Source of the DNA: Buxus sempervirens
Lineage: Eukaryota; Streptophyta; Magnoliopsida; Buxales; Buxaceae
Direction of reading: 5' to 3'
NCBI GenBank assembly: GCA_947561395.2
Contig: OX387183.1
Span: forward strand, 36,506,853 to 36,570,852
DNA: 64,000 nucleotides
Part shown: positions 1 to 64,000 of the stretch, one piece after another
Position numbering within the stretch: the first letter of the stretch is position 1
How the letters are laid out: each line of letters starts with the position of its first letter
The notes under the pieces: model-generated
What the model saw: the letters and a program-made list of their open reading frames with translations, nothing else
Database searches by the model: none
What the model was told of the DNA's origin: nothing
Made by a program: the position numbers and the translations under genes

Positions 1-232
1 CACTACAATCTGTGTCCCCTATAGTGAATGATGCCTGAAAATTACCATTTTGCCCCTGAGATTGATCATCACATAACTTGGCCGTTCGAACTTCGATTTG
101 AGCACCTTTTTTTACTTTCCGCCTATCTCAAGATGTTCTATCCAATGGGCTAGTTCCTGTAAGCAAAATTGGGCCTCTATCATGACCTTTGTTTTCGTGC
201 CCAATCCAAAGTGCAAAATTTGGGTGCTTACA
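1..232 (-). mobile_element. Tat-type LTR, 5' end (cut by window edge)
   Basis: The stretch ends on the plus strand in GGTGCTTACA, so the minus strand starts TGTAAGCACCCAAATTTTG. The same 19-base start is found at the 5' end of the solo LTR that ends at 58,918, which has a proven TSD. The rest of the LTR lies outside the window, so solo or full-length state cannot be judged. Past the first 19 bases the two sequences differ, so this is a related family rather than the same one. Confidence 0.6.
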
Positions 233-234
233 CG

Positions 235-592
235 TAGCGTCCTCTTTTCATCTTTTTCTCATTTTTCTTATTGGTGAATGATGTACAAAGCTTAGAAACA
301 AGGGATATGGCAATATATTCAATCATATAGGTTGACAACTTGGTATACTTTCCATGGTTTGGTAATGTGCATGTGTGTATACACATTTGAGCCAAATTCA
401 GTCTTGGTATAGACATTATGTTTTGGTGTACATAATATGTTTAGTATATTGTAGTTTTTCTATTTATATATAATTTCCAATTTCTTAGCATCCCCTTATC
501 ATTTTTTTTTTCTCATTTTTGTCATTTGGTGAATGATATACAAAACTTAGAAACAAGGGATATGGCAATATGTTCAATCAAAAAGTTGGCAT
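235..592. repeat. Direct repeat of about 100 bp, two copies, in AT-rich spacer
   Basis: Positions 235-335 and 487-592 are similar copies; both contain GGTGAATGAT, CTTAGAAACAAGGGATATGG and TTCAATCA in the same order. They lie 150 bp apart in AT-rich DNA without coding potential. The rest of 233-913 shows nothing I can name. Confidence 0.7.
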
Positions 593-1639
593 TATGTTAC
601 TTATTTGATAATGTTAATGCTCTTTAATTCTTTTATATAAATTTAATATTTGAAAATCTTTTCATTGGGTGCAGTCTTTATTTCTTCAACAAATTTTGCA
701 AGTCTTTTTAAGTTGTATTGGTTTTAGATTTAGATAACTTCCTAATCTATTTTTAAATCATTTTCTATTAGTTTTTAAGTGTCTTATCATTTGGTTCTTA
801 ACTATGATATGTTTTAAAGGTTAAGTTTGTCACATGTATCGATGTATGATTAGGACCTTGAATAATCAAAATTCAGAATCAACAAGTGATTATAAAATTC
901 TACATATATGATGTGTAGCACCCCGAATCCGGATATATTCCTCATGAATAATCCAAACCCGAAATGATATCTCTGTGGCCTGAAACCAAATAAAAATCTA
1001 GAATTTGCAATGAATTCATATCAGGGTACGCCAAATTTAAAACGACTTTCTAATATTTCAATAATAGCGGAAGACTTCAAAATAAACTCCCAATTGTGTT
1101 TACATCAGATCTTAATATTAAAAAGGCAATTACAAATCTCAACTCACTATCATAATGACAATCCTCCAGTTTGAACTAAAAATCAACATAAACAAATAAC
1201 CAACAATTATACAAGAATAATAACCCCACAAACTACAAGGCATTATTCTAAACCAATAGTTATACCCTTAAGAATCCCCACTGTTTGTCCTCTCCAAGCA
1301 TATCTGAAAACAAAAAATTAAAAACACTGGATGAGATAAAAAATCCCAGTAAGTAGCAACACACATGAATAAAAACAATCAACATGTTGCTATCAAAATA
1401 CTTTTCATGGGTTATAAGAATACAACAATAAATCCGGCTAATCACAATCCACAAATAATAATCATTTAACGAATATTTTCCAAAACAATTCCAATCCAAA
1501 CCATACAGTCAATATTATCATGAGAATCAATCCAAACCAAACAGTTGTGACATCGCAGGACTCGTGAAATATGATCACTTTTAAAGGTCAAGACCTAGTC
1601 TCACCCAATCTAATTTAAGAACAAACTGCAATATATCCG

Positions 1640-2110
1640 GCCGTATCATCACCCTCATTATGGAATATATGAGACATCACCCTCATGGTGGAAATATAAT
1701 AGACCTCACACTAATGGTGGAAGTGGAAATTATTGCAGCTCATCCCTCATGAAAGGCCTCTCCATCATGGAAGAAATGTATAAAGGAACTAGACTTAATC
1801 CTAGCAAAAATAAACAGACTTCACTACTAGTTAAACTATGAATCCATAACAAACTAAGCTCGCTAAAACACAAATAAAATCAAAACATATGGTCCTCATG
1901 ACCAAAACATAAATGTAATGCCCTCATGGCAAAATAATCAAATTTCACAGTCCTCATGGCCAAGTATCAATGTCAATAGTGCCCTCTTGGCAAATCACTC
2001 CCTCATAGAGATAAATTGTTTTTGCTGCCCTCATGGCAAAATATACTCCATCATAAAGATAAATAACAAGAAGAACCATCTCCCTCATGGAGAAAAAACA
2101 ATTTACTCAA
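1640..2110. repeat. Degenerate CCCTCATGG short repeats inside LTR A
   Basis: CCCTCATGG or close variants (CCCTCATTATGG, CCCTCATGGTGG, CCTCATGGCC, CCCTCTTGGC) occur about a dozen times at irregular 30-60 bp spacing. Parts resemble, inverted, the TAGCTCATGATAAA units at 59,065-59,120 in the related LTR, so this is a repeat-rich part of the family rather than a gene. Confidence 0.6.
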
Positions 2111-5100
2111 AAACTATCAAATCCTAGAAATAGGCTCAATCTACCCAAATCTGTAGAAAATTACTTTCTTACTGTTCCAGAACTTTAAACATCTTTAAAA
2201 CATACTTTTACAAGTGTTAAAACCAACAATTTACAAAACAAATCAAATTCCCTCTTGGAACCAAAACATGAGTTATTTCAATAGAACGTACCAAAATCTT
2301 GTATAATTTTCATAAAATTATTTGGCCTTAGAAAACAATTTCTAAACACTCAAATCTTATTTGTACATGTGTTAGATTCGTCCAAAAATCATTTTATAAT
2401 CAAAATCTAGGTCAATTCATCAAAAATCAGAATTCTGGGTTGGGCGCTCAACAGATCGCTCAACCCTTGGTGTCAAGCGATCTCACAAATTAGCCTCTTC
2501 AATGGGCACTCGACAAATCACTCAAGCAGTTTGTCTAGCGGTCTAGAAACTTAGCAAAATATAACTGTCACTCAACATGGGCGCTCGAGCAATGTGTCTA
2601 GTGCTCACGTAAACTCGTAAATTCTGGGAATTTTTTAGAAATCCGATTTTTCAATTCTTTCTTCAAAAACTTATTTGCATCAATTAAAATCCATTCTAAT
2701 ACATTCAAAATCATTCTCTAGGCATGCTAAATGAATCAAAACACTTGCAACTTGAAATATATCATTCTTATCACAATAAATCGATCAAATATACTTCTTT
2801 AACATGAATTAAATCAAGAACATAGAACCAAAGGCTTTAGATGTTTCTAAAACCATTATAGAATCAACAAGATCATGAACCAACACTCAAAACAATTCGA
2901 TAAAGCTATGAACATCATTATTTCTCAACTAAACATAAAACCATGCAAGCTTTTGCCAAGGAAGTGTTGCTACTTACCTCTTTTCGCAAAAATCCTACTT
3001 ATCCTTAACAACCTAATGCAGCCACGTTTTGTGAATTTCTCACCACTCTAGAGACCTCCAAACACTATCTTCACCGTTCAGATTAAGGATCTACGTGTCA
3101 AGAACACCTCCTCCAAATTTGAGCTCGATCCAATGGTCCATCGTCTCTACATCGCGTTTTAATGGCAGCTGGTGTAAGACTCCTAAAATTTTCAAAATTT
3201 TAATTAAATAAAAATCATTATTTTATTGTGGATTGTACTAAAATTTTGTAATGAATTATATAGGAGATCACATTGATGAAAGAGATCAGGAGTATGATAC
3301 AAATCCAACCGTTAGATCATGAAATAATGAAGTATTAAGTTAAGAATTATTTTTAAATCTGATTGGTTACTGGTATGGAAGCTGGTAGAGGGGAGATACA
3401 TGGGATAACATGGATTAAAATAGGGTTTTATACAACTAATCGTATACCTACATCATACGTAGAGTCTCTGGCGGTTGAGAAAAAAGAAGAGAAACCGAGA
3501 GAGGAGAAGAAGAAAACGAGAAGTCTTGCTGGCCTTGAGGAGAACTACATTCCAAAAGGAGTTGGGTTGCTAAAAAGAAAGACATCATAACCTAAACTAA
3601 GAAGAAAGAAGAGGAAAAAGGAGACTTTGAGCGATCTGAGGTAGGTAGTACACCTGTTTAGACATTAATGTGTTTTTATAGAGGTTTGATCGTCTAGCAT
3701 GTTTGAGTTGTTGTATATATATGTTTTGAGTATGATTAGAGTTGATTTTGATGTATAGAAAGTAGTATATTGCATAGAAAACCAGTTTCAGATTTGGAAT
3801 TAGCCGCTATTAGTCGAGCGCTCGACATGATTGCCTGAGCGATCCTGTCTAGCAACTCGCCTGTATATTTTAGATAATCAGTCATCTAACTGGTCACCAA
3901 AGCGACCAGGGTCGAGCGACAGTTTAAAACCTGAAAAATTTTTAGGTCGCCCATCAATTCGTTTAAGCGCCCAGGTTGTTTTCTAGTCTAGATTTAGATA
4001 CGATCGCCTAACCATACCGCTTGAGCGCCTGGGTCGAGCGATCAACACAGTTTGAGAGAAATTTAAATATAAAATGACTTTTAATGATATTAGATCTTTA
4101 AACTAACAAATATTAAGTGCTTACAAATTGTTTACTTTGATCGTTTGCTTTAAAAATAATTTAGGTATGTTTTGCTAAAAGATGTCTTATTTTGAATATA
4201 CATGGATTTTAGGTTTTTTTACAATCTATTTTGAGTCGATTAAAATGATTCTTACACTGTATGAATATATTTTAAAAGGTCTTGAATACTGAAACTTTAT
4301 TTGAAAAGCTTCACACTAGATTTAATATGTTGAGTTAATTTTTAGAGTATAAGCTTTAGAAAACCCTATATGCCATTAGGCACTATTACTAAATTACATT
4401 GGTTTGAGTGAGTTGCTATTGTTGGTGTCTAGTGGGCATAGCTGCATATGGATCCATAGGGTTAAGCTAGAGAGTGAAGAAGTTTTTCTTTGGTGGGATA
4501 CTCCTAATTTGCGTTCGCGCTTCCTTTGAATGTTAGTTTGCATTGGGAGGTCTTCATGTCAATAGGGTCTCATTTCAGATTTGAGTTGCTGATGAGTACC
4601 CTGTATGTGTAGATTAGCAACCATCCCCATGTTCAGATTCAGGGCTGCATGCTTGGGTGGTACATGCCAAATTCTGTATTTCAGATATCGATGTTGGTAT
4701 GTGAGTTTTGTGCGCAATAACTCGATGTCTAGGCCTCATATTGTCATATTCGGATTCGGGTGTGAGGATTTTTTACTAGCTTCGCTCATAAGTCACATGG
4801 TGGTGTAGTGGACAAAGAGTTTCTTGTTAAAGGCCTGCTTGTCTTCATGAGTCTTATAATGTTATATGATGATTTAATTTTGGCTTTGTTTATCGTACCT
4901 TTGTTTTGAGAATCTTGTTTACAAGATAATTCTTACTTGATGAATTGTTTTTATTGAGTACTGTTTTATTTGTCAAGATTGTATCCTGTACTTTTCGTTT
5001 ACTTTATCGAGCATGAAAACATGACTATTTTTATGTATAACCTATTTATCCATGCATAGTGTTACCTACTGGGATATTCGTATCTCACCCGTGTTTTGTT

Positions 5101-5483
5101 TTATTTTGTTTTTCAGCTGATCTGCGTGAGGGAGACTTGGGGTTTGGTTCTCATGGCGAGTTTACTAACTTTCTTCTAGAGGACTATTACTATCCTGAGT
5201 AGTTATTACTTGGAGGTTGATACTGAAGTTAGATACATTTGATTTCTTATTTTGTTATTTATGGATTAGATGATTATGAGAGTGAGAGTGATAGAACATA
5301 TTTACCAGACTTTGATTATTATTGTAAGGATTATTTTGTTTTGGCTTTATTCCGTGTCAAAAAGGTCTTAAAAATATGGTCAAAGTATTTGGGATAGGTT
5401 ATAGGTATTGCGGTTCAAACGGGGTTATGATCGGAGTAAATTTGATAAAGTTACGACCAACGTTCGCTGAATGTTCGCCGACC

Positions 5484-5738
5484 GTTCGACCGTTGGTGAC
5501 ATACAGAGAAACCCGAGAGTAGCGTGAGCTGAACGTTCGACCGGTGGTGACATACAGAGAAACCCGAGAGCAGCATGAGCTGAACGTTCGACCGGTGGTG
5601 ACATACAGAGAAACCCGAGAGCAGCATGAGCTGAACGTTCGACCGGTGGTGACACACAGAGAAACCCGAGAGCAGCGTGGGCTGAACGTTCGACCGTTGG
5701 TGACACTCAGAGAAACCAGAGAGCAGTGTTAGCTAAAC
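5484..5738. repeat. 51-bp tandem repeat, five copies, in Copia-like LTR
   Basis: The word GTTCGACCG starts at 5484, 5535, 5586, 5637 and 5688, exactly 51 bp apart. Each unit continues GTGACAYACAGAGAAACCCG and GAGCTGAAC. The array lies in what would be U3, about 160 bp upstream of the TATA-like box, as promoter-proximal repeats of LTRs often do. Because 51 is a multiple of three the repeats stay open in several frames, but I do not think they code. Confidence 0.92.
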
Positions 5739-5897
5739 GTTTTCTAACCGTTCGAACGAGAAGAAGAAAAGTGAGTTTTTGTCTTGAATGTTCGAGCCGC
5801 ATTCGCTGAGCATTCGAACGTTCGTTAACAAACTTCAGTTTTAGAAGTCCGATCTTTTCTGATTTGTTTCCTTTTCTTCTTATACCTTCTCCCAATC

Positions 5898-5906
5898 TAT
5901 TTAAGG
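5898..5906 (+). promoter_or_regulatory. TATA-like box of the Copia-like LTR
   Basis: TATTTAAGG lies downstream of the 51-bp array and upstream of a CT-rich leader, the usual U3/R arrangement. Confidence 0.5.
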
Positions 5907-7580
5907 AGTGTATAGGTTATTGTGAGGGTTACCCAAAACGTTTTTGAGAACCCTAAAAATGTGTGTGAGAGCAAGAGATCTTCTTCCTCTTCCTTCTCCT
6001 TCTTTGAGCCATCAAAACCTTTCTTAATCTTTCTTTTCTACCTTGGAGTTCCGGGTTGGAGAGTTTGCTCGTGGGAATTCCTACGGTTGCTGAGCGAGTT
6101 CGTTTGGCGCATCACTAAGAAGATATTCAGAGTTCTGGATCATTGCAAGGATGCAAATCTGAAGAGTTCTTCAGATATTTACATTGTGAGTCAGAGTCAG
6201 TATTGGGTCATCTGAACCACTTTTGTAAGTCTTCTTCTTATAGTGATTTTCAGAGGTGGCACCTTATCGCCCGGAGGGTTTTTCTCTTTGAGAGTTCTCT
6301 TAGAGTTTTCCTTTCGTCACCAAAATTGCTTGTGTTATCTCTTCTTTATTTTGCAAGTTTGTGTGATGGATTGTTAAGTGCTTAGACTTGTGCATGCCTA
6401 TTAATTAAGAACTTGTTTTTAATTGATAGAATTTTTATTCCACAATCGGTTTCACCTATTCACCCCCCTCTAGGTGATTTAGAGTCTAAACTGTGTTTTT
6501 CAATTATTTATGTGATGGTTTGGATGACACTTTTATCCACGCTTATTGAACTTTTATTGATGATTAGACTTCCGCACTCTGATATTAATTGTTGACTGAA
6601 TTAAATTAGATTGTCTGGTAATTAGATGCTTTGGGCCCAGTAGCACTTCGGATTCGAGTTGGGTGCCTGTTTGCATTGACCCTGGTTCGGGGCGTCACAA
6701 TGGTCAAAGGATTTCTGCAACAGATTCTTCTTCCTTAAAGTTTATCATGTTCTCTCCCTCTCTAGACTATATTTTCTCTCTCTTTTCCTCCATCTTCTCC
6801 ACGTCCAAGAGCTCCCCTCTCTTATTCTTCCAACTATAGAGATCAACAAAACCCTAATTTATTTTATCTTCCTCTTTTATATTTACTCCCAAATATGACT
6901 CCTAGATTAATTAGAAACCTTTCTACTAAACCTACTTTCCTATTTTACCTCAACTCTCCTTCTAATTTCTTTCTTCTAAATCTCTTATAATTTAAACTTC
7001 TATTTTAATAAATTTTCTTGCTAATTTAAATCCATATTTTAAAATGTCACTAAATCACTCCAAAATCTTTTTTATTCCCAAATTTAAGACCCTTAATAAA
7101 TTATAATTACAAATAGGTCCTTTTCTCACCTATTAGGCCATAAATCATGTTATTTAAATCCAAATTAAACCAAAATCATGTCTAACTAAGTTTTTAAGTC
7201 TTATAATTATTTTATTACATATTTCATTAATTTGCCTAATTAGAAAATTACCAAAATGTCCTTTCTTTAGTTAAACCTTATTTAAGCATTAGATTTCTTC
7301 TAAATTCAAATTTAATCTTCTTATTATATCTCTTTATAATATGAATTTGGATTATTGTTCACTTTCCTAAATTCCAAAAGTATAGTTATTCTTCCAATTA
7401 ATTAAAGTTATTATTTTTATTTCCAATTATTCAAAATCACTATTATTTATTTATTTAACTATCTATATAATTTTGGATTATTAATATTATTCCTCCAAAT
7501 ATTTAGAATAAATCTTTATTTCAAAATATTTTCAAATTTATTTAATTATGTTATTATATTCAAAATTTCAGTATATTACA

Positions 7581-7657
7581 TGATCCACATTTATGGTCCA
7601 CATTAATAATCATATAACTTTTACCTAACCTCGTACATTGCACAGGGTGATTGCTAG
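7581..7657 (+). mobile_element. Helitron-like 3' terminus
   Basis: Around 7629-7648 the sequence can form a short hairpin (CCTCGTACATTGCACAGGG, imperfect). Nine bases later comes CTAG at 7654-7657, followed by T. A GC-rich hairpin a few bases before a CTRR end, with T outside, is the hallmark of plant Helitrons. The 5' TC end was not found and may lie upstream of LTR A. Confidence 0.42.
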
Positions 7658-10575
7658 TGTATACATATAAAGAGGAGGTTTAATATCGAGACAACAAAGT
7701 AGGAGGTGTCTCTCTCGGAGCTCAACAGAGGAGCTAATTGAGGTCCACGGTGGCGACGCTACCAAGTATCCTCCCCTCTCCCTACTTTCCTCTTCTCTCC
7801 CATCGCCTATTCTCTCTTTCTCCTCTCTTCACCTCTATATCTCTCTCTCTCTCTCCCCATCTTACCGTCCCTCTTTTTTCTTTCTTAGCAATTTAGCGTG
7901 GTCCAAAATTGCCATGAAATCAACATGACTATGTACCATCGATTTCGTCACTTTTTCAATCCGCACAATGCCAGTCAAAACAAAATCCCAAATAGAACTC
8001 ATTAGGTTTCATTTTAATACCCACCTAAACTGTTCATCAGAATGGCAAACCTTGGATTTTATAAACTTCTAGTAACAGCAGTATCAACTACGAAAATCCT
8101 TGAGATATTAGAGAAAGAGAGATCGGTCGTTGTATTGGAGGAAAATCTTCATGTTGGGCTCTGTTTGGATATTGAGAGAATGCAAGAAATCTAGATGTGA
8201 GAAAAGAAAGTAAAAAATAAAGAGAAATAAAGGAAACTGAAAATTAATTTTCTCAATATTGTTTTTTATGTTGCAAGAAAATTTTATAGTTTTAACTGAA
8301 AATTTACAATTTTGTGTTTAGATAGCAAGAAAGTTATTAGAATCTTGAATGCAATTTTCAATTGTACCCTCACATGCATGCATGGCTTTGACTTCAATTT
8401 ATCCTTACAATTGAATCAATAAAGATCCATCTTTATCAGCCATTGTTGGTCCAACATCACAATATGAAGATTTTCCGAAGTAGTCATGAGACCACTGAGG
8501 GTAGATATCTTGCAGCAAAAATTTAACTACTCATTTTCACCATCACAAAAACACACAAGAAAGAAGAAAGTAACTAATCTCACTACTCCACTAGTGGAGA
8601 AACACCAGGCAGAAGTCCCTTGGCTACGGGATGCTATCTCTTACTGCTTTGTTCTATTGGCTTTCATTTTTCTGTGCTTATTTGACGCAGGGAGGATGGA
8701 AGAACATATCAAATATCGTTCTGATTGACGAGTTGGTCTAGATATCGTTCTAGAAGACGAGAAAAGTTCAAGAACAAGACAAATTCTAAGGTTCAAATAA
8801 AAATATTCATTAAAAAAACGAACTCTCTCTAAAAAGCCTTTATATAGGCGTTACAAGAAAACCCTAAACTCAGAAAACCCAAAACTTACTAAAAGTAGAA
8901 AAATGAATTTTACTAAAAATAGTAAAATTGAAGAAAGACTCAAATTCCTAAAATACATTCGAAAATAAAGGTTTCCCCAAAAGAATGACTCAAAACGGAC
9001 TTTCCTTGACCCTAAACGGAAACAATCAACTCGTTTCCTAAAATAGTAAAATTGCCTATTTGAAGGTCTAAACGATGGAATATGTGTAAAATCACAAGAC
9101 CTCAGGCTTTGCCCCGAGTCCGACTTCTCGGGCCGTTTCCAATCAGACTACCAATTTTCAGCCCATTCTGACAACGTGACTAAAATTGACCAAAATACCC
9201 CTGGCGCGGAAAACAATGTATGACCACATAAGCCTCAGGACTCGTCCTACATCATTATTGCTTTGTTCTCATGCCTTTTTTGTTTTTTAGTGCTTGAGGA
9301 AGGGTTGAGAGACAGGTACCAACGAGATAAACTAATGAGAATTACAAAAATGCCATTCAAGTCGAGGAAAACATGATTCATGGTTATTAAAAACCGAAAA
9401 TTTTGGCTTTTAGAAACAACCCTATTTTTCAATCGTTTTTATTTTAAACTATTTTAAAACCATGCTTGCCAAACACGATTTTATGTTTATTGTTTTCAAA
9501 AATGGTAAAACTGTATTGAAAGCAACCCAAACAGCCTCTTGTACAAGATAATTTGATTCGTTGAACCACAAGAAATTAGGTGCTTAAAACCTCCCAACTT
9601 TTTTTAATAATCACACAGTTGAGAATGAGTGAACTATACCCTATAACCAATAGACAATAGTGATTCAAATTTTGATTTGACAATCTTTTGACATGAATAT
9701 CAAGTTCACACAAGTACATTAATTCTATAAAATCATATATAAATTATGAGTTATTCTATTTTTACCATTTTTAAGAAATAGAAAAGTTTCTTACTCTAAT
9801 CATGTTCATTATTAATGAAGCTTTTAGTTTTTGATAATTCATTGGGTGAAAGGTTGATGTGTCAAAACATCGTTAAGACCAGTTATGTCATGTAAATGAT
9901 CTGACTAACACAAATTGTTCATTTGGCAGGGGCTTCTTTAAATCTATTCTATACTATATATAACGAGAATAGGCCCCTTGAGAATCGTGGCAACCATAAT
10001 GCGTGACTTCCCCAAAAAGCCCTTCCATATCAATGATAAGATTCATTAATTAAAAGGATATAAAAGTCATAACTGCGTCAATTCATTTAAAATTTTAGCA
10101 ATTTCATAAATTGGTCCCTCCTTTTTTATACGTATGCAGTATTGCATGTGGAGTTGTAAGTAGGGTGGGTTGGTCCAAGTTTCAATGAGTTCAGGCTCAA
10201 CCCAATATAAAATTAGTTAGCTCAAACTCACCTTGGCCCCCGCAAATCCAAACTCCTTGAGCCCAAACCTAAACCTAAAACTATTTCTTGAATTCAGGCT
10301 GGGTTCAGGCCAACCCAATTTAAATGTACATGTAAGCATCCAAATTTTGTTCAAATGAAAATGTGCTAAACACAGCAAGACCCTAACAATAGGTTGAAAC
10401 CAAGAGCTAGAAGTTTGTCTTTTCATAGAAGCTTATTTGGCCTATAACTTCTGCAGCGTTGAAAAGTAGACTTTGATATGATTCCAATAGAATTGAGTTG
10501 GTGTGAGTTGGAGTCTAGATAGTAACGTTATGGCTAGAACAGTCTAAAAGGGCATTTATAAAATTTCACATTGAA
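7658..10575. other. Non-coding spacer with MITE-like remnants
   Basis: No gene is recognised. Visible are a CT-rich tract (7780-7870), a start resembling a TIR (GGCTCTGTTTGGAT near 8157) and a facing CCCAAACAGCC near 9530. These could be the two ends of one 1.4-kb element, but they match only over about 12 bases. The segment 8630-8700 resembles 9245-9305 (TTRYTGCTTTGTTCT), which suggests an insertion of about 600 bp between them. At 9950 TCTATTCTATACTATATATA resembles a Helitron 5' end, without a matching 3' end. Confidence 0.35.
10138..10330. repeat. Fragment of a GGGTTGG-type MITE
   Basis: Several GGGTTGGTCC / CAACCCAAT words in both orientations occur here, like those at 14,450-14,665 and 53,780-53,910. 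This pattern is common in small hAT-like non-autonomous elements of plants. Exact ends and a TSD were not found. Confidence 0.35.
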
Positions 10576-10610
10576 TTGCCACATGGCAATCCATTTTTGC
10601 CATGTGGCAA
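10576..10610. repeat. Perfect 14-bp inverted repeat
   Basis: TTGCCACATGGCAA (10576-10589) is followed after seven bases by its reverse complement TTGCCATGTGGCAA (10597-10610). A hairpin or dyad binding site is possible; no gene is adjacent. Confidence 0.85.
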
Positions 10611-10796
10611 ATTAAATTTATTGTACCAAAAAGATACAAGTCAAGTAAATGAGAAAAAAGACAAAAAAAAAAAAAAAGAATAGAAATAGGAAAGGTTAAA
10701 AAAAAGTACTTTAAAATCATTAAAAAAATTAAACAATGAAAATAAGAAAATTATTAAATAAAAAAAATGTCACATGACCTGACAGGGTGTATGCCC

Positions 10797-11742
10797 TAGG
10801 GATGTAAACGGGTCGGATTTGAACGGGATCTATGCTTATCCAATTTCGAATCCGATTATATGTAGGAGATCCATTATTTGATTAGAATCCGACGAATCTT
10901 TTAAATGGATTACTAAGTTCGAATCCGATTATATTTATACAAACAGTATTTGAATCCGTTCAATATTCAAATTCATTCAATATTCTAATGGCTTGAAGAA
11001 GACGCCTTTATTTTCACTGAAAAAATAGGAGGGGAGAGGACAAAGAAGAGGCTATCACGATCGAAGAGGATTCCTTTGTTCTCACCGAGAAAGTAGAAGG
11101 GGACGAAAGGGAGAAGACACCATCACGAGCTAAGAGGATGCCTTCGTTTTCACTAGAAGTATAGAAAAAGGGGGGAGGAAGAAAACGCCATCACGAGCTA
11201 ATAGGTTACCTTAGGGTTAGGAAGAAGATGCCATCATTACTTTTTATGATTGAAAGCAATGATGCAGCTGCAGAATGACTTAAAGTATTTACTTTTTATA
11301 ATATTTTTAAAGTAGAAGGGGAGGAGTGGGAGAAGACGCCATCATTGCTTTGCTTTCCAACTTTGATTTCATAATGTATTTTAAAAACTTCTTCTGAATT
11401 ACATATGTATCCTTAAACCTTTAAAAATTACATATGTATCCTTAAATCTTTAAAAATTACTTATTTGTATAATCTATTCAGATTCCTTCAATACTAATAT
11501 ATAAAAAGATTTTTAAAAGCCTAAAAAAACATAACATACATGCAAAATAAACAGTCAGATATTTATCTAATCGAATATGTGTAGTACCATATTTGAATCC
11601 GAATATAATCGGATTCAGATAATCGCATCTTATTCGGATAATCGGATAAGCGGGCCGAATTCGGATAGAATTTGTTTCGGATCTTTATTCGAATTCGGAT
11701 CGGATTCGATTCAGATCTTTATTCGACCCATTGACAATCCTA
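10797..11742. mobile_element. hAT-like MITE (GGATCCGAATCC type)
   Basis: The ends are imperfect inverted repeats: TAGGGATGTAAACGGGTCGG at the left, and on the other strand from 11,742 TAGGATTGTCAATGGGTCG. Both subterminal regions are full of CGGATTCGAAT-type words. The TAGGG start and these subterminal words fit plant hAT-type MITEs. No 8-bp TSD can be seen and there is no transposase. Confidence 0.55.
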
Positions 11743-13539
11743 AACTGCGCCAACCCTCCAATCCAAGCATGGGGCCATTTAAAAGGCAGTGCTGGGGATA
11801 GTCTTTTGAAGCCGTCTGCAACCTGGGAAGGAGGGGTTTTTGGAAAGAAAAAACCTGAAACTGAAGGAGTAGATTGGAAGACCAAAAAATAGGAGAAGAA
11901 CCCTCTTTTAATTCCCCGATCTAAACTTCTTCTCTAAGAAAATCTCATCGAAGGAAAAGGCACTGCTTTCCATCTGTGAAGCTTCGAGCAAAGTTAAACG
12001 CCATGTCCAACAGGTTCAATCCGATTTTCTTTCGTTAAATTTCTGTTTTTCTTTTGTTCTATAATCTTTAAAGAATAGCGTATTAGTTGGGATGCATTTT
12101 CTTGTTTTGAATTGAAGTTTAAGAGAGGTCGTTTGGTCTGAGAAACCAAACGCAACAGTTCGGTTTCGTTTGGATTCTCAGACCAGAGCATGTGGTGTTT
12201 CTAGCACATTTGAATGCTTTATATGCATCAACAAAATTCTGAAATTTATATTCTTACATTTATGCTCTCGCCAGCATGATATATCAAAATTGGTTTGCAA
12301 ATTTCTGGCTTTGAGCATTCAAAGTATGGTGTTGAACTAAGAAACCACTCCTCTGTTCTGGTGTCTTAGGCCGAACAGCTCATATCTACTGTTTGATTTT
12401 AACAAATAAAAATTGATTCTCTCTTAATTTTATCATTTGGACTATTTTTCTTAATGATTTGATGAAACATATTGCTTTGTATTTTGTTGTTTTTGATTTT
12501 GGGTTTTTTGCAAAACAAATGCCCAAGTAGTACAGTTGATCACTTCTACCTATTTGGAGGTTTTCATATTCAAAGAAGTGGTTTGCAATGCACAGCAGCA
12601 CATTATCATCCAATGAGTTTGTGTGCTGTTTGAGACATGATTTAAGAGGTTTTTGTATCAGTTGATCCGCAAACCAGTAGCTCTAACTCTCCCTTTCTGG
12701 GCGTGACCAACACTCTCTCTTTTGGGGTTAAAATAATTCAACGTACCATATACTGGAATCACTTTATTTTCATCCCAAATCTGTGTGAATGTTCTGCATC
12801 TATTTCTATTAGATTTTACTATCATAAAAATGGCTGCAAACTACTTTTTCTAGGCATGTCTTTTTGCTAAGAGCACCCAAGCAAAATTATTGGGCATCAA
12901 TAGAAACCTCTTTTCCCATGGTTAAGAGATAGTTTTGGTGCCTTAAAACATTGATTCATTGTTGTTTATGATCTAAAAGCAATTTCTTGCACTCAAAAAA
13001 TAAAAAAATGCTACAAACAAAGCATTCCAACAACATGCTTTGTTTGTTTACTTTTCATCTCCTTAAGGAAACTGTGGTACACTATGGCAACACTTCTTGG
13101 TTCTATTTGGTCACACGATAGATGAGTGCAATGATGAATTACTCTCTTGTTTTTTTTTCGTTTCTCATCATCACATACATCAACACATGCTTGTTTTGTC
13201 CACTGTTTTAATATTTTATCTGCTGTCCCAGACTTATACGCACACTTGCACACCTCATTTAGCACAGTTCTTTTAATGTTCTTCGTGTATGAGCACATGC
13301 ATGCGCTTGTACATGTTCAAAATTGTTTTGTTACTAAATTTTGCTGGTCTTTAGCCTCACCACAATGCACAAGGATTATGCAAGTTTGCTCTAGTTGCTG
13401 TTTACTTGTCCATATTGTTGCAACATACCCCCCATTTGTATTATTTTAGCATAATTTCCACCATATCTGAACACATATTTCATGTGGCCTGTTTTGTATT
13501 GTTGTCTTTTGGTAGTTGGTTGTATTTTAAATGCTTAAA
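11743..13539. other. Spacer; possible orphan first exon at about 12,002
   Basis: At 11,890-12,015 there is a leader-like stretch followed by ATGTCCAACAG and GTTCAA, which could be a first exon with a splice donor. No further exon with recognisable protein is seen in the next 1.5 kb, so I do not call a gene. The rest is AT-rich and has no long coding frame. Confidence 0.25.
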
Positions 13540-13920
13540 GGATGGCTGGTCTATCGGACTAATAGCCAATATACCCCGTTGAAGGTGGCTGCAGCCTGTA
13601 TCCAAAGCCTCAAACATAACCCCCAAATCCAAAAAAGGTCCAAACAAACCCAAACATGAAGCATGCAAGAATAGATTGAGTCAACTTGCCTTAAACTCCA
13701 AACCACGGGAACCCGCCACTTGGCAGGGTGACATGGGGTGTCTACAGACTTCCCTAGTTCACAACCAAGCCACTTATTCCAATTTTTGGGTAGACCGTAC
13801 ACATAAATTTAAATAAAAAATTGGGTGACTATTCACACCCATGAACAATGAATAGTGGCGACTCAAAAAACCCACACCGACTTTGGTGCCGCGCCTTCCG
13901 TGAGGGATGTGCGCATAGTA
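13540..13920 (+). mobile_element. Tat-type LTR fragment (3' part)
   Basis: GGGGTGTCTACAGACTTCCCT near 13,735 and GTGGCGACTC near 13,856, then GATGTGCGCA near 13,911, match in order (reverse complement) the left parts of the LTRs at 55,813 and 61,515 (TGTGCGCATG, GGAGTCGCCACTGCCTG, GGAAGTCCGWAGACACCCC). Here the orientation is plus. The beginning is ill-defined. Confidence 0.55.
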
Positions 13921-15519
13921 CACTTAAGAGAATTGCATTTAAATCACTTTATGATAAAGTAAAATTAGAATTTATGAACTAAAAAATTAATTATGATGCA
14001 ACATGATAGAAAATTATTCAATACATGCAACTATAAAGAGATAAAATACAATTCACATGTTATTTTGAGTACTTTAAAAAGGGAAAAGAAAACAAAGATC
14101 ACAATAGAGGAGGCATTTTCCCTAAAATCACCCGGATCATATAAATATTTGTCTGTTCTATGTAAAAGTAAAGTTACTCTCTATTTAATTAATTAACTTT
14201 ACCATTCCTAGGAGTATATTAAACTATTTTCATAGATTCCACTTCAATATGGTTGGTACCCTTTCTTGAAGGTTCTATAAAACTAGTACACAAATCATTA
14301 GTGTTGTAATTTTCTTAATAGCATGTTCGGAAAAAATGAACTCCCAATCCCCTCAAACAAGAGAGAAATAACTTCCAATTCTTTCAAACTAGAGAGAGAG
14401 ATCGTACAAAAGAGCTATGTTTGGATATAAGTCATGGGTTTTTTCTTTGGAAAGTTGTTATGTTTGGATGTAACTCATGCGTTTATTCTTTAGCTCGGGC
14501 TTTTCGGGCCACAAAGCATGAACCCAAGCCTAACCCAAACTCAACTTCGGGCCTAAAATTAAGTATGGACCAAACCCAAACTAAAGTCTTAGTTCGGGCT
14601 ATTATTTGGGTTGGGTTGGGCGGGCTTCAGGTGAGTTGGGCAAAACTTACAGCTCTAACTGCACGTGAATCCTGCTAATCTTAGTTAATTGCTAGTCTTA
14701 ATTAATAATTATGTAACCATATCAAGGCATCTATATTTGGAATTTTTTAGTCAACATATCATCATCCAATTATTTAATGTTTTTGAAGTTTTTATACTTG
14801 AAGAATTGGAGATGTGTGAATAATGTTGCACATGTAATGAAATAAATTGTTGCGTCTTAATTCAAAATTCACAAAGATAAATAATATTTACCATCAAGCA
14901 GATAACGAGGAGAAATCAGTCTTCAAACTTGTACCGTACTTAAAATTTTAGATTCTTCATACACTTGTTTTTGGGTTAGATATCGTAGCATTTGATGAAT
15001 TGGGGTTTTGGTTCTTCCAATTCCTCATTCACTTCTTTGTTTTCTTGCTTTTTTTATTTTTAGGTTTCAGAAATGTTCTAGCAGAGATGATTTTAGGGTT
15101 TAGAAAACTGTGTAGTTTTTTTTTTAACAATTTGTGCTTCAACAGTGTGTAAGAAACTTGTGTGCAGCTTTTGTTGGAGAATTAAGGCCAACGCTATGCC
15201 ATTGTCAATCACACGAGGAGGAGGAAGATTACGCCTAAAGCCATAGCTGTAAAACCTCATAGAGGTTGGGTCTTTATTGCTTAGTCCCCGTTTAATCGAT
15301 TGTAATTATAGCTCTCGTGCTCATCTTTTCTGACTTGCGCCTATAATATTCAAAACTTATTTAACTTCTACTCCAATTTTCATACTGTAATTATTGTTTC
15401 TAATCAAACCAAATACATATTTGTTTCATGAAGTCTGTGATAAAATCATTACCTTAATTCAGCATCTTAACTATTTGCCTCTGTAAAAACTAATTGTCCT
15501 GTATTATTGTTTCAATTGA
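13921..15519. other. Non-coding spacer with MITE fragment
   Basis: 14,450-14,665 carries GGGCTT / GGGTTGGGTTGG words of the GGGTTGG-type MITE. No gene is recognised in the remainder; short AT-rich runs dominate. Confidence 0.4.
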
Positions 15520-16034
15520 GGCTGTGTTTGTTTCAATGGAAAATATTTTCCAGCAGAAAATATTTTCCGGATAAAAGTTTTCCAGGAAAAAATTTTACTT
15601 CTTCCCTTTTTTCAAGCGTTTGGATGTCAAAGGAAAGAAAAAATGAGAAAAATTGGAGATCGAAATAAAAGTTCAAAAGTTGAGGAAAATATGAGATTTT
15701 ATGATTTAGTTATAATCCTTTAATTGTTAAATATATCGAAAACAGTGTGAAACTTTATTAAATTTACAAAAGTCTACCCAGCTCTCTTCAATTTGTAATT
15801 GCGACCGGATAGAAGAAATTTTATCTAAGACGTTCAAGGCCAAGGGCAATCATAGTTTGGGTCCCCAATAGGTGGTCTCCACTCTAATCTCCGTCTCTCC
15901 CACCAAAGATACAACAGATAAGGCTCTACTCCTTTATCTCTCTTTGTTTCTACTCTTCCTGTTCTCACCATGGCCTCTCAGAAGAGGAAAACTAAAGAAA
16001 GGATTTGCAGAATCAACGGAATCGAGCAGCTTAC

Positions 16035-16320
16035 CAGAGTTCTGCAACAAACAGCGAAGTCCTCTAACTTGCGCTGTGTACAGTAACTCCTGTAAACCTT
16101 TTGCAAATCCACAGCAGCCTTAGATTCCAAGCTTGCATTTTCATCAACATTGATCTCCGCTGATTCGGAACCTACACTCATAGCAACCAAGGATTCCAAG
16201 TTAAGAGGCTCTTGAAAATTGTTGATTGGTGATCTTTTCATAAACCTGGTCTGCCTCTGCATTTTCGACAACTCCCAATCAAAACCCCAATAAACGAACC
16301 CAAGCTTCACAGATCTGAAA
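16035..16320 (-). pseudogene. Captured exon of an IQM-like (IQ-motif) gene
   Basis: The exon reads from a splice acceptor (TTTCAG before 16,320) through an ATG at 16,262 to a donor (CTG|GTAAGC) at 16,035. Near its end it encodes AAVDLQKVYRSYCTQRKLED, which resembles the calmodulin-binding IQ segment of plant IQM proteins (pattern LQKVYxSYRTRRxLAD). In that family the next residues are followed by an intron at about the same place. Upstream on the minus strand is a CT-rich leader. Nothing of the large C-terminal IQM region remains, so the fragment cannot make a normal protein. Identification rests on one motif and the exon boundary. Confidence 0.5.
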
Positions 16321-16792
16321 CACCAAAACCACTTTTCCAATCAGATTTCTAACCAAACCCACAAAACGTCGACGCTACACAAATCATTGATCTGAAAAGC
16401 CATCTCAGATCTAAAGACAAACCCAGATTCAGTTCAGGTTTCAGTAACAAAAACGATCACAAAAGAACAATCAAAAAATCAGATGAGCGAGAAAAAAACA
16501 GAAAAAACAAAAAAACGGGAAACAGAGAACGTGAGAGAAGCTAAGAAAGTTCAACGAAATGGACGATTTGAAGATGCAATCGACTCAGAGAGAATGACAG
16601 AGAGTCCGCGAGGTCTCGCTTCGGATTATATCTCATTATACTCCGACGGCTGAAACAAAGTCGGCATTCGGTCATCTCTTGTGATCGGATAGAGCCTGGA
16701 CGATGGAATCGGGGCCGTTGGAAGAGGAAGAAGAGAGTTGAAGTCGGGGAGAGAAAGAAAAATCGAAACACGAGCTATCTTCGAAATGCCCC

Positions 16793-16839
16793 GGCGGAAA
16801 ATAACTTCCGCCAAATTTTGGCGGAAGTTATTTTCCGCC
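16793..16839. repeat. Perfect 20-bp inverted repeat with 7-base loop
   Basis: GGCGGAAAATAACTTCCGCC is followed after AAATTTT by its exact reverse complement. Each arm is itself nearly palindromic (GGCGGAA..TTCCGCC). It lies inside the TIR element, just upstream of the captured gene leader. Confidence 0.92.
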
Positions 16840-17099
16840 AATTTTCCCTCGGTTTGGAAAATGTTTTCCCCCAGTTTTCCTTTTCCCCCAAAACAAACGT
16901 TCGGAAAATTTTAAAATTCTGAAAAATATTTTCTTTTCCCTGTTTTCCGGTGAAACAAACAGAGCCTGAGTGGAAATATGAGTCTGATGCTTTCCTGTCA
17001 CCGGGACAATATTAATTGTATTATCTTACTGCTACATAAAGGATTCAAGGGGAATAAACTCATTGTCATTATTTCCTGGCAAATTCCGAAATATGAGTC

Positions 17100-17172
17100 A
17101 GTATTTTTCTTTTCTTTTCCTTTTTAATTTTTTTTTTCTTTTCTCCCCAAATACAAGGCTCCAAACACAACC
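17100..17172. mobile_element. MITE end fragment (GGTTGTGTTTGGA family)
   Basis: The stretch ends CTCCAAACACAACC and contains CTTTTCTCCCCAAATAC, matching the right end of the MITE at 21,382-21,961. No opposite end is visible nearby, so this is a single end. Confidence 0.5.
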
Positions 17173-17265
17173 TAAAGAGAACGAGAAGCAATCTTGGTTT
17201 ACTCTTGGTTATTAAACAAGAGGAAAAAGAATGAAGGCGAGATATCGTTTCAGTCGTCATTTCCT
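17173..17265. repeat. 93-bp direct repeat, left copy
   Basis: From TAAAGAGAACGAGAAGCAAT to CAGTCGTCATTTCCT the sequence is nearly identical to 18,587-18,679 (two mismatches noticed). The left copy directly abuts a MITE end, and the right copy lies in otherwise unique DNA, so the left copy is probably the derived one. Confidence 0.9.
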
Positions 17266-17542
17266 TTTTTCTTTCGTTAAAAAGGAAAAAGAAAATACTT
17301 TTATCCCTATTTACTGGCATTTAATCTTCAATTTTTTAATATGTTTTATAATAACTGGTTAAACGTTTTTGGGAATAATCCATTATAAGATTATAAATAC
17401 ACTATAATTATTGAATTTAGTTAGTACTTAATCTTAGAATTTTATAGCCCGTGCATTTCTTTAGGACTTGAAAGGTCTTAAGAACATTTGCATAATCGGG
17501 GTATGTGCTTTAGTAAAAATTTTAACAAGAAATCCATCCTAG

Positions 17543-18260
17543 TCTATTACTATATATTATGGGGACGGTGTCTTGCACACGTGTCATTCTAACAAATTTT
17601 GGAGATTTTTTATTTCAAGTAAATATAATAAATTAAATAAGGACGCTCCGTTACCCTCTTCAATGCGTTTCTCCGAATTTGAGGTTGAAACTTTTGTCCG
17701 ACGTTTATTACGATTTTCTCTTCAATTGCATTCCAAAAATCGAGGAAGAAGAGCATGAAGTGTACGGAGGAGAGATATCAGAGGAAGGAGAGATGGATGC
17801 CGACGTTGAAATGGCGAGGGTTGATGCTGAGGATCCCAATTACAAGGTCCTTTTTTCTTTCTCTGCAAAATCTCAGTTATCTCTCTTTCTTCTTCGTTAC
17901 TTTTTCGTTTTCTTGTCCCTTCCTTTCTTCCTCCTCCCCTGTTTCCCTCTCCTCTAACCCACTGTTTTCAGCAAAACCGCTAAATCCTCTCCTTCGCCGT
18001 TGAAATTCTCAATTGCAATGTAGGCAAAACTCTGTTGATTGAGAAGATCTGTAGGTTACGATGGAAATACAGTAGGCAAATTAATAAGAAGTCAAGCATG
18101 AAAGCCCCTCACGAGCCCAACGTATTCCAAATCTGTCAAGAGATGTGGGGGATGAATCGGACAAAGAGAGGGAGGTTTCCTTCATATAATTTTTAATTTA
18201 GTAATTCTGAAGTATTATATTTATTGGACGTATTTGCCCTGTGCGAAGAACGGGTCATAT
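17543..18260 (+). mobile_element. Possible Helitron-like carrier of the PABN fragment
   Basis: Directly after CTAG the sequence begins TCTATTACTATATATTATGG, and near 18,236 there is a hairpin-capable CCCTGTGCGAAGAACGGG. Both resemble plant Helitron ends, but no CTRR follows the hairpin at the usual distance, so the right boundary is a guess. Confidence 0.25.
17739..17846 (+). pseudogene. PABN-like first-exon fragment without start codon
   Basis: An open stretch of 36 codons encodes EEEEHEVYGGEI, then EEGEMDADVEMA. This matches the acidic N-terminus of plant nuclear poly(A)-binding proteins (PABN/PABPN1 type), which normally begin with Met directly before the Glu run. Here the codon before the Glu run is ATC, so the start is lost. 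It ends at AATTACAAG followed by GTCC and CT-rich DNA, where the family has an intron. The downstream coiled coil and RRM exons are absent. An upstream ATG at 17,679 is in frame, but the added residues are unlike the family. It looks like a captured or truncated copy, not a working gene. Confidence 0.55.
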
Positions 18261-18533
18261 TGATTGTGATCACTTTATGGAGGGAAGACTTTCATCTGAA
18301 TCGGACACTTGTCAGATTTTAGGAGACATATAGGACCCTAAATTTGGGTATCTATGGACTATAATATGCTATCTAGCACCTGCAGAAATCAATTCCACTT
18401 ATAAAACAGGCTTTAGGGCCTCCCTTGCTCGGGATTAGGGTTGTCGGTCAACAAGCTTGGAGGTGAATCGCCTCTGCCTGGTTAGGGTTGAAGCTTGGTA
18501 GAATTGGATTTGTCGTTGTTAGAATACATCACC

Positions 18534-18629
18534 ATGGATTTCATCTCTGGATTTTTCAAAGGTTTTAGGGGATTCCTCTTGTACTTTAAAGAGAACGAGA
18601 AGCAATCTTGGTTTACTCTTGGTTATTAA
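18534..18629 (+). other. Small open frame of 31 codons, overlapping the 93-bp repeat
   Basis: CACCATGG gives a good start context; the frame reads MDFISGFFKG and ends GY-stop. I do not recognise it. The last 14 codons fall in the right copy of the 93-bp direct repeat. It may be a first exon (CAAAG|GTTTTA could be a donor) or chance. Confidence 0.2.
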
Positions 18630-18679
18630 ACTAGAGGAAAAATAATGAAGGCGAGATATCGTTTCAGTCGTCATTTCCT
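18587..18679. repeat. 93-bp direct repeat, right copy
   Basis: Partner of 17,173-17,265, in the same orientation, with 1.3 kb between the copies. See the left copy for boundaries. Confidence 0.9.
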
Positions 18680-19191
18680 GGATTGACGATTCGATTGTTG
18701 CTCGTCGACATTTCTTCATATATCTTCTTTATCAAGTTCTTTACATGTTCAAAATTCCTGTTATCTTTCTCAAAAAATTTTCTAAAGCTTGAGGCATAGG
18801 AGTGCAGATGATGTTTATTTTCTTTTATTTCTTCACTTTGAACTGAATGGAGATAATATCCATGTGGACTGCAAAAAGAACTGATGCTCTCCAGATCACG
18901 CCTTCCAGTCGGCAGAAACTGGCGAGGCTGAGAAAGATAAGAGAAATTTTCTATTTTTTTGTTGGAGGGGAGTTTTTATTAAAAAAAAAATCAATTTCGA
19001 AACTATCTTTGCCAAATATAATTTCAGGTTTCTGTTGTCAAAATGAAAAAAAGAAAAAAAACAGTTTTGAAAACGTTTCCAGACTGCCTCTAATTTGTTC
19101 AAGCCCAAGTCATCGTTTCTCTTCCTCACGGGCACAAGAACAAAAATTGAAAAACCAGAGGCTAAGTCGAGATCAAAGAACCAGAGATACC

Positions 19192-19245
19192 ATGGAAATC
19201 CACGTCCATTCAATCGGACCACTCAATCAAAATTTGACTCTCTAA
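19192..19245 (+). promoter_or_regulatory. Possible upstream ORF in 5' leader of the thioredoxin-fold gene
   Basis: ATACCATGG opens a 17-codon frame ending TAA at 19,243-19,245. If transcription starts near 19,090, as the CT-rich stretch suggests, the leader exon would end at 19,310 before GTATGATCC and be spliced to the acceptor TATTGCAG at 20,065. The start context is better than that of the main ORF, so it could reduce translation. Leader and transcription start are inferred. Confidence 0.35.
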
Positions 19246-20072
19246 ATCTCTTTCTTAATCACTTCTCTGATTCTGTTCATTTTTCTCTGTTCGCGTACAG
19301 ATTCATCAATGTATGATCCCTGTTCTCTCATCCTCAATTAGGTTTTTCCCCTCATAATTTGTAATCTTGTATGTGTTCTTTACTAATATTAGTTCCTCAC
19401 TGTTTGGGATGATTGAAACTTTCTGGGATTTCTATGTTCCTATGTGTTATTTTCTTTTTCTTTCTTTTAACCCTTGGCCAAGTTTTTGTATTTTTCTTTG
19501 CCGTCTTGTGTTACTGTTTGTTGTATTTTGATTGATCATTCTTAAATGAATCTAGAGCCTTTGTTTTGAATTCCAGCAATCATGATTTCAGGTTTATGGT
19601 TTGTGTTAAATTCCATCACTTAGCTTCAGGAAAAAATAAAAATAAAAAGAGAAATTCCAAAGAAGTTAATAATAAATTCAGGTGGGAGAATCCTGAAATT
19701 TTGATGAGGGAATAGTTTAGAGAATCAAAACTGAAGGATTGATTTGCTGATTTGAATTCTCTTGCACCACAGCCAAGCAGAAAAAAGGAAAAAAGTAGCT
19801 AAGTAATTTTTTTAATTTCAGCATAATGGTGCCATGTATCCTAATGATGTCACCTGTCAAATGGTTAAAGACTAGTCAATCATCTTGTATTCTAGTCAGT
19901 TAAATAGATTGGATGGTCAGGATTCCCTTGTGTGAATCATTGTAATTAGAGTGTGTCTGAGTATGATATTCTTGTTTTGAGCATGACTATATGAATTCTT
20001 GTTCTACATACTTTGTATTTAGCATATGACAGGTTGATAAAAGGTGGCTTGTTGTACTATTGCAGAATTGAG

Positions 20073-20249
20073 ATGGGGGAACCTTCAGTTTTTGCTAAAA
20101 TGATGAGTCATCTCCGCACAACCTGCAAGTATGAACATTAAAGTCCGTTTAGTTTTTATTATGTTTAACACTTCATGATAAAAGGCTGCATTTCCTTATT
20201 CATGCTTCCAGTGTTAGTAGGACTTCTTCAATATGTTTATATGTATGTC

Positions 20250-20300
<51 letters not shown>

Positions 20301-23011
20301 TCTTATTATGAATTAGATCATGATTGCACATTGGTGATTTAGTATGTACTTGAATGCAGAAAACGTGATCAGATTTGATTCATATGAGTTTTAATAATGT
20401 TGAACAACTGAATAGGCTTAGATTATGTAATGAGCATTGCAAGTTTTGCCAATCAATAGAAGGTTCATTTCTGCTTTAATGAAAGCGATTGACCCATTTG
20501 ATGAAAAATGGAGTCTGTTATACAGTCGTGTCATCATGAAGCCTGTACTTTATACCATAGTTGTATGAAAGTTTTTACTTTGTTCTTATTAGTGCATGTC
20601 TCATGATTTTAGGTACTACGCCGGTTATCCGAAGGATCTCGGGCCTTCTCAGGTTATTCACTTCACCTCAGAACGTGAATTTGTCCAGCTTCTTCATGAA
20701 GGTCAATCTGTGGTTGTTGCATTTACTATCAAGTGGGTTATAGCTGGTTTTATTTTCTCATCTGGCAAAAACCACATCTGTGTATTTTCTCATTGTACCT
20801 CACCTCAAACAATGCAATTTTTTGAATTTCTGTTCAGGTGTAATTATACAAAACATGTTGACAAGGTTCTTGAGGAAGCTGCAGCTGAGTTTTATCCACA
20901 TATAAAATTCATTCGTGTGAGTTATCAATTGTGATTTCTTTTCAATGGATTCTAGGAGTTTGGTATATACACTAGTTTGGATCCCTTCAGAGGAAATTAT
21001 CATGATCTTCATTGTAATTTGCTTCAAAGTAATACCATGCCTGTTCTTTCTGTCCTTGGATATATGTCCTTTTCTACAGAATATAGCTTCTTAATTACAT
21101 ACACAAGTTCTGACTGATTGCCTTTTAGTTATGTTACAAAAATCGATATGGCAATTCACACAATTTTGTCATATATTTTATCCATCCAACATTTAAATTC
21201 ATTGTATAAAATTATCATTTTAGCGAATGACTATTCACAGAATAAATTTTGAGATTGTTGGGGTGAATGAGGTGTGGAACAAGTGATTACCCACCCATTC
21301 ATTAAAACATGCACTTTTGAATCTGCAGCAATGACTAGGACAGCTCATGTTTTGATGCAATTTGAGACATTTTTCTTTCCAGTTGTGTTTGGAGACTTGG
21401 ATTTGGGGAGAAAAGAAAAGAAAGCTAAAAAGGGAAAAAAAAAAAAGAAAATACTGATTTTCTTTTCTTTTCCGATGTTTGGATGAGATAAGAAACGAGA
21501 AAAAAAGAAAAATATATTTTAATAAGATGATGGATTGGGGTGGTGGGTGGTGGGCGGTGGGCGGTGGTGGTGGATGGTGGTGGCGAGCGTTGATGGGTGG
21601 TGGGGTGGCAGTGACAATGGTGGCGATGATGGTGGTGGTGGACGGTGGTGCTGGGTGGTGGTGGGCGGTGGTGGTGGCTGGTGGTGGTTGGTAGTGGTGG
21701 CGGGCTATGGTGGGTGGTGGGTGGTGGGTTGTGATGGTGGTGGATGGTGCTAGTGGTGGGATGGGTGAGTGGTATGAGTAGTGATAAGTGATGGTGAATT
21801 TTCTTTTCTTTCAAAATTCTTACCTTTTTGGAAAAAATTTTTTACATTAGAGAAAGAGAGAGAGAAAATCTCATTTTCCTTCATTTAAACCAAACAAGAA
21901 AAAAGAAAATTTTAGCATTTTCTTTTCTTTTCTCCCCAAATCCAGGGTTCCAAACACAACCTTCAGGTTTCTCCTTCTCTACAATTTGGTCATCTTCACA
22001 AAAACACTTAATGATCATGTTGATTTTGGTTCTGCTTATGATGTTTTTCAGGTTGAATGCCCCAAGTATCCTGGATTCTGTATTGCACGACAGAGAAAGG
22101 ACTATCCATTTATAGAGATATTTCACAGCCCAGAACAAGTAGGCGTCCCTTGGCTTTACCTTGTAACGCCAAGATTCTTTGGCTTTTGTTTCTGGACATA
22201 GACCATCCAGTTTGATATTCCCATGTTACTACTCCAATGGATATTTTAGTTTTGCTATTTTCTTTTTTAACTCCAAATAAATTTTCTGTGCAGGCATCAA
22301 ACCAGGGGCGGGTTGCTGATCCCAATATAACAAAATACTCTGTGAAAGTCTTGCCTGTAAGTTCCGAAATTAGTTTGTTGTTTCACTTGAAAGTTTGATG
22401 GTGTCAATTCTCCTTTGGGAAAATTTGAGATGTAGCATACTGGACTGCATAACCTTTTCTCCTTAATTAAGGATACACAATTGGAATGAGTTTGAAATAT
22501 CCATTATGCTTTTATGCTTGACATGGAACGTTTAGATTCTGCCAACTTCTGAATAACAAACCCTTATCGTATCATTTTTAAATAATCCTTCTTCCTATAA
22601 GCATGATCATAGAACAGTCTATGTTGAAGTTAAATAAGTTGGAAGAAAAAAAGAACATGAACACTGGTTTGTAATTATTAATCTGCAGCAAGACTTATAA
22701 GAGTGTGGCAAATAAGCAATTTTCTTCCACTGAATTACTATGTTAGATTGTAGGAACTAAATACTAGAAGTTGGAAAATTAATTCTTCTCATGTAGTTGT
22801 TTGTTCTTCTTAAGGACTGTCACCCTTCCTGAATCAATTGTTCTCATGAAAGCTATTGATGGTTGTCATTTCATTGTAGTCATGGTTAAATATTATGTTT
22901 TCTAATTTGATCTTTTTATTTAATTTTATCCAGTTCAATTATGACGTCAGTGCGTATGGATTCAGAGAGTTCTTCAAGCGGCATGGAATACGATCATCAG
23001 ATTCAAACTGA
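20073..23011 (+). CDS. Thioredoxin-fold small protein, six coding exons
   Basis: The exons are 20073-20128, 20613-20732, 20838-20916, 22052-22138, 22294-22356 and 22934-23011. All introns are GT-AG, the phases fit, and the total is 160 codons plus TGA. The start is the ATG in GAGATGGGG, eight bases after a splice acceptor. The protein has a short N-terminal tail (1-18) and then YYAGYPKDLGPSQVIHF, a segment VVVAFTIKCNYT (about 52-63) at the place of the thioredoxin active-site strand, FYPHIKFIRVECPKYP, and RVADPNITKYSVKVLP. A single Cys followed by NYT replaces CxxC, so classical redox activity is doubtful. No signal peptide or membrane segment is seen. It looks like a conserved small plant protein of the thioredoxin superfamily; the exact role is unknown to me. 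It is the only apparently intact host gene here. Intron 1 holds a TA repeat and intron 3 a MITE. Confidence 0.85.
20254..20298. repeat. (TA)n microsatellite in intron 1
   Basis: About 22 uninterrupted TA units lie between the first and second coding exons of the thioredoxin-fold gene. Confidence 0.95.
21382..21961. mobile_element. MITE in intron 3 of the thioredoxin-fold gene
   Basis: The left end GTTGTGTTTGGAGACTTGG, then ATTTGGGGAGAAAAGAAAAG, is matched on the other strand from about 21,961 by GGTTGTGTTTGGAACCCTGG and the same ATTTGGGGAGAAAAGAAAAG. These are terminal inverted repeats of about 40 bp. The interior carries a GGTGG-rich low-complexity block. No TSD could be fixed with certainty. 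The element lies within the intron and does not touch splice sites. Confidence 0.75.
21537..21790. repeat. GGTGGY-type low-complexity repeat
   Basis: About 250 bp consists almost wholly of GGTGG, GGTGGC and GGTGAT words inside the intronic MITE. The long His/Pro/Thr frame on the other strand is a by-product of this repeat. Confidence 0.9.
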
Positions 23012-25834
23012 AGACTTGATCAGGAGTGTAGTTAATACAATTTTTTTTAATCCAAGGACCATTCTTCTCAGGTTTGTGATTGAGGTACCCAAAAAGTAGA
23101 ATGTAGTCTACAAACAGGTTGACCTTTGTCAGTGAATGTGCTGCTGATACACTAAAGCTCGTTGGCACTCCCACAGATTTTTCAGGTAACAAAAGTGAGG
23201 AATATTTAATTTAGCTTTGAACCAAAGTTCTATTAGATGCTTCCTCCAAAGAGATGCATAGCTGACCATTTTCTTGTTCAGGAGGCTTTTGCCCCATTCA
23301 TTCGGCAACCTAAACCCAGCACATACTGAGCACAGCATTCTGCAATTCCAATCAATCTAGTGGATCCATCTTGATGCGTCCATCAAGGGAGCTCTGGATG
23401 GGATCTCAACCTCTGAGGATCTCCTCAACAGAAACTCAGATACGCCTGAATAGAAATGCTAGAAGGTTTAGTTGCTATCAGCCTACACCTGAGAACTATA
23501 CTTAACTGGGGCATACACTAGTTCATGGTCCTTTTGATTAATGTAAAATATAATTTCATAAAATGCAGATAATAACGAGGAATTCCATTAGTGACTGGCT
23601 ATGGCTATAAAGTGTAGAAGTCTCATGATTTATGGTAAAAGGCGGTAATAATGAGTATTTGGTAAATAGAGTTTAAACCAATTGATATAAACAGAAATTT
23701 GAAGTGATCTTGACCAGGAATTAGGTTATATATTTCCTAGATTCAAGTTTAAACTAGCAGAACAGTATCTTGTAGTTGATCTAGTTTGTAATAGAAGATT
23801 ATTATCGAACCATTTATTCAGACAGATTAACAGCTAACTACACTCAAAATAGTTGTTTCCTACAGTTTGAGAATTTAGAAAGAATCTTAGAAGGATATAG
23901 AAAATACTCCAAGACAATGGATGATGAAAATGCAATTGATAAACATTGAATTTTGAATTGATATAGAAAATACTTCAAAGCAAGTTCATTTCTAAACTGG
24001 GGATCTGCAGCCTCAACCATTTTAGCACCATAAAGCAGAAGAAAAATATCTATGCTATTGTTTCAAGATCTTTTCAAGACTGGAGGTGTGAAGGGCTAGA
24101 AGTTCCAAAGAACTATTGCAAATGGATTAGAAACACGATTCATCACTTAACCCATTGTGTGGACATAAATAAAGGATAAACCCACTAGAAATCCCCAAAG
24201 ATGTTCTGAAATTTTAGGGGAAACAATAACATGTAAGAAAATTTTAGAAGTGTATAAGAGAGGATATTCTATCAATGTTAGTGTTCCTAGAAGCAGTGAG
24301 AGATATTGCTAGGGGGAACCAGATATGTACATGCAGCAAATGATATAGCTAGATTTTGTAGTAAAACATGTTTGAGGTATATGGTGTGAAGGTCTTGGCC
24401 CCATACTGTGAAGTCTGATTCAGAACCTATGAAGTCTGGACTCTAATTTATTTGGGAATAGTTTTTATCAGTAATATAACCAGATCATAAAAGAAAGAAG
24501 AAGGGGATATCTAGGTTGTAATAAATTAAACAAAAGGAGAGAAAGCAAAGATTCATTGCAAGTTTTGAAATAATTGCATTTGCCTTTCCTCACTTCAGAA
24601 TCTTGATTAAGACTTCTGCTATAATTGCAAATAGAAAGGTGAAAGATGATCCCTTCTCTTGAGATCCCTTGAAAAAGAAGCTTCTAGACTGGCCATTAAC
24701 CAAGAGATGAAATGATGAAATCATCCAACTTGAGAAAAACCCAACAGGTTTGGTCTAGGGACTTCTACATACCAATTTTTACAAATAGTCCCTACGACCC
24801 ACTCTCTAATATTGAGTCCAAGTAGTTGTTAGCCACCAACACTTTATCAAAATTTTCTTAAATTAAAGCACTTTGCAACAAAAACAATGATATCAGAACA
24901 ACGTATGTCTTTTTGCCAGTACTTCTGCCATTATTTTGTGCACTTCCAACTAGGCTAATTGGCCAATACATTACATCTGATGGAACTCCTTATGTATTTG
25001 AGATTGATGTGATGAATATCATATTATCACTCTTCTGAAAGGTGGTGTTATGATAAAGTTGTTCTATTCCCTCATGGAAGCTCCTTTCTTAAAGGTCCAA
25101 AATCTTTTATAGAATGCCAAAGTGAAACTTTCTTAGCTACTTTCTGAATGATTTATCTATCACATTCTGTTAAATAATCCAACTGCTAACCATTCAAATA
25201 GGGATGATTAGAAAATCCTTCTGATGATTGTTTACAAAATAACTCCTGCACACACTTAAATGTAAGCCATTATCTTCTTCATTATCAATTTTGAGTCATT
25301 CACTTAACATGTAGACTTAATCCACCTTTTTATCTAAGTTTCATAATATCCTCTACAATTTTTTTCATTTTTTATTAATCACTTCCAGGGCATTCCTTAT
25401 TCTATTTCTTGATATCTTCCTCTAATGATTTCAACTCCTTTGAATACTCATTGCTTGCCACTTAGACTGAGTACCTTCTCCAGCATTTTTTGGCCTTAAA
25501 GAATTAACTCCTCTACCAACCATGTGTTCTCAAATCTTGGAGGACAGGGCTTGTCTATAGAGTCACACTTCAATAGGATAGGTGAGGATAATGGTTTGGA
25601 ATTGGCTTTGGAAATGCTACTTGGTGGAATGAATTTAAATGATCCTTGGTATTAGAAATCTATCCAATCCCCAAAAGCACCAACCTTCTTGGTTGTTTGA
25701 CCATCTCAACTTCCCTTCTTGTGGTAATTATTCTAATTAATGCATATTTATGAAGCCTGAAAAGGTACTGTGCTTATTTATGAAGTCTTCTGCCTCATGC
25801 TTGTTTCTATAGCCCAGTTTCTCAATATATAAAT
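23012..25834. other. 3' leader of the gene, then non-coding spacer
   Basis: The first 500-550 bp are probably 3' UTR; AATATAATTTCATAAAA near 23,548 is a plausible poly(A) region. Beyond it I see no gene, no clear repeat and no frame of useful length; the base composition is AT-rich throughout. Confidence 0.45.
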
Positions 25835-26372
25835 GGGCTTTTTGCATCTATGTCCTTACATTATATTATATTTGCATCTGTATCCTCTTATTTTTTAATA
25901 TTTATATTTATACTCCTCCATTTTATATAATCGTTACAATAATACCCTTGTCGCTAAAATCGTTAAATTTTATTGTTTATTTTTATTAAATGACTAAAGT
26001 AACCTTCTATAAAATAAAAAAAAACTTTTGCATTTATCCTCCTATTTTAGATTATAAGTACATTTAAGTCCTTATGTTATTATATTTATTAGATATATAC
26101 TTTAAGTCATTGATATTAATTTGGTCAATTAATAATTTTTCAATGAAATTCCACCTATCCCATTGTCATTTGGTTATTTAATTTTTTTTTCTCATCTTAT
26201 AAAAGATTAATTTAGTCATTCAATAAAAATAAACAACAAAAGTTAATAGAATTTGACATTATGGTACATCTGCAACAATTATTCTGAATAGAATGGTATA
26301 AGTACAAATACTAAAAATAAGAGGATATAGATGCAAATATATCATAATTTAGGGTATGAATGCAAAAAGCCC
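25835..26372. mobile_element. Mutator-like MITE with long TIRs
   Basis: The left end GGGCTTTTTGCATCTATGTC and, on the other strand from 26,372, GGGCTTTTTGCATTCATACC start inverted repeats that can be followed for about 70 bp (ATATTTGCATCTRTATCCTC in both). The flanks TATATAAAT (25,826-25,834) and AATATAAAT (26,373-26,381) are a 9-bp TSD with one mismatch. Long TIRs with 9-bp TSDs fit Mutator-like MITEs. There is no coding content. Confidence 0.78.
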
Positions 26373-26381
26373 AATATAAAT

Positions 26382-27299
26382 TAACGAACATTGAATGATC
26401 CTCTTACACACCAAAATTCTTTCCATATAGTTCTCTCTCTCCATCAATTCCACCAAAAGATCAGTTGTATTGTTTCCATCCAATTAGATTAATTGTAATT
26501 GTTTAACCATATGACTACAGACATCTACAGTACCCAATGTAACCCACCGTCTACATTCTATTCAAAATTGAGATTGCACAGCCACCTCTTGAAGGAAATT
26601 CGTCTATCCCAAGCCACGGCCAGTCCAACTGAACAGCCCATTGAAGGTAAGATGTCCCACTCCCTAAAGTTTCCTGTTTCAAATATCCATTTAATGATTT
26701 CCATGCCCGGTACTTCCGGTTTCATTCTTTGAACAGAAAATTATCTAACTGAATCACTTGAATATAGCTTTAATACTAGGCCTTTTGTTCAAATTCTTCA
26801 TTTTAACCTCCTTGAACAGCCACCAAACTCCTATCTTCAAAACATCCAAAATTCAATCAGAGTGTTCATCATCATACTCTCCCTAGCGCCGACCCTACTT
26901 GAAGAACTTAGGAAAATGGTAAAAGACAAATCCAAATGCCTGACATTGTTGGCTTAAGCCCCTACCTGACCACCAAATTAAACCCCATCTTTACAAAACA
27001 CAGAACCATCCTCCCACTCATCTCCTCTCCCAAGTCCAGTAAATTTATGTTCTCTTCATGCCCAAATCCAACCCCCACCTTCTCCCTAGGGATCTCATAT
27101 AGCCAATGGTGTTACATTTAACTCTTCATCAATGAAAACCCACTAAATAATCTACCCAAAAATTTACAAAAACCTTGTGTAAAGAGAATACGAGAAGATA
27201 AAAAAGAAAGCTTGCGAAGTAAGATGAATGTATTGCCTATAAATAACTAACGGAAGCTTTGGAAGGGGATCGCCTTTATAAGTACCAGGATAGAGAGGA
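26382..27299. other. Non-coding spacer
   Basis: Sequence rich in CCA/TCC words on the plus strand with short open frames up to 77 codons, none of which I recognise. No splice pattern, repeat or RNA gene stands out. Confidence 0.35.
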
Positions 27300-27460
27300 G
27301 GGCTTTTTGCATCTATGTCCCTAAGTTGCAATGTATTTTCATTTTTATATTCTTGTCTTTGATATTTATGTCTATCTCCATTTATTTACCATATCATTGC
27401 AGTCATACACCTAACAATAAAATCCATTAACTATTACTATTTATTTTTATCAGATTAGGA
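27300..27460 (+). mobile_element. Second copy (one end) of the GGGCTTTTTGCATC MITE
   Basis: GGGCTTTTTGCATCTATGTC at 27,300 and the following 150 bp resemble the left half of the MITE at 25,835, including the CATTAACTATTACTATTTATT region. The right end is missing; the Tat element inserted 130 bp downstream. Confidence 0.55.
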
Positions 27461-27581
27461 GAATGCACGCGCTATATGCATATAACAAAAGAATAAACAA
27501 AAAAGTGGGCAGTTAGTTATGATAATACATGTTGCGTTAACAAACTTGGTGTTGTAGTAAATTTGAAAAAAAAATTGAAGG

Positions 27582-27586
27582 GTGTT
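27582..27586. repeat. Target-site duplication GTGTT (left)
   Basis: Identical to 50,244-50,248. Removing the element and one copy gives a continuous empty site reading GAAGG-GTGTT-TTTGG. Confidence 0.9.
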
Positions 27587-27685
27587 TGTAGACACCCCAA
27601 ATTGCACTGTCAAAATGATCAATAATCACCAAAAATCATTATCTCCTTGAAGGCCAGCACAGAATTTGAGAAAATGAGTTTTTTC

Positions 27686-27832
27686 CTTGTATCCGGCAAC
27701 TCAGGCCGGATACAAGTGTCCTTCTTTGTATCCGATGGAACATGCTGGATACAAGTAGACCTCAGTGTACCCGGCCTCATAGGCCGGATACATTAAGGTA
27801 CTTGTGTATCCGGCCTGATATGCCGAATACAT
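27686..27832. promoter_or_regulatory. Palindrome array, four units, 39-bp period (5' LTR U3)
   Basis: Units of about 25 bp begin at 27,689, 27,728, 27,767 and 27,806, exactly 39 bp apart. The first is perfect, CTTGTATCCGGC-N7-GCCGGATACAAG. The 14-bp spacers differ. The array lies about 170 bp upstream of the LTR TATA box. The function is unknown; a dimer-protein binding array or cruciform is a fair guess. Confidence 0.93.
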
Positions 27833-27997
27833 TAGTTTTGCTCAAAATTAGGGTTTTCCGAGAGCTTTCACCTTTTACCATCATGTCCTTCATTAAATGA
27901 AGGAAAATCTCGAAAATAGCCTTAGGGTTAAGGTTGGTGGGCTATAGACATTATGTTGTGTCTACCATTCTCATCAACCCTAACCCTAGTTTTTGCC

Positions 27998-28005
27998 TAT
28001 AAATA
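27998..28005 (+). promoter_or_regulatory. LTR TATA box
   Basis: CCTATAAATAGGAG is a textbook plant TATA box, repeated at 48,301 in the 3' LTR; the U3/R border is expected about 30 bp downstream. Confidence 0.8.
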
Positions 28006-29944
28006 GGAGACTCCTCCTTAAGCAAATGGCCATTAACTCTCTTGCAAACAATTCTTGCCAAGAATCTCTGCCAAGAAGAGCTCCGAAAGAAGAGGGAAAC
28101 CGCTGCGGGATCGCTTCCAGAACCCAGGTAAGCCTCAAACTTTTCTTTTATTTTTTGTTTTTATATTTCTAGATCTAGATCTCTTCTTCTACCTTTCTGT
28201 AGAATAAGGCCTTGTTGTGTGTATGAAAACCCTTCCCCGGCTCAAAGTATCTCAAGACTCCCTCTAGCCGTAAAACGTAAAGGCGGGATCTAGGAGAAAC
28301 AAGACTGGGGATTGACCCTAGTACTAGAACCTATTTAGAATAAAGCCTTTTGAATCTTTGAAGCCCGTTTCATATTCAAAGTACCCCAAGATTATCTTGA
28401 AGAACCGTGTTTAACGGGGAGAGAGAGAACTAAAGGAAACGATAATGGAACGGAACCCTAGGTTGTTTTTAGAACCCTATTTTGAATGAATATGAATGCA
28501 TGCTATGTTGTTATATTGTTCTTGAATGATTCTTACACTTACACATACATAGCACATGTTTTGGCAGGATAGGCTCATATTTCAGGTTTATTGCATTTAT
28601 GGTGATAAATCTGAAATAAATGGCTTCAATCAATTCTGGAATGTTTTGAAATGGTTTTTAAAAGATTTGGATTCATCTTGCACGAATTGCACACACTTTG
28701 TCACAGTTTTGAATTGTTTTTCTCCAAAAAAAGGCCTAACTTGACAGCAACTGTACCCCGACTTCGGACACTCATAACTTCATCGTCCGGATGAATTTTG
28801 GAGTGATTCCAGAACCATGGGAAAGGTAAGGCTGTCTAGTTTATGCCTACCAAATTTCATTAATTTCTATCGAGCAGATTTTTGACACCTCTCTGTCGAA
28901 GTTAATTGGTCAGTTCAGGTTTAAATACGGAACTTGTCACTTCGACTGAGCGCCATGTATTCGTTTTAAATCCGATTCAAGTGATTTTTGTTTCTGGGAA
29001 CTCTTTTATGAGTCTATTTTCAAATCCAGTTGGTTTCATAATTTTTTGACTCCATTTGTGTTATTGGTAACAGATTTACTCAGAACTGCTCATCAGTACT
29101 TTTCTGGGTAAATCTGTGATCTTCGAGGCCTGTTCGGGAGACCACCCAAGGCACATCCGAATGAATTTTTGTATGAGGCTAGTTTCGTTAGAAATATGGC
29201 CATACATACTTCATCCACACCAAATTTCATGGATTTTTATGGAGCAGATTTTTCTATGTGATTTTCCAAACTTGCATGCTCACCACTTTTGATTTTCTCC
29301 AGCAGCAACTTCAAAGGAGCATAACTCCTAGGTTTTCAACCGGATCTACTTGAAATTTTGCATGAGTCTTTTATTTACCATAATCTCTCAAATGGATTTG
29401 GTTTGATTCAATTTAAAATTGAATGTGAATGATTTCAAGACAAATGGCATTACTTTTTATCAAATTTCCCGAATTTGATTCAACTTGGTTTTGTGTAACT
29501 TTTGCTTTGATTTCCATCTTTTGGTGATATTCCAGAAGTGATATTGACATAAAAGAGAATCCGGAATCCATTTGGATTTCTCATATGAAAATATCACACA
29601 TTGGCTTAATTCTTTTCCAATGTTTTTTATGATTCTTAGCAAGCTTTCTTACTTTTTTTGCATGAACAAACACTTGGCAACCACCTTGTGTGGATGAGTA
29701 GGGGTGCCTAACACCTTCCCTTGTTCATAATCTAATCCCCTTACCCATCTCTGGATTTGATTTTCAAGTAGGGTTATTTTTACTCTAGAATTTGCCTTTT
29801 AGCTATTTTTGCTTATCTTTAATCTTTTGGTGTCCATTCTCACCCTATAATTCTGAATGGTGGCGACTCTCCCATTTTTTACGCTAAGCCCCGTGTGTTG
29901 ACGGAGGGGAAATCATCCCGGTGATTTTTCCCATGTCTCACAAC

Positions 29945-29963
29945 TGGCGACTCTGCTAGGGAC
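29945..29963 (+). promoter_or_regulatory. Primer-binding site candidate
   Basis: TGGCGACTCTGCTAGGGAC starts two bases after the 5' LTR. It fits the 3' end of a tRNA ending ...CGCCA rather than initiator Met (TGGTATCAGAGC). Ogre-type elements are known for a tRNA-Arg PBS; I cannot confirm the tRNA here. Confidence 0.65.
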
Positions 29964-31667
29964 TTGTGGATTTAAGCCGTTTTGTGTATTTGTTCATGCT
30001 TTTCTCTAATTTTGAATGCTTGCTATTTTGCTTTATTTATTTGTGCATATTGTTATATTTCAAATCATATTAGGATGCTTTGAAATTTGTATGGATCAAA
30101 AGCATGTATGTGTGGCTTGATGTTGGCTAGAAATGTGTTTAGAAGAAGCCTATTTTGAAACATGATTTGGATGTGTTTTGTGATAACATGCTTTGATTTA
30201 AGTTGTTATACCAAAAAAAAAATTTTTTTGAAATCTGGAAATCTAGTGTTAATTTTGGGTATTCAAGCATGTTTCCCATAAATAATGCTTTGTTGGTGCT
30301 TAATGTTTGTTTTATGCCATGCTTTTGATTTGGGGGTATAGGATGACATGATTTGAACATGAAAACCATGAGCATGAAATCTGGAAATTCAGTAGCCATT
30401 GTGAGGGTTTTCAAGCATGTTTTCACCATCAAAACCCTTCTTATACCATGTAAAGTAGTTGCTGAAATTTTAGGCTTCAATTTGGGTATAAACAATGCAA
30501 TTTGAGCATGAAAATGAGGCCACTAAAACCCAGAATTCAGTAGATGTTTTGAGGAGTTTTCAAGCATGTTTTCTATGTTCAAATGCTCCTTGTACAAAAT
30601 GCTAGTTGCTGAATATTTATGCATCAATTTGGGTAAAAAGAATGCACCTTTGCGCATAAAAAAAGAGCATGAAATCTGGAAATTTCAGGGATGTTTTGGG
30701 GTTCAAGCATGTTTCCATGATTTAATTGTTATTTGCACAATATGATAACATGTTTGAATGCTACTTTTGGGCATGTAATGCTTGTGTGCATATTGAGTGG
30801 CTTGTACTACCTTGCTTGCTTATGTTTTGCTTCCAATATGATTGTCATATGCCTTGGCTTGGAATTGTATGCATGGCTACGAAAAAGAGTGGCAAGAGGC
30901 TGGGACGTTGTGAATGTACCTCAATTTTAAATGTACTTGAGCACTTTAAACTATTTGCACAACCTACCCATTACCTATAGGAAGTTGAACCATGAATGTG
31001 GGTAGCTTGGCGCACCGAGGTCGTGACTTCGGAAAGCGAAAGTGAAAACATTCACCTTAGAGCTTGAGTCAATGATGTGATAACAATGGGATCTGTGATT
31101 CAATTCCGGGCATCACTAGACTTGAGTTCTAAGTTGCCAATTAAGCCAAAACCCAAAAACCATACGCTTGAAGGTGGAGAAACACGTTTTCAATTAAAAG
31201 TACACAATTGCGTTTGGGGAATTGGGTGTAAATGGGGGAAGGCCGTTTGCATGTTTTACAGGCCAAGGTATAATATAATACCATATTGAAGGTAATACAA
31301 GGTGGCAAGGTAAAACCATATTCTTTTTTATCATCTTCATGTAAATTAAAAGCCATGGTGTCCATATGCTTGGGATGAAAATTTTCCCAAAAATGTATAT
31401 AGCCTAAGATTGGTGTAACCCATAGGATGAGTTTCCAACTCAATTTAATGGTCATCCTACCCAAAGTCCAAGAAAGAGGCAACCAAGTATACAAAGTCCA
31501 ATAATTGGAATGTAACTTTGGAGGGTACAAATACCCTCATGAATTTGTGAATTTTGCAAACATAAGGTCAAGGCCCAATTTGGGGCAAGTTTCAAAGTCC
31601 AGGTCAAGATGAACATCAAGTGGGAATGAAAATAACAAAAAATGAGTCAAAAAAGGTCATTTCGGCA

Positions 31668-31810
31668 TTAACCGGCAACTCAGGTCGGATAAGAAGAATT
31701 ATATTCGTATCCGGCATAAATTATCAGTTACAAAGACCTATGCGTGTATCCGGCTAATTATACCGGATACAGTAAGCCATAGCCTTATCTGGTATATTAT
31801 GCCGGATACA
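31668..31810. promoter_or_regulatory. Palindrome array, four units, 39-bp period (leader)
   Basis: Units align at 31,668, 31,707, 31,746 and 31,785. The third (GTATCCGGCTAATTATACC, then GGATAC) is the best palindrome; the second is badly eroded, yet the 39-bp register is kept. Unlike the other arrays no TATA box is adjacent on either strand. Confidence 0.85.
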
Positions 31811-32130
31811 TTCAAAAAATGCACAAATTGGTTTTTCAGCCCAAATTTTCAGAATAAAATGCCTAAAACACTGTGGATAATCCTTAGGCACCCCGAAAAG
31901 AACATAAAAATGTTCCAAAAATACAAAATCAAAAAAAATAAAATAAAATATTCTTTCAAGATTTAACCTAATTTTGAAACTCAAAGAGGGAACCAAGGTG
32001 TCATATTTTTTTATACCAATTCAATTCAAACATGTTTCAATCAAGCTTTTGCATTTGAAAACTGAGAAAATTCAGAACAAAGAAACCTTTGGTTGGTTAT
32101 TTTTACCACTCAAAGTCAAAATTTTTAGGA

Positions 32131-32425
32131 CATTTGGAAGCCTCAGAATATTCCAAAAACCTTTGTTTGGTCAACATTTGGAAGCCTCAGAATATTCCAA
32201 AAACCTTTGTTTGGTCACAAGAACCACTCAAAGTCAAAAAATTTTAGGACATTTGGAAGCCTCAGAATATTCCAAAAACCTTTGTTTGGTCACGAGAACC
32301 ACTCAAAGTCAAAAATTTTTAGGACATTTGGAAGCCTCAGAATATTCCAAAAACCTTTCTTTGGTCATGAGAACCAATCAAAACCAAAAATTTGTGGGAC
32401 ACTTGGAAGCCCCAAAATATTCCAA
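32131..32425. repeat. 75-bp tandem repeat upstream of gag
   Basis: CATTTGGAAGCCTCAGAATA starts at 32,131, 32,175, 32,250 and 32,325, with a diverged unit at 32,400: spacings 44, 75, 75 and 75. The unit ends CCACTCAAAGTC plus an AT-rich run. The first unit is shortened by 31 bp. It keeps a reading frame open because 75 is divisible by three; I see no sign that it codes. Confidence 0.93.
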
Positions 32426-32577
32426 GCAAAAAAATAAAAATAAAAATAAATGAAAAAAAAAAACAGACTTGTGTTCACCTAGCCTACTTGTCTACATTTA
32501 TAGGGGTGTGACTCGAGTTAAATGGAGGCTAACATGTTTCTTTGCTTTTTCCTTACCAGGTACACATATTTGTCATC

Positions 32578-34190
32578 ATTGCTCCCGTGGCCAGATCCAA
32601 AGCCCGAGCCCTGAATACTGAAGAGAACCAAGCTCAGGCCACTGTACCCGCTCAAGACTTTGCTCAGCTGCAAGAGCAAGTGGCCGGTTTGGCCAAAATG
32701 CTGGGAGACTTATTGGCGGCTCAGGCCCAACAGGCCCAGGCCCAAAATCAAGCATCGACTTCTCATCAGGCACCACCACCTCAGGCCTACATTCCGCCTC
32801 CCGTTCAACCCATGCCTGAGCCCATTTCTGAACCGGTCCCTGAGCCTATCCTGATCAGGGAAAACATGGGAGAATCTGAAAAAGAAACGGAGAAGAAAAA
32901 AGCTAGGGAAGAGATGGAAAGAAAAATGCTACTCAGGATAGAGAGAATCCAGGAAGAGCTGAAGGAAGTGAAGGAGGAAACAGCTATGGAGGTACCACCT
33001 TCGAAGACATGTGCATATACCCGGACGTATGCCTACCGGCCAAGTTCAAATGCCCGGACTTCGACAAATTTGATGGCACGGGCTGCCCTATGAGCCATTT
33101 AAAACTATACTTCGGGGCCCTATGCCAAATTGGCCGGGAGGACGGCATACTGATCCAACTTTTCCAGAGGAGTTTGACCGGGTCAGCTCTTAGGTGGTTC
33201 GCCACAATGGACCATGGAAGGATCAGGAGGTGGAAGGACTTGGCCGACGCCTTCTTAGACCAATACAAGTTCAACTCTGAGATCGTGCCAGACCGATACG
33301 ACATGATGAGGATGAGTAAGGGGAAAGATGAGTCTGTAAGGCAATACGCCAAGAGATGGAGAGAGGCCGCCTCCCAGGTCAGGCCTCCTATGCTGGAGCC
33401 TGAAATGATCTCAACATTTATGGGTACACTGGGGCAGCCCTTCTACAACCATTTGGTGGGACAGATCACCACCAATTTTGCAGCCCTGGTCCAGATCGAG
33501 GAGGGGGTCAAGTCAGGAAGGCTTATTGACTATTCTACTTTGACTGGGCAGTCTAATTCCGCTGCTTCCCAGGCACAGAAAAAGGGAACTGGGTTCAAGA
33601 AGAACGAAGCCAGGAAAGAAGGGGAGGTAAACCTGGTCCAGGCTCCTCCGGCCAAGAAACCGCTCCATGTGAACATCTCTGCACCGTAGCATGCCCAACA
33701 GGCCCAGCATGCTTATCAGACCCCGCACAATGTCAATTTCTCCCCTTCCGTGCCTGCAAACCAGAGGAGGGCCTTTACTAAGGAGGAGCGGGAGGCCTGG
33801 ATGGCAGCAAGGAGGAACAGAGTCTTTACTCCCCTTCCTGTGTCTCTTTCCCAACTGCTACCTACACTGCTGAAAGGGGAGTATGTGACCCTGAAGGAGC
33901 CTAACCCAAATGCCCCGAAGCGGAGGAATTTTGATCCAGCAATCACTTGCGACTATCACATGGGTGCACCGGGGCACTCTACTGACACTTGCTGGATGCT
34001 GAAGCATGCGGTCCAAGACCTGTTGGACCAAAAGCCCTTGGTTTTTAATAATGCTGCTCCCGCCCCATCGGGGAATGATATTGGGCAGAACCCTCTGCCT
34101 TACCACAATGGGACTGGCCCATCCAATTCTATCACTGCCATATCCACCACGAGAAGGGCCTTTGACCCATCTCAGCTCATAGCTCCATAG
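32578..34190 (+). pseudogene. gag: Tat gag (broken)
   Basis: The first third is Gln/Ala/Pro-rich, then a charged coiled-coil-like part (KEKETEKKKAREEMERKM region near 32,880-32,980). The capsid-like part follows (FDKFDGTG; ALRWF; WKDLADAFLDQYKFN; ESVRQYAKRWREAA; VQIEEGVKSGR) and near the end a zinc-knuckle-like C-x2-H-x5-H-x4-C (CDYHMGAPGHSTDTC, about 33,950). Breaks: the expected start reads ATTGCTCCC at 32,578 instead of an ATG codon, there is a frameshift near 32,985 between the coiled-coil part and the capsid part, and a TAG at 33,687. It would make the structural particle protein. It lies upstream of the protease region. Confidence 0.85.
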
Positions 34191-35064
34191 GGACCACGGT
34201 CAAGGTCCAATTTTTCCCAGAGAAAGAAGAAGAGGAGATCAATATGGTCTCCCAGAAAAACAACCATGCTACTGAGGACATTAGCTCCTCTTTAAACCGG
34301 ATCTCCTCTCTTATGGCCCAAATAAACACTGCAAGGCCTCCATTGGTCTTCAATTACAGTCCACCCATTTGTACACCATCCAAGCCATCAAAGGCTCCAC
34401 TGGTCATCAACCTTGACCCCACCACTGCTTCCATCACTTCTTCTGTCCCCACAAAATCCAAACTCCAGCCCTTGGTTGTAAATGTTCAGCCATCCTGCAA
34501 TATCCCTAAACCGGCCCATACATCCCGATCCAAACTCCAGCCATTGGTGATTAATGTCCCTAAACTAGCCTATTCTGAGGCCGCTGTACCATGGAATTAC
34601 AGCGAGAGAGTCACGGCTACGGTTCCGATGGTCAGGGACCAGAACCAGGAGAAGGTGAACCTCATGACGAGGTCGGGGAGATATGCAGGGAGTGAAGAGA
34701 AAGAAAAGGAGACAGAGGCAGAGAAAAAGAAAAAAGAAACTGAAGAAAAAAGAAAACAAAAGGGAAAAACAAAAATAGGAGAAGACACCCCCCAGGGTGC
34801 AGAAAATGAGGCATCAGACCTCGTAAAAATAATAAAGAAAAGTGAATTCAATCTTGTGGATCAACTGAACAAGGTCCCGGCCCAGATCTCAATACTGGGC
34901 CTTTTGCTGAATTCGGAAAAGCATAGGGATGCATTGTTAAGGGTGCTACAGAGTGCACACGTATCCCAGACCATTGATCCGGACCAACTTGGCAAAATGG
35001 TTGGTCAATCTTGTCACATAATGTGATAAGTTTCTCTAAAGGAGAGATAAGCCCAGGTGGGTGT
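34191..35064 (+). pseudogene. Gag-pol spacer region preceding protease (broken)
   Basis: An open frame from 34,244 to 35,026, in another frame than gag, encodes a Pro/Ser-rich part (repeats of LQPLVxNV), VPWNYSERV, LMTRSGRYA, a highly charged Lys/Glu stretch, then SEFNLVDQLNKVPAQISILG and LLLNSEKHRDALLRVL. These words are conserved before the protease in Tat polyproteins. It ends at two stops (TGA TAA at about 35,024-35,029) before the protease frame. No enzymatic domain is seen in it. Confidence 0.75.
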
Positions 35065-36318
35065 TAGCATGTTGATCCTTTGCACATCACAGTACTTTGT
35101 AAGGGCAGCATGATCGCACGGGTATTAATTGACAATGGGTCGGCGTTAAACGTCTGCCCGTTAATCACTTTTACCAAGCTTGGTCTGGATCAGTCAAAGA
35201 TCAAGCAGAATGGGAAGATAGTGAGGGCTTTTGATAGCTTCAAGACCCACTCCCTAGGGGAGATTGAACTGCCGATCACAATCGGACCGAATATTTTCAA
35301 CATCACATTTGAAGTGATGGATATTCCAGCAGCATTCAATCTGCTCCTAGGAAGGCCGTGGATACACTCGGCTAGGGCAATACCATCCACGCTCCACCAA
35401 AGGGTGAAATACATAAGAGGGCAAAGGGTGATAACAGTCCTAGCTAAGAATTTGGTACCTCCCATTGTGTCACCTGATGTACCCTTGATAAATGTAGACC
35501 TGACTGTTGACAAGATTGTGTTCCATTCGTTTCAATTCGAAACGGTCAATTACATACCTGGGGGGTGTGAGAGAAAAGAAAGGAAAGGAACAACTGCTGA
35601 AGACATGGTGAAGAAAGTGATGGAGAAATACCACTTTCACCCGGGGAAAGGCTTGGGAATCAATTTGCAGGGAATGGTGGAGCCAATCACGGCCAAGAAA
35701 CTGATCCCTAAAGTAGGGTTGGGCTTCAAGCCCAGAGGCTGGAGGAGGATGAAGCATGAAGAAGGAGAAAAACAAAGCAAAGGAAAACTACCTCATTTAA
35801 GGGAAAATTTCCCTAAACCCTCCTATACAATCCAACTGTCTCCTCTCATGGACCAATCCAAGCCTCCATACCACAACATCAATCTTTATCAAAGGCCTTC
35901 TGTTCCAACCTTGCAACCCTATAACCCATCTCCTACAGTTGAAATGGCGGGCGGGCCTGGGCCACAACCAGAGCAGCAGACAAACTTCTCTGAAGATTTT
36001 GGGGCTTTCTTCGCCATGACTGAAGGCGAAAAAACTGGTAGTGACAACGAGCTACCATTCATTGACTGGGCCGCAGTGAAAATCCCAGATGAGGTCATAT
36101 CTGGACTGGGCCCCGTAGCAAAAAAGGGCAGTACCCACCCAGTGATGATGGCATCGGATGCTGGGCTTGAGGATAAGGCTTTCCCTATTTCCCCTGCTCC
36201 CAAAAATTTTGTATTAAACAATTGGGAGAAACTCCCCTTACCTTTGAAGCAGCGTTTGTTCGGCAAACTAACGCGGCTTCCAAAAAAAAACTCCAATAGT
36301 GGATTGCTAATTCCCTGA
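35065..36318 (+). pseudogene. pol: Tat aspartic protease and G-patch-like region
   Basis: The open frame starts HITVLCKGS; the protease motif VLIDNGSALNVCP has its Asp at 35,131, and LLLGRPWIH follows about 75 residues later, both standard for Tat/Ty3 aspartic proteases. The protease cuts the Gag-Pol polyprotein. Around 35,630-35,735 the protein reads FHPGKGLGINLQG and GLGFKPRGW, a glycine-rich G-patch-like segment typical of this lineage before RT. The frame ends at TGA 36,316, in another frame than RT, so a frameshift or lost bases separate the two. Confidence 0.85.
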
Positions 36319-36460
36319 AGGTCCTAATGAGCCTTCGTCTTCAGGGGAATTATATTTAGAAGGCTCACAAAAAACCCAAAAAGATTTTTCTATTTTTTCT
36401 AGAAAGTTTAATTTTTTCAAAAATGTCCAAATCACTTATGAACCATATAATCAAACCGAA

Positions 36461-37660
36461 TTGGACCAGGTTGAATATGACTTCGATCTTGAGCTCGACT
36501 TTGACCTCATGGGGATCGAAGAAAAGACCAAGGTCGAAGAAGAAGACGTTCCAAAAGAAATTGAATACCAATTGGAACGTCATGAAAAGGGGGTCCAACC
36601 TAATATTGAGGAGACCATATCCATAAATCTTGGGACCGAAAAGGACCCAAAAATAGTGAAAATCGGGGCATGCTTGTCCGATGTACAGCAAAATGAAATG
36701 TCACGGTTTTTGGCAGACTACAAGGACGTGTTCGCTTGGTCGTATCGGGACATGCCGGGGTTGGACACTGACATGGTGGTGCACAAATTGCCAATTTTGC
36801 CAGGGGTTAAGCCAATTAAGCAGAAGCTGAGAAGATTGAAACATGAATGGACTCTGAAGGTCAAGGACGAAGTGGTCAAGCAATTCCAAGCAGGATTTCT
36901 GGCAGTCTCCACATACCCCGAGTGGCTCGCAAACATAGTGCCAGTACCGAAGAAGGACGGGAAAGTTAGAATGTGCGTGGACTACAGAGATTTGAACAAG
37001 GCAAGCCCAAAGGATGATTTTCCACTTCCACACATCGACATTCTGGTCTATAATACTGCGGTGCATAGCCTATTTTCGTTCATGGATGGTTTCTCTGGAT
37101 ACAATCAGATCAAGATGGCTAAGGAAGATCAAGAGAAAATAACGTTCATCACACCTTGGGGCACATTCCACTATACAGTCATGCCATTTAGGCTTAAGAA
37201 TGCTGGGGCAACATACCAGCGGACCATGATCGCACTATTCCATGACATGATCCATAAGGAGATGGAAGTCTACGTGGATGATATGATAGCCAAATCATGC
37301 AAAGAAGAGGACCACTTGATCAATCTGAAGAAGGTGTTTGATTGACTCAGAAAGTACAGTCTACGGCTTAACCCGGCTAAATGCGTCTTTGGGGCTACAT
37401 CAGGGAAGTTGCTGGGGTTTATTGTGAGCCGAAGAGGAATCGAAATTGACCCGGCTAAAGCCAAGGCCATAATTGAGATGCGATCACCCAGAACAGAGAA
37501 GGAGGTCAGGGGCTTTCTTGGAAGAATTCAATATATAAGCCGGTTCATAGCACAACTCACGGCTATTTGTGAATCGATTTTCAAACTTTTGAGGAAGAAT
37601 AACCCGACGGTCTGGAATGAGGATTGCCAAGAAGTCTTTGATACAATAAAGGTATTTGCT
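36461..37660 (+). pseudogene. pol: Tat reverse transcriptase (in-frame stop)
   Basis: The domain shows MSRFLADYKDVFAWSYRDMPG, the fingers motif MCVDYRDLNKASPKDDFPLP, FMDGFSGYNQI with the first catalytic Asp, AGATYQRTM, and YVDDMIAKS (YVDD at 37,271-37,282) with the catalytic Asp pair. It copies element RNA to cDNA. After KKVFD a TGA at 37,343 interrupts the frame; it continues LRKYSLRLNPAKCVFG and GKLLGFIVSRRGIEIDP. A frameshift near 37,655 shifts the rest. The catalytic residues are intact but the ORF is not. Confidence 0.93.
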
Positions 37661-38132
37661 GAACCCACCTGTGCTAGTGCTACCAACTCCAGGAAGACCG
37701 CTGATCCTATACTTGTCAATGTTGGAAACATCGATGGGATGTGTCTTGGGGCAGCATGATGAGACGGGTAGAAAGGAAAGGGCAATTTACTATCTGAGTA
37801 AAAAGTTCACAGAATATGAAGCCAAGTACTCACCATTGGAAAATACTTATTGTGCTCTAGTGTGGGCAACTCAAAGGCTAAGGCATTACTTCCTTAGTCA
37901 CTCTACATTATTGATATCCCGGATGGACCCCTTGAAGTATTTATTTGAGAAACCGGCACTGACTGGCAGAACAGCGAAGTGGCAACTACTACTATCCGAG
38001 TTTGACCTCACATACATCACTCAAAAGGCAATCAAGGGTCAAGTCATTGCTGATCACCTGGCTGCACATCCTTTGCCAGAATACCAACCGTTGAAGACCA
38101 ACTTTCCTGATGAGGCAATTATGTTTACTTAA
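37656..38132 (+). pseudogene. pol: Ty3-type RNase H domain
   Basis: The shifted frame continues LILYLSMLETSMGCVLGQ, AIYYLSKKFTEYEAKYSPLE, CALVWATQRLRHYF and IADHLAAHPLP, the ordered motifs of Ty3/gypsy RNase H, which degrades RNA in the RNA:DNA hybrid. The usual first catalytic Asp (DTxxG...) reads Glu here (LET), a possible loss. It ends at TAA 38,130 and goes on in the same frame into the second RNase H. Confidence 0.85.
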
Positions 38133-38560
38133 GAAGAGGAAAGTGAAAGTTCTTGGCAGATGTTCTTCGACGGGGCCGCCAACATGAATGGAAATGGAAT
38201 AGGGGCAGTTTTGGTCAAGCCAGATGGGTCCCACATCCAAATCGCAGTGAAGCTAAGATTCCAGTGCACCAATAATATTGCAGAGTATGAAGCGTGTATA
38301 ATTGGATTGCAAGCCGCCATAGATCATGAAGTGGAGGAACTTGACGTATACGGAGATTCGAGTCTTATCATCTTCCAAACAACTGGTGAATGAAAAACCA
38401 AGGATCACAAATTGATCCCCTATCACTAGTATTTGGAAGAAATAAGCACAAATTTTACTCAAATTTCCTTTAACTATATGCCAAGGGCCAAGAATCAATT
38501 CGCGGATGCTCTAACAACATTGGCTTCCATGGTTAGCATGCCAGAAGGGGTAGACATCAA
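38133..38560 (+). pseudogene. pol: Archaeal-type RNase H (aRNH) domain of Tat lineage
   Basis: MFFDGAANMNGNGIGAVLV, FQCTNNIAEYEACIIGLQAA, LDVYGDSSLII and NQFADALTTLASM are the four motifs with catalytic Asp, Glu, Asp, Asp of the second RNase H found in Tat elements. A TGA at 38,391 and a TAG at 38,427 lie inside it. The presence of two RNase H domains is the strongest single marker of the lineage. Confidence 0.9.
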
Positions 38561-39814
38561 ACCACTGGAAATTGAAGTCAGAGATGAACCGGCTTATTGT
38601 CTCGTTCTTGAGGGAGCACCAAAAGAGGAAACACCATGGTTTCAAGATATCAAAAATTTCTTGAACAATCGGAGTTTGCCAGAAAATGCCACTTCTACTG
38701 AGAAGAGGACCATACAGAGATTAGCTGGTCAGTTCCTACTAAGTGGTGGACATTTGTACAAAAGGTCGCATAATGACATTCTGCTCAGGTGTGTTGCTAA
38801 GGCTGAATCAGAAAGGTTAATCGAAACCGTACATGGAGGAGTCCGTGGACCCCATATGAACGGACACATGCTTGCAAAGAAGATCCTACGGTTGGGATAC
38901 TACTGGTTGACCATGGAGCATGACTGCTGTATACATGTCCGAAGGTGTCATCAATGTCAAATATATGCAGATAACAAGCATGCACCCCCAAGTGAGCTGC
39001 ATAACATGACATCACCATAGCCCTTTTCCATGTGGGGCATAGACGTCATTGGCATGATTTCACCTAAGGCATCAAACGGACACAGATTCATCCTGGTAGC
39101 GATTGATTATTTCACTAAGTGGGTAGAAGCAGCCTCATATGCAAATATCACAAGCAACCATGTTATTAAATTTTTGAAGCACAATATTATTTGTCGCTAT
39201 AAACTGCCAAGTGCCATAGTATCAGACAACGCTTCAAATATTAAGAACAAGGACATGAAGAAAATGTGTGAGCAGTTTCAGATTACCCATCACAAGTCCG
39301 CTCCATACAGGCCAAGATGAATGGGGCAGTGGAAGCAGCAAACAAGAACATAAAGAAAATCATTCAGAAGATGGTAGTGAGCTACAAGGATTGGCATGAA
39401 ATGCTGCCACTTGCTCTACATGCCTATAAAACCTCAATCCGGACTTCAACTGGGGCAACCCCGTATTCACTGGTCTATGGAATGGAAGCGGTTTTGCCAA
39501 TGGAAGTAGAAATCCCATCACTCAGAGTGCTCAAGGAGGCTGAATTGGAAGAAGCTGAATGGATACGGTCAAGAAGTGATCAACTCAACCTGATAGAAGA
39601 AAAGCGGTTAAAGGCGCTATGTCATAGCCAATTGTACCAGAAGAGAATGGCCCGGGCCTACAATAAGAAAGTGAGGCCCAGAACTTTCCAAGAAGGAAAC
39701 TTGGTGCTAAAGAAAATCTTACCATTTTTGGAAGATCCTCATGGTAAGTTCAAACCAAATTGGGAAGGGCCGTATGTCGTCAAGAAGGTCCTGTCAGGGG
39801 TGCACTCATCTTGA
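38561..39814 (+). pseudogene. pol: Tat integrase (broken)
   Basis: The N-terminal HHCC zinc region is seen (VHGGVRGPHMNGH ... HVRRCHQC, to about 38,960), then the core with IDVIG (first Asp, about 39,036), VSDNASN (second Asp; usually DNGAN) and GAVEAANKN (Glu). It inserts cDNA into host DNA. A TAG at 39,018 and a frameshift near 39,318 break it. The C-terminal part (RPRTFQEGNLVLKK, FKPNWEGPYVV) is of the GPY/F type; there is no chromodomain. It ends at TGA 39,812. Confidence 0.92.
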
Positions 39815-40855
39815 CAGAAATGGATGGGTCAGATTTTCCTGAGCCAATTAACTCTGATGCAGTAAAAAGGTATTTTCCTTGAGTGAACATTACTAGGAAA
39901 TGATCTGAGGCCATTTTTCTTTATTTCCCTCAAATTTTAGTCCCTAGTCTATCCAAATTGAGCTGGTTCGTTTCTTTGATAAACCTAAACCAGACTTGCA
40001 GTCTTATATTGGGGCAAAACAAATTGGGGCAAGGCCAATTGGGGCAAAATAAGAAAAAAAAGAAACAAAGAAAAATGGCAAATGAAAGCCAAGTGTGAAA
40101 AATTGCAAAGAATACAACTTGGGGGAAAAAGGGTTAAATTCATCATGACTGTAAGTCCGGTCGACCTATTTCCACATTTGAAAATTTTTGAGCCTTTAAT
40201 ACCTCTTCTTTCATAAACCGAGTCTAGCCTTTGTTTCGTCTTATTTCTAAGTCCTCGGTGATCTTAGTATGTTCATTCTAATTTTAGAGTGAAATTGGTG
40301 ATGACGGAATGCAAAAGCCGGCCCTAGTGAAAACCGTAACTGGCGCTAGGGGCAATATTGGCAAGAAGGAAAGAAGAAGAAAAAATAAAAATAAAAATTA
40401 AAGGTTGAGTTGATCATGTGATCCGAGCTTGAAGAGAAATCAACACAAGTATTGAAACTAAGTAGATTGGGTAATACAGTCAATTCTGGAAGAAGAGGAA
40501 TTTGGGGATGACTCTAAAGGTCCTAAGATGGACGGTTTTGATCCCTCATTATTCCTTGGACTACCCTCTTCATTATTTAACCTGATTTTAATTCATGTAA
40601 TTATAGGTGATTAAGTGCATGGACCAAATTTCAAAAAATAAAAAAATAAAAAATAAATAAAAAAGAAAAACTATACTTTGGCCAGTGATGAGAAATCAAA
40701 TACTTTTCATAAAACCTTTGTTTTTACAAGCATTTGAGCATTCTGAGGCCAATAATATAAAAATTTTATTTTTGAATTAAATACTTTGGCTTTCCACTAT
40801 TGGAGTTCAATTTCGTACAAAGGTATGAAAGAAAAAAAATGTGCAGGAAATAAAG
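39815..40855. other. Spacer between integrase and antisense gene 2
   Basis: It holds three copies of ATTGGGGCAA (40,007-40,050), a purine run GGGGGAAAAAGGG at 40,121-40,133 that resembles an internal polypurine tract, and AT-rich sequence. It also contains the 3' side of antisense gene 2. No coding frame is seen. Confidence 0.55.
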
Positions 40856-42597
40856 CTAGTCTCTGTCTCCTAGCCGCTCCTCAAGCTCCCAAATCCGAGC
40901 TGCCTGAGCTGCAATAACTCCAGAAGCCCCCTCTGCAACAGGATCACTCAAGAATGAAATGACCTCATCTGAAAGAGTCTGCCTAATCCTCATGCTCCTA
41001 AAGCTGGCTAAAGCATCCTGGTGCTTCTGCCACAGTGCTCGGACTTCAAGAGAGCGAGCCTGCCTATGCTTCTCAAGTTGTTTTTCCATAGCGAGACGGC
41101 GGGATACCTGCTCTGCAAGTTGCCTCTCCATGTCAAAGCCCCGTATCCTAAGCTCCTGGGCCTCTCGTACCCATATTTGCTGAAGGCGCCTGTGAGAAGC
41201 TCTCTCAGACTCCAGAATGTCCTCATAAGTAGGAGCCAAGACTGCAGGAGGATCTTCAGGTACTGAAGCCTGACTCTGTATCTGCTCCCTAATCCAGAAG
41301 AGATAGTCCTTCACATGAGACTCTGAGAAGACGGGGTCCCGCATAAAGCGAATATAAGACCACTCCCTCATCAACCAGGCATTCAGCTTCATGGTAGCTG
41401 GAGAAAGTGGCCCAAGATGATCTTCATACCCACTTGGGATTATAATCCCCTAGGTCGCTCTGAACTGACGAAGGACCCTCAAAGGAAGGTAAAGCACTGC
41501 ATGTCTCAGGCCAGCCAGAACCAAAAAGTTGCGGTCTCGAAAGCTGATCACAGTCTCTGCATTGGGCTGATAGGTACCAGGCCACCTCACTTGATCATCC
41601 TGGAGTGTAGCCAAGAAAGTAAACCAACTCTGTTTACCCCCTGGAATGTTAGGACATCCCCGGTTGCTCATCAAGATAGGAACCTTCAAGCTTGGGAAGA
41701 AGTGCCGATTGATCTCCTCAATCTGGCTCAGGTGGTCAAGTAGCCAAAGCTGCAAAAGAGGAGGGATATTTCAATGTATTGCAAAAGAAAAAAAAAGCAA
41801 AAAGCAAAAAGCAAAAAAAGAAAAAATAGTAAAAAAGGAAAAAAATGCAAAAAAGAAAATTTTTTACCTGCAGGATGGGGGCGCATGATAGGAAGCGCTT
41901 CGAGTTCCTGTAATAGCAGTCAGTCAAAGCCTGGAACATCTCTGCCAAAATCATAGGGGCCAGTCTCTCCTGCTCCCTAACCTGACATACAACTGAGATT
42001 AGGGCCAAGTCCACCTCATCATCATCCCGTGGGAAAAGTAGCTGGTTGACCACTATTAGGGTCAAGACATTGAACCTGGCTTCTTTATTCTCCCCTCTCA
42101 AAAGCTTCTCAGTCAGAAATGACTTGGACAAGGTCAAAAGGGTGTCAGAATCCCCCAAATCCTTCTTCCCTATGCCCAGGAAAGTAGAAGCCTCCTTCTT
42201 GTAGCTGGGCCTGAAGGGAGGGTTCACTACCTTCTCATCAAATCTCAATCCTAGAATGGTTTCCACCTCTTCAATGGTCGGGGTCATCTCATGGTTTCCA
42301 AAACGGAAAAGGTTGAGGTCAGGTACCCAATGAATGGCCAATCATGGCCTCAATAATCTCCCATTTGAAGGGAACCTTCTGGATAAGCAGAATGTGGCCT
42401 AGATGGTTGGAATCCCATCTCCTCTCCTCATCAAGGGTCATAGAATTAACCCACCTATTAAAAAAAGAGCCCACAGGATTGTACCTAGTAAGATTAGGTG
42501 GTTTTGATCTAAAAGGCTGTTTTGCAGGGGAGGCTGCGTGGACAGACAATGGCAAGGCAGAAGATGATCCGGATTCCATTGGATATGATGGGAGCAA
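40856..42597 (-). pseudogene. Antisense gene 2: DUF7745/mobile-domain-like protein with coiled coil
   Basis: Two exons, 42597-41868 and 41749-40856, are joined by a short AT-rich intron (GT at 41,867, AG at 41,750). Exon 1 is one base longer than a whole number of codons; the frame shifts near 42,340 (after EIIEAMI), and removing that shift makes 540 codons with matching phases. Motifs: FRFGNHEMTPTIEEVETILG, PFRPSYKKEASTFLG, then GCPNIPGGKQSWFTFLATL, RDRNFLVLAGLRHAVLYLP and LRVLRQF. These fit the plant DUF7745 / transposase_28-like group linked to Retand antisense ORFs. The C-terminal 100 residues (SERASHRRLQQIW, EKQLEKHRQAR) are a coiled coil. A TAG at 41,448 interrupts exon 2. It has its own TATA box 92 bp upstream of ATG. 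The function is unknown. Confidence 0.75.
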
Positions 42598-42688
42598 GCT
42601 AGAATATATGGGGGGATGAAAAAGGCGAAAAAGGGGTTTTCTAAACTCAAAAACTCATAAAAAAATACGCAAATCCCGAGGCTGGTTG

Positions 42689-42696
42689 TATTTATA
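42689..42696 (-). promoter_or_regulatory. TATA box of antisense gene 2
   Basis: On the minus strand the sequence reads AAACTATAAATACAACC, a strong plant TATA box, 92 bp upstream of the ATG at 42,597 and 13 bp downstream of a palindrome array. Confidence 0.7.
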
Positions 42697-42708
42697 GTTT
42701 TTTTTAGC

Positions 42709-42852
42709 GTAACCGGCATATCAGATCGAATACAAAGAGTTTTATTCATAACCGATGAAGTATGCCGGATACAAAAGGTTCTAAACGTATCCGGTATAAT
42801 ATACCGGATACAAAGAGAACTCAATGTATCCGGTCTGATATACCAGATACAA
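42709..42852. promoter_or_regulatory. Palindrome array, four units, 39-bp period (antisense gene 2)
   Basis: Units start at 42,709, 42,748, 42,787 and 42,826. The third, GTATCCGGTATAATATACC followed by GGATAC, is almost perfect with arms CCGGT/ACCGG instead of the CCGGC/GCCGG of the LTR unit. It lies directly upstream of the TATA box of antisense gene 2. Confidence 0.92.
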
Positions 42853-43044
42853 AGAAAAATTGCAAAAAAAAGACATGGAGAAAAATCCGAAACTTTTACC
42901 TGTTTTACCTGTGTACAAGCCATAATTGCATGAAATTGAAAAGAAAATAAGTGCAAGACAAGAGAGAATGAATAAAATGTTTCTTTCATATATAAATGCA
43001 AGTTTCTTTGTACAAAGAAGGAGAAATACAAGGAAAGTCCTAAT

Positions 43045-45826
43045 CTACTGCTCCTGTGCAGGATCATCCCCGCGTCCTCTGCCACGTCCTCCTCTGCGAC
43101 CTCTCCCTCTCCCTCGGGATGGCCGACGACTGAAGACATGGGAAATAATACACGCGGCAGCATGGCGAGGAAGCCGACCCACCACTTGCTGGATCTGATA
43201 CTCCAAGCAATACTCTGAAAGGTCTGGAAGCGAATTAGGAGCAGAATCTGGGGAAGAGACCTCGGGCTCAGCACGTGCAGGCTCGATTGGACCCGCAGAT
43301 CCAGAAGGCCCAGCAGCAGCAGAAGAAGGGCCAGGAGCAGAAGTATATGGGTCAACAGAAGAAAAATCAGAAATTGGGATATTAAGATGAACCAAAGAAG
43401 GAAAATTAAAGAAAACATACCAAGGATATCTACAGCGGGAACTGGAGGATCCGGCTCAACTGGGTCAGCAACAGGGACGTCCTCCGGCTCAGGAACCGTC
43501 ACTGAAGATGAAGGAGTAGCCGGGGCATCCGCAGAAGCAGCTGGGGCATCAGTAGGATCAGCAGCTGGGGCATCCCCAGGATCAGCAACCGGGGCATCCT
43601 CGGGATCAACAGCCCAAGCCGAAGATGGACCAGGTACCGGGAAATCAGGCTCCTGGTCTGGGACTGGACCCTGCAAAAGTCAAAACAGGCATATCAGAAT
43701 AGCAGAAACATGGAAATGGAAAAGATGAAATTACAAGAAAACCAGATACCTGTCTAGCCTGGAGCTCAGCAACCAGAGCCTCTAGCTCTCTGATCCTAGC
43801 ATCCCGCTGGGCCACAGCTGCGTCATGCTCTGCGATCATATCCTCGATCGCGGCCCGCTGGCTCTGGAACCGATCTCGAATGATATTCAGCTCGTGTACC
43901 TGCCAATAAACACAGAATTAGGGTCAGAAATGCAGAATCGAAGAGAAATAGACGGAAAATGAAGATCACCAGACTCACCGTATCGTCATGGATCCGGATA
44001 AAGATCCCGCCAATCTCAGTCACCCCAGCACGAGTGGGGCAATCCATCAAGCACCCAATGGATACTCTCTGGATCCACTCGTCGTAATCCCCAGCTACTG
44101 TGAGCCCCTCTGCAGCCTGGAAATGATCAAACTGATCAACTTCAAAGCCCGGCAAGAGCATGTCAGGACCCACAGGAGGAGGGGGAACAGGGATGCGAAG
44201 TGTGCCTATGTGCTGGTAGTACAGGCACTCTCCCAAATACATCACCCTACCAAGCCTCCCAAGGAAGCATTGGTAGGGCTGACGCCGGAGATCTCTATCA
44301 AAGGCGTCCTGTACTGCCATCTCACGGGCCACTCCCACATCCACGTCATCAAAGCGGGCCAGGATGAGCTGCAAAGAAGAGAAATGGTCAGATACAGTCA
44401 AGATGCAGGAAAAGAAATAAAAGGAAAAAGGAGAAAGGGTTTACATCGGATCGGCGGGCACGGTCCAAATGCACCCGAGCAGTGCGAGGCTAACTCCTAT
44501 CATCATCTCGGACCTGGGCCGACCAACGTAAAGCAACAGGGAAATCCGCGACCTCAGGTACCGGGGATGGGCGGAAGAAAGTCATATAGGTGTACATAAA
44601 CACCTGGCAAAAGAAAAATCAGTTAAAGGTAAAGAGGATAAAGCCTAAGGAATTAAACCAAACAGATGAATTCAATACCTGTAGAATCTGCCAGAAGAAC
44701 CAGCAGCTAAATCCATCACCTCTCGGGGATGCCAGGCCTCGAACCACTCGGCACAACCCGGCCAGGATGGTCCCATAAATGAGTCGACCCCATGCTAGCT
44801 AGCGGGTCTGATGAAAATCCCGCAGAGCATCTAAGAAAAGAAGACTGACACTGGTCGTATCCTCCGGGAAGAAGCAGCTCCCGAGCATCAGCAGGAAAAC
44901 GTGCCGGAAGATAGGAACAAAGGCTGCATCCTCCACAGCAACGGTCGCATGTCTCCCCTCATAATGACGAGCCAGGCTCTCCCGCAACCAACTAATGGAG
45001 AGACAACCACTCCGTCCATCCCAAGCAGCAGGTGGCAGGTCCTGATATCCCAGAAGGAGGCCGATGTCCGCCGCAGAATGCCGATCCAAGACGATGGTCC
45101 GCCCCGTCAAAGGAATACCAGTAATCATCACAAAATCAGAGGGGCGGATCCCCAGCTCCACGTCAGATAGATAGAAGGACTGCGTCTCCGGAAAATATCT
45201 CTCCATCATGGCAAAAATGAGTGGGCGATCGGCTCGGAACGAGGGGATGCTGAGGAAATGATCCAAGTGGCACCTCCCAAACTCACGCCTGAGTGCTGGA
45301 GAAAGTGACTGAGCCAACTCGCTGAATCTCCCCCAACTGCCTCGCAAATGGGAAGAATGATAGGGAAGCGGCACATCGGCCCTGATACACATAGAGGGGT
45401 GGCTATCCAAGCCACTGAGAAGCTCTGTATCATGAACAGATGCTCTCAGCTCCGCAGAGACCCCTGACAAAGCTACAGCAGCACCATCCTGAGCCGCACC
45501 CCTGGCTCTGCCTTGGCCTCGGCCTCTACCACGGCCTCCCTCACCCTCAAGGGCCTGATCATGAACTTTGCCTCGGTCTCTGCCTCGACCCCGAGCAAGA
45601 GCAACAACGGGCTAAAATTCAAAGGAAAAGTGTGAAGATTGATATGGGAGGAGAATAGAAGGAGGAAAAGAAGAACTTGAAAGTCTACCTCAGCAGAGCT
45701 CTCCCTAGAGACATCTAGCGGCTCCGACAGGGTGGCGCTGGAACTCGCCTCTATCCGAGCCCGCGAAGTGGAGGGCTGATCAGCAGGGTCAGCCTCCTCT
45801 CTAACTCGGGAACGACCCCTAGCCAT
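43045..45826 (-). pseudogene. Antisense gene 1: plant-mobile-domain-like protein, seven coding exons
   Basis: The exons are 45826-45689, 45611-44679, 44603-44445, 44368-43979, 43899-43750, 43670-43421 and 43352-43045; all phases agree and give 775 codons. ATG follows directly on a splice acceptor (TGTGTAG|ATG). Order: MARGRSRVREE; an Arg-Gly-rich part (about 49-85); a region of about 300 residues with FYLSDVELGIRPSDFVMITG, IPLTGRTIV and RHVFLLMLGSCFFPED, the layout of the plant mobile domain (PMD/MAIN-like); a coiled coil in exon 5 (about 541-590); DAPAADP-type acidic repeats; and an RG-rich C-terminus (RGRGRGRRGG). Breaks: TAG at 44,797, TAG within exon 3, and the last splice acceptor reads TG. 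RG boxes suggest RNA binding (inference). Such domains are often carried by plant transposons. Confidence 0.72.
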
Positions 45827-47300
45827 CTACACAGGGAAGTGTTTTATCAGAAATTTTACCTTGCTTTTTAGTTCATCAGGGATCTTGACAGGTTTTTTAA
45901 CATTATCATGAATTGTGGGAATTTTATCTCATTTGGGAAAGGATGGATATTTCTGTTTTCTAATTCTAAAACATGTCTTCCTAACCCCAAAAGATTCCTA
46001 CAAAACTTAATATTTCCAAATGTTTTGTGATTGCAGGGTATGAAAAATTGAGGGCCAAAGGATCAAAAGCAGGCAGAATTATTAATATCCAAATTTACAA
46101 GACATGTTGGGAAGTCAATTGAAAAAAAATCTTTTCACGGCAAAGGAGGGTGGTAAAATTGAAAGTAAGCAATCCACCAGCAATAATTCATCAGAAGTTT
46201 TCACTTCCGTCAATTAAGAAACAAAGAAGAAATGCGGGAGGTCACTGCCAACAGGAGATTCAAGTCAAGAAAAATGCAGCATGGTATGGGCATTAGAAAA
46301 ATTGCAGCATGGCATCAGCAGCATGCCATCAACCGGGCAATCTTAAAGAATTACGGGAAATTGGATCAAGGTTGGGATCAATAAATACTACCGGCAGGCA
46401 ATTTGAAGCTAGATCACAGGAATTGGCAGAATCAAGTTGGAAGTCAAAGCAAATTAGAACAGCATAAAAGTAATCCATTCGGTCAGAATTCCTCATCAGC
46501 AGCAATTCCAATCAATGCAAGTAAGAGTCATAGCATCACAAAAATTGATACATTGCAAGTCAGAATCATGGTTTATCCAAAACAATCAAAGCAATTGCAA
46601 GAATCGGTGAACAAAGAATTCATCAATACATTATGCTCAAGCTTCGCAAAAGTTCAAGAACAAAAATTGCTCGAAATGAGGAACCAGCAGGACAATCTTA
46701 GAAAATTGCAGCAAGTTCAAGACTTATCCTAGCATATAAATCCGAAAAGTCTAGCATGAGCATACAAATCAGAAAATCAGCAGCTTGGGAACCAAATCAG
46801 CAACCTAGCATGCAATTAAGAAAAATAGAATTCCAGGTCATGCAAATGATTACAAAATCCTGTTGAGACAAAAATTTCAAATGAAGTAAGAACACTTACT
46901 TGGGATTTGCCGAAGGAAATGAGATGTGAGATGCTTACTGCCGCAATGGGAGACAGAAAATTGGGGAGCAGGAGCAAAGGTGGAAGCTTAGGTGATCTTG
47001 GCACCAAGGCGTCTGCCAGTGGAGTTGCTGCTGCCGGAGAATCGCCGGAACTTGGACGAAATTATCAAGCAAGGTCGATGGGAAACAAAGGTTTAAGAAA
47101 AATCCGAAAATGCCAAGCTAGGGCTCGGTCGCAGCAATGAGGATGTGTCGCCGGCGTCAACAGGTGTCGCCGGAGCTTAATGACTCGTCGAAGATCGCCG
47201 AAGAGAAAGGGGAGCCGTCGGGGACGAAGGAGAAGAGATGTGTGTCCGGTCTGAGTAATCGGAGAAGGAAGAAAAGAATGGGGAAAGTCGCGGTCGCGCG
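45827..47300 (-). other. 5' leader exon and leader intron of antisense gene 1
   Basis: On the minus strand a CT-rich leader exon (about 47,280-46,900) ends at CCCAA|GTAAGTG. The next acceptor is the AG right before the ATG at 45,826, making a leader intron of 1,073 bp. The intron has no coding frame. Long 5' leader introns ending at the ATG are common in plant genes. The transcription start is inferred from the TATA box. Confidence 0.55.
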
Positions 47301-47304
47301 CGAC

Positions 47305-47312
47305 TTATAAAA
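47305..47312 (-). promoter_or_regulatory. TATA-like box of antisense gene 1
   Basis: The minus strand reads GGTTTTATAAGTCG, followed by the GC palindrome GTCGCGCGCGAC (47,293-47,304) and the CT-rich leader. It sits 7 bp downstream of a palindrome array. Confidence 0.5.
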
Positions 47313-47318
47313 CCATGA

Positions 47319-47384
47319 GTATCCGGTGAATCAGGCCGGATACAAACAAGGCCATTCGTATCCGGTATGCTATACCGGATACAA
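47319..47384. promoter_or_regulatory. Palindrome array, two units, 39-bp period (antisense gene 1)
   Basis: Units start at 47,319 (GTATCCGGTGAATCAGGCC then GGATAC) and 47,358 (GTATCCGGTATGCTATACC then GGATAC). Spacing is again exactly 39 bp, and the array lies immediately upstream of the antisense TATA-like box. Confidence 0.92.
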
Positions 47385-47880
47385 AAGAAAAAAAACAAAA
47401 AAAAGAGAAAAAAAAAGGAAAAAAGAGAAAAAGAAATGAAAAAAGGAAAAAAGGGAAAAAAAGGAGAAAAGAAAAAAAAAAGAGCAAAAATGCGCTGCAA
47501 AGTTAGCTATTTTCTCACAAAATCCTATTGTCGCCTTAAAATCCACCTCACAGCCACAAGAGCTCAATGGAATTTAGGACAACTTTGGGAAATGTGTTGG
47601 TCAAAAAGGAAGATATACACTCAATTTTTAACTTGGTTTGATAAAAAAATCAGTTTTCAAAAATCCTATTTTTGGGCTTAAAATCCACTTCATAGCCACG
47701 AGAGCTCAGTGGAGTTTAAGAATTCTTGGAGAAATGCCCCCCTTAAAGTTAGGACTTTTTGGCAAATCTTCACCTAAAAATTATTTTTACAAAATTGAAT
47801 TGAACCAAGCAAATCAAGGTTAAGGGAGTGCAATTTGGGCTTGTATAATCTTTGCAGCTCATTGCTTCGCAACTCTCGCA
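47385..47880. other. Purine-rich spacer before the 3' LTR
   Basis: A poly-purine run of about 100 bp of A and G (47,386-47,486) is followed by two imperfect copies, about 150 bp apart, of AAATCC...CACAGCCACRAGAGCTCARTGGA (near 47,540 and 47,680). No gene is seen. Confidence 0.55.
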
Positions 47881-47891
47881 AAGAGGGGCAG
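47881..47891 (+). promoter_or_regulatory. Polypurine tract
   Basis: AAAGAGGGGCAG lies two to three bases before the 3' LTR start TGTAGACACC, the expected place for plus-strand priming. Confidence 0.8.
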
Positions 47892-47893
47892 TT

Positions 47894-50243
47894 GTAGACA
47901 CCCCAAATTGCACTGTCAAAATGATCAATAATCACCAAAAATCATTATCTCCTTGAAGGCCAGCACAGAATTTGAGAAAATGAGTTTTTTCCTTGTATCC
48001 GGCAACTCAGGCCAGATACAAGTGTCCTTCTTTGTATCCGATGGAACATGTCGGATACAAGTAGACCTCAGTGTATCCGACCTCATAGGCCGGATACATT
48101 AAGGTACTTGTGTATTCGGCCTGATATGCCGGATACATTAGTTTTGCTCAAAATTAGGGTTTTCCAAGAGCTTTCACCTTTTACCATCATGTCCATTAAA
48201 TGAAGGGAAATCTCGGAAATAGCCTTAGGGTTAAGGTTGGTGGGCTATAGACATTATGTTGTGTCTACCATTCTCACCAACCCTAACCCTAGCTTCTACC
48301 TATAAATAGGAGGCTCCTCCTTAAGCAAACGGCCATTAACTCTCTTGCAAACAGTTCTTGCCAAGAATCTCTGCCAAGAAGAGCTCCGAGAGAAGAGGGA
48401 AACCGCTGCGGGATCGCTTCCAGAACCCAAGTAAGCCTCAAACTTTTCTTTTATTTTTTGTTTTTACATTTCTAGATCTAGATCTCTTCTTCTACCTTTC
48501 TGTAGAATAAGGCCTTGTTGTGTGTATGAAAACCCTTCCCCGGCTCAAAGTATCTCAAGACTCCCCCTAGCCGTAAAATGTGAAGGCGGGATCTAGGAGA
48601 AACAAGACTGGGGATTGACCCTAGTACTAGAACCTATTTAGAATAAAGCCTTTTGAATCTTTGAAGCCCGTTTCATATTCAAAGTACCCCAAGATTATCT
48701 TGAAGAACCGTGTTTAACGGGGAGAGAGAACTAAGGGAAACGATAATGGAACAGAACCCTAGGTTGTTTTTAGAACCCTATTTTGAATGAATATGAATGC
48801 ATGCTATGTTGTTATATTGTTCTTGAATGATTCTTACACTTACACATACATAGCACATGTTTTGGCGAGATAGGCTCATATTTCAGGTTTTTGCATTTAT
48901 GGTGATAAATCTGAAATAAATGGCCTCAATCAATTCTGGAATGTTTTGAAATGGTTTTTAAAAGATTTGGATTCATCTTGCACGAATTGCACACACTTTG
49001 TCACAGTTTTGAATTGTTTTTCTCCAAAAAAAGGCCTAACTTGACAGCAACTGTACCCCGACTTCGGACACTCATAACTTCATCGTCCGGATGAATTTTG
49101 GAGTGATTCCAGAACCATGGGAAAGGTGAGGCTGTCTAGTTTATGGCTACCAAATTTCATTAATTTATATCGGGCAAATTGTTGACACCTCTCTGTCAAA
49201 GTTGATTGGTCAGTTCAGGTTTAAATACGGAACTTGTCACTTCGACTGAGCACCATGTGTTCGTTTTAAATCCAATTCAAGTGATTTTTGTTTCTGGGAA
49301 CTCCTTTATGAGTCTATTTTCAAATCCAGTTGGTTTCATAATTTTTTTGACTCCATTTGTGTTATTGGTAACAGATTTACTCATAACTGCTCATCAGTAC
49401 TTTTCTGGGTAAATCTGTGATCTTCGGGGCCTGTTCGGGAGACCACCCAAGGCACATCCGAATGAATTTTTGTATGAGGCTAGTTTCGTTAGAAAGATGG
49501 CCATACATACTTCATCCACGCCAAATTTCATGGATTTTTATGGAGCAGATTTTTCTAGGTGATTTTCCAAACTTGCATGCTCACCACTTTTGATTTTCTC
49601 CAGCAGCAACTTCAAAGGAGCATAACTCCTAGGTTTTCAACCGGATCTACTTGAAATTTTGCATGAGTCTTTTATTTACCATAATCTCTCAAATGGATTT
49701 GGTTTGATTCAATTTAAAATTGAATGTGAATGATTTCAAGACAAATGGCATTACTTTTTACCAAATTTCCCGGATTTGATTCAACTTGGTTTTGTGTAAC
49801 TTTTGCTTTGATTTCCATCTTTTGGTGATATTCCAGAAGTGATATTGACATAAAAGAAAATCCGGAATCCATTTGGATTTCTCATATGAAAATATCACAC
49901 ATTGACTTAATTCTTTTCCAATGTTTTTTATGATTCTTAGCAAGCTTTCTTACTTTTTTTGCATGAACAAACACTTGGCAACCACCTTGTGTGGATGAAT
50001 AGGGGTGCCTAACACCTTCCCCCGTTCATAATCTAATCCCCTTACCCATCTCTGGATTTGATTTTCAAGTAGGGTTATTTTTACTCTAGAATTTGCCTTT
50101 TAGCTATTTTTGCTTATCTTTAATCTTTTGGTGTCCTTTCTCACCCTATAATTCTGAATGGTGGCGACTCTCCCATTTTTTACGTTGAGCCCCGTGTGTT
50201 GACGGAGGGGAAATCATCCCGGTGATTTTTCCCATGTCTCACA
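47894..50243 (+). repeat. 3' LTR of the Tat element
   Basis: It runs from TGTAGACACCCCAAATTGC to CCCATGTCTCACA, 2,350 bp. Its palindrome units start at 47,995, 48,034, 48,073 and 48,112 (39-bp period) and the TATA box is at 48,301. A 4-bp deletion relative to the 5' LTR lies near 48,195. GTGTT follows at 50,244. Confidence 0.95.
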
Positions 50244-50290
50244 GTGTTTTTGGTATATAATTTAGGCAAAAAAGAAGGATTTGGCTTTAT

Positions 50291-50835
50291 TAGGGCTGGC
50301 AATGGTTCAGAGGGCTGGCAATGGTTCAGATATTTATCTGAATCCAATCCAAAAATGTCAAATCAAATCCAAAAATGTCGAATTCGAATATGAGATAGAT
50401 CCGTGGTTCAAATACGGATATAGAATTTCGAATCCGACCAAATTCGGATTCGAATTCGAATATGCCCATATCCGATCCGAACCAAAATTAATATGCTATA
50501 CACAAACCTAGACCAGAGACAAGTCAGACCATGTGTAAACTTTGTATAAAACACGACTGAACCATCCTTATTAAAACAAAAAATTGAACGGTTTTTGCAT
50601 TCGTGAGAAATCGATTTGCCCTAGCCTTTGCGTATTCGAATCGAATTCGGATTTCAAATATTCTATTTAGTCAAATATCAAATTTGGATGCTGTATATGT
50701 ATTTGGTTTTGAATTCGGATTCAAGTATAAAATATCTATCAGATTTCGGATCGAATTTGAATATCGATTTTTCATTTTTGGTTTGAATTCGGATCATGGT
50801 AGATCCATACTATATTTAACCCATTGCTAGCCCTA
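50291..50835. mobile_element. hAT-like MITE
   Basis: TAGGGCTGGCAATGGTTC at the left is matched, on the other strand from 50,835, by TAGGGCTAGCAATGGGTT. The subterminal parts are full of ATTCGGATTCGAAT words. The left end carries a 19-bp tandem duplication of AGGGCTGGCAATGGTTCAG. No 8-bp TSD can be recognised. Confidence 0.6.
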
Positions 50836-51202
50836 AATTTAAATAGTAGCATAGATAGATTACTGAAATAACTTTATATTGGTCTTCAAAAAAAACTTTA
50901 TATTAAATAAAAAAAAACCTTTAGCATTAACCCTACATATACATACCCCAAAAAATTTTATTTTATATGCTGATTTACAGCCCTCTATTTTTATGTTTAT
51001 TGTGTCTATGCCCCAAGACATCAATATCAATCTATCTAGTTAACAATTTTTAATTAGAACTTTATCTTTTGAAAGTATTAAATATATTTTTCCTATTTTT
51101 GTATAAATAGCAAAAAAAAGGGTAATCTTGCCCCATAACGTAAAACATTCTTAGTGATATCCAATAAAAATATTTCATATGGTATAAATCAAATCTTAAT
51201 TA

Positions 51203-52546
51203 GGAAAATTTACATTTATACCCCAAACATTTGGGAAAAGTGCACTTATACCCCCCTCACATTACATTAAGAAAAATGTACAAGCAGTACCCCTACCGTT
51301 AAATAGAAGCTTAACACCGTTAAAGTTTTATGTAACATGACCAAAATAACCTCAATCAATAAGAATATTATTTTAAGACTCTTTTTTTACCCCTCTTAGC
51401 TTCACGAATCATACAAATCAAAGTTCCACATCAAGATTCCCTGCCTGCCCACTTCATCTCCAAATTATTCCACTTTAAGCTTCGAAATCTCTCTGAGGAA
51501 TTTCATCGAACATCCTTCTCGCCTCAATTATCCTTCCGAAAGTAACTTGCATAAACACCAATGCGATAGAACAAACAAATTCCTCTCAAACCCCTTTTTC
51601 AGACAAGCTCCGTGTACCAAAATGCCTTCAACACTCATCCCAGACACAGCATACGCCCTCAAAACAAGAAGGAATGTGAAAACGTCTGGTTCGACGTCAG
51701 AGTTTCGCATTTGATGAAACAATTCAACGGATTTTGCCGGGAATTGGGATCGGGAAAACTCACTAATTATGATATTCCAAGGATAATTGTTTCGTTCAGG
51801 CACGTGAAGAAAGACTGAGAGAGACTATAAAATCTCTCCATGAACAGTCCCTGCAGCTCATGGAAGCAAACGATTCATATAACATGCAATTAACATAAAC
51901 TATTTTCGTGACTTTTACAGAGCTCTGAAAAAGGGCTTTGACGATTGAAACAATGATAAGCCAAAGATTCTTCTAAAGATCAAATCAAAATGTCAAAAAA
52001 GACGAAAGGCAGTGTTCCACTCGACTCAAAGCGGTTTTGATACAATGACTAGCTTTTCTGGTCTGAGAAAAATTAAGTAGTTTTCGTGCAAAAATGAAGT
52101 GGTTTTGAGCTCTCAGTTTGACGGTTAAAAAAAATGTTTGGTGAAAAAGTTAATTGTATCAATTCATGAGAAAAAGTTCTCAAATGTTACCTGCAAATAG
52201 GTCCAAAAACCAACAGCCACAACACTTCCAAACATGAAGTAAAGATGAAGACTCCAACCAAAGAAGAAGATAGTCGATAGCGTGAGGATTAGGTAAGCCA
52301 AGTTTCTAACTGGGAATAGGAGTTTTAGCGGGAAGGGTAAAAGTGTCTTTAGAAAACTAACCTTCTTGATTGATTGAGGCTATTTTAGTCGTTCTATACC
52401 AAATTTTAACGGTGCTAAGCTTCTATTTAACGGTTGGGGTGATGTTCGCACATTTTTCCTAATTTGAGGAGTCAGTGCCTTTTTCCAAATGTTAGGGCTG
52501 TGAGAGTATCTTTCTCAAATGTCAGGGGTGTAAATGTAAATTTCCC
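51203..52546. mobile_element. Pack-MULE-like element carrying a PPR gene fragment
   Basis: The left end GGAAAATTTACATTTATACC and, on the other strand from 52,546, GGGAAATTTACATTTACACC begin inverted repeats of about 55 bp (ACATTTGGGAAAAG against ACATTTGAGAAAGA). The flanks TCTTAATTA (51,194-51,202) and TTTTAATTA (52,547-52,555) form a 9-bp TSD with one mismatch. Long TIRs, a 9-bp TSD, no transposase and a captured gene fragment make a Pack-MULE the best call. Confidence 0.8.
51528..51812 (-). pseudogene. Captured PPR gene fragment
   Basis: The frame reads FLHVPERNNYPWNIIISEFS, SVELFHQMRNSDVEPDVFTF and VHGACLKKGFERNLFVLS. This is the spacing of pentatricopeptide repeats of the PLS type (WNxxI, LFxxMxxxxVxPDxxTF, G..VHGxxxKxGFExNxFV), which bind organellar RNA. 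About two and a half repeats are present, with no start context, no targeting peptide, and a stop just after. It sits inside the Pack-MULE-like element and is not an independent gene. Confidence 0.7.
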
Positions 52547-52589
52547 TTTTAATTATTAAAATCTTTCAAATTAAAATAAAAATCAATTT

Positions 52590-52770
52590 ATAAACGAGGA
52601 ACCCAATATCTTAGTGGCAAGAGCTCCTAGTTTTTTGGCTATTCAAATTACACAATTTGAAGAGTTGTAAATTGTAATGACTACAATCTCCAAGGTTCAA
52701 AGTGCAACTCTTTTTCCACACGTCCAGCAACCTCTAAGTATAACTCTCTCTCTCTCTAGGGTTTATTATT
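52590..52770 (+). mobile_element. tRNA-derived SINE-like sequence
   Basis: GAACCCAATATCTTAGTGGC resembles a plant SINE start with pol III A box (CTTAGTGGCAAG), and AAGGTTCAAAGTGC near 52,690 resembles the B box GGTTCRANNCC. The boxes are about 75 bp apart, more than usual, so an insertion or mere resemblance is possible. The 3' part ends in a CT microsatellite. Confidence 0.35.
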
Positions 52771-52929
52771 ATTGTTATTAAACCATAATTATAACACACA
52801 AACACGCAATATATATAACCTTAGCGCCAACTTGGATCACAGGTATTGATCTCCAACTAAAATGAGAAATTAAAAGAAGAAGCTCCGAAGGATATATTCA
52901 AGGTCATTTATAAAGGGTGTTGTATCTAC

Positions 52930-53308
52930 TGGAGCCTGACGCTGGAAGATCGGCTGAAGCATTCACAAATCTTTGCCATGTGTCCCTAATTCAATACTAG
53001 GTGCAACCAAATTTATCACTAGATACAACCAACTTATCAAGGGTACAACCAAGTTTATCATAGGATACAACTCAATTCATCGTGGGTACAACCTAACTCA
53101 TCATTGGTAAATGTCAGTTCATCATAGGGTACTCAACTCATCATTGGGTAATACACAACTTATTATGAGTAAAACCCCACTCATCATGGGGTACAACCCA
53201 ACTTATGATACAACCCATTTCATCATGATAAGTTGGCATGATGAATGAGTGGGACACGTAGCAAAGATTGATAGATGCTCCAGCTGATCTTCCACGGAAG
53301 AGGCTCCA
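52930..53308. mobile_element. Fold-back element with internal tandem repeats
   Basis: Left TGGAGCCTGACGCTGGAAGA... (52,930-52,985) and the reverse complement of 53,251-53,308 (TGGAGCCTCTTCCGTGGAAG...) are inverted repeats of about 56 bp sharing GGAAGATCRGCTGRAGCAT and CAATCTTTGC. Between them are roughly ten degenerate copies of TACAACCCAACTCATCATGG at about 20-bp spacing. No coding sequence and no certain TSD. Confidence 0.75.
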
Positions 53309-54128
53309 ACTGATGTGAGGGCTTTATAAAGGAGTCTTTGCAAGATCTCACCTAAACTAGAGTCATATGTGATTACAACACTCATGCTTATCAGTTGTTA
53401 GCCGTGTGATATTACTCCATGGGCCTTAGAATCACTTGATTGCCTCTATGGCTAAAGTACATCAAACTTTAGGTTAGAGCATCAAGCCTTTATAAGATAT
53501 GTGTGCGTCTGAGTGTCCATAAATCTAAATTATTAATAAAAGTATGAACTACATAAGGTGTCCTTTATTATTAAATGTCGAGTCTCACTCCCGCTTAGAA
53601 CAAATCCTCAAGAAAGATGTCTTCAAAAAAAAAAATCCTCAAGAAAGATCTTATCAAAAAAAAAATTCCTCAAGAAAGAACAAATATTTTTATTTTTTTA
53701 TCAATAATTTGGTATCTTAAAGGAAAAGAAAAAATAATAATTATATACTTATACTATTATATAATAATCCTTAAGAATAGAGCTGTAAATCTATCCCAGA
53801 CCACCCAAAGCTCACCCCACCCAACCCAACCCAACCCGAATAAGAGCCCAAAATAAGCATTGAGTTTGGGTTGGGTTAGGGTTCATGCCATACAACCGAA
53901 AAGCCCAAAGTTGAGTTGAAATGTGCATACTTTCATACATATATTTAAGTGAGTATTTATTATGCATATGCACTATTGTTTTCGTTTCTTTTATATTGTC
54001 TTTATAGTCATGTAATCAACTATAGAACATAAAATTAGTAACATGTGATAACACATTTATGAATTTATTTTCAAATAAATAATTTTATACACACAAACAC
54101 ATATACGCTACAATGACCAAGGGAGAGC
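53309..54128. other. Spacer with small repeats
   Basis: 53,600-53,690 holds three copies of CCTCAAGAAAGA separated by A-rich runs (about 30-bp period). 53,780-53,910 carries inverted CCCAACCCAACCC and GGGTTGGGTTAGGG words of a GGGTTGG-type MITE. The remainder is AT-rich without genes. Confidence 0.5.
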
Positions 54129-56870
54129 TTTATTGTAAAATCCAGAATTTTTAATAACATTAAAAATTATTAGATTTTGTTGTTAATTAGTTTAATTAAT
54201 GGAAAATCTTACAAATAGAGAAAAGGGAATTATTTAGAGCAAAATACTTAAAAGAAAAATAATATAGGAGAAATTAATAAAAAAAAATGACAAATCGGTT
54301 AGTTGAGTTTTCTTTGGTTGAATTCAGTGGTTTTAAAATAAAATAATTTTATATGTGGGTGATTATGTAGAGAATAGTTTCATTAGATCAAACGGTTGGG
54401 AGACTGCGCATGTATGGGTATGTGTAGGCGAGTAGGCAGCGAATCATCAAGTGAAGTATAAATACTCTAAGGTATTTCAATCGTAGGTTTTCGCATACTT
54501 TGAACTCGAAGGTTTTGGCGGCTGTATTGCTAGGGCTTTGAGGAGAAGAGAAATGCATGGGTTTCCTGTTGATCGGCGAGTGTTCAGTTCAGAGATCATT
54601 CGGCGAGCAGAGAAGAGCGTGGGTGGAGATCGTTCTTTGCACCTTCTATGATAGGAGTTGCAGTGCAAGGATTTGAGCATATAAGAGGTGAGTAACATCG
54701 TTTTAACCTGTGTTTTGATTTTGATCTCTAAGTTTAGCTGTGAAGCATGGTTTCAGGAAAACATAGTCTCCAAACGTGGATTTTGGTTGGGTTTTAGAGT
54801 CGTGATATGAAGTATGTTAGATTAATTTCAAATCATGTTTAATCGTTTATTGAGGGTGGTAGTTGCATGGGAAAATTGTTACAGAGGTCTAAAATTTGGT
54901 GATTCATGGAATTTTGGTGTTAACAGAGAGTCGCAAATCGTAGAGTGTGTCCGCCGAGCTGACGCCGACCTCCTTACCCCAGCGGCAGCTTAGCGCATAG
55001 GAGCAGGGTAGGTCCACTGAGTTGGCGTTGACCTCACGCCAATGAGTCGAACTCAGCGCGAAACAAAAATAGTGGGTCCGCCGACCTAGCGCCAAGCGAT
55101 AGAGGTCAGCGTACCCTCAAAATTTTCCAGGGTCGTGCGACTGACCTATCTGAGACTATTTTTGGCACTTTAATGTTTACCCCTTTTCTCCAAAAGTCTG
55201 TTTGGGTGGTTAGAGACATTCTTCATTGTTCCAAACTCCTGAAGATCATTGAGTCAAATTTTTGGTGGGATTTATAAGTTCCCGAAAGTGATATTCAAAG
55301 TACAGTAGGTAATCAAATTTCTATCCTTGATACCCTCGGTTAGTGTTTCAATCTTATCTATGATTTAACATTGTTTCTAGCTGTGAATATGTTTAATCTG
55401 AGTTACGTGTTTTCTATCAAAGTGTTAAGTTGGTTTTATCAATATTGTTTTGTGTGAGTAATGGGGATTTTATTGCCGAATGGACTTGTGTTTTTGGGTT
55501 AGAGCACCTATTGGGTTTTCGTGAGATACAATGCTGATCCGGAGTAACTGTGATGAAATTGTCTTGGGTTATACATGATGATGATAGTAGTTGGTGTCAG
55601 TGGTGAGTTTATGAAATTGTTTTACTGTTCTGGTTTAGCTTGTCCTGGATCTAGAGTCTAAGCTTAGTAATGTGATGTTATTGCTTCGTTGGTGTAATTG
55701 CATGGCTTTATGTGTTGCCACGACCAGTGTAGAGTAGCCAAAAACCCTGAGTAGGCCTGATTGTCAATGCCGAAACCCGGAGAGTAAGCTGGCATTGGAT
55801 GACAAAACCCTGTGTGCGCATGGAAAATCGCACGACACGGGCTCGGATCTCCTGAAGGGTAAAATGGGAATTCGGAGTCGCCACTGCCTGATGGGGTGCA
55901 GGCAGACACCTGGGTGCCTAAGTTTGTCTATTTAAGGCTTGGTCTACGGCTTGAGATTCTAAGCAAGTTCTCGGTTACGATCCGAGGAAGTCCGTAGACA
56001 CCCCAGTCCGCCCCGTCAAGTGACGGGTCCCATAGATTTCCCTGGTTTGAGTCAACTTTGGTCTCTCACTCACCCGATTCCTATTCCAGCATTCAATTTG
56101 GTTAAGTCTGGCAGGACCGCCAAAGTGGTGTGGGTCCCTTTACTTGATTTTATCTTCTTATTATTGAACGAAGTGAGTCTGATTGGGTGGGCCTCGTTGG
56201 AAGGCCCACGGATCCCTCGGTGGGCCAAGTGTGGTCCACATGTTCCCTTGGTGAGCCTCAGTCTAAACTTGAGAGACCCTTTGGGCTTTGGATTAAATGA
56301 ATTGATTTTACTTGGAGTTTAAGTTGAGAATTAATTGATTTCCATGCAAAGTGGGCCGGAATTGTTTTTCGGGCCCTCGAGTGGGCCACACAGTTGGTTG
56401 CCAAATGATTTAAGATTATCTTGCTTAATTCATGCCAAAATGGGTCAGGCCTTGGGCTTTGGGCCCTTTACCTGGCTTAGGCTTAAAAGCCCAAGACTTA
56501 CTGAGTTAGGGTTTAAAAACCCTAAGTTAGCTTGGTTCAGTGGGCTTTAGCAGGCCCAAGAGGCCCTACCCGCGGTCTCGGCCAAACCATGCCTAAATCT
56601 AAGCAACATGCTTCAAAATGGGCCTTGGTGGGCCTCAAGTGGGTTCGGCCTGTTCAATTGGTTTGTTTATCTTTATTTAGCAAAAGTAGTCTGTCGGGCT
56701 TAGTGGGCCCCGTTGGAAAGCCCACTGGAAATCAAATTGGACCGGGTTGGTCCATGGCTCATTTTGGGTCTCCGGTTGACCCAGAAACCCTTCTGGTTCA
56801 TTCGGATTGGTCAACAAAGCACAAAAATAGCAAAAGATCACAAAATAGCAAAAATTGGCATTTTAACAGT

Positions 56871-56971
56871 GTAGCCGACCTAAGGTGTCGGCTACACACA
56901 AAATTCTTTGTATCCGACATCTTGGGTCAGCTACACAGGAGGCCCTGCTGATCTGACCTGAGTTGTCGGAT
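56871..56971. promoter_or_regulatory. Palindrome array, three units, 39-bp period (solo LTR, downstream set)
   Basis: Units align at 56,871 (GTAGCCGACCTAAGGTGTC then GGCTAC), 56,910 (GTATCCGACATCTTGGGTC then AGCTAC) and 56,949 (GATCTGACCTGAGTTGTC then GGATC). Arm bases differ between units, but the two arms of the first and third change together. In transcript direction this set lies downstream of the TATA box. Confidence 0.85.
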
Positions 56972-58077
56972 CAGCTCAAAAAGCTGCTTTTTCGGATTCT
57001 GCCAATGGGCTTAGGTTCCTGGGCTCCTAAGGGTGTTCCAGTAGCTGTGTGGGCCCACAGAGGTTCAAAGAGATGGAGAAGACCCCATTTTTGCCTTCTT
57101 TTGGGACTTTAGTGGTTCAAACAAGGGGGAGGAAGCTTAAGGTGTTGCCTCCTCCCATTCTTGGGATACTCCCAGCGGCTGAGCAGGGACCTAGGTGTCC
57201 CCACTTGGTTCTTCCAGCTCCACACAACAGCAAGCAAATAAGGCGACGAGAAATCAAATAATGAAGCCTAACATACATGCTTTTGGACTATGATGAACAT
57301 GCATTCACATCCGCATATTGTGTGCATGAAAAGTAGAGGTTGTGTGAGTGTGCCTAAAGCATTTCAAACAGACATACATGCATGATCTAACGTGGACAAG
57401 CATGCCATACTACCAACTTTATGCTTAAATGAAGCACAAGATCCTCAAAGCACAACTATTTAGAGAAAGGAAAGAGGGGGTGATTAATAGGGGATACAAA
57501 AGAGGTGTACGCGAAGGGGAACACTTTCCCTTCTTGAATGAAATGAAAGCATGACAAAACTTACACTAAGGATGCCCTTAAAAGTATGTAAAAATACTAC
57601 TCATCCTTCCTTTTTTGGCAAAACTTGTGATCTCCCTTTCCTCATGGAGACCAACTTACCCTTGAGGACCCCGAATGCGAGAAAAGAGGGAGGCAAAAGA
57701 GATGGAGACAGGCCATGAACATCAAGCAAACCAATGAACTCCAAACTAGCTCATTTCAACTTATATTAAACAAAATGTACTAGAGAACATTACCTAGGGT
57801 TTTGAGACCCTGGAGAAGTATGTTTGAGCCACTTGAAGGCAAGTGAAGTGGCTGGAGCTCCTTCTTTGGCCACCAACAGTAGGTCCCCTCCTTCTTCCTT
57901 AGGTGAGGATGGGAAAGAGTGGGTCAAGAAGGGGTAGAAGGGTATAGAGATGGTTTTTGGGGGGCTTGGAAGGCAATGAGGGGTTGAATGGGAGAGTTTC
58001 GAAGCATTAATAAAGGAGGAGAAAGGGTGGAAACCAACCAAAGGGAAGCCAACCTCCAAAATGGGGCTGCTGCTACC

Positions 58078-58085
58078 TTTTTATA
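58078..58085 (-). promoter_or_regulatory. TATA box of the Tat-type solo LTR
   Basis: The minus strand reads TTCTATAAAAAGGTAGC. It lies 12 bp downstream of the nearest palindrome unit. Confidence 0.6.
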
Positions 58086-58096
58086 GAAAAATTTTT

Positions 58097-58343
58097 GTAT
58101 CCAGCATTTAATGTCGGATACACTATACATCCTTTGTATCTGGCATTTTATGTCGGATACAATGCACTTCCTTTGTATCCGACATAAAATGTCGGATACA
58201 AACACAATTATTTCAAAATTTTAATTTTCTGAGTGAATCTGTCGGCGAATCTACTCGAATCTCGCGGGCAAATCTTTTGTATCCGACAATATATGTCGGA
58301 TATGAAGAAAAGTGTGTGTATCCAACATATATGGTCGGATACA
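58097..58343. promoter_or_regulatory. Palindrome array, five units, 39-bp period in two blocks (solo LTR U3)
   Basis: Units start at 58,097, 58,136 and 58,175 and then at 58,279 and 58,318; spacing within each block is exactly 39 bp. The consensus is TGTATCCGACA-N5-TGTCGGATACA with arms CCGAC/GTCGG. The array is upstream of the TATA box of this LTR. Confidence 0.92.
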
Positions 58344-58569
58344 AATAGGATATTTACGGATTTGCCCCTCGACTTGACCGATTTGACACTTTTGGATATC
58401 TGCAGATTGCCCCCTGCGAATTTTGGTTTAGTCCCTGAGATATTTGGCAAGTTTTGGATATTTAACAATTGCCCCCTGAGATATTTTGCAACGTTTGTCG
58501 CCACTTGTGCAGTTCTTTTGCCACGTGTGCAGTTTCCAGTTTTGCTGCTCGGAAACTTCGACAGCTCAT

Positions 58570-58785
58570 ATCTTCTTCATCTGGACTCCGATTTGGGCAA
58601 ATTCAATTGCGTTAGAACCGTATCAAAGTCTTATATCCATTGAGATAGGATTAAGCAATTGGCCTGGGGTTCGGCAAAAAGTCAACTTTCAGCTTCCCCT
58701 CAAGTTTGACCAGCCCACAGATCTTTCATCTGGACCCCGATTTGAGCAAACTCAGTTGCGTTAGAATCGTGTCGGAATTTCCTAA
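58570..58785. repeat. Two-copy tandem module in the solo LTR
   Basis: CATCTGGACTCCGATTTGGG (about 58,578) and CATCTGGACCCCGATTTGAG (about 58,729) each continue CAAAYTCARTTGCGTTAGAA and YCGTRTC. The two copies are about 150 bp apart and diverged. Confidence 0.8.
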
Positions 58786-60032
58786 TCATTAGGAAGAAGT
58801 ATGGTGACCAAATTGCACTTGATCAAAAAGTCAACTTTTGTCCCCTCAGGGTTTGACCTTTTGCTGTCTTTTAGCACATTTTTTTCTTTTTGGTTTAATC
58901 AAAATTTGGGTGCTTACACCCTGAGTAGGCCGGAACTGTGTACATAGAGGTGTGGATGTCTCCTTGGCATGTCAATTAACCAATGTAAGCAACTACATGA
59001 CATTGACCAATGTTGGTTTTTGGTTTTGTTTGACGTAATATATTTTATTAGCTGGTTTATTGGTGCGGAGTAGCTCATGATAAAATACTCTATTGGTGCG
59101 GAGTGGCCCATGATAAACACTCCAGTTTTTCAAAACCTTGAGTTATTTGAAATGATGATTTCATCAATGTATGGTTATCTGGTTATATGTGATCCCATGG
59201 CTATATTCAAGATTTGATACCGATATTACTAATTGGGGTTTTATGATGGATTTCTGCGTTTTATTAATTGGAATGTTGTCAGATTACTCGAGTTATATGT
59301 GTTATCGTCACTGTATATGTTTTGTAACCATGGCAGGTTTTAGAACTGAACTAAATGTATTTGTGCATACATGTGCTGCTCACTGGGATATTCGTATCTC
59401 ATTCCATTTGTTTTTGTTTTGTTTTCAGCTGCTCTTGGAGAGGACGATACTTGCGGGTAGTTCTTGGTCAAGTGAGTTTTATTCCAATTGGGGTTATTTT
59501 AGCACACTCTGTTATATAGTTATTGTTGTATTCATGTTTTTCCTTCACTCTGATATTGCGATCCTGTGTTTATATTAACCTCCGGAGACGTGTTACGGTT
59601 AAATTACGTAACCCGGATTAGGGGCGTTACATTTATGGAGGTGAGGGTGGCCAAACTGCCCACCCTAACCTCTTAATGATCCTTTATGCCCTAAAACTAA
59701 TTGGCCTCTATGCCTCCTCTAAAATATTTTACTTGCCCACTAACTCTAGTCCACCATCGCATCAAATGGTTTCCACACTATCAGCCATTCATAACTCATC
59801 AAAATCTTTATTTACCCCAAGTATGAGCCATTCATACCTCATCAAATAGTTTTCATTGGCTCAAAACACCAATATCACATGGTACATGCTAGGTACGCAA
59901 ACAGAAATTGTTTTTTTAAGTGGGAGAGAGAGAGTCTACAATTCACGTGGAATTGAGGGGTGTTGTCTACTGTTCGATTGCAACGTCAAACATTCTCCAA
60001 TATTTCTCCTTCATGGGTTGCATTTTATCTAG

Positions 60033-60432
60033 GGATGGCAACAGTTCGATTTTGGTTTGATTTTGAGAAAAAATGAAACTGAACTAATTAAACATACTCC
60101 AAATCAAAACTGCTAGTTTTTTTATGTATAAATCACAACTGAACAAAAACCAATTATGCAAACCAAAAACCGAATAGGTTCATTTCGGTTCAGTTTATTG
60201 CTTTAACTGATAATCGAACAATTCATAGTTGCTGATCTAACTTAAACATGTGTGTATATGAAATCAATTTTGTTCGGTTCGGTTTGGCTTTGAAACCAAA
60301 ATTGAATCGAAACCAAATTGGTTTTATGTAGCATAAATTGTAACCAAACCAAAACCATTTTAAAGACAACCCAAAACCAATGCTAATTGGTTTGGTTTAT
60401 TGGTTTTAATCGAATAGTTGTCATCCCCACTT
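60033..60432. mobile_element. hAT-like MITE
   Basis: TAGGGATGGCAACAGTTCGATT at the left is matched on the other strand from about 60,432 by GGGGATGACAACTATTCGATT. Inside are many GGTTTGGTTT / AAACCAAACC words in both orientations. No coding capacity and no secure TSD. Confidence 0.6.
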
Positions 60433-60691
60433 TATCAACATCAATACAAAGATTTATCTCAAACGTCTGCTTTGCCCACCCTAACCAAAAATCCTAGCTA
60501 TGCCACTGACAATGAATGTGTATTTGGGGACACATCCTCAATAAAAAAGATTGTGCAACCACAAATGAAATGAGCATGTGATTGGCTCATTATATTAAAA
60601 AGAATTTTTTAAGAAATAAATTAATAAAGCTTTTTCAAAATTCAAGAGACCAATTAAGAGGCCGTTGTATGTTAATAAATAATTTCAATTA

Positions 60692-61514
60692 GGGTCCGTT
60701 TGGATCGTGTGAATTGGAAGGTGAGAATTGGAATTGAGACAAAAAAAAATGTCAATTCCAGTGTTTGGGATACCAATTCCTATGAGAATTTAAAATCACG
60801 TATGATTTTTTGAGACCCCAATTCCTGCTTCTCACAAGAATCATAAGTCAGGCGTGGGGAGTGTTTTTTGTAATTCACGTGAGTTAGAAATCATGCAAGA
60901 ATTAGGTCTCGACACATTTGATAGACTTCTCGAGGACGTTAGCCCGAAAACTTCGACTGCACTTCTTCTTCAATGATAACCTTCCCAAGAACGTCTTGAC
61001 TTCAATATGGTGTTAAGTGCAGTCATTAGTTTGCATCAAGACTTTTTAAAACCTCCTGATCGTTTACCGCCTCAAGAAATCATCAATGATGAAAGATTGA
61101 AGTATTTTAAGGTAAAAATATACTACATGAACCTCTTATTTTAGCTTTTTTCTATTTATATTTTTTTATATTCTCATGAAATCCAATAGGACTATATGGG
61201 AGCTTTAGATGGAACATATATTCCAGCAATGGTTCGACTTATCGACCAAGGCAGATATCGAAATAGAAAGCAAGATATTTCACAAAATGTTTTAGGGCTT
61301 GCTCCATGGATATGAAATTCACCTATGTGTTAGCTGGTTGGGAAGGTTCCGCCGTCCTACAATCTGCCCTTAGAAGACAGAATCCGTTGGTTGTTCCTAC
61401 TGGTATTCTTTTTCATCAATTTTTGCATGTAAATTTAATTAAAATATCATTAAAACATATAAAATGATATAATACCTTTTTATCGTAGGTAAATATTATC
61501 TGGTGGATGCAGGG
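60692..61514 (+). pseudogene. PIF/Harbinger transposase pseudogene, cut by an LTR
   Basis: The element begins GGGTCCGTTTGGATC after TTA, a PIF/Harbinger-style start and TSD. Three exons can be followed: to 61,111 (NMVLSAVISLHQDFLKPPDR), 61,190 to about 61,402 (GALDGTYIPAM with the first catalytic Asp, RYRNRKQDISQNVL, then after a 1-bp frameshift MKFTYVLAGWEGSAVLQSAL) and from 61,490 (GKYYLVDAG). Introns are GT-AG. The usual second Asp (HDSRVL after GWEGSA) reads VLQSAL, so it is lost. The DDE nuclease would excise and insert the element. An LTR starts at 61,515 in the middle of the third exon, so the protein is incomplete. Confidence 0.8.
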
Positions 61515-64000
61515 TGTGCGCATGTGAAATCGCACGGCGGGGCGCATGTGTTGTGTGCGTGCCTCCTAAAAATTGAATACTGGAGTCGCCACTGCCTGAG
61601 AGGTGCAGGCAGACACATGGTAACCTAACCGGGTCTATTTTGGTCTGCAACTTGAGATTCTGGCTAAGTGCTCGGTTGCGATCCAGGGAAGTCCGAAGAC
61701 ACCCCGGTCCGCCCCGCTAGTTTAGCAAGTCCCTCGGGTCTTCCTAGTTATTGAGTCAACTATGCACTCACCCTTATCCTATTTCAGTATGTATCAGATT
61801 AAGTCTAATGGGACTTTTCTGCAAGTGTAAGTCCCTTTTATTTTGATTTTATCTTATTAAACGTTTGTTAAGTGGGTCAGGTATGGACCCCGTTGGAAGG
61901 CCCATGGGTAGCCAAGTTGGGTTTTAAGTCAAGCCCAAGGCCCATTAGGGTTATTGGGTAACCCTTGTTGGATTTGGTTATTTAATTTTGAAGTTAATTA
62001 AACATGCAATTTAATTGAGTGGGTTTAAGTTTTAAGGCCCATTGGGCTTTGACTTAGCCCATGGGTTTTTAATCAAGTGACCCGAGACCCATTTATAAAA
62101 CGGATCTTGGTGTGGGTCAATCTGGATGTGGGCCCCATTGGAGGGCCCACAATGCCTTGGTGGGTCTAAGTAGACCCAGGTAACTAAAAGTGGGCTTGGG
62201 TTGGCCCAAAAGCCCACCTGGTTCATTTTAAAGTCATTCAGGATGGATCGGGTAGACCCGGGTCTAGAAAATCAGGTATCTAGAATTTAAAGGGCTCGAC
62301 CGCACTTTCCTTGCGGTTTGGGTTTGATTGCAAACTCAATGCGGTTCAACTAGGAATTCGAGAATGACCGAAACTTAGGCAGGGTCTTGTTCGTCGATCT
62401 CCCAGGGATGCTCGCCGACTTCTGCAAGGCTTCCAAGATGTACACAGTGGTTCAAAATCCCAATTCTTGACTAAAAGACTCATTCCATGGGGCTTTTCCA
62501 AACATGAATGGATTTTTATTTTTGATCAGCCACTTTGAGACTTGAAACAGGGACTCTAAGCGTCCCTGTTTGGTTTGAATGGAAAACCTTCTCTTCATTC
62601 TTTGGAAGAAAGCAATAAAATCAAGGAAGACCTAAATCTAAACTTGATCGAACAAACCAAAAAAAAATACGTAAATCAAATGATGCGGTTCTAATCATGC
62701 ATGGACACATAAGCAAAAGGATGATAACTATACATGGAAACAAAGCTATACCTAGTTACTGTTACTTAGAAAAGAGAGATTTAAAACATTTATTTCGATT
62801 TTCAAAAGTGAGTTGAAATCGTATGAAGCAATTTTGAAAATATATATTAGTATACTTATTGAAAACAAAGTCTCATGCCAATATTTATAAACAACATCCC
62901 CTATTAGTTTTTATTGAAATCAGTTTAAAACATCTCTTAAACTCAACTTTGTGCTTTGCTCCTACATATATAAAATAAGAGAAGAATAGACGAAAGGGAA
63001 TTCATTCTTTACAAAAGAAACAAACTTTTGTGTGTGCATAGTCTTTACCTTGATACTCACAAAAAGAAGAATGGTATACTAAACTAGGCCTAGGTATGTA
63101 TGCTAGATGAATGCAAAGAGTCTTAATATATGGCCTAAAAATAACACATAAAACAAATGCTCATATGAAAGGAGAGAGGGAGAGAAGTTTGGGGATACAA
63201 ATGATCAAACAAAGAGGACAATCCCCTCTTGGAATATAAAATGGGTCGATATATCAAAAGATAAAATCCCTTTTTTAGCACTTTTGTATCCACTCGTTCC
63301 TCGCATCTTTACATATTAGAGAGTCCCCTTACCATGGGGACTCCAAGACATGCAAAAGGAAAAAGATTAGTGAGAATATCTAATAAGTGAGCATTCAAAC
63401 AAGAAGAAAAGATATAAAAAGAAATCTGATTTTAATATATATGAATCACAAAGTTGAAAGTAAGCTCACCGTTCTATTACCTTTCCTTTCAAGATGTTGT
63501 TGTCTCCAAGAACCGATGGACAGCAAGCTGAGGATCTCCTTTTAGCTATATATGACTTCTCCTTTGTCTTCAAGTGATCAAAAGAGGAGAAAAAGGATGT
63601 AAAAGGTGGTTAAAGGGTAAAATAGGGAATAAAATGAAGTGTGGAAGGGAAGTAGAAGAGTTTACTGGTCTTGGGAGATAGGGTGGGGACGAAACAAGGA
63701 GAGAGTTTGAAAGATCAGGTGTGTCCCCGAAAGATCAGGTCGACCCCCTTTTATAGCCAATTACCAAAACTGACTAAAATACAAATATTCTTTATCTTAT
63801 AACTAGAACCCAAAATTGCTATGATTTCATGTTCTTTTTTTAAAGAAAGTCATGATTATTATTCTCATCCATTATTCGCATTCAACAGATAACATACAAC
63901 TCACGGGACACGTATTCCCCCATGAGCCAAAATTCAAAAAAAAAATTATTATTTTTTCATTTTATTTTATTTTACATTTATTTAAATTTCTTGATTTTAT
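61515..64000 (-). mobile_element. Tat-type LTR, 3' end, running off the window
   Basis: It starts on the plus strand with TGTGCGCATG, as does the solo LTR at 55,813, and shares with it TGGAGTCGCCACTGCCTGAG, GGTGCAGGCAGACAC, CTTGAGATTCT, GGAAGTCCGAAGACACCCC and GGTCCGCCCCG. The bases before it are CAGGG (61,510-61,514), the presumed TSD. A minus-strand TATA (GGCTATAAAAGGGGG) is near 63,750, beside a direct repeat of GAAAGATCAGGT (63,708-63,740). No palindrome array lies between it and the window end. Whether more of the element follows beyond 64,000 is unknown. Confidence 0.78.

Follow-up and report, generated by a model that had tools for sequence, protein, structure and literature searches.

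The 64-kb window, by which we mean the whole stretch of DNA analysed, contains a complete Tat/Ogre-like LTR retrotransposon on the forward strand, with a 5' LTR at 27,587..29,942 (beginning with TGTAGACACC and ending with TCTCACA), a 3' LTR at 47,893..50,243, and the TSD GTGTT. The two LTRs differ by 55 mismatches in 2345 aligned columns, the comparison starting at 27,592 and 47,898, respectively. Separate ORF pieces match, in this order, the Pfam families Retrotrans_gag, RVT_1, RT_RNaseH, RVT_3/RNase_H, Integrase_H2C2, and rve. A second RNase H preceding the integrase, an LTR pair with TSD, and an antisense ORF with a plant mobile domain (PMD) place the element in the Tat clade, within which the PMD and the long LTRs are the two features that suggest a placement with Ogre. 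Two gene regions run antisense to the element. The first includes an ORF piece at 44,802..45,611 (reverse strand) that matches the PMD family PF10536 with an E value of 9.7e-9 and 35.3 bits, just above the cut-off of 34.9. In the other, two ORF pieces at 41,453..42,341 (reverse strand) match DUF7745 with E values of 1.1e-16 and 9.8e-4, the latter below the curated cut-off, and the first of them also matches the PMD (E 1.6e-8, just under the cut-off). A further reverse-strand piece at 42,322..42,579, with its first ATG at 42,579 and without a Pfam match of its own, appears to form one gene with the next piece, though their reading frames differ. The antisense ORFs are broken or interrupted. Pfam scans of 12 antisense pieces brought up no known DNA-binding domain, none of the 28 pieces scanned, 27 of which came from the element, matched a VANC-family protein (DUF1985), and a PDB sequence search with the PMD piece gave no match up to E 1. 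A single-sequence structural model of this piece reached a mean pLDDT of 41 and was set aside. Peptide patterns of the RT, DUF7745, and integrase pieces matched 6, 61, and 12 stretches, respectively, none confirmed as relatives. The window also holds, on the reverse strand at 55,813..58,918, a solo LTR of a diverged Tat-like family, here called S, with the TSD CCCTG. A third Tat-like LTR piece (61,515-64,000) has no dyads in its visible part.

Distributed over the element and the solo LTR are 26 units of a 25-bp dyad. The original prediction had listed 18 dyad starts in five clusters of the Tat element, and all 18 carry the dyad, with every listed interval within a cluster being 39 bp. The number of clusters has to be corrected, since those at 27,689 and 47,995 have identical spacers and are the copies of one array in the 5' and 3' LTR, leaving four independent arrays in the element. 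The LTR array (LTR5, 27,689..27,830, with its 3' LTR copy LTR3 at 47,995..48,136) comprises four dyads with a 39-bp period and is placed about 100 bp into the LTR, ahead of the TATA box. Array I31 (31,668..31,809), with four dyads, three of them with eroded arms, is located in the leader between the 5' LTR and gag; I42 (42,709..42,850), likewise with four dyads, is flanked by both antisense gene regions; and I47 (47,319..47,382), with two dyads, stands directly ahead of a purine-rich tract and the 3' LTR. At 47,242, 77 bp from 47,319, there may be an eroded unit, but its PWM score of 11.4 falls within the chance range. Beyond the interval considered earlier, eight additional units form three arrays with the same period in the S solo LTR. 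S56 (56,871..56,973; starts 56,871, 56,910, and 56,949) lies downstream of the S-family TATA box at a distance of about 1.1 kb and has three dyads, the third being a variant and weaker than the other units; S58a (58,097..58,199; starts 58,097, 58,136, and 58,175) has three dyads and adjoins the TATA box; and S58b (58,279..58,342; starts 58,279 and 58,318) has two and lies farther upstream. The claim of a strict 39-bp period holds at all intervals listed, the window displaying 15 exact, non-redundant ones. In the second family of the window, where random spacing would have spoken against the prediction, 39 bp is kept inside the three sub-arrays, and the strictness is lost in a gap of 104 bp between two of them, from 58,175 to 58,279. 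The same evenly spaced palindrome design thus recurs in two different retrotransposon families of the window, in the end repeats of both and in one also inside the element, and blastn detects no significant similarity between the S LTR and the Tat-element LTR other than these arrays (best E 8e-8).

A symmetric PWM was trained on the 22 non-redundant units and scored at least 22 in 25 of the 26 units and 17.9 in the remaining one (56,949). The 26 scored units comprise the 22 used for training plus four 3' LTR copies of these, which leaves the null as the only independent part: in ten window-sized Markov-1 random sequences, five hits scored at least 7, the best reaching 14.2. All 30 GTATCCG/CGGATAC 7-mers of the 64 kb lie inside the 26 units, six of them in the 3' LTR copy. 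Among the viral_contigs, 28 stretches matched the dyad pattern, and a second unit 39 bp away with a score of at least 13 of 18 was absent from all of them. The two-unit pattern matched no stretch of the viral_contigs and 27 of the genome_contigs, all titled bacteria or bacterial MAGs.

Each dyad consists of two inverted half-sites GTATCCGRY, with the 7-bp cores 11 bp apart. The half-site differs between the families, being GTATCCGGY in the Tat element and GTATCCGAC in S: at position 8, the former has G in 23 of its 28 half-sites and the latter A in 14 of 16 (Fisher p 1.4e-5, for half-sites that are not fully independent). Both halves of the dyad look as if they track one changing specificity. 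A change from G to A at position 8 is also the expected outcome of methylation decay, although C is retained at position 9 in all 16 S half-sites. As in VANC-type systems, the motif is family-specific and repeated in non-coding element DNA, the non-coding status being judged from the I42 and I47 pieces, which are without a Pfam match above the cut-off.

Some of the arrays are close to TATA boxes. The LTR TATA box CCTATAAATAGG (27,998..28,003, forward strand) follows 167 bp past the last LTR5 dyad, while ACTATAAATAC (42,691..42,696, reverse strand) is 12 bp from I42 and TCTATAAAAAGG of the S LTR (58,080..58,085, reverse strand) 11 bp from S58a. Two of the seven arrays, S58a and I42, are therefore situated 11-12 bp upstream of a TATA box in the right orientation, against about 0.26 expected for seven arrays (p 0.03, post hoc and weak). 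Beyond the I42 TATA box, the ATG at 42,579 opens the antisense region whose next pieces match DUF7745/PMD. No TATAAA or TATATA occurs within 150 bp of I31; a TATAAAA beside I47 (47,306) faces the array, the wrong orientation for an operator model, and some 1.5 kb separate I47 from the ATG of antisense region 1 at 45,826.

Judging from this arrangement, the arrays are probably cis-regulatory operator arrays that act through DNA binding, whichever factor binds; this estimate covers any binder, hence overlaps with a host factor, and draws its evidence from one window. We infer protein binding, dimerisation, and co-regulation as follows: each 25-bp dyad would be the predicted double-stranded binding site of a dimeric protein, two to four dyads at 39 bp would provide a cooperative platform, and the placement of arrays at the LTR promoter region, beside a promoter-like TATA box that faces the antisense DUF7745/PMD gene region, in the leader, and ahead of the 3' LTR would allow one factor to govern both sense and antisense transcription. 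Given this operator reading, the binder may perhaps be a factor encoded by the element, for example the antisense PMD/DUF7745 protein, serving self-recognition or anti-silencing by analogy with VANC; it could, with a little less confidence, be a host factor, and some other binder is conceivable. The full proposal, that the antisense-encoded DUF7745/PMD protein binds as a dimer to the palindromic arrays at its own LTR and antisense promoters, in a circuit for self-recognition, auto-regulation, or anti-silencing with half-sites that differ between families, is put forward as speculative and rather unlikely.

An enhancer bound by a host transcription factor, in which tandem sites for a plant factor, for example a MYB-related one, were taken up by the LTRs and no element protein is involved, is somewhat unlikely in our view, and it is the alternative that survives best. 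Some MYB-related proteins recognise GGATA/TATCC, which resembles the core of the dyad, stress-responsive LTRs such as those of Tnt1 and Tto1 offer a precedent for host-factor enhancers, and LTR5, S58a, and S58b do lie upstream of TATA boxes. However, a 9-bp half-site in a dyad with a 39-bp period far exceeds a MYB-related site, arrays are also present in the leader and between the antisense gene regions, and a single genome holds a different half-site in each family, contrary to what a fixed host factor would lead one to expect.

The operator reading also has to be weighed against the origin of the period. Among the 4-unit arrays compared in register (LTR5, I31, and I42), identity is 78% in the arms, 61% in the centres, and 42% in the spacers. 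Dyads are thus conserved well above spacers; equal conservation of both had been named as evidence against the original prediction and was not found. The claim that tandem-repeat slippage plays no part fared less well, since spacers retain weak similarity within arrays: 11 pairs of spacer cores from the same array are 42% identical, 94 pairs from different arrays 33%, and random 9-mers 26%. The arrays therefore seem to have grown by duplication of a 39-bp unit, and tandem duplication is the probable source of the period. Copying seems to have involved the 4-unit block as well: of 576 unit orders, 9 reach the in-register similarity seen in the variable columns of LTR5, I31, and I42, and a downstream flank is common to the LTR array and the one at 42.7 kb (0 of 300 shuffles, for the best among 30 flank comparisons). 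Of the suggested protein array under selection, the excess of dyad over spacer conservation and the recurrence of the design in a second LTR family remain, and the exclusion of tandem duplication does not. Selection after insertion was ruled out, as the dyads of the present copy decay: between the 5' and 3' LTR they show 7 substitutions in 100 bp and the spacers none in 56 bp, so that no selection is visible in this copy since insertion.

It is nevertheless improbable that the arrays are passive repeats, in which a functionless palindromic 39-bp unit was multiplied by replication slippage or template switching and its period inherited. Besides the residual spacer similarity and the common register of the 4-unit blocks, such an origin would fit the 39-bp tandem repeats called by TRF at two arrays, I42 and S58a, and tandem repeats are described as common in Tat 3' regions in excerpts of two papers (PMC11963269, PMC10794571). 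It does not account for the contrast between arms, with about 76% identity from array to array, and spacer cores, with 33%, for the retention of the array in two LTR families otherwise without significant alignment, or for the absence of length changes in the variable columns of LTR5, I31, and I42, where about 8 would be expected at the LTR indel rate by a rough estimate.

Slightly less probable still is an array of RNA hairpins or DNA cruciforms, with 9-11 bp stems acting in the transcript in packaging, stability, or small-RNA production. When seven units were folded against shuffles, five beat nearly all of them (z -3.4 to -6.7) and one was weaker (z -2.15), units I42.3, I47.2, and S58a.3 pair perfectly over 11 bp, and array I31 is placed in the leader, but such folding is expected of any palindrome, and in unit I31.2 the fold is lost. 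In addition, LTR5, S58a, and S58b, being upstream of the TATA box, lie beyond the point where the sense transcript is expected to have its 5' end. Apparent compensatory changes (GGC/GCC, GGT/ACC, GAC/GTC) are explained by the family-specific half-sites together with C>T/G>A change. Arm covariation in a whole-arm permutation of 21 units, with power limited by near-invariant outer pairs, was not significant (p 0.18 for all pairs, 0.07 for pairs 8-9, and 0.94 for pairs 10-11), a result that speaks more for a dimeric protein on double-stranded DNA than for a hairpin. That the CCGG-rich arrays are a silencing magnet, attracting host DNA methylation and siRNAs and kept only through recent spread, is very improbable: C>T and G>A account for all 30 deviations from the half-site at positions 5-8, as for methylated DNA, and CG/CHG positions of the dyads changed between the LTRs in 6 of 35 columns, but the same contexts outside dyads changed in 20 of 200, which is not clearly different, and dyad symmetry and the family-specific half-site are left unexplained.

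Compared with known systems, the predicted operator arrays have their nearest promoter counterpart in the U3 of the copia elements Tnt1 and Tto1, where repeated enhancer boxes form tandem protein-binding sites for host factors in the LTR promoter. The present arrays, predicted as such sites, share this layout; unlike those boxes, which are confined to the LTR, they also stand beside internal antisense genes. With Ogre/Retand of the Tat clade, the element shares gag-pol with a second RNase H, a long region between pol and the 3' LTR, and antisense ORFs, whereas its LTRs of 2.35 kb are longer than the 315-1194 bp given for Retand in the excerpts of PMC6317226, PMC11963269, and PMC7264820. The same sources in part report a plant mobile domain in 57% of Ogre elements (PMC6317226) and variable tandem repeats, mostly between pol and the 3' LTR (PMC11963269). 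Antisense ORFs of related elements are suspected regulators there, maize Grande gene23 having its own promoter, and the function of antisense accessory ORFs is stated as unknown (PMC7264820, PMC11963269). In the available text, the word "palindrome" occurs in PMC11963269 only within a cited title and is absent from PMC6317226, and these portions of the Ogre/Retand literature contain no report of a palindromic array common to LTR, leader, and antisense promoter. Among the literature matches listed, judged by title and the start of the abstract, no such arrays were found, and a search on DUF7745 returned no paper. Target-site palindromes, as treated in excerpts of PMC6911290, are a separate phenomenon.

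For the plant mobile domain, the excerpted work on MAIN/MAIL1 names no DNA target other than an enriched promoter motif (PMC7156037). The dyad beside a PMD-type gene region, being defined, repeated, and family-specific, offers a direct, testable target, and if the antisense protein does bind the arrays, this would be the first DNA target for a domesticated, widespread domain. The closest functional parallel is the anti-silencing system VANDAL/VANC of Arabidopsis, a DNA transposon in which binding to the 9-bp motif YAGTATTAY, non-palindromic by inspection, has been demonstrated, according to parts of PMC5735166 and PMC10398659. The present element, by contrast, is an LTR retrotransposon with 25-bp dyads at a fixed 39 bp, in which a VANC-type domain was not found and binding is predicted from the DNA itself. 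Should a protein encoded by the element bind the dyad, self-recognition of the VANC kind would extend to LTR retrotransposons, which form the bulk of many plant genomes.

All 18 dyads, palindromes of about 25 bp made of two inverted half-sites, lie where the original prediction placed them and, within each cluster, follow each other in exact 39-bp steps. Its count of five clusters stands as far as positions are concerned, but not as independent occurrences, since the clusters at 27.7k and 48.0k are two LTR copies of one array. Scanning the window revealed eight additional units of equal period outside the 27686..48136 interval, all inside a solo LTR (55813-58918, minus strand, TSD CCCTG) of a second, diverged Tat-like family, termed S. 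All evidence on the arrays is drawn from this one 64-kb window.

The element carrying the original clusters is complete in outline, with paired LTRs (27587-29942 and 47893-50243, TSD GTGTT) that differ by 55 mismatches in 2345 aligned columns, and probably belongs to the Tat clade, being Ogre-like. Its gag, RT, RNase H, second RNase H and integrase domains each lie in their own ORF piece, and after the integrase domain comes a long stretch with antisense pieces, including domain matches to a plant mobile domain (PMD; 44802-45611, minus) and to DUF7745/PMD (41453-42341, minus). Two further minus-strand pieces, 43645-43917 and 40856-41449, are heptad-like and look like coiled coils by eye, which would suit a dimer; coiled-coil Pfam matches of the former were weak and below the cut-off. 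Tandem repeats with 147-bp and 75-bp periods occupy 30351-30714 and 32174-32425, in the leader and before gag.

Between the 3.1-kb solo LTR and the 2.35-kb LTR of the Tat element, blastn found significant similarity at the arrays only: the five top matches sit there (E 7.9e-8, 4.1e-5, 0.006, 0.006 and 0.021), and the sixth, outside them, is of chance size (E 0.021). The 3' part of a third Tat-like LTR (61515-64000, minus), which at its 3' end is similar to the solo LTR (70% identity over 362 columns), shows no dyads within its visible part. It apparently cuts a fragment at about 60950-61500 (plus) that resembles a Harbinger-type transposase by eye and carries GALDGTYIPAMV, which we take to be a motif of such transposases. 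Beyond the Tat element, minisatellite-like repeats lie at 5483-5741 and 53000-53203 (51-bp, five copies; about 42-bp).

Among 22 non-redundant units (44 half-sites; the 3' LTR array was left out as a duplicate), the half-site core reads GTATCCG; position 3 is A in 44/44, and C5 and T2 occur in 42/44 each. Exact core 7-mers in the window fall inside arrays in 30 of 30 cases, six of which belong to the 3' LTR copy. At position 8, 23/28 Tat-element half-sites have G, versus A in 14/16 of the S family (Fisher 1.4e-5, though the two half-sites of a unit, and those of units that arose by duplication, are non-independent); per unit, G/G occurs in 9/14 and A/A in 6/8, respectively. When complete right arms were swapped among 21 units, with 56949 left out, pairing did not drop significantly (175/231 pairs as observed, against 170.7 on average after swapping, p 0.18; p 0.07 for pairs 8-9 only).

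Centres and spacers of the 5' LTR array and the internal arrays at 31 and 42 kb (I31, I42) are 48% identical in register versus 36% off-register, matched by 9/576 orders, and the 5' LTR array and I42 have a common 3' flank whose similarity 0/300 shuffles reach, this being one of 30 flank comparisons (two others 2/300 and 10/300, the other 27 >15/300). Thus, a block of four units has probably been copied in the course of the element's lineage. Within arrays, spacer cores are 42% identical (11 pairs), against 33% between arrays (94 pairs) and 26% at random, which looks like a trace of tandem growth. For about 113 inferred substitutions in these three arrays, about eight length changes are expected and none was seen; the expectation is a rough one, taken from the LTR-pair rate of 4 gap openings per 55 mismatches, and is biased, as arrays were recognized via their period. 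A possible eroded dyad (47242-47266), 77 bp before the internal array I47 and within chance range (matrix score 11.4), hints that I47 formerly had more units.

Between the Tat-element LTRs, 7/100 dyad bases and 0/56 spacer bases differ. Transitions make up 48/55 differences; outside dyads, changes per site are highest at CG (10/86) and CHG (10/114) and lower at CHH (27/669), and within dyads 6/35 CG and CHG sites changed. The present copy is dormant and probably methylated, and selection, if any, operates between transposition cycles without acting on it.

The LTR arrays lie 167 and 164 bp upstream of TATA boxes at 27998 (5') and 48301 (3'). S58a in the solo LTR adjoins a minus-strand TATA box (58085) at 11 bp, with S58b further upstream; I42 has one (42696) at 12 bp, followed by ATG 42579. 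The ORF piece opened by this ATG is without Pfam match, and the next one, in a different frame, matches DUF7745/PMD; we infer that both form one gene. Correctly oriented TATAAAW within 30 bp was found twice versus 0.26 expected for seven arrays (p 0.03, post hoc). A simple promoter position suits neither I31, which is in the leader, nor I47, which precedes the 3' LTR and has a nearby TATAAAA (47306) pointing toward it, nor S56, located about 1.1 kb beyond the TATA box of the S LTR.

We propose that these would be operator arrays of a dimeric DNA-binding protein, coupling the LTR promoter to an antisense accessory promoter. The palindromic dyad would account for orientation independence, as the flank common to the 5' LTR array and I42 runs in the same direction though the gene region that I42 faces is on the minus strand. 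Either the element or the host may supply the binder. Pfam revealed no DNA-binding domain of known type in 12 antisense pieces and no match above cut-off in the I42 and I47 ORF pieces.

Tat elements are already known to have tandem repeats and antisense genes, and VANDAL transposons to have motif arrays. No arrays of the present type were found for Tat elements in the literature searched, which takes in only a small part of the subscription literature. On this evidence, the new feature is a palindromic array of fixed period that the LTR, the leader and the antisense promoter share and that two LTR families have retained. That the half-site differs by family speaks for a binder which is encoded by the element and co-evolves with its sites, of the kind known from VANC, the anti-silencing protein of Arabidopsis VANDALs (PMC5735166).
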